NCBI GenBank assembly: GCA_902519435.1
Contig: CABYKC010000005.1
Span: 1-51,269 of the forward strand
Reading direction: 5' to 3'
DNA from: an uncultured Alphaproteobacteria bacterium
Lineage (GTDB): Bacteria; Pseudomonadota; Alphaproteobacteria; HIMB59; GCA-002718135
DNA: 51,269 bases
Part shown: positions 1-51,269 of the stretch, piece by piece
How the letters are laid out: each line of letters starts with the position of its first letter
Numbering within the stretch: the stretch's first letter is position 1
Notes under the pieces: model-generated
Database searches by the model: none
What the model was told of the DNA's origin: nothing
The model's input: only the letters and a program-made list of their open reading frames with translations
Made by a program: the position numbers and the translations under genes

Positions 1-878
1 TCCCATTCAAGAAACTTTTTAGATCTATTATCAGGACTTGGATGTGATCCCATAAATTCGGGCATTCTTCCTTCTTGATCTGCCATCATTCTTTGCCATA
101 GTCTGGCAGGCTCCTTAATATTAAATCCCGCAAGATTCATAAAACCCATTCCTAAATAATCTGCTTCACTTTCCATTTTTCTGCTAAAAGGAAGAAAGAT
201 TCCATATTTAACAACTGAGTTGTAAACATTACCACCTACATTACCTACTCTAAAAGACTTATTGAGAAGTTCTGCATACCTACTTCGTGATATTCCAATG
301 GTTGCCATTTGTATCATAGAAGCTTGAGTTAATTTTTCTACAGTATGTCTTGCAAATGCATGAGCAATTTCATGTCCCATGACTGCTGCAATACCATCAT
401 CATTTTTACATATAGGAAGTATACCTGTATAAAAAGCGATTTTGCCCCCTGGCATACACCAAGCATTTTTTGTTTCTGAGTCTATAAGAGCGAACTGCCA
501 ATTAAAATTTCCAGCAGGATTTTTTTCACGCTTATTAAGATAATACGTATCCAGAGAGGTATAAATTTTTTTTCCTATTTCTTCAATTTTTTTTGATTCA
601 TTTGTGTTATCCAAAAGAATTTTATCTTCTTTAGCTTTAGATAAAAATCTTGAATATGTTTTTTCAACCTCTTGATTTAGAGATCTTTCATTAGGATAAA
701 TTTTTGGAGTGCCAAGAACACCTCCACCCATTAAAATTATAGGTAGATTGCTATCATATAAATTTAACTGACTTCGATTTGTTAATGGTACCTGTGTACA
801 AGAAGGTAAAATCATTGAACCACATAAAGAGCAACTTGCGCCAAAAACAAAGCTTCTTCTGTTTATTCTTGCTTCCAT
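1..878 (-). CDS. M48-family zinc metalloprotease lipoprotein (3' part outside window)
   Basis: About 292 residues are visible, from an ATG whose complement lies at 876-878; the C-terminus runs off the left edge. A HEIAH zinc site (complement near 376-390) and a downstream SEAD glutamate, the third zinc ligand, place it in peptidase family M48, which trims proteins or acts in envelope quality control. The N-terminus carries a twin-arginine-like NRRSF stretch, a hydrophobic run and a lipobox LPSC, so I infer export, perhaps by Tat, and lipid anchoring. It diverges from the adenosine deaminase gene with only 29 bases between start codons. Family is secure; substrate is unknown. Confidence 0.88.
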   Translation of the reverse strand, partial: MEARINRRSFVFGASCSLCGSMILPSCTQVPLTNRSQLNLYDSNLPIILMGGGVLGTPKIYPNERSLNQEVEKTYSRFLSKAKEDKILLDNTNESKKIEEIGKKIYTSLDTYYLNKREKNPAGNFNWQFALIDSETKNAWCMPGGKIAFYTGILPICKNDDGIAAVMGHEIAHAFARHTVEKLTQASMIQMATIGISRSRYAELLNKSFRVGNVGGNVYNSVVKYGIFLPFSRKMESEADYLGMGFMNLAGFNIKEPARLWQRMMADQEGRMPEFMGSHPSPDNRSKKFLEW

Positions 879-907
879 ATTATTATTATATAGTTAATTT
901 TACTTAT

Positions 908-1888
908 ATGAATATTTTTAATTCAGTTAAAAAAGCAGAAATTCATGTTCATTTAGAGGCAACCATTACGCCAGATTTATGTAAGAAATTTGCTAAACGT
1001 AATAATTATGAAATACCTGAAGAAATGTTTGGCTCAAAGTACGCATACCAATGGGATGATTTTTATGATTTTATAAAAAAATATGACATCGTTACTTCTG
1101 TCATACATACGCCAGAAGATTATTTTGAATTAACGTATGAATATTTAAAAGATTGTGCGGCTAACAATGTTCTTTATGTCGAAGCTATGATTTCCTCAAC
1201 TCATGCTAAAGAAAAAGGGATGACCTATCATTCTTTTATTGAAGGAGTCTATGAAGCTTCCAAAAAAGCTGAAGAAGATTTTGGTATTGTTTCACGTTAC
1301 ATAATGAATGGGATCAGACATTTAGGACCAGATTCAGTACAAGGAACTGCAGAGGAAGTTTTAAATAATCCTCATCCTTGTTTAGTTGGTTTTGGTTTGG
1401 CCGGTGATGAGTTACATTTTCCTCCAAATTTATTTGTTGAAACATTTGATATGTTAAAAAAAGAAAATTTTCCAATTACGGTTCATGCAGGTGAATGGGA
1501 TGGCCCTGTAAATATAAGAAATGCTATTAACCTACTGCATCCAACAAGATTAGGTCACGGAGTTCGATCAATAGAGGATCCTGATTTAGTGAAAGAAATA
1601 ATTGATAAAGATATTATTCTAGAAACTTGTCCAACAAGTAATATTGCAACTAAGATTTATGAAGATTATGTAGATCATCCTGTGAAAACGTTATTTGATC
1701 AAGGAGTAAAAGTAACAGTCAATTCTGATGACCCTCCTTTTTTTAATGCTACGATAAACGGTGAATACAAAGTCATGGAAGATTTAGGTTTAAATGAAAA
1801 GGAACTAACCTCTCTTACTCATAACGCAATTAAATATTCTTTTTGCGATGATGAAAATAAAAATAAATTATTAGCTAAATTAAACTAG
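908..1888 (+). CDS. add: Adenosine deaminase
   Basis: This enzyme converts adenosine to inosine and ammonia in the purine salvage pathway. The ATG at 908 gives 326 residues, the usual family length; the reading frame stays open upstream to 779, but that extension overlaps the divergent protease gene and has no family resemblance. Metal and catalytic residues are visible: HVH (His13, His15), GLAGDE near 163-168, HAGE (His193, Glu196), RLGHG (His217) and SDD (Asp274, Asp275). Some relatives deaminate adenine instead; the ETCPTSN segment favours adenosine. The 3' end overlaps the convergent PfkB kinase gene by 14 bases, and that kinase may use the same substrate. Confidence 0.88.
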   Translation: MNIFNSVKKAEIHVHLEATITPDLCKKFAKRNNYEIPEEMFGSKYAYQWDDFYDFIKKYDIVTSVIHTPEDYFELTYEYLKDCAANNVLYVEAMISSTHAKEKGMTYHSFIEGVYEASKKAEEDFGIVSRYIMNGIRHLGPDSVQGTAEEVLNNPHPCLVGFGLAGDELHFPPNLFVETFDMLKKENFPITVHAGEWDGPVNIRNAINLLHPTRLGHGVRSIEDPDLVKEIIDKDIILETCPTSNIATKIYEDYVDHPVKTLFDQGVKVTVNSDDPPFFNATINGEYKVMEDLGLNEKELTSLTHNAIKYSFCDDENKNKLLAKLN

Positions 1889-2849
1889 ACAATTTTACTA
1901 AAGGTCTTGCACCATAATGCGAAATAATTTCCGCAGCAGCAATTGATGCATAATTACCACATTCATCCATTGCCTTACCTTTCGAATAACCAAATAAAAA
2001 ACCAGCTGCAAATAAATCTCCAGCTCCAGTTGTATCCACAACCTTTTCTACTTTTTTTGCAGCAACTTCAGTGATGTCATTACCAGAAACAATAACTGAT
2101 CCACTACTTCCTTTAGTAATAGTAGCAATTATATTTAATGATTTTGCATATTCTAGACCTTCTTCAAAACTTTCTGTTTGTGCCATTGCTTTGATTTCAT
2201 CTTCGTTAGCAAAAAGAATATCAACATTCTCAGTTATTAATTCTTTAAAAGAGTCTCTGTGTCTATCAACACAAAAAAGATCAGATAAAGTAAATGCAAT
2301 TTTTTGATTATCAGCCTTGCAAATATCTACCATTTTTTTCATAGCCTTTTTTGCATTTTCATTATCCCACAAGTAGCCTTCTAAATATGCAATCTTATGA
2401 TTTTTAATATCATCTTCTTTTATATCTTCAGGACCTATTAATGTTCCAGCACCAAGAAAAGTACACATTGTTCTTGTTCCATCTTCCTCAACAAAAATTG
2501 TACAACATCCAGTTGAAATTTCAGGCGATGTAAATCCCAATGGAAATTTTAGTCCTTCTCGGATCATATCTTTTTGAAGGTATACTCCAATTTCATCATT
2601 TTTAATTTTTCCAATAAAACTTCCATTACCGCCAAAAGAGGTGACGCCAAACATGGAGTTACCAAGGGAACCTCCACCAGCCATTTCTCTGATGGAATAA
2701 CTTTCATGCAAATTATTTTTTAAATTTTCATCAATAAGATTCATAGAATCTCTATTAATTTCATGTTTTTCAATTTCACTTTGATTGGAAGGAATTATGG
2801 CATCTACCATAGCATTTCCAATTCCAACTACGTCTAATTTATCACTCAT
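1875..2849 (-). CDS. PfkB-family carbohydrate kinase, adenosine-kinase-like
   Basis: A 324-residue ribokinase-fold kinase. The N-terminus has the nucleoside/sugar-binding GIGNAMVD segment and a glycine-rich AGGGSLGN near 57-64; PfkB signature 2, DTTGAGD, is at 272-278 with Asp278 as the expected catalytic base. Alphaproteobacterial proteins of this form are usually annotated as adenosine kinase, which phosphorylates adenosine to AMP, and the convergent neighbour is adenosine deaminase, so a shared adenosine pool is plausible. Substrate is not decided by the sequence; ribokinase or another sugar kinase is possible. Its start overlaps the stop of the upstream EamA gene by 4 bases, so the two are probably co-transcribed. 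Confidence 0.82.
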   Translation of the reverse strand: MSDKLDVVGIGNAMVDAIIPSNQSEIEKHEINRDSMNLIDENLKNNLHESYSIREMAGGGSLGNSMFGVTSFGGNGSFIGKIKNDEIGVYLQKDMIREGLKFPLGFTSPEISTGCCTIFVEEDGTRTMCTFLGAGTLIGPEDIKEDDIKNHKIAYLEGYLWDNENAKKAMKKMVDICKADNQKIAFTLSDLFCVDRHRDSFKELITENVDILFANEDEIKAMAQTESFEEGLEYAKSLNIIATITKGSSGSVIVSGNDITEVAAKKVEKVVDTTGAGDLFAAGFLFGYSKGKAMDECGNYASIAAAEIISHYGARPLVKLSSLI

Positions 2850-3730
2850 TTTTGTTTAATAATTATTGGTACTAATTGTACTATAATGACTCCAATAAAT
2901 ATTGCAAGGCATCCAAATATTTTTTGTGTGTCTAAAACTTGATTTAAAAGTATCCAACCTGCTATGGCAGCAAAGACTGACTCCATTGATAAAATTATAG
3001 CAGCAGGAGCAGGATTAGCTTTATGTTGAGCAATAATCTGAAGTGTATATCCAATGCCAGCAGAAAAAATACCCGTATATAAAATTTCAAACCATTCAAT
3101 TTGCATATTAGAGAGCTTTGGTTCTTCCCACATAAAAGCTAGGATCATAGATAAAATAAAAACAATAAAGTACTGAATACTTCCAAATAAAAAAGGACTG
3201 TTAAGTTCTTTCATAAAAATATCGATACAAATAATATGTAAGGCAAAAAACAACGCAGCAATAAACAAGAGTGAATCTGATTGTTGAATCTCAACTGATT
3301 GATTAGAGGATAAAAGATATGATCCATATAAACAAAGTAAAATGGCAATCCAGATAATCCAGTGTACCTGTTTTTTAATTATGAATCTTGAAATTATACC
3401 AACAAAGGGAACGTAAAGAGTACTGAGAAAAGCAGCATTTGATATTAATGATTTTTGTAAAGCGTATTGTTGAAGACCCATACCACCAAAAAGAAAAAAA
3501 CCTGTAGCTAAACAAAGATAAACTTTTTTTCTATCACTTAATATTTTAACAATATTTTGTTGTTCTAGATAAATCGCAAATGGAATTACTGTTAAAAAAG
3601 CAAAAAAGAATCTTCCAAAGCTAAAAGTAAAAGGACCTATGGCTCCCATTCCAGTAGTTTGACTGACAAAAGCTGTTCCCCATATAAGTGAGGCAATTAA
3701 CATGAGTATGTTAGCTCTTGTATGACTCAT
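2846..3730 (-). CDS. EamA/DMT-family membrane transporter
   Basis: A 294-residue integral inner-membrane protein with about ten hydrophobic segments in two homologous halves, the layout of the EamA (DUF6) drug/metabolite transporter superfamily. The opening segment contains SLIWGTAFV, typical of the first EamA helix, and SMESVFAAIAGWILL in the second half. Members export amino acids, nucleosides or other metabolites. Coupling to the PfkB kinase gene through a 4-base ATGA overlap could hint at nucleoside or purine efflux, but that is inference. No ligand can be assigned. Confidence 0.85.
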   Translation of the reverse strand: MSHTRANILMLIASLIWGTAFVSQTTGMGAIGPFTFSFGRFFFAFLTVIPFAIYLEQQNIVKILSDRKKVYLCLATGFFLFGGMGLQQYALQKSLISNAAFLSTLYVPFVGIISRFIIKKQVHWIIWIAILLCLYGSYLLSSNQSVEIQQSDSLLFIAALFFALHIICIDIFMKELNSPFLFGSIQYFIVFILSMILAFMWEEPKLSNMQIEWFEILYTGIFSAGIGYTLQIIAQHKANPAPAAIILSMESVFAAIAGWILLNQVLDTQKIFGCLAIFIGVIIVQLVPIIIKQK

Positions 3731-3751
3731 AAAAATATTTGATTACTTATT

Positions 3752-5542
3752 TTATTGTTTATCTTTATTAATCCACCAAGACTCAATTACAATTCCGTAA
3801 AGTGGAATTTCATCTGGGTATTCAAAAAAATCCCAATAAGCAATTCTGTCTTTGTTGCTATGATAAAGAGGAACAACATAGTGACCCCATAACAATACTC
3901 TATCAAGTGCGTGGATCGCCGTTGTCAATTCTTCTCTATTTGTTGCACTAATTAGTTTTTCAATTAATGCATCAACTGCTGGACTATTGATACCAGGATA
4001 ATTTCTGCTTCCATCTTTTTGACCAACTTCTGATCCCCAATAAAATTGTTGCTCATTTCCTGGACTTAAACTGACTCCCCAATATCTTTTAATCATATCA
4101 AAATCATAACTTAACAAACGTTCTTGATACTGTGATGAATCAACAGTTCTTACATCCATTGTAATGCCAAGTTTTTTTAAATTACTTTGATAGGCTAAGG
4201 CAATTTTCTCATCAGATGGACTGACAATCAAGAACTCAAACTTGAATTCTTTTCCATCTTTTACCAGTTTTCCATTTTCAACAAACCATCCCTCTTTTTC
4301 AAGTATTTCTTTTGCTTTCAATAAATTTTTACGGTCATTACCACTTCCATCCGTAATAGGTGGCGTAAATGATTCGGTAAATACCTCTGCTGGAATTTCA
4401 TCTTTCCATACATTCAGTAATTCTAACTCATTTTTTGACGGTAAGCCTGAAGAGGCTAGTGGTGAATTATCAAAATAACTATCTGTTCTCACATAAGCAT
4501 TTTGATATATTGTTTTATTAATCCATTCATGATCATAGGCATAACTTAAAGCAAGTCTTACATTTCTATTATTAAATATGTCACGTCTTGTATTCATCAC
4601 AAGACCATTCATTCCAACAGGTCTATCGTTATTCATTTCTGTCAGTATTACCTCTCCATTCTGAACAGCTTTGAAATCATACTCTGATAACCAACGTTTA
4701 ACGTTGTATTCCCTTCTAAAGTCGTATTCACCAACCTTAAATGCTTCAACTAAGACATTTGAGTCTTTGTAATAATCATAAATAATTGTATCAAAATTAT
4801 AGAGACCTTTATTTACTGGTAAATCTTTTGCCCAATAATTTTCAACGCGTTTGTATTTTATTTGACGTCCTGGATCGAGACTATCAACTTGGTATGGACC
4901 ACTGCCTAGAGGAATATCTAAAAATGTTTTTGTAACATCAAGATTTTCATAAAATTTTTTTGGAATGATTGGAAGAAAGCCCGCAATAATAAGAGGTAAT
5001 TCTTTATCTTCATTATTTTCAAAAATCATTTTTATTCCATCATTTCCAATCAATTGAGTTTCAACAACTTTGCCATATGTTTTTTTCTGATTTGGAGTAC
5101 CTTTTGTTTGAAATGTTTCTAGACTAAACAATACATCATCGCGTGTTATTGGTGAGCCATCATGAAAGGTTGCATTTGCATTTAAATAAAAAGTTATAGA
5201 TGATCTATCTTCAGGCAGTTCTACTTTTTTAGCTATTAAACCATAGAGAGAGAATGCTTCATCCCATACTCTTCTCATTAACGTATCATTAACATACCCA
5301 AGTCCAGCGGCTTTAGAACCTTTAAATGCTACTCTATTAAGATTATCAAAAGAACCATATGATCCAAATTTTACCGTTCCACCTTTAGGTGCATTTGGGT
5401 TTACATAATCTAGATTTTCAAAATCACTGGCATACTTTGGTGTTCCATGCATTGCAATTCCGTGAACTTTTTCACTGTACGCATGTTTGTTAAGTGCAAT
5501 TATTGAAGTTAAAATGGCAAATGCGATTAGAAATTTTTTCAT
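3752..5542 (-). CDS. YejA-type ABC transporter substrate-binding protein (family 5)
   Basis: A 596-residue periplasmic solute-binding protein with an N-terminal signal peptide (about residues 1-23). The segment GIAMHGTPKYASDFENLDYVN and the following NPNAPKGG block are characteristic of the YejA branch of the peptide/nickel-binding family, which feeds oligopeptides or microcin C-like peptides to YejBEF. The C-terminus (QFYWGSEVG, NSPAVDALIE) also fits. The permease and ATPase genes are not beside it, so it is an orphan binding protein here. It diverges from the cytochrome c gene with 68 bases between. Family is confident; the bound peptide is unknown. Confidence 0.88.
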   Translation of the reverse strand: MKKFLIAFAILTSIIALNKHAYSEKVHGIAMHGTPKYASDFENLDYVNPNAPKGGTVKFGSYGSFDNLNRVAFKGSKAAGLGYVNDTLMRRVWDEAFSLYGLIAKKVELPEDRSSITFYLNANATFHDGSPITRDDVLFSLETFQTKGTPNQKKTYGKVVETQLIGNDGIKMIFENNEDKELPLIIAGFLPIIPKKFYENLDVTKTFLDIPLGSGPYQVDSLDPGRQIKYKRVENYWAKDLPVNKGLYNFDTIIYDYYKDSNVLVEAFKVGEYDFRREYNVKRWLSEYDFKAVQNGEVILTEMNNDRPVGMNGLVMNTRRDIFNNRNVRLALSYAYDHEWINKTIYQNAYVRTDSYFDNSPLASSGLPSKNELELLNVWKDEIPAEVFTESFTPPITDGSGNDRKNLLKAKEILEKEGWFVENGKLVKDGKEFKFEFLIVSPSDEKIALAYQSNLKKLGITMDVRTVDSSQYQERLLSYDFDMIKRYWGVSLSPGNEQQFYWGSEVGQKDGSRNYPGINSPAVDALIEKLISATNREELTTAIHALDRVLLWGHYVVPLYHSNKDRIAYWDFFEYPDEIPLYGIVIESWWINKDKQ

Positions 5543-5610
5543 AGATATATCCTATCAAAAAAAAGACAGATTTGTAATGAAATATAAATTTAAAAAATTA
5601 TATAAATTGA

Positions 5611-6015
5611 ATGCAAACCCTTAAATTAATTTCGGCACTAATATTATGTATTGGACATAGTATTCATGCAGCAGAAGTTGATATTTTTAAAGGTATGAAA
5701 CTATATGCTGAAAATTGTGCAGGGTGTCATATGGGTAATTTAGCAGGTCATGAAGATTGGGATAAATCGTTAGATGAAGATGGCCATAGAAGAGCACCTC
5801 CTCTTAATGGCACTGGGCATACTTGGCACCACTCTCCTGCACAATTATTTCATGTCATTAAATATGGTTTTAAAAAATCAAATCCTGATTATGAAGGTAA
5901 AATGCTTGGTAATGATGCGTTATCAGATGACGATGTTTGGTCTATTCTTGAATTTATCAAAAGTACATGGCCAGAAAAAATACTAAATAAATATAACTCC
6001 CATTTTAAAAGCTAA
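5611..6015 (+). CDS. Class I c-type cytochrome
   Basis: A 134-residue exported monoheme cytochrome. Residues 1-20 form a signal peptide ending near HAAE; the heme attachment motif CAGCH is at 36-40 and Met98 in the GKMLG segment is the likely distal axial ligand, followed by the usual C-terminal helix (DDDVWSILEFIKS). It transfers electrons in the periplasm. It lies 51 bases upstream of msrP on the same strand, which suggests a role as a partner or neighbour in periplasmic redox repair, but the canonical MsrPQ route does not need a soluble cytochrome. A second frame across the same region is a shadow. Confidence 0.9.
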   Translation: MQTLKLISALILCIGHSIHAAEVDIFKGMKLYAENCAGCHMGNLAGHEDWDKSLDEDGHRRAPPLNGTGHTWHHSPAQLFHVIKYGFKKSNPDYEGKMLGNDALSDDDVWSILEFIKSTWPEKILNKYNSHFKS

Positions 6016-6066
6016 GATTATTAAAGCAAATCTTCAATTTTAATATTTAAGATATATATTATTATT

Positions 6067-6984
6067 ATGAAAATTTTAGGATCTGAAATCACCCCCTATA
6101 AGACATATTTAAATAGACGTAAGTTTATAAAGGGATCTTTAGCTAGCGCCATGCTAGCAACGGTTGCCTCATCAGCATTTGCAAACCACGATAGTGATCT
6201 TTCAATTTATACTAAAAATCTAAAAGAAAACGACAAACTTAATTCTTACGAAGAAATCACAACGTATAATAATTTTTATGAATTTGGGACTCATAAAAAA
6301 CATCCGCATTTAAACTCTGGAAATTTTAAACCTAGACCATGGACAATAAAAATAGATGGTCTCGTGAAAAAACCTCAAACATTTGACTTAGAAAAAATTT
6401 TATCAAATGTAACAATAGAAGATAGGGTTTATCGATTGAGATGTGTTGAAGCATGGTCCATGGTTATTCCTTGGCAAGGTTTTCAGTTATCTGAACTTAT
6501 AAAAATGGTCGAACCTTTAAGCTCAGCAAAGTATGTTCAATTCGTAACTGTGTTCAGACCTGAAGAAATGCCAGGTCAGCAAAAGAGAACAATCATTTGG
6601 CCATATAGAGAAGGGCTTCGAATGGATGAAGCAATGAATCCTTTAACAATATTAGCAACTGGATTGTATGGTCATGAAATGCCTAATCAAAATGGTGCAC
6701 CCATAAGATTAGTTGTTCCATGGAAGTATGGTTTCAAATCAATAAAATCAATTGTGGAAATTAGATTTTTAGATACACAACCTGAAACATCTTGGGAAAC
6801 TTTAGCTCCTTGGGAATATGGTTTTTATGCTAATGTTAATCCTAATGTTAACCATCCAAGATGGAGTCAAGGAACAGAAAGACGAATTGGAGAGTTTAAA
6901 CGAAGAGAAACACTAATGTTTAATGGCTATGAAAAAGAAGTAGCACATCTCTACAAAGATTTAGATTTAACTAAATTTTATTAA
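6067..6984 (+). CDS. msrP: Protein-methionine-sulfoxide reductase catalytic subunit MsrP
   Basis: A periplasmic molybdopterin enzyme that reduces methionine sulfoxide in oxidised envelope proteins. It has 305 residues, slightly shorter than the E. coli protein (334). A twin-arginine signal (NRRKFIKGS, Arg17-Arg18) precedes a hydrophobic run ending in AFA, which matches export of a folded cofactor protein. The YRLRCVEAW segment carries Cys126, the expected molybdenum ligand, and the VPWKYGFKS segment is typical of the sulfite-oxidase fold. The msrQ start follows 3 bases after its stop, so they form one operon. Confidence 0.94.
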   Translation: MKILGSEITPYKTYLNRRKFIKGSLASAMLATVASSAFANHDSDLSIYTKNLKENDKLNSYEEITTYNNFYEFGTHKKHPHLNSGNFKPRPWTIKIDGLVKKPQTFDLEKILSNVTIEDRVYRLRCVEAWSMVIPWQGFQLSELIKMVEPLSSAKYVQFVTVFRPEEMPGQQKRTIIWPYREGLRMDEAMNPLTILATGLYGHEMPNQNGAPIRLVVPWKYGFKSIKSIVEIRFLDTQPETSWETLAPWEYGFYANVNPNVNHPRWSQGTERRIGEFKRRETLMFNGYEKEVAHLYKDLDLTKFY

Positions 6985-6987
6985 TGA

Positions 6988-7593
6988 ATGTTTTCAACAA
7001 GAAATTTTAACCGCAGTAAACCTGTCTTATTTATTTTAATTCTATTTCCAAGCCTACTCTGGGCGTATCAATTTGTTACTGGGAATCTTGGAGTAAATCC
7101 AATTGAAAAACTAATGGATGAGTTAGGTCTAATGGCACTTAGATTAATAATAATAACTCTTATGATTACTACTCTATCAAATATTAAACCTTTAAAATCG
7201 ATAGTTGTATTACGAAGAATGATTGGACTTTTTGCTTTCTATTATGTTTGTTTGCATTTCTCCACTTACATAGTTTTAGATCATTTTTTAGATATGCAAT
7301 TTATCATACAAGATATTATAAAAAGACCATTTATAACTTTTGGTTTTATAAGTTTTCTTTTTTTAATCCCACTTGCTAGCACTTCAACAAACAATATGAT
7401 TAAGCGATTAGGTTTTAAATTATGGAAGAAAATTCATTATTTAATTTACCCAGTAGCCATTCTGGCTAGTATGCATTTTTATGTTTTAGTTCGCGCTGAT
7501 AAAACTGAACCAGTCATTTATATGGGAATAATTATCCTCTTGTTACTTCACAGAATATTTAAAAGACTTACTCGTCCTCAGTTGGCTCAGTAA
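6988..7593 (+). CDS. msrQ: MsrQ heme-binding membrane subunit
   Basis: A 201-residue inner-membrane protein with about six hydrophobic helices of the ferric-reductase-like transmembrane domain, which carries electrons to MsrP. Histidines expected for heme b are visible in YVCLHFSTYIV, KKIHYLIYP and ILASMHFYVL. A second ATG exists at 6984-6986 in another frame; the 6988 start keeps the family N-terminus. Its last 26 bases overlap the convergent MFS transporter gene, so neither gene has room for an independent terminator there. Confidence 0.93.
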   Translation: MFSTRNFNRSKPVLFILILFPSLLWAYQFVTGNLGVNPIEKLMDELGLMALRLIIITLMITTLSNIKPLKSIVVLRRMIGLFAFYYVCLHFSTYIVLDHFLDMQFIIQDIIKRPFITFGFISFLFLIPLASTSTNNMIKRLGFKLWKKIHYLIYPVAILASMHFYVLVRADKTEPVIYMGIIILLLLHRIFKRLTRPQLAQ

Positions 7594-8806
7594 CGGGGTT
7601 CATTTCCATACCGGCAGGACTAATATTTCGCGGTAAAGGATTGTATTGTGATTCAAGATCACGTGGTTTAGTTCTTTGTGTGATTCTATACAAACCAAAC
7701 AGTCCTAGTAGTCCGTGTATTAAAAATAAATAGATGTAAAAACCTACCGCTCCCAAAATTTCCATGAATCCAGAAACAAACAAAGGTCCGATAATTGATC
7801 CAATACCAATAAGTATACCAAAGGTTGCACTTGCTGATACTATCTCATTAGGTTGTAAGAAGTCATTTGTATGAGCAACTGTAAGTGAATACATTGGTAA
7901 ACATGCAACTGAAAAAAGACCAGTAAAAATTAAGAATAATGTTAGCGGCATAAAGTTTGCAAAAACAAAAAATAAACTCAAACCTGAAGCCATAAAAGAA
8001 ACACCAATAAGAATAACACGTCTATCAATTCTATCTGACAAATATCCAATAGGCCATTGAGATAGGGCGCCAGCTGACGTTATAATCATCATATACAGAG
8101 AAATTTCAAATAAGCTTAAATTAATAGATGAAGCATAAATTGCACCGTATCCAAAAACCGCACTATGCGATAAACCAGTTGCTAAGGCACCAACAAAACC
8201 CAAAGGTGAAACAGTATAAAATTCTCTTAAAGAAAAAAATTTAGGACTTTCTGTATTAGGTTGTTCTGTTGAAGATAAAAGAATAGGAAGAAGTGCGAAT
8301 GATAATAAGATTGATACTAAAATAAATAAATCAACCTTAGCTGGATCACCTAAATTTAATAAAAATTGCCCTGCTCCAACAAACACAAAAGTAATAATCA
8401 TGTAAACGGAAAGTAATTGACCACGAGTTTGATTAGTTGATTTTTCATTTAACCAGCTCTCCATGATCACATAAATTCCAGCAAGGCTTAAACCAGTTAA
8501 TATTCGTATAAACATCCATGAATAGGGATGAACAAATACTGAGTGTAATAGTATAGCGATAGAAGCAAGCGATGCTAAAGCGGCAAAAACTCTTATATGA
8601 CCAACACGTTGTAAAAAAATTGGAATTGTTAACGCGCCGGTTAAGTATCCAACATAATAACCAGCTATAATAAGTCCTGATGCAAAAAAACTAAAACCTT
8701 CTAAAACAGAACGAACACCGATAAGTGTTCCTTGCAGACCGTGACCAAGACTAATTAAAGCAAAGCCAAAAAAAAGGGCCCAAGTGTTTTGTAGTACCTT
8801 AAACAT
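7568..8806 (-). CDS. Major facilitator superfamily transporter, YcaD/UMF2-like
   Basis: A 412-residue membrane protein with twelve predicted helices. The start (SLGHGLQGTLIGVRS), GLSLAGIYVIMESWLNE in helix four and the LSDRIDRR loop between helices six and seven fit the YcaD-like (UMF2) branch of the MFS, whose substrates are poorly known. The hydrophilic C-terminal tail, about 30 residues rich in Pro and Glu, lies in the cytoplasm. It overlaps msrQ tail to tail. The TIGR02300 gene lies 22 bases upstream on the same strand, so co-transcription with the zinc-finger genes is possible. Confidence 0.85.
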   Translation of the reverse strand: MFKVLQNTWALFFGFALISLGHGLQGTLIGVRSVLEGFSFFASGLIIAGYYVGYLTGALTIPIFLQRVGHIRVFAALASLASIAILLHSVFVHPYSWMFIRILTGLSLAGIYVIMESWLNEKSTNQTRGQLLSVYMIITFVFVGAGQFLLNLGDPAKVDLFILVSILLSFALLPILLSSTEQPNTESPKFFSLREFYTVSPLGFVGALATGLSHSAVFGYGAIYASSINLSLFEISLYMMIITSAGALSQWPIGYLSDRIDRRVILIGVSFMASGLSLFFVFANFMPLTLFLIFTGLFSVACLPMYSLTVAHTNDFLQPNEIVSASATFGILIGIGSIIGPLFVSGFMEILGAVGFYIYLFLIHGLLGLFGLYRITQRTKPRDLESQYNPLPRNISPAGMEMNPVTEPTEDE

Positions 8807-8828
8807 CTTCTAAATTTTTATTAAAATT

Positions 8829-9182
8829 TTAGTATTCTTCTTCGCCGTCTTCTTTAGGTTTAATACCTTCGGCTATTGGATCAATTTCTGTTTCATCTTC
8901 TAATAAAACAGTATCATCCTCGAGATTGTCTTCGTTGTTATCCAAATCCAAATTATCGATATCAAGATCATCATCCTTTTCTTTTGGTTTTGGAGGAATA
9001 GGATTTGTTAGAGGGGCAGCATTAGTACTACCAGGTTTTCTACCACGTCTTGGTCTGGTCATTGTAGTTACTTCAATTAGTTTACCACATTCTGGACATT
9101 CCAGTTCCGTTCTTCCTAAGTCGTAGTATTGCTTACTACACATTGGACAAATTCTTTTTTGACCCCAAGATTCTTTGTACAT
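8829..9182 (-). CDS. TIGR02300 (FYDLN-acid) family zinc-finger protein
   Basis: A 117-residue protein with an N-terminal four-cysteine zinc ribbon (Cys12, Cys15, Cys29, Cys32, as CPMC and CPEC) followed by a basic PRRGRKPG segment and a long acidic tail. The YYDLGR stretch corresponds to the FYDLN signature of TIGR02300, a family found almost only in alphaproteobacteria; its role is unknown. Its start lies 2 bases after the stop of the NDUFS6-like gene, so the two zinc proteins form one transcript. Confidence 0.88.
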   Translation of the reverse strand: MYKESWGQKRICPMCSKQYYDLGRTELECPECGKLIEVTTMTRPRRGRKPGSTNAAPLTNPIPPKPKEKDDDLDIDNLDLDNNEDNLEDDTVLLEDETEIDPIAEGIKPKEDGEEEY

Positions 9183-9184
9183 TT

Positions 9185-9346
9185 CTACTTTTCTTTTTTT
9201 ATAAATATTTTACCACAATAACCACAAACAATTTTATTCTCATTATTGAAGGTATAATAAACTGCGGGATGTCCTAAACCATCTTCACCACCATCGCAAG
9301 AGATAGTTTCTGTATCCGAGCTTACTACTTTGATATCTTCTTCCAC
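9185..9346 (-). CDS. Small zinc-finger protein of the zf-CHCC / NDUFS6 type (GTG start)
   Basis: A 53-residue gene read on the complement from a GTG at 9344-9346, immediately preceded in frame by a stop, so no longer start is possible. The protein contains ISCDGG, GLGHPAVY and IVCGYCGKIF, the Cys-His-Cys-Cys pattern of the zf-CHCC domain. This domain is shared with mitochondrial complex I subunit NDUFS6, and alphaproteobacteria carry short stand-alone homologues. I infer a possible link to respiratory complex I assembly, without local evidence. A weak AGCGGA lies upstream. The TIGR02300 gene follows after 2 bases. Confidence 0.88.
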   Translation of the reverse strand: MEEDIKVVSSDTETISCDGGEDGLGHPAVYYTFNNENKIVCGYCGKIFIKKEK

Positions 9347-9437
9347 TTAATCCGCTATAAAAAATAAATTAAGAATAGTCCAGTTTTTTAGTCATTTTTT
9401 AAGTTATCTCAAAATACAATTTAGTAACTCCCAAGAC

Positions 9438-9578
9438 TATAATTATGGAAGGAATAATCCTACCCACCGCTTCTTTTTCTTTTAATATAAAAAGACTTAT
9501 GACAGCGGCTAAAACTAGTTGGTTTTATATCTAAATCGATATAGATACCATCGATAAGGCTACAATTTTTAAAGATAT
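9438..9578 (+). promoter_or_regulatory. Putative phnA promoter and long 5' leader
   Basis: The 232-base gap between the zinc-finger gene and phnA is large for this window. A TATAAT at 9438-9443 would start transcription near 9450 and leave a leader of about 128 bases, with a pyrimidine-rich stretch (9468-9482) and a short ORF at 9499-9534. Further upstream at 9388-9405 there is TTTAGTC-ATTT-TTTAAGT, a weak match to the 7-4-7 repeat seen before other genes here, but it is too far from this -10. I recognise no known riboswitch. Confidence 0.35.
9499..9534 (+). other. Eleven-codon upstream ORF resembling the phnA start
   Basis: ATG followed by ten codons and TAA encodes MTAAKTSWFYI. Its first four codons repeat those of phnA (MTAA), and TATGACAGC-GCTA is shared at the two starts 80 bases apart. 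It could be a leader peptide, a decoy start, or simply a remnant of a local duplication. No ribosome-binding site is evident. Confidence 0.3.
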
Positions 9579-10823
9579 ATGACAGCAGCTATAGAAGTTA
9601 ATGATAGGATTTATCCTGGAATTCTTAAATCAACAGCAATTGTAATATGTTTAGACGGAAGTCAAAAAGAATATTTTGAAGAGGCATCAAAGCTTAAATT
9701 AACACCAAACATTGACTCTTTAAAAAAAAATGGAGAAGACCTGTTAGTTAATAGTGCTATACCTAGTTTTACTAACCCAAATAATATATCGATAGTCACT
9801 GGAAGACCAAGTTCGATTCATGGCATTTGTGGAAATTTTTTTTACACCCCATCTACAGGTGAAGAAGTGATGATGAATGATCCTAAATTTTTAAGAGCCC
9901 CAACAATTTTTCAAAAATATTATGAGTCTGGAGCTAAGATAGCAATTGTCACTGCTAAAGATAAACTTCGTAAGTTACTTTCCCACGGACTTGCATTTAA
10001 TGATGCAAGGGCAATATGTTTTTCTTCAGAAAAATCTGATCAAGTGTCATTAAATGAAAATGGTATTGAGGAAGTTAATGAATGGCTAGGAATGGAAGTG
10101 CCAGAAGTATATTCACAAGGACTCTCTGAGTTTGTAATGGCTGCGGGAGTAAAACTACTTCATGAATTTAAACCTGATATAATGTATTTATCTACAACAG
10201 ATTTTATTCAACACAAATATGCACCAGGTGAAGAAGTGGCCAACACTTTTTATGCTATGTTTGATAAGTATATTGGTGAATTAAATACTAATAATAATTC
10301 AATAATAATAACAGCAGATCACGGCATGCAACCCAAATCAAAATCTGATGGGACACCAAATGCCATTTACTTACAGGACATTCTCGATGCGAAACTTGGA
10401 AAAAACGAATCAAAGGTTATTTTACCTATCACAGATCCATATGTCGTACATCATGGAGCTCTAGGTTCTTTTGCAACAATATATTTGTCTGATAAATCGA
10501 TGATAAATCATGCAATTTCAGAAATAAAAAAATTTGATGACATTGAAATTGTATTAACAAATGATGTTGCATGTGAAAAATATCATTTACCTCAGGATAG
10601 AATGGGAGATATAATATGTATGAGCTCTAAATACATGACAATAGGCTCATCAGAAACAGCTCATGATTTTACAAACCTAAAAGAACCTCTCCGTTCGCAT
10701 GGTGGTTTACATGAAAGAGAGGTACCATTTATTTCTAATAAAAAAATTACATCACTAGAAAGTACTGATAAGTTAAATAATTATGATGCTTTCTATTATG
10801 CATTAGAAGGAGCAACTTCATGA
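9579..10823 (+). CDS. phnA: Phosphonoacetate hydrolase
   Basis: A zinc enzyme of the alkaline-phosphatase superfamily that splits phosphonoacetate into acetate and phosphate, the last step of the PhnW-PhnY-PhnA route for 2-aminoethylphosphonate. The 414 residues match the family length. Visible metal and catalytic residues are Asp26, the nucleophile Thr65 in PSFTNPNN, Asp210 and His214 (DFIQH), Asp249-His250 (ADHG) and a C-terminal HGGLH (His376/His380); Lys127 and Lys129 match in position the pair that binds substrate in the studied enzyme. It overlaps phnY by 4 bases, confirming the pathway assignment. A nucleotide pyrophosphatase is the main alternative but would lack the phnY partner. Confidence 0.92.
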
Positions 10824-12259
10824 ATAAGACTATTATTCATCAACCTATGAGAATAGCAGGAAAAAAAATTGAAACTGAAACAACTATCAATGTCCATTAT
10901 CCATACACGAATGAAGTAATAGGGACAGTCCCAGCTGGGAACGCACAGCATGCAAAAGATGCTATAAACATTGCAGCTAACTATAAACCAAACTTAACAC
11001 GTTATGAACGACAACAAATTCTTCAAAAAACTGCAGAAGAATTAGTGCGTAGGAAAGAAGAAATATCAGATATTATTACACTTGAGCTTGGCATATCAAA
11101 ACAAGACTCCTTGTACGAGGTTGGAAGAGCGTTTGATGTTTTTTCCTTAACTGCTCAATTATGTATTTTAGATGACGGGGAAATATTTTCTTGTGATTTA
11201 ACACCTCATGGTAAGGCTAGAAAAATTTTTACAATAAGAGAGCCACTAAATGTAATTTCTGCCATTACACCTTTTAATCATCCTTTAAATATGGTTGCTC
11301 ATAAAATTGCTCCATCAATAGCGACAAATAACTGTACGGTTTGCAAACAAACAGAATTAACACCTATGACAGTAATGATTCTTGCAGATATTTTATATGA
11401 AGCAGGCCTGCCTCCAGAAATGTTTTCTGTAGTCACTGGATGGCCTCAAGACATTGGATTAGAAATGATTCAAAATCCAAATATTGATTTAATTACATTT
11501 ACTGGCAGCGTAGGTGTTGGAAAGTATATTGCTGAGCAAGCAGGTTACAAAAGAACTGTTCTTGAATTAGGAGGAAATGATCCCTTAATTGTTTTAGATG
11601 ATCTTGATGATGATGATTTAAAAAAAGCAGCGGACTTAGCTGTCACTGGTGCAACAAAAAACTCAGGACAACGTTGTACTGCAGTAAAAAGGATTTTGTG
11701 TCAGAAGAAAGTTGCTGACAAATTTGTTGAAATGGCTTTAGAAAGAGCTAAAAAAATTAAGTTTGGTGATCCAATGAACTTGGAGACAGACCTCGGTACA
11801 GTAGTAAATGCTGAAGCTGCTGAACTATTTGATAAGAGAGTATCAAAAGCAGAAGAAGATGGCGCAAAAATTTTATATCATCCTGGAAGAAATGGTGCTT
11901 TGTTACCTCCAATAGTGGTAGATAACGTTGATCCCAAAAGTGAATTAGTTTTAGAAGAAACATTTGGCCCAGTTATCCCAATAATTCGTGTTCCAAATGA
12001 TGATGATGAAGTAATGAAAATATCTAACTCAACAGCATTTGGATTATCATCTGGTGTATGTACTAATAACTTCATGAGAGCAAAAAAATATATTCAAGGT
12101 TTAAATGTTGGCACTGTAAATATTTGGGAGGTTCCAGGTTACAGAATTGAAATGTCTCCTTTTGGTGGAATTAAAGATTCTGGCTTGGGATACAAAGAGG
12201 GAGTTATTGAAGCTATGAAAAGTTTCACAAATGTTAAAACCTTTTCACTACCTTGGTAA
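10820..12259 (+). CDS. phnY: Phosphonoacetaldehyde dehydrogenase
   Basis: An NAD-dependent aldehyde dehydrogenase of 479 residues that oxidises phosphonoacetaldehyde to phosphonoacetate. Motifs in order: TPFNHPLN near 150-157 for cofactor binding, FTGSVGVG near 227-234, the general base Glu249 in LELGGN, and catalytic Cys286 in SGQRC. The ALDH family is certain; the substrate is inferred from the 4-base overlap with phnA and the presence of phnW nearby. Note that an unrelated oxygenase is also called PhnY in the PhnYZ pathway; this is the dehydrogenase. Confidence 0.9.
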
Positions 12260-12314
12260 AATCTAGTTTTAAAAACTTTCTAATTATGTGTAAAAGTAAT
12301 AATATTTACTTCTA

Positions 12315-13421
12315 ATGAAAAAAAATTTTAGATTTTATGACAATAGACAGAAATATTTATTGTTTGTAACCACTACAAATGAAAAGAATCAGATAGCTGA
12401 TGCAATTAGACCATATGTAAATAAAATAAAACCTCAAAAACCAGGTATAAAAATTTTTGATGCTGGTATGGGTGATGGATCACTGCTTATGAATGTTATG
12501 CGTCAATGTCATGTATCAAATTCAACTATTCCTCTCTTAGTTTCTACAAAAGAAATCAGTATTGAGGATGTTCGCCTTGGTTTAGAAAAATTACCTGATA
12601 GATTTATTGAGCATAAAAATACCGTTTTTGTTATTTCAAACTTACACTACGCAGAGGCTGCCAATCTTAAATCTAATAATTTACAAAAACAAAAAAAAAT
12701 TAATTGGCATGTAGTTAAATTAAAAGGAGATACTTCCATTGAATTTTCTCAACAATTAAGAAAACAGAATGAATTTTTAGAAAAAAAATGGAATATAGAA
12801 ATTAATAAAAAAACTGGGAATCCTACATATAAAGAACCATCTGTTATGGTTATCTATAGAGAGGATCAAGAGTTTAATGTTAATGAACTTATTCCAACCA
12901 AAAATAATTCAGAGAATAAGTTTGATTTAATTATTGCATCTCAACCTTATCGCTCAAGAATAACAGCAGAAAAAAAAGTAAGATATGTTATTGAGCCGAT
13001 GATCAAAGCACTAAAATCGAAGGGCAAATTACTTACAATTCATGCATCAGGAAAGGATCCTGCAAATGATATCATTAAAAAAATTTGGCCGAAAGAAGAC
13101 CCTTTTCCTTCTTTAGGAAATAGCATTATTGCTTATTTAAAGAAAAATTTAGATAAACAAATTTTACAAAAACTTTCATTTAAAGATAAAAAAAATATCA
13201 AATGTAAATTAAGAGCACTACCAAATGAAATAAGTGGAAGTATTGCTACTTCATTAATATTTTCAGCATGGAATGCTGCTATTTATGTCAATCAAATGGA
13301 TGATGACAAAGTAATGAAAGCTGAAAAGAAAAGTAATTATGAAAAAGTAGTTAAAAATATTGTTGCAAAAAATAAAGGCCTTTATTTTAATAACGAAATA
13401 TTTGTAATCGAAAAAAAATAA
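12315..13421 (+). CDS. Class I SAM-dependent methyltransferase-like protein, unknown substrate
   Basis: A 368-residue soluble protein. IKIFDAGMGDG near 45-55 is a good motif I for S-adenosylmethionine binding, and FDLIIASQPYRSR looks like motif IV, followed by a strand such as GKLLTIHASGKD; these support a Rossmann methyltransferase fold. The middle (about 100-190) is charged and lysine-rich. It lies 55 bases downstream of phnY on the same strand, so it is probably transcribed with the phosphonate genes, and abuts the convergent phosphodiesterase gene with 3 bases between. I do not recognise a characterised family; a role in aminoethylphosphonate or N-methyl derivatives is speculation. Confidence 0.65.
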   Translation: MKKNFRFYDNRQKYLLFVTTTNEKNQIADAIRPYVNKIKPQKPGIKIFDAGMGDGSLLMNVMRQCHVSNSTIPLLVSTKEISIEDVRLGLEKLPDRFIEHKNTVFVISNLHYAEAANLKSNNLQKQKKINWHVVKLKGDTSIEFSQQLRKQNEFLEKKWNIEINKKTGNPTYKEPSVMVIYREDQEFNVNELIPTKNNSENKFDLIIASQPYRSRITAEKKVRYVIEPMIKALKSKGKLLTIHASGKDPANDIIKKIWPKEDPFPSLGNSIIAYLKKNLDKQILQKLSFKDKKNIKCKLRALPNEISGSIATSLIFSAWNAAIYVNQMDDDKVMKAEKKSNYEKVVKNIVAKNKGLYFNNEIFVIEKK

Positions 13422-13424
13422 CTT

Positions 13425-14219
13425 TTATTCAAACCAATTAACTTCAGTTTTTAAAAAATCTTCAGTATGAATTACTATTCCATTTTTATTTAAAATTGCT
13501 ACATTGTAATTTGGATCAGTATTAGCTAAACCAAGCCTATATTCAGATGTAAAATTTGGTATTAGAGGTGACCATGTGCTCCTTGGCGAGGAAAAACTTA
13601 TACCAAGATATGATCCGGAACTAGTAATATGCTGATGACCAAAAAAAATATGTTTAATATTTTTTTTACTAATCAATATTTCTTTAAATTCTTTTTTATG
13701 TTTTAATCCAATACCATCGCTTTCATCTCTAACCAGTGCCAATGGATTATGGTGCATAAATATATAAATTTCTTTATTATCATCTGTGTTATTTAAAAGA
13801 TCAATCAACCATTCTTGTCTTTTTAACGTATAATGACCAATGTGTGTTCCGTGCTCCAGAGTATCTATAAAAATAAATCTATTATTCTTATAGTCATCGT
13901 AGTATTGGATAAATCCATTACTATCAGTTGGCACATGATTTAAAGTTTTTTTAAAATTTTCACGATTGTCATGATTACCAGGTATTAGTTTTGGTTCAAG
14001 GTTTAGGGGTAGATTAAATTCTTTTATTATTTTTTTAAACAGATTGTAAGAATCTTCATCTCCAATGTCTGTTATATCACCAGTTATAGCAAACATATCT
14101 GCATCACGGTGATTTAAAACAATGTGTTCTAAAGCACATTTGAATCTTTCTACAGAGTTTATGCCAAATAATTCATTTGTATGAATATGGGGGTCAGAGA
14201 GGTGAATAATTTTCATCAT
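13425..14219 (-). CDS. GpdQ/CpdA-like metallophosphoesterase
   Basis: A 264-residue cytosolic phosphodiesterase without signal peptide. The dinuclear metal site is complete: DPH (Asp9, His11), GDITD, GNHD, MHHNP and FGHQH. This arrangement is shared by cyclic-AMP phosphodiesterase CpdA and the glycerophosphodiesterase GpdQ; total length is near GpdQ. It is divergent from the UgpB-like binding-protein gene across 141 bases, which favours a glycerophosphodiester role: cleaving imported diesters to release glycerol and a phosphoester or phosphonate. That role is inferred from context. Confidence 0.8.
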   Translation of the reverse strand: MMKIIHLSDPHIHTNELFGINSVERFKCALEHIVLNHRDADMFAITGDITDIGDEDSYNLFKKIIKEFNLPLNLEPKLIPGNHDNRENFKKTLNHVPTDSNGFIQYYDDYKNNRFIFIDTLEHGTHIGHYTLKRQEWLIDLLNNTDDNKEIYIFMHHNPLALVRDESDGIGLKHKKEFKEILISKKNIKHIFFGHQHITSSGSYLGISFSSPRSTWSPLIPNFTSEYRLGLANTDPNYNVAILNKNGIVIHTEDFLKTEVNWFE

Positions 14220-14283
14220 AAATATTTACTAAATATACATAAAAAAAAAATAATAAAAAAGAATTAAAAAATTTAAAAATAAA

Positions 14284-14311
14284 TTTGTTAAAATTTAACA
14301 AAATATTAATA
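14284..14311 (+). promoter_or_regulatory. Palindrome and candidate Pho-type box between divergent phosphodiesterase and ugpB-like genes
   Basis: TTTGTTAAA-A-TTTAACAAA at 14284-14302 is a perfect inverted repeat with a one-base centre. Its right arm starts a 7-4-7 direct repeat, TTTAACA-AAAT-ATTAATA (14294-14311), resembling boxes at 21157 and 22105. The palindrome puts a TTTAACA half-site on both strands, so it could serve both genes. The ugpB-like gene has a clear AGGAG ribosome site at 14349-14353. Binding protein unknown; PhoB is my guess. Confidence 0.4.
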
Positions 14312-14360
14312 TTTATATCTTAACCAAAAAAATCTCATTGATAAAAATAGGAGATTTATA

Positions 14361-15635
14361 ATGAATATAATTAAATTACTTATTATCTCTTTAACCGTGG
14401 TAATAACATCATTAAGTGTAAGGGCTATTGACCTAGAATTTTATTTTCCAGTCGCTGTAGGTGGTGGAGCTGCTCAGGCAATTGAAAAATTTGCAGAAGA
14501 TTACACAAAATTAAATCCAGATGTAAATGTGAAAGCTGTTTTCACAGGAAGTTATACAGATACAGATACTAAATTTCTAACAGCATGTAAATCTGGAACA
14601 GCTCCTGCAACATCAGTTATGATTGCTGTTACAATTTTTAAATATATAGACGAAGAATGTGTAATGGCTTGGGACGATATATTAACTCAAGACGAAATTG
14701 ATAATTGGATAGGTGGTTTTTATCCTGCTTTTATGGCTAATGGTCAAGTTGATGGTAAAACTTATGGGATTCCATTTCAAAGATCAACACCAGTACTCTA
14801 TTACAATAAGGATGCTTTTAGAGCTGCGGGATTAGATCCTGAAAATCCACCTAAGACTTGGGATGAACAGCTAGAAGTTGCAAAAAAATTAACAATCAAA
14901 GATTCTGATGGAAATGTAAGTCAATACGGAATAAGAATTCCATCTGCTGGTTTTCCATACTGGTTATTTAGTGCAATTGTTTATGGCAATGGTGGAAAAA
15001 TTATGAACGATAATGGCACTGAAACATATATTAATTCACCAGAAGCCATTGAAGCATTAGAAAAACTTGTAGCTCTTAGTACTACTGAAGGGGTGATGAG
15101 ACCAGGTATACTTGAATGGGGATCTACTCCACAGGCATTTTTTGAGGGTCAAACTGCAATGATGTGGACTACTACTGGAAATCTGACAAACGTCAGAAAT
15201 AATGCTCCGTTTGATTGGGGTGTAGCTTTCATTCCTGGTATTAAACAATTTGGAGCACCAGTTGGAGGAGGAAATTTTTATCTATCAATTGACACTACAG
15301 AAGAGGAACAGCAAGCAACAAAAGACTTTGTAAAATGGATAACAGAACCTAAACAGTCTGTTGCCTGGACAAAAGCCACTGGTTATGTTGCACCTAGAGC
15401 TGAGACTTGGGAGTCTGATGAAATGAAAGAATTTTTAAAAGAATTTCCATATCCAGCTGTTGCAAGAGATCAGTTGGAGTATGCAGGTCCAGAATTTTCG
15501 ACCTACGAGCAACCTAAAACTGTTTCAATTTTTAATAGAGCGTTAGAAGCAGCAGTTGCTGGGGAAAAAGATCCTAAAACTGCTCTTTTAGAGGCGCATG
15601 CCGAAATTGATAAAATACTAAAAGATTACAGATAA
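14361..15635 (+). CDS. UgpB-like ABC transporter substrate-binding protein (family 1)
   Basis: A 424-residue periplasmic binding protein with a signal peptide (about residues 1-22). It shares with UgpB the block STPVLYYNKDAFRAAGLDPE near 140-160, followed by NPPKTW, and TGNLTNVR, so it belongs to the glycerol-3-phosphate/sugar-binding family 1. A ligand such as glycerol-3-phosphate, a glycerophosphodiester or a phosphonate derivative is suggested by the neighbouring GpdQ-like and phn genes but cannot be read from the sequence. It has a strong ribosome site and is followed by a terminator, then the two permease genes. No ATPase gene is nearby. Confidence 0.85.
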   Translation: MNIIKLLIISLTVVITSLSVRAIDLEFYFPVAVGGGAAQAIEKFAEDYTKLNPDVNVKAVFTGSYTDTDTKFLTACKSGTAPATSVMIAVTIFKYIDEECVMAWDDILTQDEIDNWIGGFYPAFMANGQVDGKTYGIPFQRSTPVLYYNKDAFRAAGLDPENPPKTWDEQLEVAKKLTIKDSDGNVSQYGIRIPSAGFPYWLFSAIVYGNGGKIMNDNGTETYINSPEAIEALEKLVALSTTEGVMRPGILEWGSTPQAFFEGQTAMMWTTTGNLTNVRNNAPFDWGVAFIPGIKQFGAPVGGGNFYLSIDTTEEEQQATKDFVKWITEPKQSVAWTKATGYVAPRAETWESDEMKEFLKEFPYPAVARDQLEYAGPEFSTYEQPKTVSIFNRALEAAVAGEKDPKTALLEAHAEIDKILKDYR

Positions 15636-15647
15636 AGAAAAAATATC

Positions 15648-15682
15648 AAACGGCACTAGTTAATAATAGTGCCGTTTTTTTT
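15648..15682 (+). terminator. Intrinsic terminator between binding protein and permease genes
   Basis: A perfect 11-bp stem, AAACGGCACTA (15648-15658) and TAGTGCCGTTT (15667-15677), with an 8-base loop, runs into eight T residues (15675-15682). The permease ATG starts at 15683, directly after the T tract. It should act as a partial terminator, giving more binding protein than permease, and it leaves no normal ribosome site for the next gene. Confidence 0.9.
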
Positions 15683-16561
15683 ATGATAACTAAAATTAAA
15701 AAACATATACCAGTAATTTTACTTTTATCGCCTGGATTCATATTATTATTAACTTTTGTTCACATACCTGTTGTTAAAACAATTTATATGAGTTTTTTTT
15801 CTACTCCTAAAGGCAGAAAACCAAGTAAGTTTAAAGGTATTGAAAATTATGAACATATGTTTTCAGACCCCATTTTTTGGAAGGTTATGTCTAACAATAT
15901 TGTTTATGCAATTTCTACAATCCCATCTTCAATAATTATTGCAATAATTATGGCGCAATGGGTAAACAGCAAGTTACCCGGTAGACCATTGCTTCGTTTT
16001 GCATATTTTTTACCTGTAGTTTTACCCTTAATAGCTGTTGGTAATATATGGCTCTTTTTTTTTCTTCCTGGTTTTGGATTAATTGATCAAGTTGGATCTT
16101 TATTTGGTTTCCAAAATACAAATATTTTAGGAAACCCTGATCAAGTTTTATGGGGTATTATTGCTGTAAGTATTTGGAAAGAGTCTGGTTTTTACATGAT
16201 TTTTTTTCTAGCTGCTCTTCAAGGAATACCTAGGGAAATGAAAGAGGCAGCAATTATTGAAGGGGCTAATAGTTGGCAAATGTTTTACAAAATTACACTA
16301 CCAATGATAACACCAACCTTATTATTTGTTTCAGTCAATGCAGTAATTACTGCCTTTACACGAATAGAACATTTATTCACTATGACTGGTGGAGGTCCAA
16401 ATTACAACAGCGCTTTATTACTCTATTATATTTATGAGAATGGTTTTGAATTTTGGGATACAGCATACGCAATAACATTATCGGTTTTACTAATTATATT
16501 ATTGTCAATAATAGGAATTGGTCAAATTTTTTTATTGGATAGAAAGGTCCATTACCAATAA
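15683..16561 (+). CDS. UgpA-like ABC transporter permease
   Basis: A 292-residue inner-membrane protein with about six helices. The cytoplasmic EAA loop that contacts the ATPase is visible as KEAAIIEGANSWQMFYKITLP. N-terminal LLLSPGFILLLTFVHIP is typical of MalF/UgpA-type sugar permeases. It pairs with the next permease 2 bases downstream and with the binding protein upstream. The start codon touches the terminator T tract, so translation must start with little or no ribosome site or by read-through RNA. Confidence 0.9.
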   Translation: MITKIKKHIPVILLLSPGFILLLTFVHIPVVKTIYMSFFSTPKGRKPSKFKGIENYEHMFSDPIFWKVMSNNIVYAISTIPSSIIIAIIMAQWVNSKLPGRPLLRFAYFLPVVLPLIAVGNIWLFFFLPGFGLIDQVGSLFGFQNTNILGNPDQVLWGIIAVSIWKESGFYMIFFLAALQGIPREMKEAAIIEGANSWQMFYKITLPMITPTLLFVSVNAVITAFTRIEHLFTMTGGGPNYNSALLLYYIYENGFEFWDTAYAITLSVLLIILLSIIGIGQIFLLDRKVHYQ

Positions 16562-16563
16562 AA

Positions 16564-17373
16564 ATGTATTCATTCTATAAAAATATTAATATTATTGGTG
16601 CTTGGTTACTTGGATTTTTATGGTTACTACCGCTCTTATATGCAATCTGGGCTTCGATACACCCAATAGAATATCAAGTTAAATTTGATTTGTTTGCCCC
16701 TCTGACCTTATACAATTTTGAAAATGCTTGGTCACAAGCTCCTTTTGCAAGATATATGTTCAACACATTTATATACGTTACAATGACCACTTCATGCCAG
16801 TTTATCTTATGTTCTCTGACTGCATTTGCTTTTGCAAGATATGAGTTTCCTTTTAAGAACATACTTTTTGGATTAGTTTTAATTCAACTAATGATTAATC
16901 CAGAAATCATTCTTATCGAAAATTATAAAACAATTAAATTCTTAAATTTGATAGATACCATTCCTGCAATTAGCCTTCCCTACATTGCATCTGCTTTTGG
17001 AATTTTTGTTTTAAGACAAGCTTTCAAAACTGTTCCAAAAGAGCTAGATGATTCTGCGAGGATTGATGGTGCTGGAGCATTACGAATTTTATGGCATGTT
17101 TACATACCATTATCTATACCTACTTTTTTAGCTTATGGACTTGTATCAATATCTTATCATTGGAATAATTATTTGTGGCCTTTAATAATAACTAACTCAG
17201 AGGAAACTAGAATTTTAAATGTTGGTTTAGCTATCTTTTCTATGGAGGAATCAGGTATCGAGTGGGCTACTATAAGCGCAGGGACATTAATGGTAACCGC
17301 ACCACTAATAATTGCATTTATTATTTTTCAAAGACAGTTTGTAGAGAGTTTTGCAACTTCGGGTATAAAATAA
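16564..17373 (+). CDS. UgpE-like ABC transporter permease
   Basis: A 269-residue inner-membrane permease of the MalG/UgpE type with about six helices and the EAA-loop variant LDDSARIDGAGALRILWHVYIP. It forms a heterodimer with the preceding permease. The ABC ATPase partner (UgpC/MsmK type) is not encoded in this window, so a shared ATPase elsewhere must drive uptake. It converges with the AllA-like gene, 11 bases between stops. Confidence 0.9.
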   Translation: MYSFYKNINIIGAWLLGFLWLLPLLYAIWASIHPIEYQVKFDLFAPLTLYNFENAWSQAPFARYMFNTFIYVTMTTSCQFILCSLTAFAFARYEFPFKNILFGLVLIQLMINPEIILIENYKTIKFLNLIDTIPAISLPYIASAFGIFVLRQAFKTVPKELDDSARIDGAGALRILWHVYIPLSIPTFLAYGLVSISYHWNNYLWPLIITNSEETRILNVGLAIFSMEESGIEWATISAGTLMVTAPLIIAFIIFQRQFVESFATSGIK

Positions 17374-17384
17374 TCTATTACCAA

Positions 17385-18017
17385 TTAAATTCTAGTTTTA
17401 AAAAAGATATATTTGTCAAACTCTTCTTTTAAATCAATACTAACTCTTGCATGTACTTTACCTTGTTTTCCTTGAAACGATTGTTTTTCTGTAATTGGAA
17501 ACACCCCTTCATGCCAAATGTTTGGATGAATATACAAACCTTTTGATCCGTCACAATAAAATGCTTTGAAATGTTCTGGTTCTATGTCGTCGGTAGGTAA
17601 GGCTAAAGGACAAATAAATGGTCTATTTTCTTCAGGAAAAAAAAGCTGACCTCCATCAGGATGATAATTTGCATGCCATAAAAATATTTTTGTTGGGTCT
17701 GTATATTTATCTTTTTGTAATTCTTGATCAGGATTATTGGCATAACCAAGTATATATTTCCCATCTACTTCATAATCACTCTTATGTTGCACAGCATTAT
17801 TTTGTCCATAAAGAACGTCACCTTGCCACCAAGTATCAAAAGAACCTTCGGTAGTTCCACCTTCATTACCAGTTCCCTCTTCTATTTCGCGCCATCCTTG
17901 TTTTGGCCAAGTAACAATTTCAATTTCACTTTTTTCAAAACTATCAATTAAATATCCATATCCTTTGAGATTTTCATTTGTTGCTTTTATTAAAGGTATT
18001 TCAATTTCTTTTGTCAT
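17385..18017 (-). CDS. AllA-like (ureidoglycolate lyase family) cupin protein
   Basis: A 210-residue cytosolic protein. The segments GYGYLIDSF near the start, FLWHANYHPDGGQLFFP, FYCDGSKGLYIHPNIWHEGV and VHARVSIDLKEEF resemble the ureidoglycolate lyase (AllA) beta-barrel family; the conserved histidines in HANYHPDGG and IWHEG could bind metal or substrate. It begins 7 bases after the phnW stop on the same strand, so it is almost certainly co-transcribed with an aminoethylphosphonate transaminase, not with allantoin genes. True ureidoglycolate lyase activity is therefore doubtful, and a role in phosphonate metabolism is possible. Confidence 0.65.
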   Translation of the reverse strand: MTKEIEIPLIKATNENLKGYGYLIDSFEKSEIEIVTWPKQGWREIEEGTGNEGGTTEGSFDTWWQGDVLYGQNNAVQHKSDYEVDGKYILGYANNPDQELQKDKYTDPTKIFLWHANYHPDGGQLFFPEENRPFICPLALPTDDIEPEHFKAFYCDGSKGLYIHPNIWHEGVFPITEKQSFQGKQGKVHARVSIDLKEEFDKYIFFKTRI

Positions 18018-18024
18018 TTTTGTA

Positions 18025-19122
18025 TTAGTTTAATGTTATTTCCAGTTCAGTAACGACTTCTTTTACAGCTTTTATTGTATCCCTCATGTCTTGTTCATCT
18101 AAATTTCCAATACAACCAATTCTAAAAGTTTCTGCGACTGTTAATTTTCCAGGATAAATTAAAAAATTTTTTTCACTAAGAGCATTATAAAATTTCTCAA
18201 AGTTAAATTTAGGATCATTAGGTTGTTTAAACGTAATAATAATTGGTGCTTGTAAATTATCAGGTAGCAATTGTTCAAACCCTAAATCCTTCATTCCATT
18301 ACATATAATTTCACAATTTTTCTTATATTTTTTGCCTCTTCCCTTTACACCGCCTTGTTCTTTATGTTCCTCAATCGCTTGATTGAATGCAGCCAACACG
18401 TGTGTAGGAGGTGTAAATCGCCATTGTTTATTTTTTTCCATCGCTTGCCATTGATCATACAAGTCTAGACTTAGTGAGTGACTGTTACCTTTTGCATTTT
18501 CAATAACTTCATTTTTAACAAGAATGAAACCAACACCTGGCACACCTTCCAAGCATTTGTTAGATGAAGCTGCAACAGCATCAAAAGCAATTGTTTTTGA
18601 GCTTAAAGGTAAGGCCCCAAAAGCACTCATCGCATCGATGAATAAAGATAATTTTTTCCTTTCAACCAATTTTGCAATGTCTTCAATAGGATTTAAAATA
18701 CCCGATGTTGTTTCACAATATACAGTAAAGACGTGTGTTAAATCGTTGCTATCAATTAACTCTTCAATTTTATTGATGTCATGTACTTCATGTTCAGCAA
18801 CTTCATATTCAATAAAATCTCTACCTAAATAAGTGCACATTTTTTTCATTCTTTGTCCGTAAGCACCATTGATCAGAATCAGAATTTTAGAATCTTTTTG
18901 AGTAAGAGAGCTCACCATCGACTCTACAGCAAAAGTTCCACTTCCCTGCATTGGAACACACTGATATTTATTTTCACCATCTATTAATCTAACAAGGGAA
19001 TCTCTAATTGATGCATTGAGATCAATAAATTTTGTGTCTCTAGAACCCCAATCATGAAGCATAGCCTCTTTTGTTGACATCGATGTTGTGAGAGGGCCGG
19101 GGGTTAATAATTTTTTATCCAT
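18025..19122 (-). CDS. phnW: 2-aminoethylphosphonate--pyruvate transaminase
   Basis: A pyridoxal-phosphate enzyme of 365 residues, the usual length, that transfers the amino group of 2-aminoethylphosphonate to pyruvate, giving phosphonoacetaldehyde and alanine. The N-terminal LLTPGPLTTS is the family hallmark; MQGSGTFAVES near 58-68, Asp163 in FIDAMSAFG and the PLP lysine Lys189 in SSNKCLEG follow; AETFRIGCIGN near the C-terminus contains the substrate-binding arginine. Its product is the substrate of PhnY at 10820. It is divergent from the PhnZ-like gene across 88 AT-rich bases. Confidence 0.93.
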   Translation of the reverse strand: MDKKLLTPGPLTTSMSTKEAMLHDWGSRDTKFIDLNASIRDSLVRLIDGENKYQCVPMQGSGTFAVESMVSSLTQKDSKILILINGAYGQRMKKMCTYLGRDFIEYEVAEHEVHDINKIEELIDSNDLTHVFTVYCETTSGILNPIEDIAKLVERKKLSLFIDAMSAFGALPLSSKTIAFDAVAASSNKCLEGVPGVGFILVKNEVIENAKGNSHSLSLDLYDQWQAMEKNKQWRFTPPTHVLAAFNQAIEEHKEQGGVKGRGKKYKKNCEIICNGMKDLGFEQLLPDNLQAPIIITFKQPNDPKFNFEKFYNALSEKNFLIYPGKLTVAETFRIGCIGNLDEQDMRDTIKAVKEVVTELEITLN

Positions 19123-19210
19123 TAAATATTTACTTAATAAATATTATTATAAATTTGATCAATCTTATTAAAGTTGGAATTGAATTTATTTTCTAATAAG
19201 TTAATTATTA

Positions 19211-19786
19211 ATGAGGATGGAAGAAAATATTGTAGATTATCTCTTAGATCTTTTGAAAACAAAAGGTGCTGATATTCAATATGGTAATGAGGATGTGACA
19301 CAACTTGAACACGCCCTTCAATGTGCTGAATTGGCAGAACAACATAAATTACCTGGTCCAACAATAGCAGCTGCCCTGCTCCATGATATAGGGCATCTCA
19401 TATATGAAGACGGCGATCCCATCCACGAGGGTAAAGATGGTCATCATGAAAATTTAGGTGCGGATTTTTTAAAAAAATATTTTGGTGAAGATGTTATTTT
19501 ACCAATCAGAGCGCATGTTGATTCAAAAAGATATTTATCAAGTGTAGAAGAGGGTTATTATGAGAGTTTATCAGAGGCATCAAAGCTTTCGTTAAAAGTT
19601 CAAGGTGGTCCTTTTACAAAAGAAGAAGCAGATGATTTTATTAGTAAACCTTTTATGGATAAAGCAGTAGAGCTTCGAAGATTTGATGATTTAGCAAAAA
19701 TTTTAGATAAAAAAACTCCCGATGTTGAACATTTTCGTCCCTATTTAGAAGATGCAAGAAAATCTTTTTTAGCTAAACAAGCATAA
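19211..19786 (+). CDS. phnZ: PhnZ-like HD-domain diiron oxygenase
   Basis: A 191-residue protein that resembles PhnZ from end to end. PhnZ cleaves (R)-1-hydroxy-2-aminoethylphosphonate to glycine and phosphate with O2. Ligand positions match closely: Tyr24 and Glu27 in YGNE, His34 in QLEH, His58-Asp59 (HD), His78/His79 and His102, with Asp159/160 as the last ligand; Lys106 in SKRYL fits the phosphonate-binding lysine. TmpB and methylphosphonate-type homologues are alternatives. A second ATG two codons in could be the start. The usual partner, an Fe/2-oxoglutarate oxygenase, is not in this window. The phosphatase gene starts at the very next base. Confidence 0.82.
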   Translation: MRMEENIVDYLLDLLKTKGADIQYGNEDVTQLEHALQCAELAEQHKLPGPTIAAALLHDIGHLIYEDGDPIHEGKDGHHENLGADFLKKYFGEDVILPIRAHVDSKRYLSSVEEGYYESLSEASKLSLKVQGGPFTKEEADDFISKPFMDKAVELRRFDDLAKILDKKTPDVEHFRPYLEDARKSFLAKQA

Positions 19787-20311
19787 ATGCAATTTAGCAA
19801 ATATGATTTTATAGATTCAAAGTCATTTGCAGGCAAAATTATATTAACTTCTTTCCCAGGCCTAAATTCGAATGGTTTGTTTGAAGAAAAAATTTTAAAA
19901 AAGGAATTAGAATTATTTAAAGATAATAATTGTAGCTCCATTACTTCTTTTGTTGAAGATAGCGAATTTGAAAAATTGTGTAATAAAACTCTATTTGTCA
20001 AAAGTATTTATGAACATAAATTACATTGGTACCATTTACCCATCTATGACATGGGAGCACCAGATAAAGACTTTAAATATAAATGGGAGACAACAAAAGT
20101 TTTGCTAAAAAACGAATTAATAGATGGCAAAAATATAGTTTTACATTGCCGCGGGGGAAAAGGAAGAGCTGGCACTATAGCTGCTATTTTACTTATTGAA
20201 TTTAACTATGAAAAACAAGAAGCTATTGATTTAGTGCGATCAAGAAGAAAAGGAGCTATTGAATCAAAAATCCAAGAAGATTTTATTTTTTCCTACAGAT
20301 CATTAAATTAA
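19787..20311 (+). CDS. Dual-specificity/CDKN3-like cysteine phosphatase
   Basis: A 174-residue cytosolic protein with the phosphatase loop HCRGGKGRAG, giving Cys121 as nucleophile and Arg127 as phosphate-binding arginine, and Asp88 in YDMGAPD as likely general acid. This CX5R signature is that of protein-tyrosine and dual-specificity phosphatases; the flanking HLPIYDMG and AIDLVRSRR segments fit the CDKN3-like branch. It starts directly after the PhnZ-like stop with no gap, so the two are translated from one message. Whether it acts on proteins or on a small phosphoester from the pathway is unknown. Confidence 0.8.
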   Translation: MQFSKYDFIDSKSFAGKIILTSFPGLNSNGLFEEKILKKELELFKDNNCSSITSFVEDSEFEKLCNKTLFVKSIYEHKLHWYHLPIYDMGAPDKDFKYKWETTKVLLKNELIDGKNIVLHCRGGKGRAGTIAAILLIEFNYEKQEAIDLVRSRRKGAIESKIQEDFIFSYRSLN

Positions 20312-20349
20312 AGTGTAATATTTATAATTTATAGAAGTAAGGAGAAAAT

Positions 20350-20577
20350 ATGACAGATCTGTCAATCAATAGAATAAAGTGGTTTAGCACCGCGTTAATA
20401 TTATCAGGAATATTATTAACAAATTTAAATGCCTATCCAATTAACATAATTATTCACGGTACAGGTGCTGTTGGTTGGTCAATTGTTGGTTATATGACAA
20501 AAGATAGAGCTCTGCTTACAAACTTTGGTTTACAGCTCCCACTATTTATTTTTGGATATATTTATTTGCTAGCATGA
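20350..20577 (+). CDS. Small two-helix membrane protein, unknown function
   Basis: A 75-residue protein with hydrophobic stretches near 11-25, 29-45 and 57-74, so two or three membrane helices. It has a good ribosome site (AAGGAG, about 20340-20345) and overlaps the arsC start by 4 bases, which supports it as a real gene in the phnZ-phosphatase-arsC operon. I do not recognise a characterised family. The GTGAVGWSIVGYMTKDR centre is the most distinctive part. Confidence 0.72.
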   Translation: MTDLSINRIKWFSTALILSGILLTNLNAYPINIIIHGTGAVGWSIVGYMTKDRALLTNFGLQLPLFIFGYIYLLA

Positions 20578-20993
20578 AAAATAAAAATATTCTATTCATG
20601 TGTGTTGCTAATTCAGCAAGAAGTCAAATGGCTGAAGGAATTGCAAAAAAATTATATCCTAATTGCATTATTAAAAGTGCAGGATCAGTACCCAAAGAAG
20701 TCAATCCTAATGCAATTTTGGTTATGAGTGAGATCGATATTGATATATCAAAAAATTTTTCAAAAGATTTTGAAAGTTTAGACAATAAGTTCAGAGATGA
20801 ATTAAATACCGTTTTTACACTTTGTAAAGAAGAGGTATGCCCAGTTTTAAATTCTAAAGCTCAGATACTTTCAATTCCATTTGATGATCCTGCATCAGAT
20901 CGTTTTAGTTCAAACCAATTAGATAAGTTTAGAGAAGTAAGAGATTCAATTTTTGATAAATTGAAAGAACTAAAAAATTTATTTGAGAATTAA
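20574..20993 (+). CDS. arsC: Arsenate reductase, low-molecular-weight phosphatase type
   Basis: A 139-residue cytosolic enzyme that reduces arsenate to arsenite. The loop CVANSARS (Cys10) is the anion-binding CX5R site, and Cys84 and Cys89 in LCKEEVCP are placed for the thiol relay of the thioredoxin-linked ArsC class. A plain low-molecular-weight tyrosine phosphatase would lack these two cysteines. Arsenate enters with phosphate through Pst, which explains its place among phosphorus genes; an AqpS-like channel at 29474 could release the arsenite. The 3' end belongs to a segment repeated at 25717. Confidence 0.86.
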   Translation: MKNKNILFMCVANSARSQMAEGIAKKLYPNCIIKSAGSVPKEVNPNAILVMSEIDIDISKNFSKDFESLDNKFRDELNTVFTLCKEEVCPVLNSKAQILSIPFDDPASDRFSSNQLDKFREVRDSIFDKLKELKNLFEN

Positions 20994-21130
20994 TGAAGTT
21001 AAAAATTAATTAAATTTATAAAAATTTAATATTCCATTAATCTATTTGTAAACAATAAAATTTAAATGTTTCTTACCACTCACAGTATTATTTCCTCCTG
21101 CTAATTACCAATAATTGTGAGTGGGATTAA
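20933..21130 (+). repeat. Direct repeat copy A: arsC tail plus downstream hairpin region
   Basis: About 198 bases covering the last 20 codons of arsC and the following intergenic region recur, imperfectly but colinearly, at 25717-25914. Shared blocks include the tail around AACTAAAAAATTTATTTGAG, a run TTTATAAAAATTTAATATTC and the whole hairpin with GTGAGTGGGATTAA. In this copy arsC is intact, so it is the probable source. Confidence 0.88.
21076..21124 (+). ncRNA. Candidate structured RNA or terminator with CCUCCU loop, copy A
   Basis: CCACTCACA (21076-21084) pairs with TGTGAGTGG (21116-21124); after a two-base bulge an inner stem ATTATT/AATAAT (21087-21092 with 21110-21115) follows, leaving a loop that exposes CCTCCTGC (21094-21101). 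A T-rich run follows from 21130. It may simply end the arsC transcript, but the exposed anti-Shine-Dalgarno-like loop and the second copy at 25860 make a small RNA worth considering. Confidence 0.5.
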
Positions 21131-21156
21131 TTTTTTATTTCTCCTTTTTCGAGTAC

Positions 21157-21189
21157 TTTAACAATTGTTTAACATTATAAAATTAAGAT
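21157..21189 (+). promoter_or_regulatory. Candidate Pho box and -10 before acyltransferase gene
   Basis: TTTAACA-ATTG-TTTAACA (21157-21174) is a perfect 7-base direct repeat with an 11-base period, the layout of a Pho box though not the classical CTGTCAT sequence. A TAAGAT (21184-21189) lies 9 bases downstream as a possible -10, as in Pho-activated promoters without a -35. The gene starts at 21205. Confidence 0.5.
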
Positions 21190-21204
21190 TTTAAAGTAAA
21201 TTTT

Positions 21205-22047
21205 ATGAAAATTAATAAACCAGCGCTTACCTTTTCTAACTCCGAAGTTAGTCCTGTTGGAAAGATTATTATTCAATTAACCGAATTGGGAACGGGTAAA
21301 ATTAAGTTACGTAAGTTGTATAAGGATTATTTAAGAGAAAATTTACCTCCAGAGAATTTTTGGCATGATGCAATTGAAAGATTAGATCTCCGTGTTCAGG
21401 CCCATTATCATTCTAAAAATAATATTCCTGAAAATGGTAGGCTTGTAGTAATCGCTAACCATGCATTTGGTATAGCTGACGGGCTTACAATATGCTCTTT
21501 AATTAGTAAAATCAGACAAGATTACAAAATTATTACGCATAAAGTTTTACAAGGAGCAGATCTTATTAAGGACAAAATTATTCCTCTTGATTTTTCTAAA
21601 AACAAAAATGCTTTAATAAATAATATCGCTGCACGTAAAGAAAGTGAAGAACACTTAAGAAATAATGGGGTACTTATTATTTTTCCATCAGGATCAGTTT
21701 CAACAAAACCAAAATTAAAAAAAGGAATCAAAGCAATAGATGGTGATTGGAAACAATTTACTTCTAAAATAATAATGAAAAATCAATCACCTGTTCTCCC
21801 CATTTTTTTTGAAGGACAAAATAGCGAACTTTTTCATGTTGCTGATAAAATTGGGCAAGTTTTTCGATATTCTTTAATGATATATGAACTTAAAAGAAGA
21901 ATGGGAAAAAAAATTGATGTTCATATTGGACAAAGAATACCTTTTGAAACCATAAAAGAAATTGGCAATCTTATTGAGATTACAAAATTTTTAAGAGATA
22001 GTACTTATAGTTTAGATCCTAGTAATAAAAACTCAATATTAAATTAA
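21205..22047 (+). CDS. Lysophospholipid acyltransferase family protein
   Basis: A 280-residue acyltransferase of the PlsC-like superfamily. VVIANHAFGIADGL (His86, with the acidic residue at 92) is the first acyltransferase motif in the form seen in hemolysin-like and OlsF-like N-terminal domains, and FPSGSVSTKPK near 150-160 is the third. It should transfer an acyl chain to a lysolipid at the membrane. A preceding 7-4-7 box and nearby lipid-remodelling genes suggest use during phosphate starvation, possibly in ornithine-lipid or glycolipid formation. Acceptor lipid is not determined. Confidence 0.78.
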   Translation: MKINKPALTFSNSEVSPVGKIIIQLTELGTGKIKLRKLYKDYLRENLPPENFWHDAIERLDLRVQAHYHSKNNIPENGRLVVIANHAFGIADGLTICSLISKIRQDYKIITHKVLQGADLIKDKIIPLDFSKNKNALINNIAARKESEEHLRNNGVLIIFPSGSVSTKPKLKKGIKAIDGDWKQFTSKIIMKNQSPVLPIFFEGQNSELFHVADKIGQVFRYSLMIYELKRRMGKKIDVHIGQRIPFETIKEIGNLIEITKFLRDSTYSLDPSNKNSILN

Positions 22048-22104
22048 TACGTCTGTAAAAAAACAATTTTCATTTCAATTTTTACCCCTTTTTTTTATCA
22101 TGCC

Positions 22105-22137
22105 TTTAACAATTTTTTAATACTTCATATTTAATAA
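22105..22137 (+). promoter_or_regulatory. Candidate Pho box and -10 before beta-helix gene
   Basis: TTTAACA-ATTT-TTTAATA (22105-22122) repeats the layout of the box at 21157 with one mismatch between halves. TAATAA (22132-22137) lies 9 bases downstream as a possible -10; transcription from near 22144 would carry the AAGGAG at 22143-22148 and favour the ATG at 22155 as start. Confidence 0.48.
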
Positions 22138-22154
22138 TGATGAAGGAGATTTTT

Positions 22155-23567
22155 ATGAAAAATAATTTAATAATTACTTTTCTTATCTGTACTATTGTTT
22201 CTCTAACCAATGTTGTTTTAGCACATTCTTATGTGGTTTCTAATTCAAAGGATAGCGGTGATGGATCTATTAGAGCAGCTATAGAAAATGCCAATAAGTC
22301 GGCTGGTGCAAATGTAATTTATATAAAGAGTGGAAATAATATTAAAATTTTATCATCTTTAAGTTATACTAGTACAGCACCATTATTTATTTATGGTCAG
22401 GGCCAAACAATTCACGCTATGGATGATTTTACAATTCTTGAATCAACAAATGGCGGTGATATGTCTATACACTCAATAAATTTCAGAGGTCCTGGAGGTT
22501 TTAATATTGAAAACCGTGCTGATTTAGATGGTGTAGGTGGTAAAGGAATTTTGTTAAATGTTAGAGACAATCAATATGGAATGGTTAAATTAGTTCTTAA
22601 CGATGTAAAGGTTTCTGATGTTGCTAACCACGGGATTCATGTATCCGATTGCGATGTTGGTGCAACGTGTGGTGCAGGCGGGGGAGGAGCAGGCGGCGGT
22701 TCGCCAGCTTCTATTTCTGTTTCCTTAAATAATGTAGTTGTTGACAATGTTGGTCAAGGAATGTTTGATGCCGACGGTCTGCGTGTAGATGAAAGAGACA
22801 ATGGAGATCTAATTGCTTCTATTTTAAACTCTTCGTTTACGAGAGTCGGTGCAGATGGAGTAGAGCTTGATGAAGGTCAAGCTGGCTCAGTTATTGCACA
22901 GATTGAAAATACATCATTTAATAACAATGGTTATTATTGCCACCCAGATATTTTGGAAGCCTATCTCCCTGAAGAAGACGAAGGTGAATTTGAAGATGGT
23001 CAGATGACTGAATCAGCTGTACCACCTGCTATTACTGGATCTCCAGATGATGGCTGTTTTGAAAGAGAAGTAAGTCTTTATGACAGTGGTTTTGTTGAAG
23101 AATATGAATTTGGTATTGATGTTGACGATGGATTTGATGTGGATGAAGCAGGTCCTGGAGATATCTACGCTGAAGTAACTCGATCAACAATTATTGGTAA
23201 CTGGGATGAAGGTCTTGACTTTGATGAGGAACAAGAAGGATCAATTAACATGACAATCATTGATACAATTGCACTAAGCAATACAGATGATGGATATAAA
23301 CATTCTGAAGAAGGTCCAGGAAATGTAAGTGCTTTTGTTATCAATTCATCATCTGAAGACAATGGTGGAAAAGGTTTTGTTTTCGAAGAAGAAGAAGCAG
23401 GCAATGTTATGATCATGGCACAAGATGTTACCACATCAAATAATGATGATAGTGATGGAACTGGAATGGAACTTGTCCAAGAAGATTCAGGTTATGGTAT
23501 TGTCAGATCTATTTCTTCAAGTATCGCAGACGGATTTGATATAGAAGGCGTTGAGTCGATTAATTAA
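22155..23567 (+). CDS. Secreted parallel beta-helix protein with acidic repeats
   Basis: A 470-residue exported protein. I chose ATG 22155 because AAGGAG sits 6 bases upstream and the N-terminus becomes a clean signal peptide (about 1-23, VVLA); in-frame ATGs at 22137 and 22140 are less likely. SGDGSIRAAIENAN after it is typical of exported right-handed beta-helix proteins. From about 206 to 452 there are seven copies of a motif like DGhxhDExxxGxI, mostly 27 residues apart, very rich in Asp and Glu, interrupted at 255-323 by a Cys-flanked acidic insert (Cys262, Cys301). I infer calcium or cation binding on the cell surface. No catalytic signature is seen; function unknown. Confidence 0.72.
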   Translation: MKNNLIITFLICTIVSLTNVVLAHSYVVSNSKDSGDGSIRAAIENANKSAGANVIYIKSGNNIKILSSLSYTSTAPLFIYGQGQTIHAMDDFTILESTNGGDMSIHSINFRGPGGFNIENRADLDGVGGKGILLNVRDNQYGMVKLVLNDVKVSDVANHGIHVSDCDVGATCGAGGGGAGGGSPASISVSLNNVVVDNVGQGMFDADGLRVDERDNGDLIASILNSSFTRVGADGVELDEGQAGSVIAQIENTSFNNNGYYCHPDILEAYLPEEDEGEFEDGQMTESAVPPAITGSPDDGCFEREVSLYDSGFVEEYEFGIDVDDGFDVDEAGPGDIYAEVTRSTIIGNWDEGLDFDEEQEGSINMTIIDTIALSNTDDGYKHSEEGPGNVSAFVINSSSEDNGGKGFVFEEEEAGNVMIMAQDVTTSNNDDSDGTGMELVQEDSGYGIVRSISSSIADGFDIEGVESIN

Positions 23568-23578
23568 AAGCTAAATTC

Positions 23579-23612
23579 TTGAAGCTGGATATATTCCAGC
23601 TTCAAATTTTTA
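23579..23612 (+). terminator. Intrinsic terminator of the beta-helix gene
   Basis: TTGAAGCTGG (23579-23588) pairs perfectly with CCAGCTTCAA (23596-23605), a 10-bp stem with a 7-base loop, followed by ATTTTT. Its right arm overlaps the start of a sequence copied from the ppk 3' end. Confidence 0.8.
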
Positions 23613-23646
23613 AATTAGACTTAGCTCTAGATTTGTGTTTTGCTGA
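23601..23646 (-). pseudogene. Fragment of the ppk 3' end
   Basis: The 46 bases match 25922-25967, the last codons and stop of the polyphosphate kinase gene, with one difference (G-T-G versus G-A-G near the end). Beyond 23646 the match breaks. On the complement it would encode only about 14 residues, so it is a remnant, not a gene. Confidence 0.85.
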
Positions 23647-23897
23647 GTCCTTAAATTTTATTCTTGCGCTGTTAGTGAATCAATTATTAAGCGCTTTATC
23701 ATTTTTCTTTTTTATTTTAGGTTTATTTTTAATCTTTTTATTCAAACGGTAATATTAATTTTTTATGAATTTTCTTTGGAATTTCCTAGAAATTCACAAA
23801 TAATAGGATTGAGCCTAATAACAGAAAAACCGTTACATATTAGTTAATGTAATTGAAATAAAATTTTAACAAATTTTTATTATTTTTTTATATTAAA
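23647..23897 (+). promoter_or_regulatory. Intergenic region with candidate plcP promoter
   Basis: Most of this stretch shows no recognisable gene. At 23832-23849 GTTACAT-ATTA-GTTAATG forms a 7-4-7 repeat close to Pho-box form, followed after 9 bases by TAAAAT (23859-23864) as a possible -10; a second TTTAACA-AATT-TTTATTA lies at 23865-23882 but is too near the start codon to act from that position. TTACAT and ATGTAA (23833-23838, 23847-23852) also form an inverted repeat. Confidence 0.4.
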
Positions 23898-24704
23898 ATG
23901 AAAGATCAGCAATCAGTTTCATATTATAGAACTATATGGATATCTGATCTTCATCTTGGAACAGAAAATAGCAAGAGTGAAATGCTTCTTGAATTTTTGA
24001 GATCAACAGATTCAAAATATTTATTTTTAGTTGGCGATATTATTGATGCATGGAGAATGAAAAAAAAAATTTATTGGCATCAAACTCATAATGACATTAT
24101 CCAGAAGATTTTGCGTAAAGCAAGAAAAGGTACAAAAGTTATATTTATCCCAGGTAATCATGACGAACTTGTAAAAAGTTACACAAGTTTTTCACTAGGG
24201 AATATATCAATAAAAAATAAGTTTACACACAAACTAGCTGATGGAAGAAATGCCCTTGTTTTACATGGTGATGAATTTGATGCAGTTATAATAAATGCTA
24301 AATGGCTGGCAAGTATTGGGTCATCCCTATACGAATTTATATTAAAGTTGAATAACTATCTAAATTTTGTCAGAAGAAAACTAGGTCTGTCTTATTGGTC
24401 ATTATCTCAATTTCTCAAACATCAAACAAAAAGAGCCACGAATTTTATTTCTAACTTTGAGTTTGCCGTATCTGATAGCGCTAAAAGAGCAAATGCCGAT
24501 GTTGTTGTGTGCGGCCATATTCATAAGCCCGTTATAAAAAAATTAAACGGAGTGTTATATTGCAATGATGGTGATTGGGTTGAGAGTTGTTCTGCGCTAG
24601 TGGAAAATAAAGAGGGACAATTATCCCTTATTGACTGGTCAATTGAAAGAGAAAAAATTTTTCAACATAAACATAACAAACTAGCAGAAAGTGTATCAGT
24701 GTGA
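23898..24704 (+). CDS. plcP: PlcP-like phospholipase C metallophosphoesterase, copy 1
   Basis: A 268-residue metallophosphoesterase of the UDP-2,3-diacylglucosamine-hydrolase-like group. Metal motifs: SDLHLGT near 17-23, VGDIIDAW, PGNHDE, LHGDEFDAV and CGHIHKP. Together with the following glycosyltransferase (4-base overlap) it matches the PlcP-Agt pair that, under phosphate starvation, removes phospholipid head groups and glycosylates the diacylglycerol left behind. An LpxH-type lipid A role is unlikely in this pairing. A paralogue lies at 31142-31954, with long identical blocks such as ATNFISNFEFAVSD. Confidence 0.84.
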   Translation: MKDQQSVSYYRTIWISDLHLGTENSKSEMLLEFLRSTDSKYLFLVGDIIDAWRMKKKIYWHQTHNDIIQKILRKARKGTKVIFIPGNHDELVKSYTSFSLGNISIKNKFTHKLADGRNALVLHGDEFDAVIINAKWLASIGSSLYEFILKLNNYLNFVRRKLGLSYWSLSQFLKHQTKRATNFISNFEFAVSDSAKRANADVVVCGHIHKPVIKKLNGVLYCNDGDWVESCSALVENKEGQLSLIDWSIEREKIFQHKHNKLAESVSV

Positions 24705-25696
24705 AAAAATTAGCGATCATTACCGATGCTTGGCTTCCTCAAGTTAATGGTGTTGTAAATACATACCTACATATTAATCCATTTTTAAAACAAAAGTATC
24801 AAATTGAAGTACTCCACCCAATGATGTTTACTAATTTTAGTTATCCTTGGTATAAGGAAATAAAAATAGCAATTAATACAAAAAAAATAACAGAAAAATT
24901 TTTTGGTGATTATGATCCTGATGTTATACATATTGCCACTGAAGGGCCAGTTGGAATTGCGGGGAAAAAATTCTGTGAGAATAATAGGTTGAGATATACA
25001 ACTTCTTTTCATACGAGATTTCCAGAATATATAGAGCAGAGAATAATGATACCAAAAATAATTGGGTACTCTTTTTTAAAAAATTTTCATAAAAATGCAT
25101 GTAATGTATTGGTCCCAACAGTATCTATGCGAAACGAATTAACTAAATATCAATTTCAAAATCTTAAAATTTGGTCAAGGGGAGTTAATACTGAATTATT
25201 TAATCCTTTAAAAAGAAGAAAAGGACTGAAAAAGTATATTGTTTACATTGGTAGAGTTTCATTAGAAAAAAACATCGAAGCGTTTTTAGAAATAAGAACT
25301 AAGATGGATAAAATTGTTGTTGGAGATGGTCCAGAAAAACAACGACTACAAAATAAATATCCATATGTATCTTTCGTTGGGATGAAAAAAGGTCAAGACT
25401 TAGCAAATTATTATGCAAATGCTGAAGCGTTGGTATTCCCATCCAAAACAGATACATTTGGAAATGTAATTTTAGAGTCTTTAGCCTCTGGAACACCAGT
25501 GGCTGCTTACCCAGTAACAGGTCCTAAAGATATTTTAAAAAACTCATTAATTGACAGTCTTGATAACGATATTGAAAACTCACTTAAAAAAGCCTTAAAG
25601 ATTGATAGAAATGATTGTAGAAAATTTGCAATGCAATTTACTTGGGATAGATGTGCAAATCAATTTCTATCTAATATTGTAAATGCAAAAAATTAA
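24701..25696 (+). CDS. agt: Agt-like diacylglycerol glycosyltransferase, copy 1
   Basis: A 331-residue group 1 (GT4-type) glycosyltransferase starting at GTG 24701 inside the plcP stop overlap. N-terminal TDAWLPQVNGVVNT and C-terminal VFPSKTDTFGNVILESLASG, with PVAAYPVTGP just after, are nucleotide-sugar and acceptor signatures typical of the Agt family that makes glyco- and glucuronosyl-diacylglycerol in marine bacteria. It completes lipid replacement begun by PlcP at the inner membrane. Paralogue at 30151-31152. A fragment of the arsC tail begins 20 bases after its stop. Confidence 0.84.
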   Translation: MKKLAIITDAWLPQVNGVVNTYLHINPFLKQKYQIEVLHPMMFTNFSYPWYKEIKIAINTKKITEKFFGDYDPDVIHIATEGPVGIAGKKFCENNRLRYTTSFHTRFPEYIEQRIMIPKIIGYSFLKNFHKNACNVLVPTVSMRNELTKYQFQNLKIWSRGVNTELFNPLKRRKGLKKYIVYIGRVSLEKNIEAFLEIRTKMDKIVVGDGPEKQRLQNKYPYVSFVGMKKGQDLANYYANAEALVFPSKTDTFGNVILESLASGTPVAAYPVTGPKDILKNSLIDSLDNDIENSLKKALKIDRNDCRKFAMQFTWDRCANQFLSNIVNAKN

Positions 25697-25716
25697 TTTT
25701 AAAATTATAGTTACTA

Positions 25717-25914
25717 AGAAGTAAAAGATTCAATTTTTAACAAATTGAAGGAACTAAAAAATTTATTTGAGATTAATGAAATTTAAAAATTAGTTTAATT
25801 TATAAAAATTTAATATTCTATTAACACGGCTGTAAAAAATAAAATTTAAATACTTTTTACCACTCACAGTATATTTCTTCCTGCTTATGTCCAATTATTG
25901 TGAGTGGGATTAAA
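25717..25914 (+). repeat. Direct repeat copy B: arsC tail fragment plus hairpin region
   Basis: This copy of 20933-21130 holds a broken arsC tail (no start, no upstream domain, frame disrupted by small differences such as AACAAATTGAAGG) and the hairpin. It ends 8 bases before the ppk stop codon. The whole space between agt and ppk, 226 bases, is therefore made of copied sequence. Confidence 0.87.
25860..25907 (+). ncRNA. Candidate structured RNA or terminator, copy B
   Basis: The outer stem CCACTCACA (25860-25868) and TGTGAGTGG (25899-25907) is identical to copy A. The inner part has changed, with CTTCCTGC in place of CCTCCTGC, and the inner stem is weaker. Keeping the outer stem while the loop drifts suggests selection on structure, or youth of the copy. 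It can serve as a shared terminator between convergent agt and ppk. Confidence 0.48.
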
Positions 25915-25922
25915 TTCTATTT

Positions 25923-28022
25923 TCAAATTTTTAAATTAGACTTAGCTCTAGATTTGAGTTTTGCTGAACCCCTCCCAGACAAGCTTGGATTTTTGATAAA
26001 AAAATTGTGAGAGGAAAACTTTTTCTCTTTGCTTGATATTTCTTTTTTCTGATAATTGCCATTACTTAACATTTGCCAAGAATTTGTATTATCTGTCATA
26101 CTGGCAATTAAGATCTGATTTAATATTTGTTCATGTACAGTTTCATTTTCAATAGGAATAAATGTTTCAACACGCCTATCTAGATTTCTTTGCATTAAAT
26201 CGGCAGAAGAAATAAACAAGATATTTTTTCTATGAGGGAATTTATGACCGTTATAAAAACAATATATTCTCGTATGTTCTAAAAAACGACCAATTATACT
26301 TTTAACAACTATATTTTCCGATAGATTTTCTTTACCAGGTATTAGAGAGCAAATTCCTCTTATCAACAATTCAATTTTTACATTTTTTTGAGATGCTTTA
26401 TAAAATTCATCAATAATTTGTTTATCAACAAGAGAATTACACTTACATACTATTCCAGATGGTTTATTTTTTCCAGCATTTGTAATTTCATTTCTAATTA
26501 GTTCATTTAATTTGTTTCTTGCAGTTATTGGAGAATATACTATTTTTTTTATTGTTGTTGGTTCTGAATAACTAGTTAAATAATTAAACATTTTTGCAGC
26601 ATCATTTGTTAATGTTTTGTCACAGGTGAAGTAAGATAAATCCATATAAACTTTTGCATTTCTCGGGTGATAATTACCTGTTCCATAATGTGCGTAATTT
26701 ACAACAGAATTCATTTGCTTCCTTGTTACAAGTGTAATTTTTGCATGAGTTTTCATATCAATATTGCCAAAAACAACTTGCGCTCCAGCTAATTCTAATT
26801 CTTTTGCCCATTTTAAGTTACGCTCTTCATCAAAACGTGCTTGCAGCTCTATAATGACAGTTACTAATTTCCCTTTTTGTGCTGCTCTAACTAAACTTGC
26901 TTCTATCGGCGAGTCATCAGTTGTTCGGTATAAAGTATGTTTTATTGATAAGACTTTTGGATCATCTGCGGCTTGATCAATAAACTGAGTCACTACTTCA
27001 AAAGATTCAAATGGGTGATGAATAACAATATCTTTATTCGCTATTGCTTTAAAATAATCATTTTTAAAATCTTTAATTCTTTCAGGAAATCGTACCTTAA
27101 ATTTTGGAAAAAATAATTTTTTAAAATCTTTTAAAAAAATTGACTCTATACTAGAAAGATTAATGGGTATTGGAAGTTTATATGTATTTACATCCTTATA
27201 GTTAAGTTTTTTATTTATGAATTTAATTAAGTGACTAGATATGTTTTCATCAAAATCAATTCTTATTACCTCTTGTCTTCTTCTCTCAAAAATAGCTTTT
27301 TGAAATACTAAAAATAAATCTTCTCCCTCACCACCTAATTCTAATTCACTATTCCTAATTGGTCTAAAAACACCTTTATCCAAAACCCTATCACACTGGA
27401 AAATTTCTTTTAGAGAAATAAGTAGGGCTGTCTCCATAGATACAAAACGTATTTTTTTACCAGGTAATTTAATAAATTTTTCTAATCCCTCTGGCACTCT
27501 CAGTATTCCATAAAAAGTTTTTTTATTATTTATTAAACGACATACTAAGGTTGTTTCTTTATTTGGTATAAAAGGAAATGGGTGAGATGGATCAATAATA
27601 ATTGGCGTTAAAACCCCCCAATTATTTTCTTCTAAATAATTTTTTATAAATGTTTTATCTTTTGTTTTCAGTGTTTTTTCTACATCTATATGGATCTTAT
27701 TTTCTGAAAGCTCTTTTAGTAAATCTATCCATATTGATTTTATATCTGAAATCATCTTTGATGTTTCTTTATCTATCAGCTTGAGTTGCTGTTGTGGTGT
27801 TAATCCATCAAAACTTTTATTTCGTGAATATTTTTGAACATTTAATCCTGCCACTCTAACCATAAAAAATTCATCAAGATTAGAGAATGCTATTGATAGA
27901 AACCTAACTCTTTCTAATAATGGCGTTTTATTATCAAGTGTCTGACTTAAGACTCTTTCATTAAATTTAAGCCAAGATAATTCTCTATTAATATAGTTAA
28001 AAGAATTATTATTTTTAATCAT
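25923..28022 (-). CDS. ppk: Polyphosphate kinase 1
   Basis: A 699-residue enzyme that polymerises the terminal phosphate of ATP into polyphosphate. NRELSWLKFNERVL at the start and RVRFLSIAFSNLDEFFMVRVAG are PPK1 N-domain hallmarks; the two catalytic histidines fall in THAKITLVTR and FLEHTRIYCF, and YAHYGTGNYHP lies between. Length is normal. It follows sixA on the same strand after 58 bases. The last residues, KSRAKSNLKI, are the part copied at 23601. Confidence 0.95.
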   Translation of the reverse strand: MIKNNNSFNYINRELSWLKFNERVLSQTLDNKTPLLERVRFLSIAFSNLDEFFMVRVAGLNVQKYSRNKSFDGLTPQQQLKLIDKETSKMISDIKSIWIDLLKELSENKIHIDVEKTLKTKDKTFIKNYLEENNWGVLTPIIIDPSHPFPFIPNKETTLVCRLINNKKTFYGILRVPEGLEKFIKLPGKKIRFVSMETALLISLKEIFQCDRVLDKGVFRPIRNSELELGGEGEDLFLVFQKAIFERRRQEVIRIDFDENISSHLIKFINKKLNYKDVNTYKLPIPINLSSIESIFLKDFKKLFFPKFKVRFPERIKDFKNDYFKAIANKDIVIHHPFESFEVVTQFIDQAADDPKVLSIKHTLYRTTDDSPIEASLVRAAQKGKLVTVIIELQARFDEERNLKWAKELELAGAQVVFGNIDMKTHAKITLVTRKQMNSVVNYAHYGTGNYHPRNAKVYMDLSYFTCDKTLTNDAAKMFNYLTSYSEPTTIKKIVYSPITARNKLNELIRNEITNAGKNKPSGIVCKCNSLVDKQIIDEFYKASQKNVKIELLIRGICSLIPGKENLSENIVVKSIIGRFLEHTRIYCFYNGHKFPHRKNILFISSADLMQRNLDRRVETFIPIENETVHEQILNQILIASMTDNTNSWQMLSNGNYQKKEISSKEKKFSSHNFFIKNPSLSGRGSAKLKSRAKSNLKI

Positions 28023-28080
28023 AATTTTTGTTTATATTATTAATAAAAAAAAAACACTTTCATAAAAAATACATATTTCT

Positions 28081-28539
28081 TTAATAATTCTTATTTTTTG
28101 GTTTTAAAATTTCACTTAATACCCAGCTATTTTTAAAGGATATTATGGCAAAAGCACAGGTTGGAAAATGTTCAATATTTGAATTACATAAAATATTAAT
28201 TGACTCTATCAAACTAGGGTTGTGCCCAATGATAAGTGTGTTTTCTTTTAATTTTTTAATTTTTCTTATAAGTATATTTGGTGGACATTCATAAATATCG
28301 TTATCAATTATAAATTTTACTGAGCGATCAAACGAGTTAGAAATTATATCATATGTGCTAGTTGTTCTTTTAGAAGGAGAACATATTATCTGACCAATTT
28401 GAAATTTTCTTTTATCTAATATTTTAGAAAATTGTTTTGCATTTCTCATACCTCTTTTATTGAGAGGTCTATCAATGTCATCAAGCTCTAAATTATCCCA
28501 ACTAGATTTGGCATGACGTAATAAATAAACTTGTAGCAT
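28081..28539 (-). CDS. SixA-like histidine phosphatase
   Basis: A 152-residue phosphoglycerate-mutase-like phosphatase with LRHAKSSWD (Arg8-His9) as the phosphohistidine site, the conserved DRPLNKRGMRNA and the second histidine in IIGHNPSL. SixA relatives dephosphorylate histidine phosphotransfer proteins or small substrates. It lies upstream of ppk on the same strand and is divergent from ppx across 32 bases, so it sits at the centre of the polyphosphate genes. Confidence 0.88.
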   Translation of the reverse strand: MLQVYLLRHAKSSWDNLELDDIDRPLNKRGMRNAKQFSKILDKRKFQIGQIICSPSKRTTSTYDIISNSFDRSVKFIIDNDIYECPPNILIRKIKKLKENTLIIGHNPSLIESINILCNSNIEHFPTCAFAIISFKNSWVLSEILKPKNKNY

Positions 28540-28571
28540 TCGAGTTTAATACTTTAGATGTATACATTTCC

Positions 28572-29477
28572 ATGGCTAAAATGAAAAACAAAAATCCCAT
28601 AACAGTGATTGATCTAGGTTCTAATACATTTAGACTGGTTATATATGAGCAAGCTATTTATCCTTTTCCAATACTTTATCAAAAAAGAGAATTTTTAAAA
28701 TTAGGTGAAAGTATTAACACAGGTAAACTCCCATCGATAAAAATTAAAGAAGCTATAAAATGCCTAGAAGAATATATTAAGATTGCAAAAGATTATGAGT
28801 CCTTAGATATTCATATTATTGCAACAGCAGCAATTCGTGAAACAATAAATGGAAAAGAAATTATTGAGCCTTTCAAGAAAAAAAAATCAGTAAGAGTAGA
28901 AGTACTCTCACCAAAAAATGAGGCTAAATGTGGATCCCTAGGTGTAATTAGTTCAATAAAAAATCCAATCGGTTTAGTTGCAGACTTGGGAGGTGGAAGT
29001 TTAGAACTTAGTTCAATAAAAAATAAGAACATACTTGAGACTAAAAGTTTAAAAATTGGCATCTTAAGAAGTGAATCTGATATGTACAAAACTACTAAAA
29101 TTAAATTTGATAATTTTTTATTTTCGAAATTTAAAAACCAATCTCTTAAATTTGCTAAAAACGTAGGAAATATTTATGTTATTGGAGGCATGTGGCGCAA
29201 TCTTGCAAAACTACATTTACATCTAAATGGCATCAAGAAAAATAAACTACATGGCTACCTGATACCATTTTCAGAGTTAGAAATATTCTATCACAAATTA
29301 TACTCTATGGATAAAAAACAAATTAAAAAATTGAATGTTGTTCAACCCAATCGATTAGATAAATTAAAATTATCTACATATATTTTATTTAGCCTTGCTT
29401 CATTTTATAATATTAAAAATATTATTTTTGTAAGATATGGAATTCGTGAAGGTTATTTACATGATATGTTGAATTAA
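28572..29477 (+). CDS. ppx: Ppx/GppA exopolyphosphatase
   Basis: A 301-residue ASKHA-fold phosphatase that releases phosphate from polyphosphate or from pppGpp. Motifs: DLGSNTFRLVIYE near 14-26 (phosphate 1), ATAAIRE, LGGGSLELS (phosphate 2). It lacks the C-terminal HD extension of the E. coli enzyme, as many alphaproteobacterial forms do. An ATG nine bases downstream (Met4) is an alternative start. Polyphosphate hydrolysis is favoured by proximity to ppk. Tail overlaps the aquaporin gene by 4 bases. Confidence 0.9.
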   Translation: MAKMKNKNPITVIDLGSNTFRLVIYEQAIYPFPILYQKREFLKLGESINTGKLPSIKIKEAIKCLEEYIKIAKDYESLDIHIIATAAIRETINGKEIIEPFKKKKSVRVEVLSPKNEAKCGSLGVISSIKNPIGLVADLGGGSLELSSIKNKNILETKSLKIGILRSESDMYKTTKIKFDNFLFSKFKNQSLKFAKNVGNIYVIGGMWRNLAKLHLHLNGIKKNKLHGYLIPFSELEIFYHKLYSMDKKQIKKLNVVQPNRLDKLKLSTYILFSLASFYNIKNIIFVRYGIREGYLHDMLN

Positions 29478-30130
29478 TTTTTAAAAAACAATCTAACAAT
29501 AACTGTAGCAATAAGAGCCCCAATAATCTGAGCTAAAATAAAACCTATAACGCTTGATGGACTTATTCCACTAAAACTATCTGTAAACATTCTTCCTATG
29601 GTTACTGCTGGATTTGCAAAACTTGTTGATGATGTAAACCAATATCCTGCAGTAATAAATAGAGCGACACCAATAGCTATTCTTTCCTTGTTTACCTCTT
29701 TTAATATAAAAATAGTTAATAATAATCCAACAGTTGCAATTATTTCTGAAAAGAATTTAAATACACCAACTCTTTCATTGAGTGACCATTCAATTATGGG
29801 ATATTCAAAATACCAATTTGCAGTTAAACAACCAAATATACCAGCAATAATCTGAGTAAAAATAAAAATTATTCCATAATTAATAGGAATATTTTTTTGA
29901 ATAATATCACTTAATACAACAGCAGGATTAAAGTATGCCCCTGAGATATTAATAAACATAGAAATAATTACAAATAAAATGGCACCTGTTGCAATTGTGT
30001 TTCCTAGTAATATTATACCAAGGTCATTTGACATTAACTCTCCCATAATTCCACTACCCACAATTGTTAGTACAAGAAAATATGTCCCAATAAATTCTGC
30101 TAGTATTTTTTGTCTTAAAGAATATGTCAT
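29474..30130 (-). CDS. AqpS-like aquaglyceroporin, possible arsenite channel
   Basis: A 218-residue MIP-family channel with six helices and two half-helices, FNPAV (68-70 NPA) and ANPAVTIGR (173-175 NPA). After the second NPA the usual filter arginine is replaced by Val176, as I recall for the arsenite channel AqpS of Sinorhizobium, whose FANPAVTI region looks alike. Together with arsC in this window it suggests arsenite efflux down its gradient. Glycerol is another possible solute. It follows agt copy 2 by 20 bases on the same strand, so it may belong to the plcP-agt operon. Confidence 0.8.
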   Translation of the reverse strand: MTYSLRQKILAEFIGTYFLVLTIVGSGIMGELMSNDLGIILLGNTIATGAILFVIISMFINISGAYFNPAVVLSDIIQKNIPINYGIIFIFTQIIAGIFGCLTANWYFEYPIIEWSLNERVGVFKFFSEIIATVGLLLTIFILKEVNKERIAIGVALFITAGYWFTSSTSFANPAVTIGRMFTDSFSGISPSSVIGFILAQIIGALIATVIVRLFFKN

Positions 30131-30150
30131 TACAAAATTACCCTAAATAA

Positions 30151-31152
30151 CTAGACGTTTACCATGTATTCTAAAAATTCTTTCACGCATTTATCCCATG
30201 TTAAATTAAGTGTAAAATTTCTACAATCAACCCTTTTTACTTTAAGCGCTTTTTTAATTGATTGTAATAAGTCATTATCTAAAGTATTAATCTTCTCATC
30301 TGTTAATACATCTATAGGCCCAGTTACTGGATATGCAGCAACTGGTGTTCCACTAGCCAATGCTTCAAGTATTACATTTCCTAATGTGTCTGTTTTAGAA
30401 GGAAATACAAACACATCTGCGTTTGCATAATATTTCGCTAATTCTTCTCCAGTTTTTACACCGACAAAATTTACTTCAGGATACTTATTAATATATTTTT
30501 CTAATTCAGGACCATCTCCCACAACTATTTTATTATAATTTCCTTTAAGTTTTAAAAATTCTTCAATATTTTTTTCAATTGCTACTCTTCCAACATAAGT
30601 CAGCTGAGTATTCTTGCTGTTTATATCTCTTTTATTTGGATTAAATAATTCTGTATCAACACCTCTATTCCAAACTACTAAATTTTTAAAATTATATTTT
30701 TTTAACTCATTTAGCATTGAAACTGATGGAACAAGAACTCTTTCAGAATCACTATGTAGTCTTCTTAATATGGAATAAGTAAATCTCTTTGGGATAAAAG
30801 CTCTTTGTTGAATATAATCAGGAAAACGAGTGTGAAAGGAAGAAGTATATTGTAGTTTATTTTTAAGACAGTACTTACGACCAGCAAAACCTACTGGACC
30901 TTCAGTCATTATATGAACAATATCTGGATTAAATTCTTTAAAAAATTTTTCAGTAACTTTCTTAGTGTTGTAAGAAATCTTTATTTCTTTGTACTTAGGA
31001 TAACTAAAATTATTAAACATCTGAGGATGTAATATTTTTATTTCAAAACCTTTTTTTTCTAGAATAGGTATAACGCTTTGAAATGTCGTAACTACGCCAT
31101 TTACCTGAGGAACCCACGCATCACTAATTAATGCGATTTTTTTAGGCTGCAT
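30151..31152 (-). CDS. agt: Agt-like diacylglycerol glycosyltransferase, copy 2
   Basis: A 333-residue GT4-type glycosyltransferase paralogous to 24701-25696: both share DAWVPQVNGVV-type starts, GRV-LEKNIE in the middle and VFPSKTDTxGNVILE-LASG near the end. It starts inside the last codons of plcP copy 2 (11-base overlap). The two Agt copies may add different sugars, such as glucose and glucuronic acid, or one may be redundant; the sequence does not decide. Confidence 0.84.
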   Translation of the reverse strand: MQPKKIALISDAWVPQVNGVVTTFQSVIPILEKKGFEIKILHPQMFNNFSYPKYKEIKISYNTKKVTEKFFKEFNPDIVHIMTEGPVGFAGRKYCLKNKLQYTSSFHTRFPDYIQQRAFIPKRFTYSILRRLHSDSERVLVPSVSMLNELKKYNFKNLVVWNRGVDTELFNPNKRDINSKNTQLTYVGRVAIEKNIEEFLKLKGNYNKIVVGDGPELEKYINKYPEVNFVGVKTGEELAKYYANADVFVFPSKTDTLGNVILEALASGTPVAAYPVTGPIDVLTDEKINTLDNDLLQSIKKALKVKRVDCRNFTLNLTWDKCVKEFLEYMVNV

Positions 31153-31954
31153 CCTCTTTTATTTTTCGTTTTTCTTCAAAAGAAATTAATTTTAAATTTT
31201 CTCTTTCTTCGGGCCAATTAAGAATTGATAAATTTCCAATTTCATCTTCAACAAGTGCTGTGCAACTTTCAATCCAGTCACCATCATTACAATAGAGAAC
31301 ACCATTTAATTCTTTTATTTCTGGTCTATGTATATGCCCACATACAACAACATCGGCATTTTCTCTTCTAGCTCTATCAGATACAGCAAACTCAAAATTA
31401 CTAATAAAGTTGGTTGCATGCTTTGTTTTCTTTTTTAAATATTGAGACAGTGACCAGTAAGACAAGCCCATCTTTCGTCGAATAAAATTAAATACATTAT
31501 TTAACTTTAGTAAATATTCATAAAGTGCTGATCCAACTTTGGCTAACCATCTCGCATTAATGATCACAGCATCAAATTCGTCTCCGTGTGTAATCAGTAC
31601 TTTCCTTCCATCAGCTAATTGATGAGTATCTTCATTTTTGATAGAAATTTCTCCAAAAGAAAAATTTGTAAAATCTTTTAATACCTCATCATGATTTCCT
31701 GGAATAAGTACTACCCTAGTTCCGTTTTTCGCTTTCTTTAAAACTTTTTGAACAATGTCATTATGTTCTTGTGGCCAATACATTTTCTTACGCATGCGCC
31801 ATCCATCAACAATGTCCCCTACTAAAAATAAATATTCCGAATCTGTTTCTTCTAAGAATTCTAAAAGCATCTTGCTTTTACAACCACTAGTTCCTAGATG
31901 GGTATCCGAAATCCAAATTGTGCGGTAAAATTTTTTATTACTTTTAAATTTCAT
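31142..31954 (-). CDS. plcP: PlcP-like phospholipase C metallophosphoesterase, copy 2
   Basis: A 270-residue metallophosphoesterase with the same motifs as copy 1: SDTHLGTSGCKS, VGDIVDGW, PGNHDEV, THGDEFDAV and CGHIHRP. The HLGTSGCKSKMLLEFL start and WPQEHND segment look closer to the rhizobial PlcP that I recall than copy 1 does, so this may be the ancestral copy. It heads a probable plcP-agt-aqpS transcript and is divergent from the SET-domain gene. Confidence 0.85.
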   Translation of the reverse strand: MKFKSNKKFYRTIWISDTHLGTSGCKSKMLLEFLEETDSEYLFLVGDIVDGWRMRKKMYWPQEHNDIVQKVLKKAKNGTRVVLIPGNHDEVLKDFTNFSFGEISIKNEDTHQLADGRKVLITHGDEFDAVIINARWLAKVGSALYEYLLKLNNVFNFIRRKMGLSYWSLSQYLKKKTKHATNFISNFEFAVSDRARRENADVVVCGHIHRPEIKELNGVLYCNDGDWIESCTALVEDEIGNLSILNWPEERENLKLISFEEKRKIKEDAA

Positions 31955-32039
31955 TAATTAAAGATTTTTCTTATACATAAAAGTATCATTTTATAATACA
32001 ATTTATTATTATATGTGTGTATTGTATAAAAATAACAGT

Positions 32040-32540
32040 ATGACGCAGAAAATTTGGTTTAAAAAAAAATCACCCCTTCACGGTTCTGGATTATTTGCAA
32101 AAATGAATATTAAAAAAGGCCAGAAAATAATCCAATATATTGGTGATAAAGTTACTAAAAGAGAGGGTGACAAAAGAGCAGATAAACAAATCCGCAAAGC
32201 AAAAAAAGATAAAAATAACGGCATGGTCTATGTTTTTGAACTAAACAAGCGATATGACATTGACGGTGATGTCGATTATAATTTTGCAAAATTTATAAAT
32301 CATTCATGCAATCCTAATTGTGAAGTAGACATCATAGATAATGAGATTTGGATTTCTTCTATTAAACGAATAAAAAAAGGAGATGAACTTTTCTATAACT
32401 ATGGTTATCCTTTTGATACAGATTTTGAGGATCACATTTGTAAGTGTGGTTCTAGAAATTGTGTAGGTTATATTTTAAGTGACAATGATTGGCCAAAATT
32501 AAAAAAATATGAAAAAAAAATTAAGACTAAGTCTAAGTAA
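32040..32540 (+). CDS. SET-domain protein lysine methyltransferase with post-SET zinc site
   Basis: A 166-residue protein. The SET core is complete: HGSGLFA near 14-20, NHSCNPNC at 87-94, YNYGY at 119-123, then a post-SET CKCGSRNC (Cys134, Cys136, Cys141) that with Cys90 could bind zinc, as in eukaryotic-type enzymes. Bacterial members methylate lysine on unknown proteins. An in-frame ATG at 32013 is an alternative start; a TATAAT lies at 31992-31997. Its 3' end overlaps phoR by 32 bases, so translation of the two is linked. Confidence 0.83.
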   Translation: MTQKIWFKKKSPLHGSGLFAKMNIKKGQKIIQYIGDKVTKREGDKRADKQIRKAKKDKNNGMVYVFELNKRYDIDGDVDYNFAKFINHSCNPNCEVDIIDNEIWISSIKRIKKGDELFYNYGYPFDTDFEDHICKCGSRNCVGYILSDNDWPKLKKYEKKIKTKSK

Positions 32541-33561
32541 GATACCTTCGATTATTATTGCAATTGATACAAATAAGGAAATAATTTTTTACAATAATGC
32601 AGCTAAACAAAAATTTTTATTTATCGATGAAGGAAGAGATCTCAATAATATTATTAGATCAACAGAGTTAAATACTTTTATTGATAAAGCCTTTAGGGAG
32701 AAAGAAGATTTTAAGTTTGAATTCACCCCATCTAATTTTAGTGATATGTATTTTATTGCTGACTTAATATTTGTTGAAAAAGATTATGAAGAATTATTAA
32801 TATCACTAAATGATCAAAGTCTTCTTAAAAACTACGAACAAATGCGAACAGATTTTGTGGCTAATGTAAGCCATGAATTGAGAACTCCTCTTTCCTCAAT
32901 TCTAGGCTATGTTGAAACAATTAAAAATTCACTCAATGAAGATAAGAACAAAGACAAAACGGTTGGTAAATTTTTAGATACAATGGAAGATCAGGCTTGG
33001 CGTATGACTAGACTAGTCGAAGATTTATTATTACTAAGTAAATATGAGACTGAAGATAAACCTATAGAATTTCAAGAAGCGAATATAAGGCAATTAATTG
33101 ATGGCGTAGTTGATAATTTACAAAACAAGTTAATGGCAAAAAAAATTGAAGTTCAAATCAAGGATGATTTTGATAAGTCTACAATATCAGCAAACAAAGA
33201 TGCTCTAATTCAAGTTTTTTTAAACTTAACCGATAATGCAATAAAATATAGTAAAGAAAATTCTACTATTGGTATTGAGATTGAGGGAGTCATTAATGAC
33301 AATAACGCCTTTTGCCAAATAAGTTTTATAGATAACGGAGAAGGTATATCAAAAGAGCATTTAACTAGACTTACTGAAAGATTTTATAGAGTAGATAAAA
33401 ATAGATCTCGAAATCAAGGCGGTACGGGTTTGGGTTTATCTATTGTTAAACATATAACTAATAGGCATAATGGTAAATTATCAATAAAAAGCAAGGTGGA
33501 TAAGGGTTCAACATTTACTATTTCTTTACCTGTAATTCAGCAAACTGTAATAAATCCTTAA
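32509..33561 (+). CDS. phoR: PhoR-like phosphate sensor histidine kinase
   Basis: A 350-residue kinase: an N-terminal PAS-like domain (about 10-100), a dimerisation domain with FVANVSHELRTPL (phosphorylated His122), N box NLTDNAIKYS, and G boxes DNGEGIS and GTGLGLSIV. It would phosphorylate PhoB (38826) in response to Pst-PhoU signals. I see no membrane helix, although PhoR normally has one or two, so this form looks soluble. It starts inside the SET gene; a later start would cut the PAS domain. Confidence 0.9.
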   Translation: MKKKLRLSLSKIPSIIIAIDTNKEIIFYNNAAKQKFLFIDEGRDLNNIIRSTELNTFIDKAFREKEDFKFEFTPSNFSDMYFIADLIFVEKDYEELLISLNDQSLLKNYEQMRTDFVANVSHELRTPLSSILGYVETIKNSLNEDKNKDKTVGKFLDTMEDQAWRMTRLVEDLLLLSKYETEDKPIEFQEANIRQLIDGVVDNLQNKLMAKKIEVQIKDDFDKSTISANKDALIQVFLNLTDNAIKYSKENSTIGIEIEGVINDNNAFCQISFIDNGEGISKEHLTRLTERFYRVDKNRSRNQGGTGLGLSIVKHITNRHNGKLSIKSKVDKGSTFTISLPVIQQTVINP

Positions 33562-33569
33562 TATATAAT
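33530..33569 (+). promoter_or_regulatory. Possible pstS promoter inside the phoR end
   Basis: TATAAT at 33564-33569 lies in a suitable place upstream of pstS. CTGTAAT occurs at 33530-33536 and again at 33545-33551, close to the classical Pho half-site CTGTCAT, but the spacing is 15 bases, not 11. A local promoter is likely because binding protein must be made in excess; the operator is uncertain. Confidence 0.35.
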
Positions 33570-33603
33570 CTTTAGTAATACCTTATTTTAAATGAGGCTA
33601 AAT

Positions 33604-34599
33604 ATGAAAAATATAATTAAATTAATTGCTGTCCTTGCTTTATTTGGAACTACTTCAGTTTCAGCAAGAGACTATATTTCAATTGTAGGATCTTCTACAG
33701 TTTATCCTTTCGCTACTTTAGTTGCTGAAAAAATGGCATCTCAAGGAATGAAAGCACCCGTAATTGAATCAACTGGTTCTGGTGGAGGACACAAATTATT
33801 TTGTGCAGGTGTTGGAGTTGAACATCCAGATATCACTAACTCTTCAAGAGCACAAAAAGATAAAGAATTCAAACTTTGCCAAGATGGCGGTGTAACCGAT
33901 ATCATCGAAGTTAGAGTTGGTAATGATGGTATAGCTTTTGCATACGCTGCAGATTATGAATGGAAATATACCAACGGTGCTACAATGAAAGGTGGCATTG
34001 ATTTAAGTAAAGAAGAAATCTGGCAGGCAATGGCTAGAGATAATGCAGACGCTCCAACAACTTGGTATGAAATAGATAAAAGATTACCAAAAGTTGAAAT
34101 TTCTATTATGGCACCTCCTCCAACTTCTGGAACAAGAGATGCATTTGACTCACTTGTAATGAAAAAGGGTTGTGTTAAAGATATGTTAGTTGCTGATGGT
34201 GATTGTCAAGCATATCGTGAAGATGGCCACGTTATCGAAGGTGGTGAAAATGATGAACTTTATGTTGAGCATATAACCAAAGAACAAGGTGCATTTGGTA
34301 TTTTTGGTTACAGTTTTGTATCTAATAACTCTGATAAAGTAAAAGCATCAATGATTAATGGTGTTGAAATCTCAATGGAAGGCATCCAAGATTATTCATA
34401 TCCAATAGCAAGACCTTTATTCTTCTACATCAAAAAAGCACACATTGGCGTTATTCCTGGTTTAATGGATTATGTTAATGAGTTTGTAAGTGAAGAAGCA
34501 ACAGAAGGTTACTTACTAGATGCTGGACTTGTTCAACTAAGTCCTGCGGATAGAGCAGCTGTTCTTGATGCTATTTCTAATCAAACAAATTATAAATAA
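33604..34599 (+). CDS. pstS: Phosphate ABC transporter substrate-binding protein
   Basis: A periplasmic phosphate-binding protein of 331 residues. I chose ATG 33604 (GAGG six bases upstream) over the in-frame ATG at 33592; the signal peptide then runs to about residue 21 (SVSA). Phosphate-site blocks are visible: VGSSTVYPFA, ESTGSGGGHK, TNSSRAQKD and PPPTSGTRDAF. It feeds PstCAB just downstream. A strong terminator follows its stop, as with the ugpB-like gene. Confidence 0.95.
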   Translation: MKNIIKLIAVLALFGTTSVSARDYISIVGSSTVYPFATLVAEKMASQGMKAPVIESTGSGGGHKLFCAGVGVEHPDITNSSRAQKDKEFKLCQDGGVTDIIEVRVGNDGIAFAYAADYEWKYTNGATMKGGIDLSKEEIWQAMARDNADAPTTWYEIDKRLPKVEISIMAPPPTSGTRDAFDSLVMKKGCVKDMLVADGDCQAYREDGHVIEGGENDELYVEHITKEQGAFGIFGYSFVSNNSDKVKASMINGVEISMEGIQDYSYPIARPLFFYIKKAHIGVIPGLMDYVNEFVSEEATEGYLLDAGLVQLSPADRAAVLDAISNQTNYK

Positions 34600-34621
34600 A
34601 AATCTTTAATTTTTATAAAAT

Positions 34622-34647
34622 GGGGGCATACAAGCCCCCTTTTTTTT
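34622..34647 (+). terminator. Intrinsic terminator between pstS and pstC
   Basis: GGGGGC (34622-34627) and GCCCCC (34634-34639) with a 6-base loop, followed by eight T residues. It is one of the few GC-rich spots in the window. It should hold pstC and later genes below pstS level. Confidence 0.92.
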
Positions 34648-34662
34648 AATAGTAAGTTATAA

Positions 34663-36036
34663 ATGTTCTTTTGGTCTTTAGTTTTAATTGCAGTCGGAAT
34701 TTTCTCATCCTTTATATACGGAAGATCAAGAATTAAATTAAACTCTAAAAAACAAGGTACGAAAAGCAAATCTCTTCCCAATTATTACGCACAATACGTT
34801 TTAATGTGGTGTTTGTTTCCTGCACTAATTGTTTATTTTTCATGGGCTATTTTTCAAGAACAGATTATTCAAAACATAGTTATTAGTAACTTTGAATTTA
34901 TTGAGGGCGCAGCTTACAACGAAGGTTTATTGTTAGCAGAGATTAGAAATGTTGCTAATAACCCTTCTTTTGCCGATGGTAAATCTGTAGAAATAATTAA
35001 TGCCGCATCTCAATATTCTTCCTTAAGACAAATAAGTCAAATAGCTTTTTATCTCTCAATAATCATTATAATGTTACTTGGAGCCCTATACGCTTCACGT
35101 AAATTAAAACCTGAATTTCATGCTCAACATGCAATTGAAAGATATATACAATATATACTTATATTTTGTTCATCTGTTGCTATTTTTACTACAATAGGAA
35201 TAGTTTTTTCACTAATATTTGAAAGCCTTCGCTTTTTTGCAGAAGTATCAATATTTGAATTTTTATTTAGTACTGAGTGGTATCCATTTATTCCAATTAG
35301 AGAAGGTCAAACAGCTGCAGAGGGATCCTTTGGTGCAGTACCAATATTTGCTGGGACATTTTTAGTAATGGTAGTAGCTATGTGTGTTGCGGCGCCTCTT
35401 GGATTATTAACAGCAATTTACTTAGCAGAATACGCAAGTCAAAGAGTTAGAAAAATAGTTAAACCTCTTCTCGAAATTTTGGCAGGGATACCAACAATAG
35501 TCTATGGGTTCTTTGCCTTTGTTAGTGTTGCGCCTTTCGTAAAAGCATTTGGACAATCAATTGGAATTGATGCTTCACCAACAAGCGCCCTTGCTGCTGG
35601 TATGGTAATGGGGGTTATGATTATTCCTTTTATTTCTTCTTTATCTGATGATGTAATAAACTCTGTCCCGCAAAGTCTAAGGGAAGGATCATTTGGTATT
35701 GGCGCTAATAAAGCAGAAACTATTAAAAAAGTAATTTTACCAGCAGCTTTACCTGGAATTGTAGGAGCATTTTTGTTAGCAATATCCAGAGCGATAGGGG
35801 AGACTATGATTGTTGTAGTTGCAGCAGGTACAGCTCCCAATCTTACAGGTAATCCTTTTGAAAATGTAACAACAGTTACAGTTCAAATTGTTGTGGCCTT
35901 AATAGGTGATCAAGAATTTGATAACCCAAGAACATTATCAGCATTTGCTTTAGGATTAGTTTTATTTGTTATTACATTATTTCTTAACATTATAGCTCTA
36001 CAAATTGTAAAGAGATACAGGGAGCGTTATGAATAA
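34663..36036 (+). CDS. pstC: Phosphate ABC transporter permease PstC
   Basis: A 457-residue inner-membrane permease, longer than the E. coli protein (about 319) because of an N-terminal extension with extra helices, a form common in alphaproteobacteria. The permease core with the EAA-like loop (REGSFGIGANKAETIKKVILP) and EYASQRVRKIVKP is clear. It pairs with PstA, whose start overlaps its stop by 8 bases. Confidence 0.93.
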   Translation: MFFWSLVLIAVGIFSSFIYGRSRIKLNSKKQGTKSKSLPNYYAQYVLMWCLFPALIVYFSWAIFQEQIIQNIVISNFEFIEGAAYNEGLLLAEIRNVANNPSFADGKSVEIINAASQYSSLRQISQIAFYLSIIIIMLLGALYASRKLKPEFHAQHAIERYIQYILIFCSSVAIFTTIGIVFSLIFESLRFFAEVSIFEFLFSTEWYPFIPIREGQTAAEGSFGAVPIFAGTFLVMVVAMCVAAPLGLLTAIYLAEYASQRVRKIVKPLLEILAGIPTIVYGFFAFVSVAPFVKAFGQSIGIDASPTSALAAGMVMGVMIIPFISSLSDDVINSVPQSLREGSFGIGANKAETIKKVILPAALPGIVGAFLLAISRAIGETMIVVVAAGTAPNLTGNPFENVTTVTVQIVVALIGDQEFDNPRTLSAFALGLVLFVITLFLNIIALQIVKRYRERYE

Positions 36037-37309
36037 TTCCGTTGCTAAAGAAAAAATTGTTTCTTTGAGAAAAAAGAGAAGTTTAGAAGATATGCGATTT
36101 AAGTATTATGGCTTTACAGCTATGTGTTTATCTTTAGCAGTTTTAGTTTTCCTTTTGTATACAATATTTTCAAAAGGATACACTGCTTTTCAAAAAACAA
36201 TTGTTCTCCTAGAAGTTGATTATAATCAAGAGGTCTTAAAACTAACACCTGACTCTTCAGATGAAGAGATGGAAAAAGGAAAATTTTTTAGAGTTAAAAA
36301 ACAGGCTATTGAAAATTTTTTCCCAGATCTCTCAAAATCAGATATTAAATTAATAAAAAAATTATTTTCTATAAATGTAGATAACGAAATTAAAGACTAC
36401 TTCTTAGAAAATCCTGAAGTCATTAATACAAAGCAACAAATTTGGGTAACTGCCCATAGTGATGTGGATCAACTATTAAAAGGTAATTCAAGAAGAGATG
36501 TGCCAGAAGATAGAAGAAAATTAAATGATATTCAATTAAGTTACGTAGATCAGTTAGTTGAAGAAAATAGAGTTAAACAAGTTTTTAATAATTTCTTTTT
36601 TACTAAAGCAGATTCAAGGCATCCTGAAATTGCTGGTGTAGCTGGTTCATTTATGGGATCATTATTTACTCTTTTTACTGTTTTTATTTTATCTTTTCCA
36701 ATTGCTATAGGAGCGTCTGTTTATCTTGAGGAATTTGCTCCAAAAAATAGAATAACTGAATTAATAGAAGTAAATATTTCAAATCTTGCAGCAGTCCCAT
36801 CAATAGTTTTTGGATTACTTGGGTTAGGTGTATTGCTTAATGTTTTTGGTCTTCCAAGGAGCACACCGTTAGTTGGAGGGTCCGTGTTAGCATTAATGAC
36901 GTTACCAACTATTATTATTGCCTGCCGAGCTTCATTGAAAGCTGTTCCTCCTTCAATTAAAGAAGGAGCGCTTGCAGTTGGAGCAACAAAAACACAAGCG
37001 GTATTTCATCATGTCGTACCCCTTGCACTACCAGGGACTTTAACAGGGACTATTATTGGATTAGCACAAGCATTAGGTGAAACAGCACCACTTATAATGA
37101 TTGGTATGATTGCATTTATTCCCAATATTCCAACTGGTTTAACAGAACCTTCAGCAGCACTTCCTGTTCAAATATATCTTTGGGTGGAAAGTGCAGAAAG
37201 AGGTTTTCAGGAAAAATCAGCTGCAGCCATAATGGTAATTTTAATATTTTTGTTTATGATGAACGCCATTGCAGTGTTCTTAAGAAATAGATTTGAAAGG
37301 AAGTGGTAA
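36029..37309 (+). CDS. pstA: Phosphate ABC transporter permease PstA
   Basis: A 426-residue permease with an enlarged N-terminal periplasmic region (about 60-200) between the first helix and the transport core, again the long alphaproteobacterial form. The EAA loop KEGALAVGATKTQAVFHHVVP and the helix following ALGETAPLIMIG are typical. Together with PstC it forms the phosphate channel. Confidence 0.93.
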   Translation: MNNSVAKEKIVSLRKKRSLEDMRFKYYGFTAMCLSLAVLVFLLYTIFSKGYTAFQKTIVLLEVDYNQEVLKLTPDSSDEEMEKGKFFRVKKQAIENFFPDLSKSDIKLIKKLFSINVDNEIKDYFLENPEVINTKQQIWVTAHSDVDQLLKGNSRRDVPEDRRKLNDIQLSYVDQLVEENRVKQVFNNFFFTKADSRHPEIAGVAGSFMGSLFTLFTVFILSFPIAIGASVYLEEFAPKNRITELIEVNISNLAAVPSIVFGLLGLGVLLNVFGLPRSTPLVGGSVLALMTLPTIIIACRASLKAVPPSIKEGALAVGATKTQAVFHHVVPLALPGTLTGTIIGLAQALGETAPLIMIGMIAFIPNIPTGLTEPSAALPVQIYLWVESAERGFQEKSAAAIMVILIFLFMMNAIAVFLRNRFERKW

Positions 37310-37312
37310 AAC

Positions 37313-38074
37313 ATGAGTAACTCTAAAATATTGGCAAATGGTGTAGATGTATATTATGGATCCAAACAAGCTCTTTTTGGAATCTCAATGGATATCAAGG
37401 AGAAAGAAGTTACGGCATTAATCGGTCCTTCAGGATGTGGTAAATCAACTTTCTTAAGATGTATAAACAGAATGAACGATTTAATCGAAATATGTAAAGT
37501 ATCTGGATCAATTAAAGTAGATAACGAAGAAATTATTAGTGAAAAAACCGATGTTGTAAGTCTAAGATCTAAAATTGGAATGGTATTTCAAAAACCAAAT
37601 CCTTTTCCTAAATCTATTTTTGATAATGTTGCTTACGGCCCAACTATACATGGTTTAGTTGACTCAAAAAATGAATTAGAAGAAATTGTACATTCATCAT
37701 TAAAAAAGGCAGGTCTATTTGATGAAGTAAAAGATCGATTAAATGAACCTGGAACAAGTTTATCAGGGGGTCAACAACAAAGATTATGTATTGCAAGAGC
37801 GATTGCTGTAAATCCTGAAATAATTTTAATGGATGAACCATGTTCCGCTCTTGATCCTATAGCAACTGCCATAATTGAAGAATTGATTGATGAATTGAGA
37901 CTAAACTATACAATTGTTATAGTGACACATTCTATGCAGCAAGCAGCAAGGGTATCGCAAAAAACTAGTTTTTTTCACCTAGGGGAATTAATTGAAACAG
38001 GTGATACAAAAAAAATATTTACTAATCCTGATAATTCAAAAACACAAGATTACATAACAGGGAGGTTTGGTTAA
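37313..38074 (+). CDS. pstB: Phosphate ABC transporter ATP-binding protein
   Basis: A 253-residue ATPase. Walker [10 protein letters not shown] (38-46), signature LSGGQQQRL, Walker [13 protein letters not shown] and the switch histidine in VTHSM are all present. It powers PstSCA phosphate uptake and takes part in PhoR signalling through PhoU. It starts 3 bases after pstA and shares one base with the phoU start. Confidence 0.97.
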
Positions 38075-38784
38075 TGGAACAAGACAAACATATTGTCAAA
38101 TCATATGATGAGGAGATCAAAGACATTAATAGTAAAATTTTAGAGATGGGAACTTTAGTTGAAAATCAATTAAAAGACTCACTTAATGCCTTAAAAAACC
38201 AAGATACCGAGCTGGCAGAAAAAGTAATTTTAAATGATGATTTAATTGACGATGCTTATAACAAACTTGATCAAAGCTTAGTTGAAATTTTAGGAAAGCG
38301 CCAACCAATGGCAACAGATTTGCGAACAATTTTCTCTGCTATCAAAATGAATAAAGATTTAGAGAGATTAGGAGACCACGCAACAAATATAGCAAAAAGA
38401 GCAGCTTTAACTGAATTAGTTTTACCTGAGAAACCTACAAGAGATATTATTAGAATGGGAGAGCTTGTTCATAAAATGATAGATCATGTAATAAAGGCTT
38501 TTTTAAATTTTTCCGATACTGAGGCTAAAAAAGTATGGTTAATGGATAGACAAATAGATGAAGAATATCTTGGTATTCTAAGACAATTATTAACCTACAT
38601 GATGGAAGATCCAAAGAGAATAGCTTCATGCACTAATCTTTTATATATGGTTAAAGATCTAGAAAGAATTGGTGATTATGTTCAAAATATAGCGGAAGAT
38701 ATCTATTATGCTGTATCAGGCGAACCATTAATTGATACAAATCCTAACCCAACTTGGGAAGCAATCTTACCAATAAAAAAATAA
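38074..38784 (+). CDS. phoU: Phosphate signalling regulator PhoU
   Basis: A 236-residue protein of two three-helix bundles. Each half carries the metal-binding ExxxD-type segment, here DLERLGDHATNIAKR and DLERIGDYVQNIAED. PhoU links the Pst transporter to PhoR and shuts off the Pho response when phosphate is ample. Start overlaps the pstB stop by one base. Confidence 0.96.
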   Translation: MEQDKHIVKSYDEEIKDINSKILEMGTLVENQLKDSLNALKNQDTELAEKVILNDDLIDDAYNKLDQSLVEILGKRQPMATDLRTIFSAIKMNKDLERLGDHATNIAKRAALTELVLPEKPTRDIIRMGELVHKMIDHVIKAFLNFSDTEAKKVWLMDRQIDEEYLGILRQLLTYMMEDPKRIASCTNLLYMVKDLERIGDYVQNIAEDIYYAVSGEPLIDTNPNPTWEAILPIKK

Positions 38785-38825
38785 ATTGTAATATAATTGA
38801 CACAAAAATTTAATAGAAGAGTTTC

Positions 38826-39509
38826 ATGAAACTTAAAATGCTTATCGTAGAAGATGAAGAAGCATTATTAGAACTTCTAAAATTTAATTTTAACAAAGAA
38901 GGATATAAAATAGATACTGCAACGGACGGTGAAACTGCTCTAGAAAAAATATTATATAAACCACCTGACATAATTATTCTTGATTGGATGTTACCAGAGT
39001 TATCAGGAATTGAACTCTGTCGAAGAATTAGAAAACATAAAGAACATAAAAATATTCCAATAATAATGTTAACAGCAAAAGGTGAAGAAGAAGATAAACT
39101 TCGCGGCTTAGAAACTGGTGCAGATGATTACATTACAAAACCTTTTTCAATTAACGAATTAGTGGCAAGAGTAAAAGCTGTTCTTCGACGAATTAGACCA
39201 ATGTTTGTAGATGAAGTTTTAACTTATAAAGGAATAGTAATTGACCTTGTATCTCACTCAGCATCACGAGATGGAGAAACTCTTCATCTTGGTCCAACAG
39301 AATTTAATTTATTAGCTTTCTTCATGGAAAATATTGGTCGTGTCTTTAGCCGCGAACAATTACTTAATCATGTTTGGAAAAATGAGGCCCATGTAGAACC
39401 TCGAACAGTTGATGTTCATATAAGAAGACTACGAAAGGCCATTAATAATGACGTAAAAGAAGATTTTATAAGAACCGTGAGATCAGCAGGATATTGTTTT
39501 GGCTCGTAA
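38826..39509 (+). CDS. phoB: Phosphate response regulator PhoB
   Basis: A 227-residue OmpR-family regulator. Receiver domain with acidic pocket (Glu9, Asp10), phosphorylated Asp53 in ILDWMLPE and the conserved lysine in DYITKPF; C-terminal winged helix with RTVDVHIRRLRKAI as recognition helix. It would be phosphorylated by PhoR and bind Pho boxes such as those proposed at 21157 and 22105. Last gene of the pst operon, 41 bases after phoU. Confidence 0.96.
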   Translation: MKLKMLIVEDEEALLELLKFNFNKEGYKIDTATDGETALEKILYKPPDIIILDWMLPELSGIELCRRIRKHKEHKNIPIIMLTAKGEEEDKLRGLETGADDYITKPFSINELVARVKAVLRRIRPMFVDEVLTYKGIVIDLVSHSASRDGETLHLGPTEFNLLAFFMENIGRVFSREQLLNHVWKNEAHVEPRTVDVHIRRLRKAINNDVKEDFIRTVRSAGYCFGS

Positions 39510-39563
39510 TTAAGCCATAAATTTCACTTATACAAATCACTTACCAAACTATAAAACCACCAT

Positions 39564-41111
39564 ATGAAGAGTCTTTTTAGATCATTCTTTACTGTCAGCT
39601 TTTATACATTTTTAAGTCGAGTATTAGGTTTTATTCGAGACATATTAATAGCGAGATATCTTGGATCGACAGTAATTGCTGATGCATTCTTCGTAGCATT
39701 TCGTATTCCTAATTTCTTTCGTCGTGTCCTAGCAGAAGGAGCGTACAGTGCTGCATTAATCCCAGTTTTCTCGGGTGTTGTTCTTAATCCAAAAGATGAA
39801 CGTGAGGCTTCAGACTTTGTTGAAAACACAACCTCAATGTTACTATTTGCTACGGTTGTTTTAACGATCCTTTTTTTCTTTGGGATGCCTTATATCATTC
39901 AAGTTTTAGCACCTGGATTCACTGATAATAAAGAGGCTTATGAACTAGCTGTGCATTTTGGAAAAATAATTTTCCCTTATATTATTTTTATATCCTTAGC
40001 TGCTCACTTTGCTTCAATCAATAATGTTCATGAACGTTTTGCCGCCGGTGCATTTGCTCCTGCCATTTTGAATATAAGTTTTATTCTGTCATTATTCTTT
40101 TTAACACCTTTTGTAACTACTTCAGGTCACGCATTATCATACGGTGTATTGATTGGAGGTATATTACAATTTCTATATTTATACAGATCGGTTTTAAACT
40201 TTTACCGACCACGTATTCGTATCCCCGTTTTAAATGAAAAATTAAAAAAGTTTTTCAAATTATTTTTACCCGGTGTTGTTGGTTCAGGTGTTATTCAATT
40301 AAATATTGTCATTGGAACTATCATTGCTTCTTTTTTACCTGTTGGTGCTATCAGTCATATTTATTACGCGGATCGTCTTAATCAATTACCACTTGCGATA
40401 TTTGGAATAGCACTTGGGATTGTTCTTTTACCAAGTTTATCAAAAGCAATTAAACAATCAGATCAAGAAACAACAAATAATATTCAAAATAGATCTATTG
40501 AATTTTCGTTATTAATTTCTTTACCATCAGCCATAGGATTATTTATTTTAGCTGAACCTATTATCCATATTTTATTTGAACGAGGTGCATTTGTAGCAGA
40601 AGATACTTTTTATACTGCTAAAGTATTAAGTTACTTTGCCTTAGGTTTACCTGCTTACATTATAATTAAAGTTTTGGTTTCTTGTTTCTTTGCAAGAGAA
40701 GATACTAAAACACCACTATACATATCTATTGTCAGTGTGATCACTAATGTTGTGTTATCGCTACTTTTAATTGGATCAATGAGAGAAATGGGCATTGCTG
40801 TTGCAACTGCAATTAGTGCATGGGTAAATGCATTATTACTGTACCTCTTTTTAGCTATTAGGAATCATATGAAATTTGATGATCTATTAGTAAAGAATTC
40901 CATTAAAATTTTACTAAGTTCATTTCTATTATTTGCAGGAATATACGTATTAAATGGACTATTCTTTACAAATATTAGTGGTAATTCAGTGTTATTAAAT
41001 TCAACACTTTTACTTCTAATGATCTTTTTAGCTATAATTATTTATTTTGGATTAGTAATTATGTTAAAAGTCCTATCTGTAAATCAGTTAAGAGAATATT
41101 TAAAAAAATAA
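39564..41111 (+). CDS. murJ: Lipid II flippase MurJ
   Basis: A 515-residue membrane protein with about fourteen helices that moves lipid II across the inner membrane for peptidoglycan synthesis. [20 protein letters not shown] near the start and [17 protein letters not shown] are MurJ/MviN signatures with the essential arginines; [11 protein letters not shown] is also typical. trpS starts one base after its stop. Confidence 0.95.
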
Positions 41112-41112
41112 A

Positions 41113-42120
41113 ATGGAAAAACCAACAAAAAGAATTTTATCCGGCGTACAACCATCTGGTGATCTCCATTTAGGAAATTATCTTGGCGCTATAAAAAATT
41201 TTGTTACTCTTCAAAAAGAATACGAATGTTTTTTTTGTGTTGTTGATTTACATGCCATTACCGTTTGGCAAGATCCAAAAGTTTTAGCAAATAAAACACG
41301 AGAAGTAACCGCTGCCTTTATTGCTTCTGGTATTGATCCAAATCAAAATAATATTTTTGTTCAATCACAAGTTCCTCAACATGCACAACTTGGATGGTTA
41401 TTCAATTGTGTTGCCCGAATGGGATGGTTAAATCGTATGACGCAATTTAAAGATAAGGCAGGTAAAAATAGTGAGAATGTATCTGTTGGTTTATTTTCTT
41501 ATCCAACATTAATGGCAGCAGATATATTGATTTATTTAGCAACACACGTTCCTGTAGGTGATGATCAAAAACAACATTTGGAGCTCACTAGAGATATTGC
41601 GCAAAAATTTAATAATGATTTTAAGACAGATTTTTTTCCTATTCCTGAACCATTAATTTTAGGAGAAGCCACAAGAGTGATGAGTCTTCGCGATGGGTCA
41701 AAAAAAATGAGTAAATCAGATCCATCTGATTATTCGAGAATAATGTTAACTGATACGGCAGAGAATATTATTCAAAAAATTAAAAAAGCAAAAACAGATC
41801 CTGAACCACTACCACAAGACAAAACTGTTTTAGAAAAAAGACCAGAAGCTGAAAACCTAATCTCAATATTTGCTTCTTTGCAAGACACATCTATTGAGAG
41901 TGTTATTAAAGATTATGCCGGGAAAGAATTCTCCGTCTTTAAAAAAGATTTGGCAGATTTATCTGTATCTAAGTTAGAACCAATTACAACTGAGATGAAT
42001 AAGCTTATGAGTGATGTTTCTTACATCGATTCTATTTTAAATCAGGGCAAAGAGAATGCTATAGCAGTAGCAGAACCTGTTTTGCAAAAAACTAAAGAAA
42101 TTATTGGTTTTTTATCCTAA
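41113..42120 (+). CDS. trpS: Tryptophanyl-tRNA synthetase
   Basis: A 335-residue class Ic synthetase that charges tRNA-Trp. The HIGH-type site is HLGNYLG within [16 protein letters not shown], and the KMSKS loop is intact ([10 protein letters not shown]). [16 protein letters not shown] is the tryptophan-pocket and adenylate segment. Length and order are normal. It follows murJ in the same transcript. Confidence 0.96.
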
Positions 42121-42193
42121 AAATTCCCCAAATATTAAATTTTTTTTTAGAAAATTCATACTAAAGACATATTAATAACTATATATAGTGCAT

Positions 42194-42757
42194 ATGTTTA
42201 TACAAACTGAACAAACTCCCAATCCACAAACATTAAAATTTCTACCTGGAAAGGTTGTTATGGATGATGGCACGGCCTTTTTCCAAAATATTGATGAAGC
42301 AGCTGACTCACCATTTGCAAAACGCTTATTTGATGTCGATGGAGTTGAAGGAGTGTTTTTTGGAAGTGATTTTATTACTATTACAAAAAATCAATCTTTA
42401 GATTGGCAAGTTATGAAGCCGTTAATCTTAGGTTCAATAATGGATCATTATAATTCTGGCGATACAACAATTAATATAAGTAAAAAGGGTGAAGATAAAT
42501 CTTTAGAGATTGATGAAAACGATACCGATATTGTAAAACAAATTAAAGAATTACTGGATACACGAGTAAGACCTGCTGTTGCAATGGATGGAGGAGACAT
42601 TATTTATGATAGTTTTAAGGATGGTGTCGTATATCTCCATATGCAAGGTGCTTGTTCTGGATGTCCAAGCTCAACTGCTACTTTAAAGATGGGTATTGAA
42701 AATATGTTAAAGCACTATGTTCCAGAAGTACAAGAAGTAAGGCCTATTGATGGATAG
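42194..42757 (+). CDS. Nfu-type iron-sulfur cluster scaffold/carrier protein
   Basis: A 187-residue two-domain protein: an N-terminal Nfu_N domain starting MFIQTEQTPNPQTLKFLPG, and a C-terminal NifU-like domain with the cluster-binding CSGC (in MQGACSGCPSS). I take ATG 42194 because family members begin MFIQTE; a GTG two codons upstream would add only two residues. It carries 4Fe-4S clusters to client enzymes. The next gene begins inside its last codons. Confidence 0.93.
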   Translation: MFIQTEQTPNPQTLKFLPGKVVMDDGTAFFQNIDEAADSPFAKRLFDVDGVEGVFFGSDFITITKNQSLDWQVMKPLILGSIMDHYNSGDTTINISKKGEDKSLEIDENDTDIVKQIKELLDTRVRPAVAMDGGDIIYDSFKDGVVYLHMQGACSGCPSSTATLKMGIENMLKHYVPEVQEVRPIDG

Positions 42758-43730
42758 ACTGTATAATTTTTTTTGCTTTCCTCTATTACTTCTTGGATTA
42801 ATTTTTATAAGCAATGGCTTTGTTGGCTTTGTAGAAAATAACACTGTCAATAATAAGAATAACATTCAAACCGCAAATCAAATAAACAAATTATATTCTG
42901 AAAAAGAAATTACACCATCTGAAAAGGAAATTACCCTTAAGGGCCCTCCTATTACAGAAATAGTGAATGAAAAATTAATTATTAAAGTAAGAATAAAGCC
43001 TATTAATCCTATAATCACATCAAAAATTGAAGAACAAATTAATCCTAGTTTGCAGCTAACATTATCAGATAAAGATTTTGATTACCTTGATTCAAATAAA
43101 AAAAAATTTGTAAAAACGGTTTTACCGATAATTATTAAAGAAAATCAAAATATTTTAATGACTAGAAGCTTCGTTAGTGAACTCAAAGGTAAATTAGAAA
43201 CTTTTAGAACTCTTAATAATAAAGAAATAAGAAAACTTAATGATATTGCTAAAAAGTACAACATTAAATATCATAACAAGCACAAATTAGACTTAGTTGA
43301 CGAAATACTTTCTAATGTCGATGTAATACCTAACTCAATTGTATTAGCCCAAGCAGCAATTGAAAGCGGATGGGGTAAGTCTAGATTTGCAAAAGAATAC
43401 AATGCACTTTTTGGGGAATACACTTATGATGATTCGGAAGGCGTCATCCCGCTTGAAAGAGAAAATGGTGATACTCATTTAATCAAAGCATTCAGCTCAT
43501 ATAGTAACAGTGTTGAATCATATTTTGATAATATTAACTCTCATTATGCCTATGAAGAATTTCGTGATATCCGAAACATAATGAGAAAACGAAATAATTT
43601 TTCCAATGTTAACCTACTCGTAAACAAATTAAGCACTTACGCAGAAGATGAAAATTATATTAAAACAATAAGACAAGTTATTGAAACTAATAACTTTGGT
43701 ATTTTTGATCAAAAAACTATTTCTTATTAA
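42750..43730 (+). CDS. Bax-like glucosaminidase-domain protein
   Basis: A 326-residue envelope protein: a hydrophobic N-terminal segment (about 6-26, signal or anchor), a low-conservation linker, and a C-terminal glucosaminidase domain (about 190-320) with AQAAIESGWGKSRFAKEYNALFGEYTY, where the Glu of AIESGWG is the catalytic acid. It should cut peptidoglycan glycan strands. ATG 42750 is used; a TTG just before it would add one residue. It overlaps the nfu gene by 8 bases and is convergent with the deacetylase gene, stop next to stop. Confidence 0.85.
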   Translation: MDRLYNFFCFPLLLLGLIFISNGFVGFVENNTVNNKNNIQTANQINKLYSEKEITPSEKEITLKGPPITEIVNEKLIIKVRIKPINPIITSKIEEQINPSLQLTLSDKDFDYLDSNKKKFVKTVLPIIIKENQNILMTRSFVSELKGKLETFRTLNNKEIRKLNDIAKKYNIKYHNKHKLDLVDEILSNVDVIPNSIVLAQAAIESGWGKSRFAKEYNALFGEYTYDDSEGVIPLERENGDTHLIKAFSSYSNSVESYFDNINSHYAYEEFRDIRNIMRKRNNFSNVNLLVNKLSTYAEDENYIKTIRQVIETNNFGIFDQKTISY

Positions 43731-44759
43731 TTAAAAATAAAATTGGTGACCAAACCATCTCCAATTTCCTTCACCATCCTTAACAGTACAATTCATTCTA
43801 GATCTTCCAGGTGACAATTCTCGTGAAAGTCTTATTTCAATTCTTTCGTTAAATTTATAAATTTCTCTATCTACCTGACCTTTGCTATCAAAGATAAAAC
43901 AATCTAGTGATTGAGCTTTCTTTTCATCAAGAAGTGAGAAACCTATGAATGGTGGGTTTTGTTTAATAGTTGGGTTTTGAGGTATAAAGTCATAAACTCC
44001 TAATCCTTTAGAAGAAGCAGCAAATTTTACTCTATCTATTTCACCATACCTTTCATTTAATGAAAATCTTGGTAGATAATACATGTTAGAAGTCTCATTA
44101 ATTATTCCAGAATGCTGCCCAAAAGCTACCTTAAATTTAAATTCTTTAATTAACTCAATTATTTCATCTGTTGTCTCGCCATAAGGAAATGCAAATAAAG
44201 TTGGTATCTCCCCAAGCTCTTTTAAGAAGATTCTATTGGATGTTTCTATTTCATTTCTTACTTCTTCAATACTAATATCTGGCATGTGGGCATGTGTATG
44301 AGAGTGTGCACCAATTACTACACCTTCTTCTTTCAGTTTTCTTATTTGATCCCAGTTAATATATTTTTTATTATTTGAAATCGTCCCTGTTGTTACAAAT
44401 AAGGTAACAGGAATATTATTTTCTTTAAATAAAGGCCATCCAACTTCTAAAAAAGACTTATCAGCATCATCTACACTTATGCCAATAGTATTTGCTGGAA
44501 GATCACCATCATTAATAATTGTATCAATAATAAAATCTAATGATTTAATAGTATATTTTTCTTTAGTTAATTCTTCAATATGACTATTAAGTTGGTCAAT
44601 GGTTACACTTGTTGAGGGATATTTAGAAACTCCAAATTTATGATACATAAATACAGTTGCTGAGTTTTTTACTTCATTAGCTAAAGCACTACTTACTAAT
44701 AAAAAAATTAAAGAAATACTTTTTAAAAATAGCAATAGAATGTAGTTATGTAATTTCAT
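43731..44759 (-). CDS. Secreted polysaccharide deacetylase (NodB domain)
   Basis: A 342-residue exported protein with a signal peptide (about 1-27, SSALA). The NodB homology domain has SVDDAD (catalytic and metal aspartates) and HSHTH (metal histidines), followed by FAFPYGE; an extra beta-rich C-terminal part (about 240-342) follows. It removes acetyl groups from peptidoglycan or a surface polysaccharide. Its start codon directly abuts that of tsaB (CATATG), leaving no intergenic promoter. Confidence 0.85.
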   Translation of the reverse strand: MKLHNYILLLFLKSISLIFLLVSSALANEVKNSATVFMYHKFGVSKYPSTSVTIDQLNSHIEELTKEKYTIKSLDFIIDTIINDGDLPANTIGISVDDADKSFLEVGWPLFKENNIPVTLFVTTGTISNNKKYINWDQIRKLKEEGVVIGAHSHTHAHMPDISIEEVRNEIETSNRIFLKELGEIPTLFAFPYGETTDEIIELIKEFKFKVAFGQHSGIINETSNMYYLPRFSLNERYGEIDRVKFAASSKGLGVYDFIPQNPTIKQNPPFIGFSLLDEKKAQSLDCFIFDSKGQVDREIYKFNERIEIRLSRELSPGRSRMNCTVKDGEGNWRWFGHQFYF

Positions 44760-45371
44760 ATGTTGTTATTTCTAGATATTATATCATCAATACCAGAATT
44801 TTGTGTAATTGATGACAACAAAATAATATTACAACAGAAAATTACTAAATCTGAAACAGATAAGTTAAGTGATAATATAATACAGTCCTATATAGAAATA
44901 GATAAACGATTAAATTTAACTAAAAATCTCAAAAAAATTTCTACAACAATTGGTCCTGGTTCATACACAAGTTTAAGGGTTGGTTCAGCATTTATTTCTG
45001 GTCTTATGATTTCCCGTAATATTCCATATTACCCACTAACTATTGAGGATATCTTAAACTTTAGCGCAATAAAACATTCCAAAAAAAATTTGGGAGTTTT
45101 TATAACCTCTTCTAATAATCAGAAATTTTTTTGTTATAAAATTAAAGATAACAACATGAAATACTATAAAATTGAAAATAATAAATATTCAATTCCAAAA
45201 AATATCGATTTGATTCTTTTTAATAAAAGTAAAATAAATGAAAAAAATGAATTAGAACAAATGAAGTTTTCTTTTTTTGAAGAATTTTACAGCAATTACA
45301 ATAATTTTACGTTTAAAAAAAATATTATTATTGAACCAATATATATATCAAATAATCAATTACTAAATTGA
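44760..45371 (+). CDS. tsaB: tRNA threonylcarbamoyladenosine protein TsaB
   Basis: A 203-residue partner of TsaD needed for the t6A37 modification of ANN-decoding tRNAs. TTIGPGSYTSLRVGSAFISG is the GPGSFTGLR signature of the family; the N-terminal LDIISSIPEFCVIDD replaces the usual DTS start. It is the first gene of the run tsaB-rimI-miaB-phoH-ybeY-corC-lnt-trmB, each linked by overlap. Confidence 0.88.
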   Translation: MLLFLDIISSIPEFCVIDDNKIILQQKITKSETDKLSDNIIQSYIEIDKRLNLTKNLKKISTTIGPGSYTSLRVGSAFISGLMISRNIPYYPLTIEDILNFSAIKHSKKNLGVFITSSNNQKFFCYKIKDNNMKYYKIENNKYSIPKNIDLILFNKSKINEKNELEQMKFSFFEEFYSNYNNFTFKKNIIIEPIYISNNQLLN

Positions 45372-45847
45372 ATAGAATTAGCTTAATAAATAAAGAACAC
45401 TTATTATCAATAATCAATTTTATAAATGATAATAGTGATGAATTTAATTATTTTAAAAACATAGGATGGAATATAAAAAATATTGAAAGTCATTTTAGCA
45501 AAAATAATAATTACTCTCTTGGATATTTTAAGGATAATAATCTTGTAGGAGTCTTAATTGGTGATACAATTAAAAATGATAAAGTATATGATTTAGAATT
45601 GCATATTTTATTTGTATCAAAAGATGAAAGAAGAAAAAAAATTGCAACAAAGTTATTAAATTATATTGAAACAAATAATCTTAATTTTTCAAAGATTTTC
45701 ATTGAAGTCGCTGAAGATAATGTAGAAGCAATAAATTTTTATCAAAAAAACAACTTTGTCTTTTTAAATTTTAGACATAACTATTATAGGTATAATGATA
45801 AAAATATTCATGCTAAATGCTTCATAAAAAAAATTAATAATGAGTGA
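45368..45847 (+). CDS. rimI: RimI-like GNAT acetyltransferase
   Basis: A 159-residue acetyltransferase starting at TTG 45368 within a TTGA overlap with tsaB. DERRKKIATKLL is a degenerate acetyl-CoA loop and EVAEDNVEAINFYQKNNF, then RHNYY, matches the RimI C-terminal pattern. RimI acetylates the N-terminus of ribosomal protein S18. Genome order (after tsaB) supports RimI over another GNAT. Confidence 0.82.
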   Translation: MNRISLINKEHLLSIINFINDNSDEFNYFKNIGWNIKNIESHFSKNNNYSLGYFKDNNLVGVLIGDTIKNDKVYDLELHILFVSKDERRKKIATKLLNYIETNNLNFSKIFIEVAEDNVEAINFYQKNNFVFLNFRHNYYRYNDKNIHAKCFIKKINNE

Positions 45848-47141
45848 TAAATATATTTATATAAAATCTTATGGCTGTCAGATGAATGTATATGATAGTA
45901 ATCGTATTAAAGATTTGTTCTCAAATAAGGGATATAAAATAACAAAAGATATTTCTAAAGCAGATTTAACTGTTTTGAATACTTGTCATATTAGAGAAAA
46001 GGCAGTTGAAAAAGTTTATTCTGATATTGGTAGAGTAAAAAAAATTAAAGACAAAAAACAAAATATGAAATTAGTGGTTGCCGGTTGTGTAGCTCAAGCT
46101 GAAGGTCTTGAAATAAAAAAAAGATCTCCTTCAGTTGATTATGTAGTTGGACCTCAATCTTATCACAAATTACCTGATATGATTGATAAAGTCGATGAAA
46201 TTGAAAATAGTGAGTTTTTACAAAATGAAAAATTTAAAAACTTAATTTTCAATTCTTCAAATTTATCTTCTGAATTTTTATCTATTCAAGAAGGGTGTGA
46301 TAAGTTTTGTTCTTTTTGTGTAGTCCCATATACAAGAGGACCTGAATTTTCTAGACCAGTTGATGATATAGTAGAAGAAACAAAAAAATATGTATCAAAT
46401 GGTATTAAAGAAATAATTTTGCTAGGTCAAAATGTAAATGCTTACCACGGTGTAGCATCAGATGGAAAATCAAAAGATCTAGCTTACTTAATTAATAAAA
46501 TCAGTGAAATCGAAGAAATAAAAAGGATTAGATATATGACATCCCACCCTATAGATATGAAAGATTCCCTCATAAATGCCCATGCGGATAATTCAAAACT
46601 TATGCCTTTTCTTCATCTACCCATTCAATCTGGCTCAGATAAAATTTTAAAAAAAATGAACAGAAAACATTCAGTTGATGATTATTTAAGAATAGTTGAA
46701 AAAATAAGAAATGTTCGCCCTGACATTGCTCTTTCATCAGATTTTATTGTCGGTTTCCCGGGAGAAACAGATAATGATTTTGAAGATACAATGAAATTTA
46801 TTGAAAAAGTAAATTTTGTTATTGCTTATTCATTTATTTATAGTCCAAGACCAGGAACACCTGCTCAAAACAAAGATAATATTAGTTTGTTAGATAAAAA
46901 AGCACGGTTAAGCGCTTTGCAATCTTTACTTACACAACAACAAATAAATTTTAATAAATCATTTGTTAATAAAGGGATGGAAGTATTATTTGAAAAGGTA
47001 GGCAGGCATAAAGATCAATTTATAGGTCGTACAATCTACAATCAAAGTACATTTATTACCTCTAAAAAAGCTCTCTTAAATCAAATTATGAATGTGAAAA
47101 TTACAAACTCAACTAACTTTGCACTTGAATGTCAGATATAG
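45840..47141 (+). CDS. miaB: tRNA-2-methylthio-N6-isopentenyladenosine synthase MiaB
   Basis: A 433-residue radical-SAM methylthiotransferase. The N-terminal cluster cysteines fall in SYGCQMN, NTCHIRE and AGCVAQAEG, the radical-SAM triad in GCDKFCSFCVVPYTRG, and a TRAM domain closes the protein. It methylthiolates A37 of tRNAs that carry i6A. Overlaps rimI by 8 and phoH by 13 bases. Confidence 0.96.
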   Translation: MSDKYIYIKSYGCQMNVYDSNRIKDLFSNKGYKITKDISKADLTVLNTCHIREKAVEKVYSDIGRVKKIKDKKQNMKLVVAGCVAQAEGLEIKKRSPSVDYVVGPQSYHKLPDMIDKVDEIENSEFLQNEKFKNLIFNSSNLSSEFLSIQEGCDKFCSFCVVPYTRGPEFSRPVDDIVEETKKYVSNGIKEIILLGQNVNAYHGVASDGKSKDLAYLINKISEIEEIKRIRYMTSHPIDMKDSLINAHADNSKLMPFLHLPIQSGSDKILKKMNRKHSVDDYLRIVEKIRNVRPDIALSSDFIVGFPGETDNDFEDTMKFIEKVNFVIAYSFIYSPRPGTPAQNKDNISLLDKKARLSALQSLLTQQQINFNKSFVNKGMEVLFEKVGRHKDQFIGRTIYNQSTFITSKKALLNQIMNVKITNSTNFALECQI

Positions 47142-48088
47142 TAAATAAAAACGAAAATTTAGAATTAGAATTAGAAGATAATACAATTTTAAGTAACTTA
47201 TTTGGTATCAATGATAGAAACTTATCTCTTATAGAACAAATTAATCAAGTTAAAATCCAATACCGTGGAAACAAAATTAAAATATCAGGTAATAAAAAAT
47301 CAATTTTTGAAACTAAGAAAACTATTCTTAATTTATTTAAAGAAGCACAAAATGGTGCTGAAATAGATGAGGATAGAATTAGAGATAATAAAAGTTTAAT
47401 ATCTATGAATATTAAGTCAGACAAACAGATGGATTTATTTATTCAAACTAAAAAAAGAAAAATTATACCAAGAACTGAAATACAAAATAAATATCTTCAA
47501 TTACTAAATACCAAAAATATTACATTTGCTATTGGTCCTGCTGGGACAGGAAAGACTTATCTTGCTGTTGCTAAAGCAGTTTCAGCCCTTCAAGATGGCA
47601 AAGTAAATAAAATTATTTTATCCAGACCAGCTGTTGAAGCTGGAGAAAAACTAGGTTTTCTTCCTGGAGATTTAAAAGAAAAAGTAGATCCTTTTTTGAG
47701 ACCTATCTATGATGCTTTATATTCAATGCTACCTTATGAACAGGTTGAAAAAAAATTACTTAACAACACAATAGAAATAGCACCAATTGCCTTTATGAGA
47801 GGAAGAACTCTTGAAGATTGTTTTATAATTTTGGATGAAGCTCAAAATACAACAAAAACACAAATGAAAATGTTTCTAACTAGATTAGGTAAAAATAGTC
47901 AAATGGTGGTTGTAGGAGATATTACACAAATAGATCTTGTAAGTGAAAAAGATTCCGGGCTTAAGGATGCATTAAAAAAATTAAATAAAGTTAAAGATAT
48001 AGGTTTTATCGAATTATCAGAAAAGGATGTCGTTAGACATGATTTAGTCAAAAAAATTATTAATGCATATGAAAAACATAAAAGTTGA
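47129..48088 (+). CDS. ybeZ: PhoH-like ATPase (YbeZ)
   Basis: A 319-residue P-loop ATPase of the PhoH family. Walker A GPAGTGKTYLA near 137, DEAQNTT as Walker B, and VGDITQIDL follow. An N-terminal KH-like segment precedes. It works with YbeY in ribosome or RNA maturation. Despite its name it is here part of the translation-related operon, not of the Pho gene set. Confidence 0.94.
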   Translation: MSDIVNKNENLELELEDNTILSNLFGINDRNLSLIEQINQVKIQYRGNKIKISGNKKSIFETKKTILNLFKEAQNGAEIDEDRIRDNKSLISMNIKSDKQMDLFIQTKKRKIIPRTEIQNKYLQLLNTKNITFAIGPAGTGKTYLAVAKAVSALQDGKVNKIILSRPAVEAGEKLGFLPGDLKEKVDPFLRPIYDALYSMLPYEQVEKKLLNNTIEIAPIAFMRGRTLEDCFIILDEAQNTTKTQMKMFLTRLGKNSQMVVVGDITQIDLVSEKDSGLKDALKKLNKVKDIGFIELSEKDVVRHDLVKKIINAYEKHKS

Positions 48089-48542
48089 TTTTTTTTCTGA
48101 ATCAAAAAAATGGCCAAGGCGAATACCTAAAATTAAGACTATTACAAAAAAGACTATAAATAAAATGAGCTCTTATTTTAAAAGAGATCATAAATTTGAA
48201 CTGAATATAATTTTAACAGATAAATCAAAAATGATTAAACTTAATAAAACCTATAAAAATAAACAAACAGATACTGATGTTCTTACTTTTATTACAAAGA
48301 ACTCAAATAAAAATGTTGGAAAAATTTTATATTGTGATATTTTTTTCTCAATTGATACTATTGAAAAATATATACGTAGGAATAAAATTAGCATATATGA
48401 TCATTTTAACCATCTATTAATCCATAGTTTATTGCATATTAACGGATATAATCATAAAAAAAATTTAGAATTTAAAAAAATGAAAAGAGAGGAGATAAAA
48501 ATTTTAGGATTATTTGGAATTAACAATCCTTACACAATTTAA
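48063..48542 (+). CDS. ybeY: Endoribonuclease YbeY
   Basis: A 159-residue metalloenzyme for 16S rRNA 3' processing and ribosome quality control. The zinc motif is HSLLHINGYNH (three histidines with the usual spacing), with Asn in place of the common Asp before the last His. TDVLTF is the second hallmark. It overlaps phoH by 26 bases and corC by one. Confidence 0.93.
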   Translation: MHMKNIKVDFFSESKKWPRRIPKIKTITKKTINKMSSYFKRDHKFELNIILTDKSKMIKLNKTYKNKQTDTDVLTFITKNSNKNVGKILYCDIFFSIDTIEKYIRRNKISIYDHFNHLLIHSLLHINGYNHKKNLEFKKMKREEIKILGLFGINNPYTI

Positions 48543-49390
48543 TGAACACAAATAACGCTGATAAATCATCGAGCTGGAAAAATTGGATAATTAAAAAATT
48601 ATTATCCAATGATTCAACAAAAGAAGACATTTTAAATTTTATAGCTAATGATGAAGATAATAAAAATATTGACGATCTAAATGATAATAATGAGAAAAAT
48701 CTAATTAAAAACATCGTAAATTTGAATGAAAAAAGTGTTGAAGATTTAATGATACCTAGAAGTGAAATAGTAGCCTTAGACCATGATAAATCTTACATCG
48801 AAATTTTAGAAGTTATTAAGGAAGAGGGACATTCTAGAATTCCAGTATTTAAAAAAAATATTGATAATGTAATTGGTTTTTTTCATATAAAAGATTTTAT
48901 TAAATCTTCACAGGATACATTTCAGATGAGTGAAATAATAAGAGATGTATTATATGTTGCTCCCAAATCTCCGATTTTAGATTTACTGAAAACCATGAGA
49001 TCATCTAGGATTCATATAGGGCTAGTTGTTGATGGAGTTGGAGGTGTTGATGGATTGGTAACGATAGAAGACTTAGTTGAAGAAATTGTTGGTGAGATTG
49101 AAGATGAACATGACGCAGAAGATGATGAAGAATTAGTTTATAAAAAATCAGATAATTCAATAACTGTGGATGCTAGTTATAGAGTGGAAGATTTGGAAGA
49201 ATTTTTTTCAATTAATATTCCAAGAAATGAAGATGATGAAACCTCTTCTGTAGGCGGTCTTGTATATGAAAAAATAAATAGGATACCAAAAAATAATGAG
49301 GTAATTGATTTTAATGATGAACTTAGGATCAAGATTGTTAAATCAAACAATAGAAAAATTGAAATTGTTGAAGTAAATAAAAATAATTGA
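48542..49390 (+). CDS. corC: CorC/HlyC-family CBS-domain protein
   Basis: A 282-residue cytosolic protein with a CBS pair (about 60-185; MIPRSEIVALD, GHSRIPVF, GVDGLVTIEDLVEEIVGEI) and a C-terminal CorC_HlyC domain. Proposed roles are magnesium/cobalt efflux and membrane maintenance; the gene stands between ybeY and lnt as in many proteobacteria. It has no membrane helices of its own. Confidence 0.92.
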   Translation: MNTNNADKSSSWKNWIIKKLLSNDSTKEDILNFIANDEDNKNIDDLNDNNEKNLIKNIVNLNEKSVEDLMIPRSEIVALDHDKSYIEILEVIKEEGHSRIPVFKKNIDNVIGFFHIKDFIKSSQDTFQMSEIIRDVLYVAPKSPILDLLKTMRSSRIHIGLVVDGVGGVDGLVTIEDLVEEIVGEIEDEHDAEDDEELVYKKSDNSITVDASYRVEDLEEFFSINIPRNEDDETSSVGGLVYEKINRIPKNNEVIDFNDELRIKIVKSNNRKIEIVEVNKNN

Positions 49391-50841
49391 GTATTTTAAT
49401 TTATTTTATCTTAGGACTTTTAACCTCACTTTTATTTCCTCCATATTTTTTTTTACCATTAGGTTTTATCATTTTTCCATTCCTTTGTTTTTTATTAGAA
49501 TCAAATAAAGAAAATTATAGTGACAAAAACATTTTTATTAAATTCTCAATATTTGGGTTTGGTTTTTTTATTAGTTATTTATTTTGGATCAAAAATCCTT
49601 TTTTTGTTTTTGAAGAAACTAAAAATTTTTTTCTGGTCTTTTTACTACTGATAATATTCTTATCTGTAATTTTAGGTTTAATCTTTACAATAATTTTTAA
49701 ATTAGGAAAAAAAATTCCTATAATCATTCTTATTCCAATTATGTTCACATCTAGTGAATATATAATATCCATATTTTTTTATGGATTTCCTTGGTTCACA
49801 TTTTCGTTATTACTTTCTAGTAATGAATATTTACTATTTTCACTAAAATCATTTGGAACATTATTTTCAAGTTATTTAGTTATTCAGATATTTTGCATAC
49901 CTTTTATTTTTTTAACTAAAGAAAACTTTAAACAAGAATTGAAATATCTAGGACTGTTTATTTCTCTGCCAATAATTAGTTTATTAATTGCAAATTTTAA
50001 CCTAGAAAAAAATAATTCTAAAATTAAAACAATTAATATGGAAATTTTCCAATTAAATTTTAAAAATAATGACCAATTTTTGACACCTGAAAAAAAACTT
50101 CAAAGAATAATTAAACATATAGATGAAAGTACTGCAGAATTGCTTATCTTTGGTGAAAATAATTTTCCTTATATTTTAGATGATCTTGAACTTAAAATAA
50201 TAAAAGATTCTTTAAAAGAAAATCAAACATTAATTATTGGAGCTACAAGATATGAAAATAGTAAATATTATAATAGTTTAATAAATATTAATTTAGTAAA
50301 TGTAACTTACTTTGATAAAAAAATACTTGTTCCCTTTGGAGAGTTTCTTCCATTAAGAGATTCACTAACTTTTTTAGAAAGTATTGTGGGTCAAAATGAT
50401 TATTCAAAAGGTAAAGTTGAAAGAATAATCAATCTATCTGATAATATAAGTTTTATTCCTGTGATTTGTTATGAAATTGTTTTTTACTGGAAGCTATTAA
50501 ATAAATTGAATAATGAAAGTAATTTTATTGTAAATATTACGAATGATTTTTGGTTTGGTGATTATCTAGGTCCTTATCAACATTTCTATCTTACCAAAAT
50601 TAGAGCTGCAGAATTTAATAAGCCAATTATTCGTGTTTCTAATAATGGAATATCTGCAGTGATAGACAATAATGGTGCTGTAATAATTAGAACCCAATTT
50701 AATAAAACTGAAAATTTTAAACATAAATTATTATTTAAAAAAAATAATAATTTCATAAATTTTCACTCAATATTTAAAATATATTTATTCATTATTTTTA
50801 TATTTAGTATTTTTTATTATTTAAGAAAAAATGCAAAATAA
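49387..50841 (+). CDS. lnt: Apolipoprotein N-acyltransferase
   Basis: A 484-residue membrane enzyme that adds the third acyl chain to lipoproteins. Six or more N-terminal helices precede a nitrilase domain with the catalytic triad visible as Glu in LLIFGENNFP, Lys in KKILVPFGEF and Cys in PVICYEI. Start is TTG at 49387 in a TTGA overlap with corC. A final C-terminal helix ends in YYLRKNAK. Confidence 0.93.
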   Translation: MSILIYFILGLLTSLLFPPYFFLPLGFIIFPFLCFLLESNKENYSDKNIFIKFSIFGFGFFISYLFWIKNPFFVFEETKNFFLVFLLLIIFLSVILGLIFTIIFKLGKKIPIIILIPIMFTSSEYIISIFFYGFPWFTFSLLLSSNEYLLFSLKSFGTLFSSYLVIQIFCIPFIFLTKENFKQELKYLGLFISLPIISLLIANFNLEKNNSKIKTINMEIFQLNFKNNDQFLTPEKKLQRIIKHIDESTAELLIFGENNFPYILDDLELKIIKDSLKENQTLIIGATRYENSKYYNSLININLVNVTYFDKKILVPFGEFLPLRDSLTFLESIVGQNDYSKGKVERIINLSDNISFIPVICYEIVFYWKLLNKLNNESNFIVNITNDFWFGDYLGPYQHFYLTKIRAAEFNKPIIRVSNNGISAVIDNNGAVIIRTQFNKTENFKHKLLFKKNNNFINFHSIFKIYLFIIFIFSIFYYLRKNAK

Positions 50842-51269
50842 CATTTATGGAAATCGTTTATTTGGAAGAACGAGAGGCAGAAGCAAGAAAAAAATTAATT
50901 TAAAAAACTATCATCAAACAGTAGCTAAATATCAGTTTCAAAATTGCGATGAAAAAATTAATTATATTTTAGATATTGGTACTGGTTATGGTGAAACTAG
51001 TATATTTCTTGCAAATAAATTTTTAGATAAAGTTGTTATATCTTGTGAAAAATACATTGATGGAAATATAATTTTACTTAAAAACATTGAAAAGAATAAA
51101 ATAAAAAATATCCGATTACATAACGGAAATGTATATGATATTTTAGATTCTATACATAGAAAATGTTTTGACCTTGTATGGATATTTTTTCCTGACCCAT
51201 GGCCAAAAAATAGACATGCAAAGCGTAGATTAATAACTAGTGATTTTTTAATAAAACTTCATAAAGTTT
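50831..51269 (+). CDS. trmB: tRNA (guanine-N7-)-methyltransferase TrmB (5' part)
   Basis: 146 complete codons are visible before the window ends. YGNRLFGRTRGR at the start, the SAM motif DIGTGYGET and the TrmB hallmark FPDPWPKNRHAKRRL are clear. It makes m7G46 in tRNA. It overlaps the end of lnt by 11 bases. The metK and regulator genes often found between lnt and trmB in alphaproteobacteria are absent. Confidence 0.94.
   Translation, partial: MQNNIYGNRLFGRTRGRSKKKINLKNYHQTVAKYQFQNCDEKINYILDIGTGYGETSIFLANKFLDKVVISCEKYIDGNIILLKNIEKNKIKNIRLHNGNVYDILDSIHRKCFDLVWIFFPDPWPKNRHAKRRLITSDFLIKLHKV

Follow-up and report, generated by a model that had tools for sequence, protein, structure and literature searches.

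Does the 30-kb stretch running from phnA to phoB in an uncultured alphaproteobacterium of the HIMB59 lineage act as one phosphorus-scavenging unit, or do several units lie side by side? The window in which it lies, i.e. the whole stretch of DNA analysed here, spans 51,269 nucleotides, and its host is a free-living ocean bacterium. The original prediction considered these 30 kb as a single super-locus, unusual in its grouping beside the regulator, and possibly as a transferable Pho island. With a probability of about 0.75, we favour a locus composed of a core phosphonate block beside a modular, exchangeable phosphate-starvation island that carries its own regulator. What we read directly from the sequences is which genes are present and where, their synteny and mosaic identity, the spaced repeats, Pst/Pit-like exclusion, direct repeats and hybrid junctions.

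Gene content and the published island

The stretch from phnA to phoB holds 31 open reading frames, at the positions originally predicted. PhnA, PhnY, PhnW, PPK1, PstC, PhoU and PhoB exceeded NCBIfam equivalog cut-offs. PhoR (303.4 bits, NCBIfam cut-off 334.2) and PstS (122.7 bits, cut-off 206.6) fell below theirs and were identified by Pfam, as were PstA and PstB by Pfam alone. Pfam was the only or chief basis for the UgpB/A/E-like set, the HD oxygenase, two PlcP-like/Agt-like pairs, ppx (221.4 bits, NCBIfam cut-off 307), the sixA-like gene (48.9 bits, cut-off 74.5) and the MIP channel. That nearly every gene fits phosphate starvation proved too broad a claim: u368, the ureidoglycolate-lyase-like gene, DUF6552, u476 and the SET gene have no phosphorus function by family.

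Nor is the grouping beside the regulator new, as a flexible phosphate island at pst has been published as fGIp for the HIMB59/AEGEAN-169 order (Molina-Pardines et al. 2023, PMC10734472), and the flexible part of the window's locus is this island. The window resembles fGIp version H of HIMB59 in pstSCAB and phoU with PhoR-PhoB, in ppk, sixA, ppx and the GlpF-, LpxH-, RfaG- and Wzb-like genes, and in the inserted core glycosyltransferase, LpxH paralogue and methyltransferase, which correspond to its agt2, plcP2 and SET; it differs by gaining a ugp-like cassette and u476 and by lacking pit-DUF47 (PMC10734472). Alkaline phosphatase and diacylglycerol kinase had no family match among the 31 reading frames and are absent from version H too, as far as the available part of PMC10734472 describes it. 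Our comparison suggests plcP and agt, with a role in lipid remodelling, as a reading of the published 'LpxH' and 'RfaG' genes. The search for additional genes in that study covered genomes containing pst; its main text names phnA and phnW 0 times and does not treat the phnA-phnY-phnW block, and its available part holds 0 mentions of Pho boxes and does not treat direct repeats or a Pit-like allele (PMC10734472).

A phosphonate block conserved across the family

The block and its close neighbours comprise the following features.

9579..10823, + strand: phnA, phosphonoacetate hydrolase, core block (TIGR02335 469.5 bits, cut-off 407.55; PDB 3szy E 2e-160)
10820..12259, + strand: phnY, phosphonoacetaldehyde dehydrogenase, core block (TIGR03250 785.9 bits, cut-off 635.65)
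12315..13421, + strand: u368, between phnY and mpe1 (weak UPF0020 methyltransferase match, E 0.16)
17385..18017, - strand: ugl, ureidoglycolate-lyase-like protein, adjoining phnW (PF04115 39.6 bits, cut-off 23)
18025..19122, - strand: phnW, 2-aminoethylphosphonate transaminase, core block (TIGR02326 460 bits, cut-off 400.8)
19211..19786, + strand: HD oxygenase of PhnZ/TmpB type, core block (TIGR03276 202.8 bits, below cut-off 214.6; TmpB 6npa E 3.6e-33)
19787..20311, + strand: DSP, dual-specificity phosphatase-like protein, core block (PF22784)

By family, phnA, phnY, phnW, the PhnZ/TmpB-like oxygenase (PDB matches TmpB or PhnZ in 4/4) and their neighbours would convert 2-aminoethylphosphonate to acetate and phosphate. 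u368 had no Pfam or NCBIfam match at 0.001; judging by a motif, it is perhaps a class I methyltransferase.

The genes phnA, phnY, ugl and phnW occurred in 26/26 fetched family loci, 8 of them without Pst, and HD and DSP in 24/26. Within the window's genus, phnA was present in 52/56 pst+ genomes and in 24/25 genomes with the Pit-like alternative permease. Synteny across relatives showed a conserved order in the family rather than positions scattered in all relatives. Both PstC and PhnA were found in 52 of the 90 genus genomes searched, on one contig in 35 of these 52, each within ~31 kb, and split between contigs in the other 17, a synteny above chance; in a second family, the two parts stood ~52-55 kb apart in 15/17 same-contig genomes.

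This conserved adjacency of block and pst could speak for one unified Pho regulon, in which PhoB would control the entire 30 kb, phosphonate block included, for phosphate scavenging; the HD upstream region is also borderline in one test (leave-one-out median p 0.013), and phnZ may have a part in acquiring phosphate, in contrast to phnAWY (PMC9381506). Against this, the block is still in place in the six fetched genomes that have neither pst nor phoR nor an intact phoB, and the Pho-box-like repeat described below was found in 0/131 upstream sequences of seven phosphonate-block genes, including 0/58 at the three likely promoters (phnA, phnW, HD). Moreover, the PhnWAY pathway of marine relatives is reported not to respond to Pi or to bear no relation to it (PMC8316502, PMC9381506). 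We thus regard a unified regulon as unlikely; phosphonate use is most probably independent of phosphate shortage. The predicted super-locus holds as a set of genes present together, but only partly as one unit, since it divides into two layers.

The window resembles the described PhnWAY pathway in that its PhnW, PhnY and PhnA exceed family cut-offs and its block is core and Pho-box-free, consistent with Pi-insensitive use; it differs by an additional HD oxygenase, for which the region holds no partner of PhyH type (PMC8316502, PMC9381506). No PF05721 match in the region marked a PhnY* dioxygenase beside the HD oxygenase; PhyH genes lie elsewhere in 7/7 genomes. The 31 reading frames include no LysR family, i.e. 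no AepR-like regulator, which is common but not universal beside PhnWAY, and the transporter present beside phnA in most relatives is missing from the window.

Flexible modules and the plcP cassette

The second layer would be an exchangeable starvation island set at constant positions within these 30 kb, with four exchangeable parts: the ugp-like transporter, acyltransferase-u476-plcP-agt, arsC with ppk-sixA-ppx-mip, and phoR-pstSCAB-phoU-phoB. Its features before the pst genes are listed below, together with genes lying among them.

13425..14219, - strand: mpe1, metallophosphoesterase of SpdA/GpdQ type (PF00149; PDB 2zo9 E 5.5e-17)
14361-15635, 15683-16561 and 16564-17373, + strand: ugp-like cassette, binding protein (sbp) and two permeases (Pfam; UgpB 6x84 E 8.3e-31)
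20350-20577, + strand: DUF6552 (PF20189)
20574-20993, + strand: ArsC-like protein (PF01451; TIGR02691 92.5 bits, below cut-off 174.3; S. aureus-type ArsC 1lju E 3.3e-17)
20991..21138, ends approximate, + strand: left direct repeat with hairpin 21076-21124 (fold z -3.5)
21205..22047, + strand: OlsF/GlsA-related acyltransferase (acyl), plcP cassette (PF19576; NCBIfam matches below cut-off)
22137..23567, + strand: u476, plcP cassette, acidic, relatives annotated right-handed beta-helix (in 4/25 loci)
23898-24704, + strand: PlcP1-like phosphoesterase, plcP cassette (PF00149; best NCBIfam match below cut-off)
24701-25696, + strand: Agt1-like glycosyltransferase, plcP cassette (PF13692/PF00534; best NCBIfam match below cut-off)
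25774..25922, ends approximate, + strand: right direct repeat with hairpin 25860-25907 (fold z -4.2)
25923..28022, - strand: ppk1, polyphosphate kinase (TIGR03705 785.8 bits, cut-off 465.85)
28081-28539, - strand: sixA-like phosphatase (PF00300; below NCBIfam cut-off)
28572-29477, + strand: ppx, exopolyphosphatase (PF02541; below NCBIfam cut-off)
29474..30130, - strand: MIP channel (PF00230)
30151-31152, - strand: Agt2-like, second pair (PF00534/PF13439)
31142-31954, - strand: PlcP2-like, second pair (PF12850)

The PlcP and Agt names of these pairs are putative, based on family knowledge and PMC4796936. Lipid remodelling in SAR11 and roseobacters is described with a PlcP-like gene next to an Agt-like one and a predicted Pho box (PMC4796936), a layout that the window shares; it differs in having two pairs, one resident and one in a removable cassette that also holds the acyltransferase and the beta-helix protein. 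The second pair occurs in PhoB-less genomes too (4/6 pst-less loci). For u476, no Pfam or NCBIfam match was found.

The two direct repeats around the plcP cassette are identical at 123/151 aligned positions, and 58/58 copies of their hairpin in the genome collection sit at this locus. Among 17 cassette-free single copies, 6 are left-to-right hybrid junctions and 11 are not hybrids. The cassette may thus be removable through recombination between its flanking repeats; such events are deduced from the junctions.

The ugp-like cassette was found in 11/150 genomes; in 8 of these, protein identity rounds to 100%, one being a fragment. The mpe1 allele travels with it, at 97-99.5% DNA identity only in two genomes (G029 and G047) and 66-73% elsewhere. 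Ugp was the best match for each protein of the set, which scored below curated cut-offs (135 bits vs 411, 335, 297). No UgpC ATPase adjoins the cassette; MalK-type ATPase domains occur elsewhere in 7/7 genomes. Both arsC and mip were present in 16/25 loci and both missing in 9/25, and this pair, gained or lost together, most likely clears arsenate entering via Pst. An ArsC-like enzyme with a MIP channel recalls AqpS-ArsC detoxification in Sinorhizobium meliloti, from which the window differs by an ArsC below its curated cut-off and by ArsC and MIP not forming one operon (PMC6205960).

One relative (G140) is mosaic: DNA identity is 72-84% in the flanks and phn block, but the genes in common from DUF6552 through phoB reach 93-97%, with phoU (79.5%) as the exception. 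Cassettes that are near-identical in genomes with less similar neighbouring genes might point to a mobile element of conventional type, be it an integrative element, a plasmid or a phage island. This is very improbable: the window holds 0 tRNA, 0/31 reading frames score above cut-off for any integrase or transposase family, the cassettes occupy the same places across the family, and fGIp exchange is described without IS or tRNA at the borders (PMC10734472). Strain differences would rather arise from alleles and cassettes swapped by homologous recombination in shared flanks, and the plcP cassette would be lost via its direct repeats. The idea of a transferable Pho island is thus retained for the flexible cassettes, given their presence or absence at fixed places, mosaic DNA identity and Pho-box-like repeats preceding several of them; it finds no support for the phosphonate block, which is kept without PhoB, is repeat-free and belongs to a pathway described as Pi-insensitive in marine relatives.

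Pho-box-like repeats of the flexible layer

Direct repeats with the 7+4+7 layout of Pho boxes (PMC4415409) precede several of these genes.

14294..14311, + strand: upstream of sbp (12/14 matches; leave-one-out median p 0.011)
21157..21174, + strand: upstream of acyl, perfect 14/14, with a weaker third unit at 21146
22094..22122, + strand: two overlapping repeats (three units) upstream of u476 (13/14 each)
23865..23882, + strand: upstream of plcP1 (12/14; in 6/8 distinct upstream sequences)
33546..33563, + strand: degenerate, upstream of pstS (window score 10.0; in 14/14 distinct upstream sequences)
38798..38815, + strand: weak, in the phoU/phoB gap, 10 bp before the phoB start codon (score 9.9)

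The phoB repeat recurred in 11/14 distinct upstream sequences, and the acyl upstream regions scored 13 or 14 in 11/11. Across seven genes of the flexible layer and the neighbouring pit operon, hand-picked after the repeat had been seen, the sense 7+4+7 repeat occurred in 56/62 distinct upstream sequences, with at most 3 matches at each of the other spacers in the range 1-8, 4 in antisense and 0 reversed. Upstream sequences of ppk, arsC and plcP2 contained no such repeat; those of mip (1/10), fydln (6/22) and SET (3/20) did in part. The leave-one-out median p of fydln (0.017) was, like that of HD, as low as for some trained genes.

At ≤1 mismatch, 16 of the 41 matches in six pst+ genomes fell within the island; 20 of the 25 outside were inspected: 17 lay in reading frames, 1 spanned the start of a gene and 2 lay between genes, one of the latter directly after phnM in a C-P lyase cluster (G002). 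The motif was not enriched genome-wide, with 41 matches vs 49 for the reversed pattern in these genomes and 30 vs 50 in six pst-less genomes. The DUF47-pit repeat is intact in four PhoB-less genomes (G018, G020, G057, G083) and decayed in two others (G063, G067).

This retention without PhoB and the missing genome-wide excess cast doubt on PhoB control. The repeats might belong to another regulator, OmpR-type candidates being present in 13/13 genomes scanned, or to AT-rich promoters, with PhoB acting via other sites and the island tied by gene content and not by a shared switch. We consider this quite unlikely, as spacer 4 and orientation are strict, the repeats precede Pst and lipid-remodelling genes and one follows phnM, and their layout is that of Pho boxes. 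Under the favoured two-layer reading, Pst and PhoU would hold PhoR-PhoB silent when phosphate is ample; upon a phosphate drop, PhoR-PhoB would bind the tandem units T[T/G]TAA[C/T]A at an 11-bp period and activate the genes for Pst, for lipid replacement (the acyltransferase-u476-plcP-agt cassette) and for the ugp-like transporter. We infer this binding and response of the island genes, like the substrates, from the sequences.

Pst-PhoBR or a Pit-like permease at one slot

The regulator and Pst lie in a slot between the SET gene and murJ.

32013..32540, + strand: SET-domain gene, left edge of the exchange slot (PF00856; in 25/25 loci)
32509..39509, + strand: phoR-pstS-pstC-pstA-pstB-phoU-phoB, one allele of the SET/murJ slot

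In pst-less genomes, a gene for a distantly Pit-like permease stands in their place. Among 150 genomes, 96 had Pst, 32 the Pit-like gene, 0 both and 22 neither, and the slot changed state at least 5 times on a 25-row tree. The 319-aa slot protein of G020 had no PF01384 (PHO4) match, and PF01384 occurred in 5 of the 120 relatives listed; a profile match linked it to the resident Pit (75%, E 2.6e-5, 179 columns). Neither this mutual exclusion nor the direct repeats and hybrid junctions of the plcP cassette are described in the available part of PMC10734472.

Tentatively, at somewhat less than even odds, we propose that this slot is a phosphate-sensing switch, occupied by Pst plus PhoR-PhoB or by a Pit-like permease alone, and that lineages flip it repeatedly. 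Gaining Pst would then be one recombination event bringing high-affinity uptake together with the regulator of Pho-boxed promoters, some of which (DUF47-pit) would stand ready in PhoB-less strains, and satellite cassettes, one bounded by direct repeats permitting clean loss, would be gained or shed around the slot. The window's lineage, which would also have lost its pit-DUF47 operon, looks committed to Pst.

Implications

Two uses of phosphorus would thus be set apart within one apparent locus: phosphonate use, which is permanent, and a starvation programme that is optional and regulated. The direct repeats offer a simple route to cassette loss without a mobile element. If the swap between Pst-PhoBR and the Pit-like permease is true, gain and loss of a whole regulon could be traced at a single locus in a lineage both abundant and streamlined, and the numbers of pstS or phoB counted in seawater would show which allele the population carries.

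Conserved phosphonate block and exchangeable cassettes

The 31 reading frames from phnA to phoB in the window fell into two layers, a core phosphonate block and a series of exchangeable cassettes, namely a ugp-like transporter (sbp-permA-permB), acyl-u476-plcP1-agt1, arsC with ppk-sixA-ppx-mip, and phoR-pstSCAB-phoU-phoB.

9579..20311, phosphonate block, phnA-phnY to phnW-HD-DSP (HD, PhnZ/TmpB-type oxygenase)
17385-18017, ugl, ureidoglycolate-lyase-family gene
22137-23567, u476
32013-32540, SET gene
32509..39509, phoR-pst-phoU-phoB, in the slot between the SET gene and murJ

The locus was read in a non-random sample of 31 genomes, 26 from the window's family (f1) and 5 from a second family (f2); 18 of the f1 genomes were chosen for carrying pst and phnA on one contig and 8 for the absence of a strong PstC match. 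The phnA, phnY, ugl and phnW genes were found in all 26 f1 loci (rearranged in G065), and HD and DSP in 24 of them. The SET-murJ slot was visible in six of the eight f1 genomes without a strong PstC match, and those six were devoid of pst, phoR and an intact phoB. Across the 150 genomes searched in the order, PhnA was detected in 113 and PstC (E < 1e-60) in 96, including PstC fragments in G023, G091 and G120. Within the window's genus (90 of the 150 genomes), phnA accompanied 52 of the 56 genomes with PstC and 24 of the 25 with the Pit-like gene of pst-less relatives. In these 52 genomes with both phnA and pst, the two lay on one contig in 35, at most about 31 kb apart, and on separate contigs in 17. 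In f2, 17 genomes carried both on one contig, with a gap of about 52-55 kb in 15 and about 12-19 kb in 2, and five further genomes carried them on separate contigs. As a side observation, the G+C content of the window drops to 23-25% between 44000 and 51000, versus about 30-33% over most of its length.

DNA identity to the window jumps from one gene to its neighbour. The nearest genome in the collection, G001, has 57% of sampled 31-letter words in common with the window. In G140, the flanks and the phosphonate block are 72-84% identical to the window, versus 93-97% for the genes that the two have in common between DUF6552 and phoB, both included; phoU, at 79.5%, is the one exception. In G099 and G122, acyl, ppk, sixA and ppx reach 93-95% amid surrounding genes at about 67-83%, with arsC at 92.9% and 86.0% and DUF6552 at 93.9% and 73.7%, respectively. 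In G029 and G047, sbp-permA-permB is 99.6-99.9% identical, ugl and phnW 93-96%, and u368 about 81%. A mobile element is disfavoured: the window has no tRNA, no integrase or transposase family scored above its cut-off among the 31 reading frames, and the cassettes keep fixed places across relatives. In two pst-less genomes (G057 and G067), the position of the ugp-like set, between mpe1 and ugl, is held by what we take to be another ABC transporter and a glycerophosphodiester phosphodiesterase-like gene.

The original prediction regarded the grouping of these functions beside the regulator itself as unusual. This was not borne out, since flexible phosphate islands at pst (fGIp) have been published for the order HIMB59 (Molina-Pardines et al. 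2023, PMC10734472), and the grouping was therefore already known. The window's flexible part agrees with version H of the published island, also in the core glycosyltransferase, LpxH paralogue and methyltransferase inserted in it, and the same article names parallels in Pelagibacterales and Prochlorococcus.

Alternation of Pst and a Pit-like protein between SET and murJ

In all six pst-less loci, the slot between SET and murJ is occupied by a gene for a 319-aa membrane protein, a distant Pit relative. Among the 150 genomes, 96 had a strong PstC match, 32 the Pit-like gene, none both and 22 neither (Fisher p 1.7e-18 for the exclusion, the genomes not being independent); the 22 may be incomplete assemblies. 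PhoB (E 1e-40) was found in 86 of the 96 genomes with PstC versus 1 of the 32 with the Pit-like gene (G114, 68% identical). When 13 genomes were scanned for OmpR-type regulators, matches with E no higher than 5e-26 appeared in the six pst-bearing genomes and in none of six pst-less ones; in G057 such a match took the form of a 96-aa piece beside murJ, which looks like a remnant of the lost allele.

The slot state changed at least five times on a 25-locus tree of eight core genes, a number that shuffled labels also gave (mean 5.5), with 19%, 43% and 48% of the tree columns filled for G122, G047 and G029. Outside this tree and the 25-row table stand G031 and G065, whose slot lies off the contig examined, and the f2 genomes G003, G009, G013, G017 and G040. 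A separate pit-DUF47 operon, between DSP and DUF6552, was present in 46 of the 56 pst-bearing genomes of the genus (counted by pit); the window, G001 and G051 lack it. In G063 and G067 (L053-L056), what we take to be a zinc-uptake set stands beside the Pit-like gene, with Zur- and ZnuB-like genes and, in G063, a ZnuA-like gene, as if the slot admitted other nutrient cassettes too.

Direct repeats around the acyl-agt1 cassette

Direct repeats, each with a hairpin and with 123 of 151 aligned positions identical, stand on both sides of the acyl-agt1 cassette. Scanning the genome collection returned 58 copies in 53 stretches. Every copy came from the genome of an uncultured alphaproteobacterium and lay at this locus: between arsC and acyl (25), arsC and ppk (17), agt1 and ppk (13), arsC and an ABC gene (2), and after agt1 with no further match (1). 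Copies standing singly between arsC and ppk numbered 17, four apparently from genomes also among the 31 read. In six of these 17, left-type letters give way to right-type ones, at no fewer than two places. These hybrids would agree with loss of the cassette through recombination between the repeats; gene conversion between strains could also have generated them. The other 11 are right-type almost throughout, and may predate the arrival of the cassette or stem from a crossover lying more to the left. No known RNA family matched positions 9000-40000 at gathering scores.

Literature on HIMB59/AEGEAN-169 phosphorus genes, SAR11 Pho boxes, Pit/PstSCAB and Pelagibacter PhoB islands yielded, in titles and the beginnings of abstracts (a weak absence), no account of the Pst/Pit-like slot exchange or of the flanking repeats.

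Probable role of arsC and mip, and the u476 protein

Both arsC and mip occurred in 16 of the 25 loci and neither in the other 9, and G022 kept the pair without plcP, agt or ppk. This co-occurrence favours arsenite export by analogy with AqpS-ArsC (PMC6205960) over a role in glycerol transport. The u476 product, encoded downstream of a Pho-box-like repeat, is acidic and predicted to be a secreted beta-helix protein; an alignment of 33 relatives shows Cys, Asp and Glu positions that do not vary. Its identification as a porin was rejected, its relatives being annotated as right-handed beta-helix proteins.

Pho-box-like repeats

Two or three 7-base units with an 11-bp period precede acyl, u476, plcP1 and sbp in the window, in the layout of Pho boxes (PMC4415409), which have been predicted on plcP clusters (PMC4796936). 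The strict pattern TTTAACA-N4-TTTAACA, with at most one mismatch, matched 41 times in six pst-bearing genomes (16 in the island) and 30 times in six pst-less ones, versus 49 and 50 for the reversed pattern; the motif thus has no genome-wide excess, and the signal lies in its position. Among the 25 matches outside the island, 20 were examined: 17 fell within reading frames, one spanned a gene start and two were intergenic; four of the five left over are letter-identical to an examined one. One intergenic match lay between two unrelated genes, the other, in G002, between phnM (over its family cut-off) and the gene that follows it in a cluster whose order presumably resembles phnG-phnM, names other than phnM being assumed.

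Matches of at least 13/14 within 150 bp upstream were found for acyl (11/11), u476 (4/4) and DUF47 (12/25), versus 0.1% in Markov controls; matches thousands of bases from gene 779, msrP, msrQ and pda, artefacts of edge-cut genes, were excluded. The pstS and phoB promoters called for a broader half-site than the strict one, and the degenerate half-site used afterwards was widened after seeing those promoters. With identical upstream sequences counted once (also in the leave-one-out test), a repeat of the degenerate half-site, in sense orientation with a 4-base spacer, was present in 56 of the 62 different 120-bp stretches preceding acyl, u476, plcP1, sbp, DUF47, pstS and phoB; as these seven genes and the degenerate letters were picked after inspection, the weight lies on spacing and orientation rather than on this count. 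Spacers of 1-3 and 5-8 gave 0-3 matches, the antisense orientation with spacer 4 gave 4 and the reversed pattern 0. A leave-one-gene-out matrix gave median p values of 0.0017-0.019 for the seven genes, and also low values for fydln (0.017) and HD (0.013). By eye, no regular -10 box was clear beneath the repeats in such AT-rich DNA.

Upstream sequences in the phosphonate block carried no repeat (phnA 0/21, phnY 0/20, phnW 0/19, HD 0/18, DSP 0/18, ugl 0/21, u368 0/14), several of these genes starting within operons; for the likely promoters of phnA, phnW and HD together, the count was 0/58. Other counts of the repeat match this picture less well: ppk 0/7, arsC 0/9, plcP2 0/12 and mip 1/10, against fydln 6/22, SET 3/20, murJ 2/12 and 4/15 for a second binding-protein gene next to phnY. 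In PhoB-less genomes, the DUF47-pit repeat was intact in G018, G020, G057 and G083 and decayed in G063 and G067.

Phosphonate use in the two families

In marine isolates, production of PhnA and AepX is described as substrate-inducible and insensitive to Pi (PMC8316502), and ocean surveys report phnAWY as unrelated to Pi, with phnZ and C-P lyase linked to phosphorus acquisition (PMC9381506). No PhyH-type partner of the HD enzyme was found inside the region. The ugl gene adjoins phnW in all 26 f1 loci read, and its product possibly catalyses a step of phosphonate use. In most f1 relatives (e.g. L049), a second ABC transporter precedes phnA, and phnY is followed by genes encoding a binding protein, a protein resembling MetE (PF01717) and an iron alcohol dehydrogenase (PF00465). 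The window, G001, G002 and G148 lack this set, which is a candidate for 2-aminoethylphosphonate uptake.

PhnA matches (65-69% identity) were also found in 26 of 52 f2 genomes, e.g. G003 (L029) and G009 (L046). The published account of fGIp, in which the Phn markers are phnC, phnD and phnE, states that none of the phosphorus genes detected in the HIMB59 family lay beyond the island (PMC10734472). If f2 is the HIMB59 family, its PhnA matches would add to that statement on the phosphorus genes of these bacteria.
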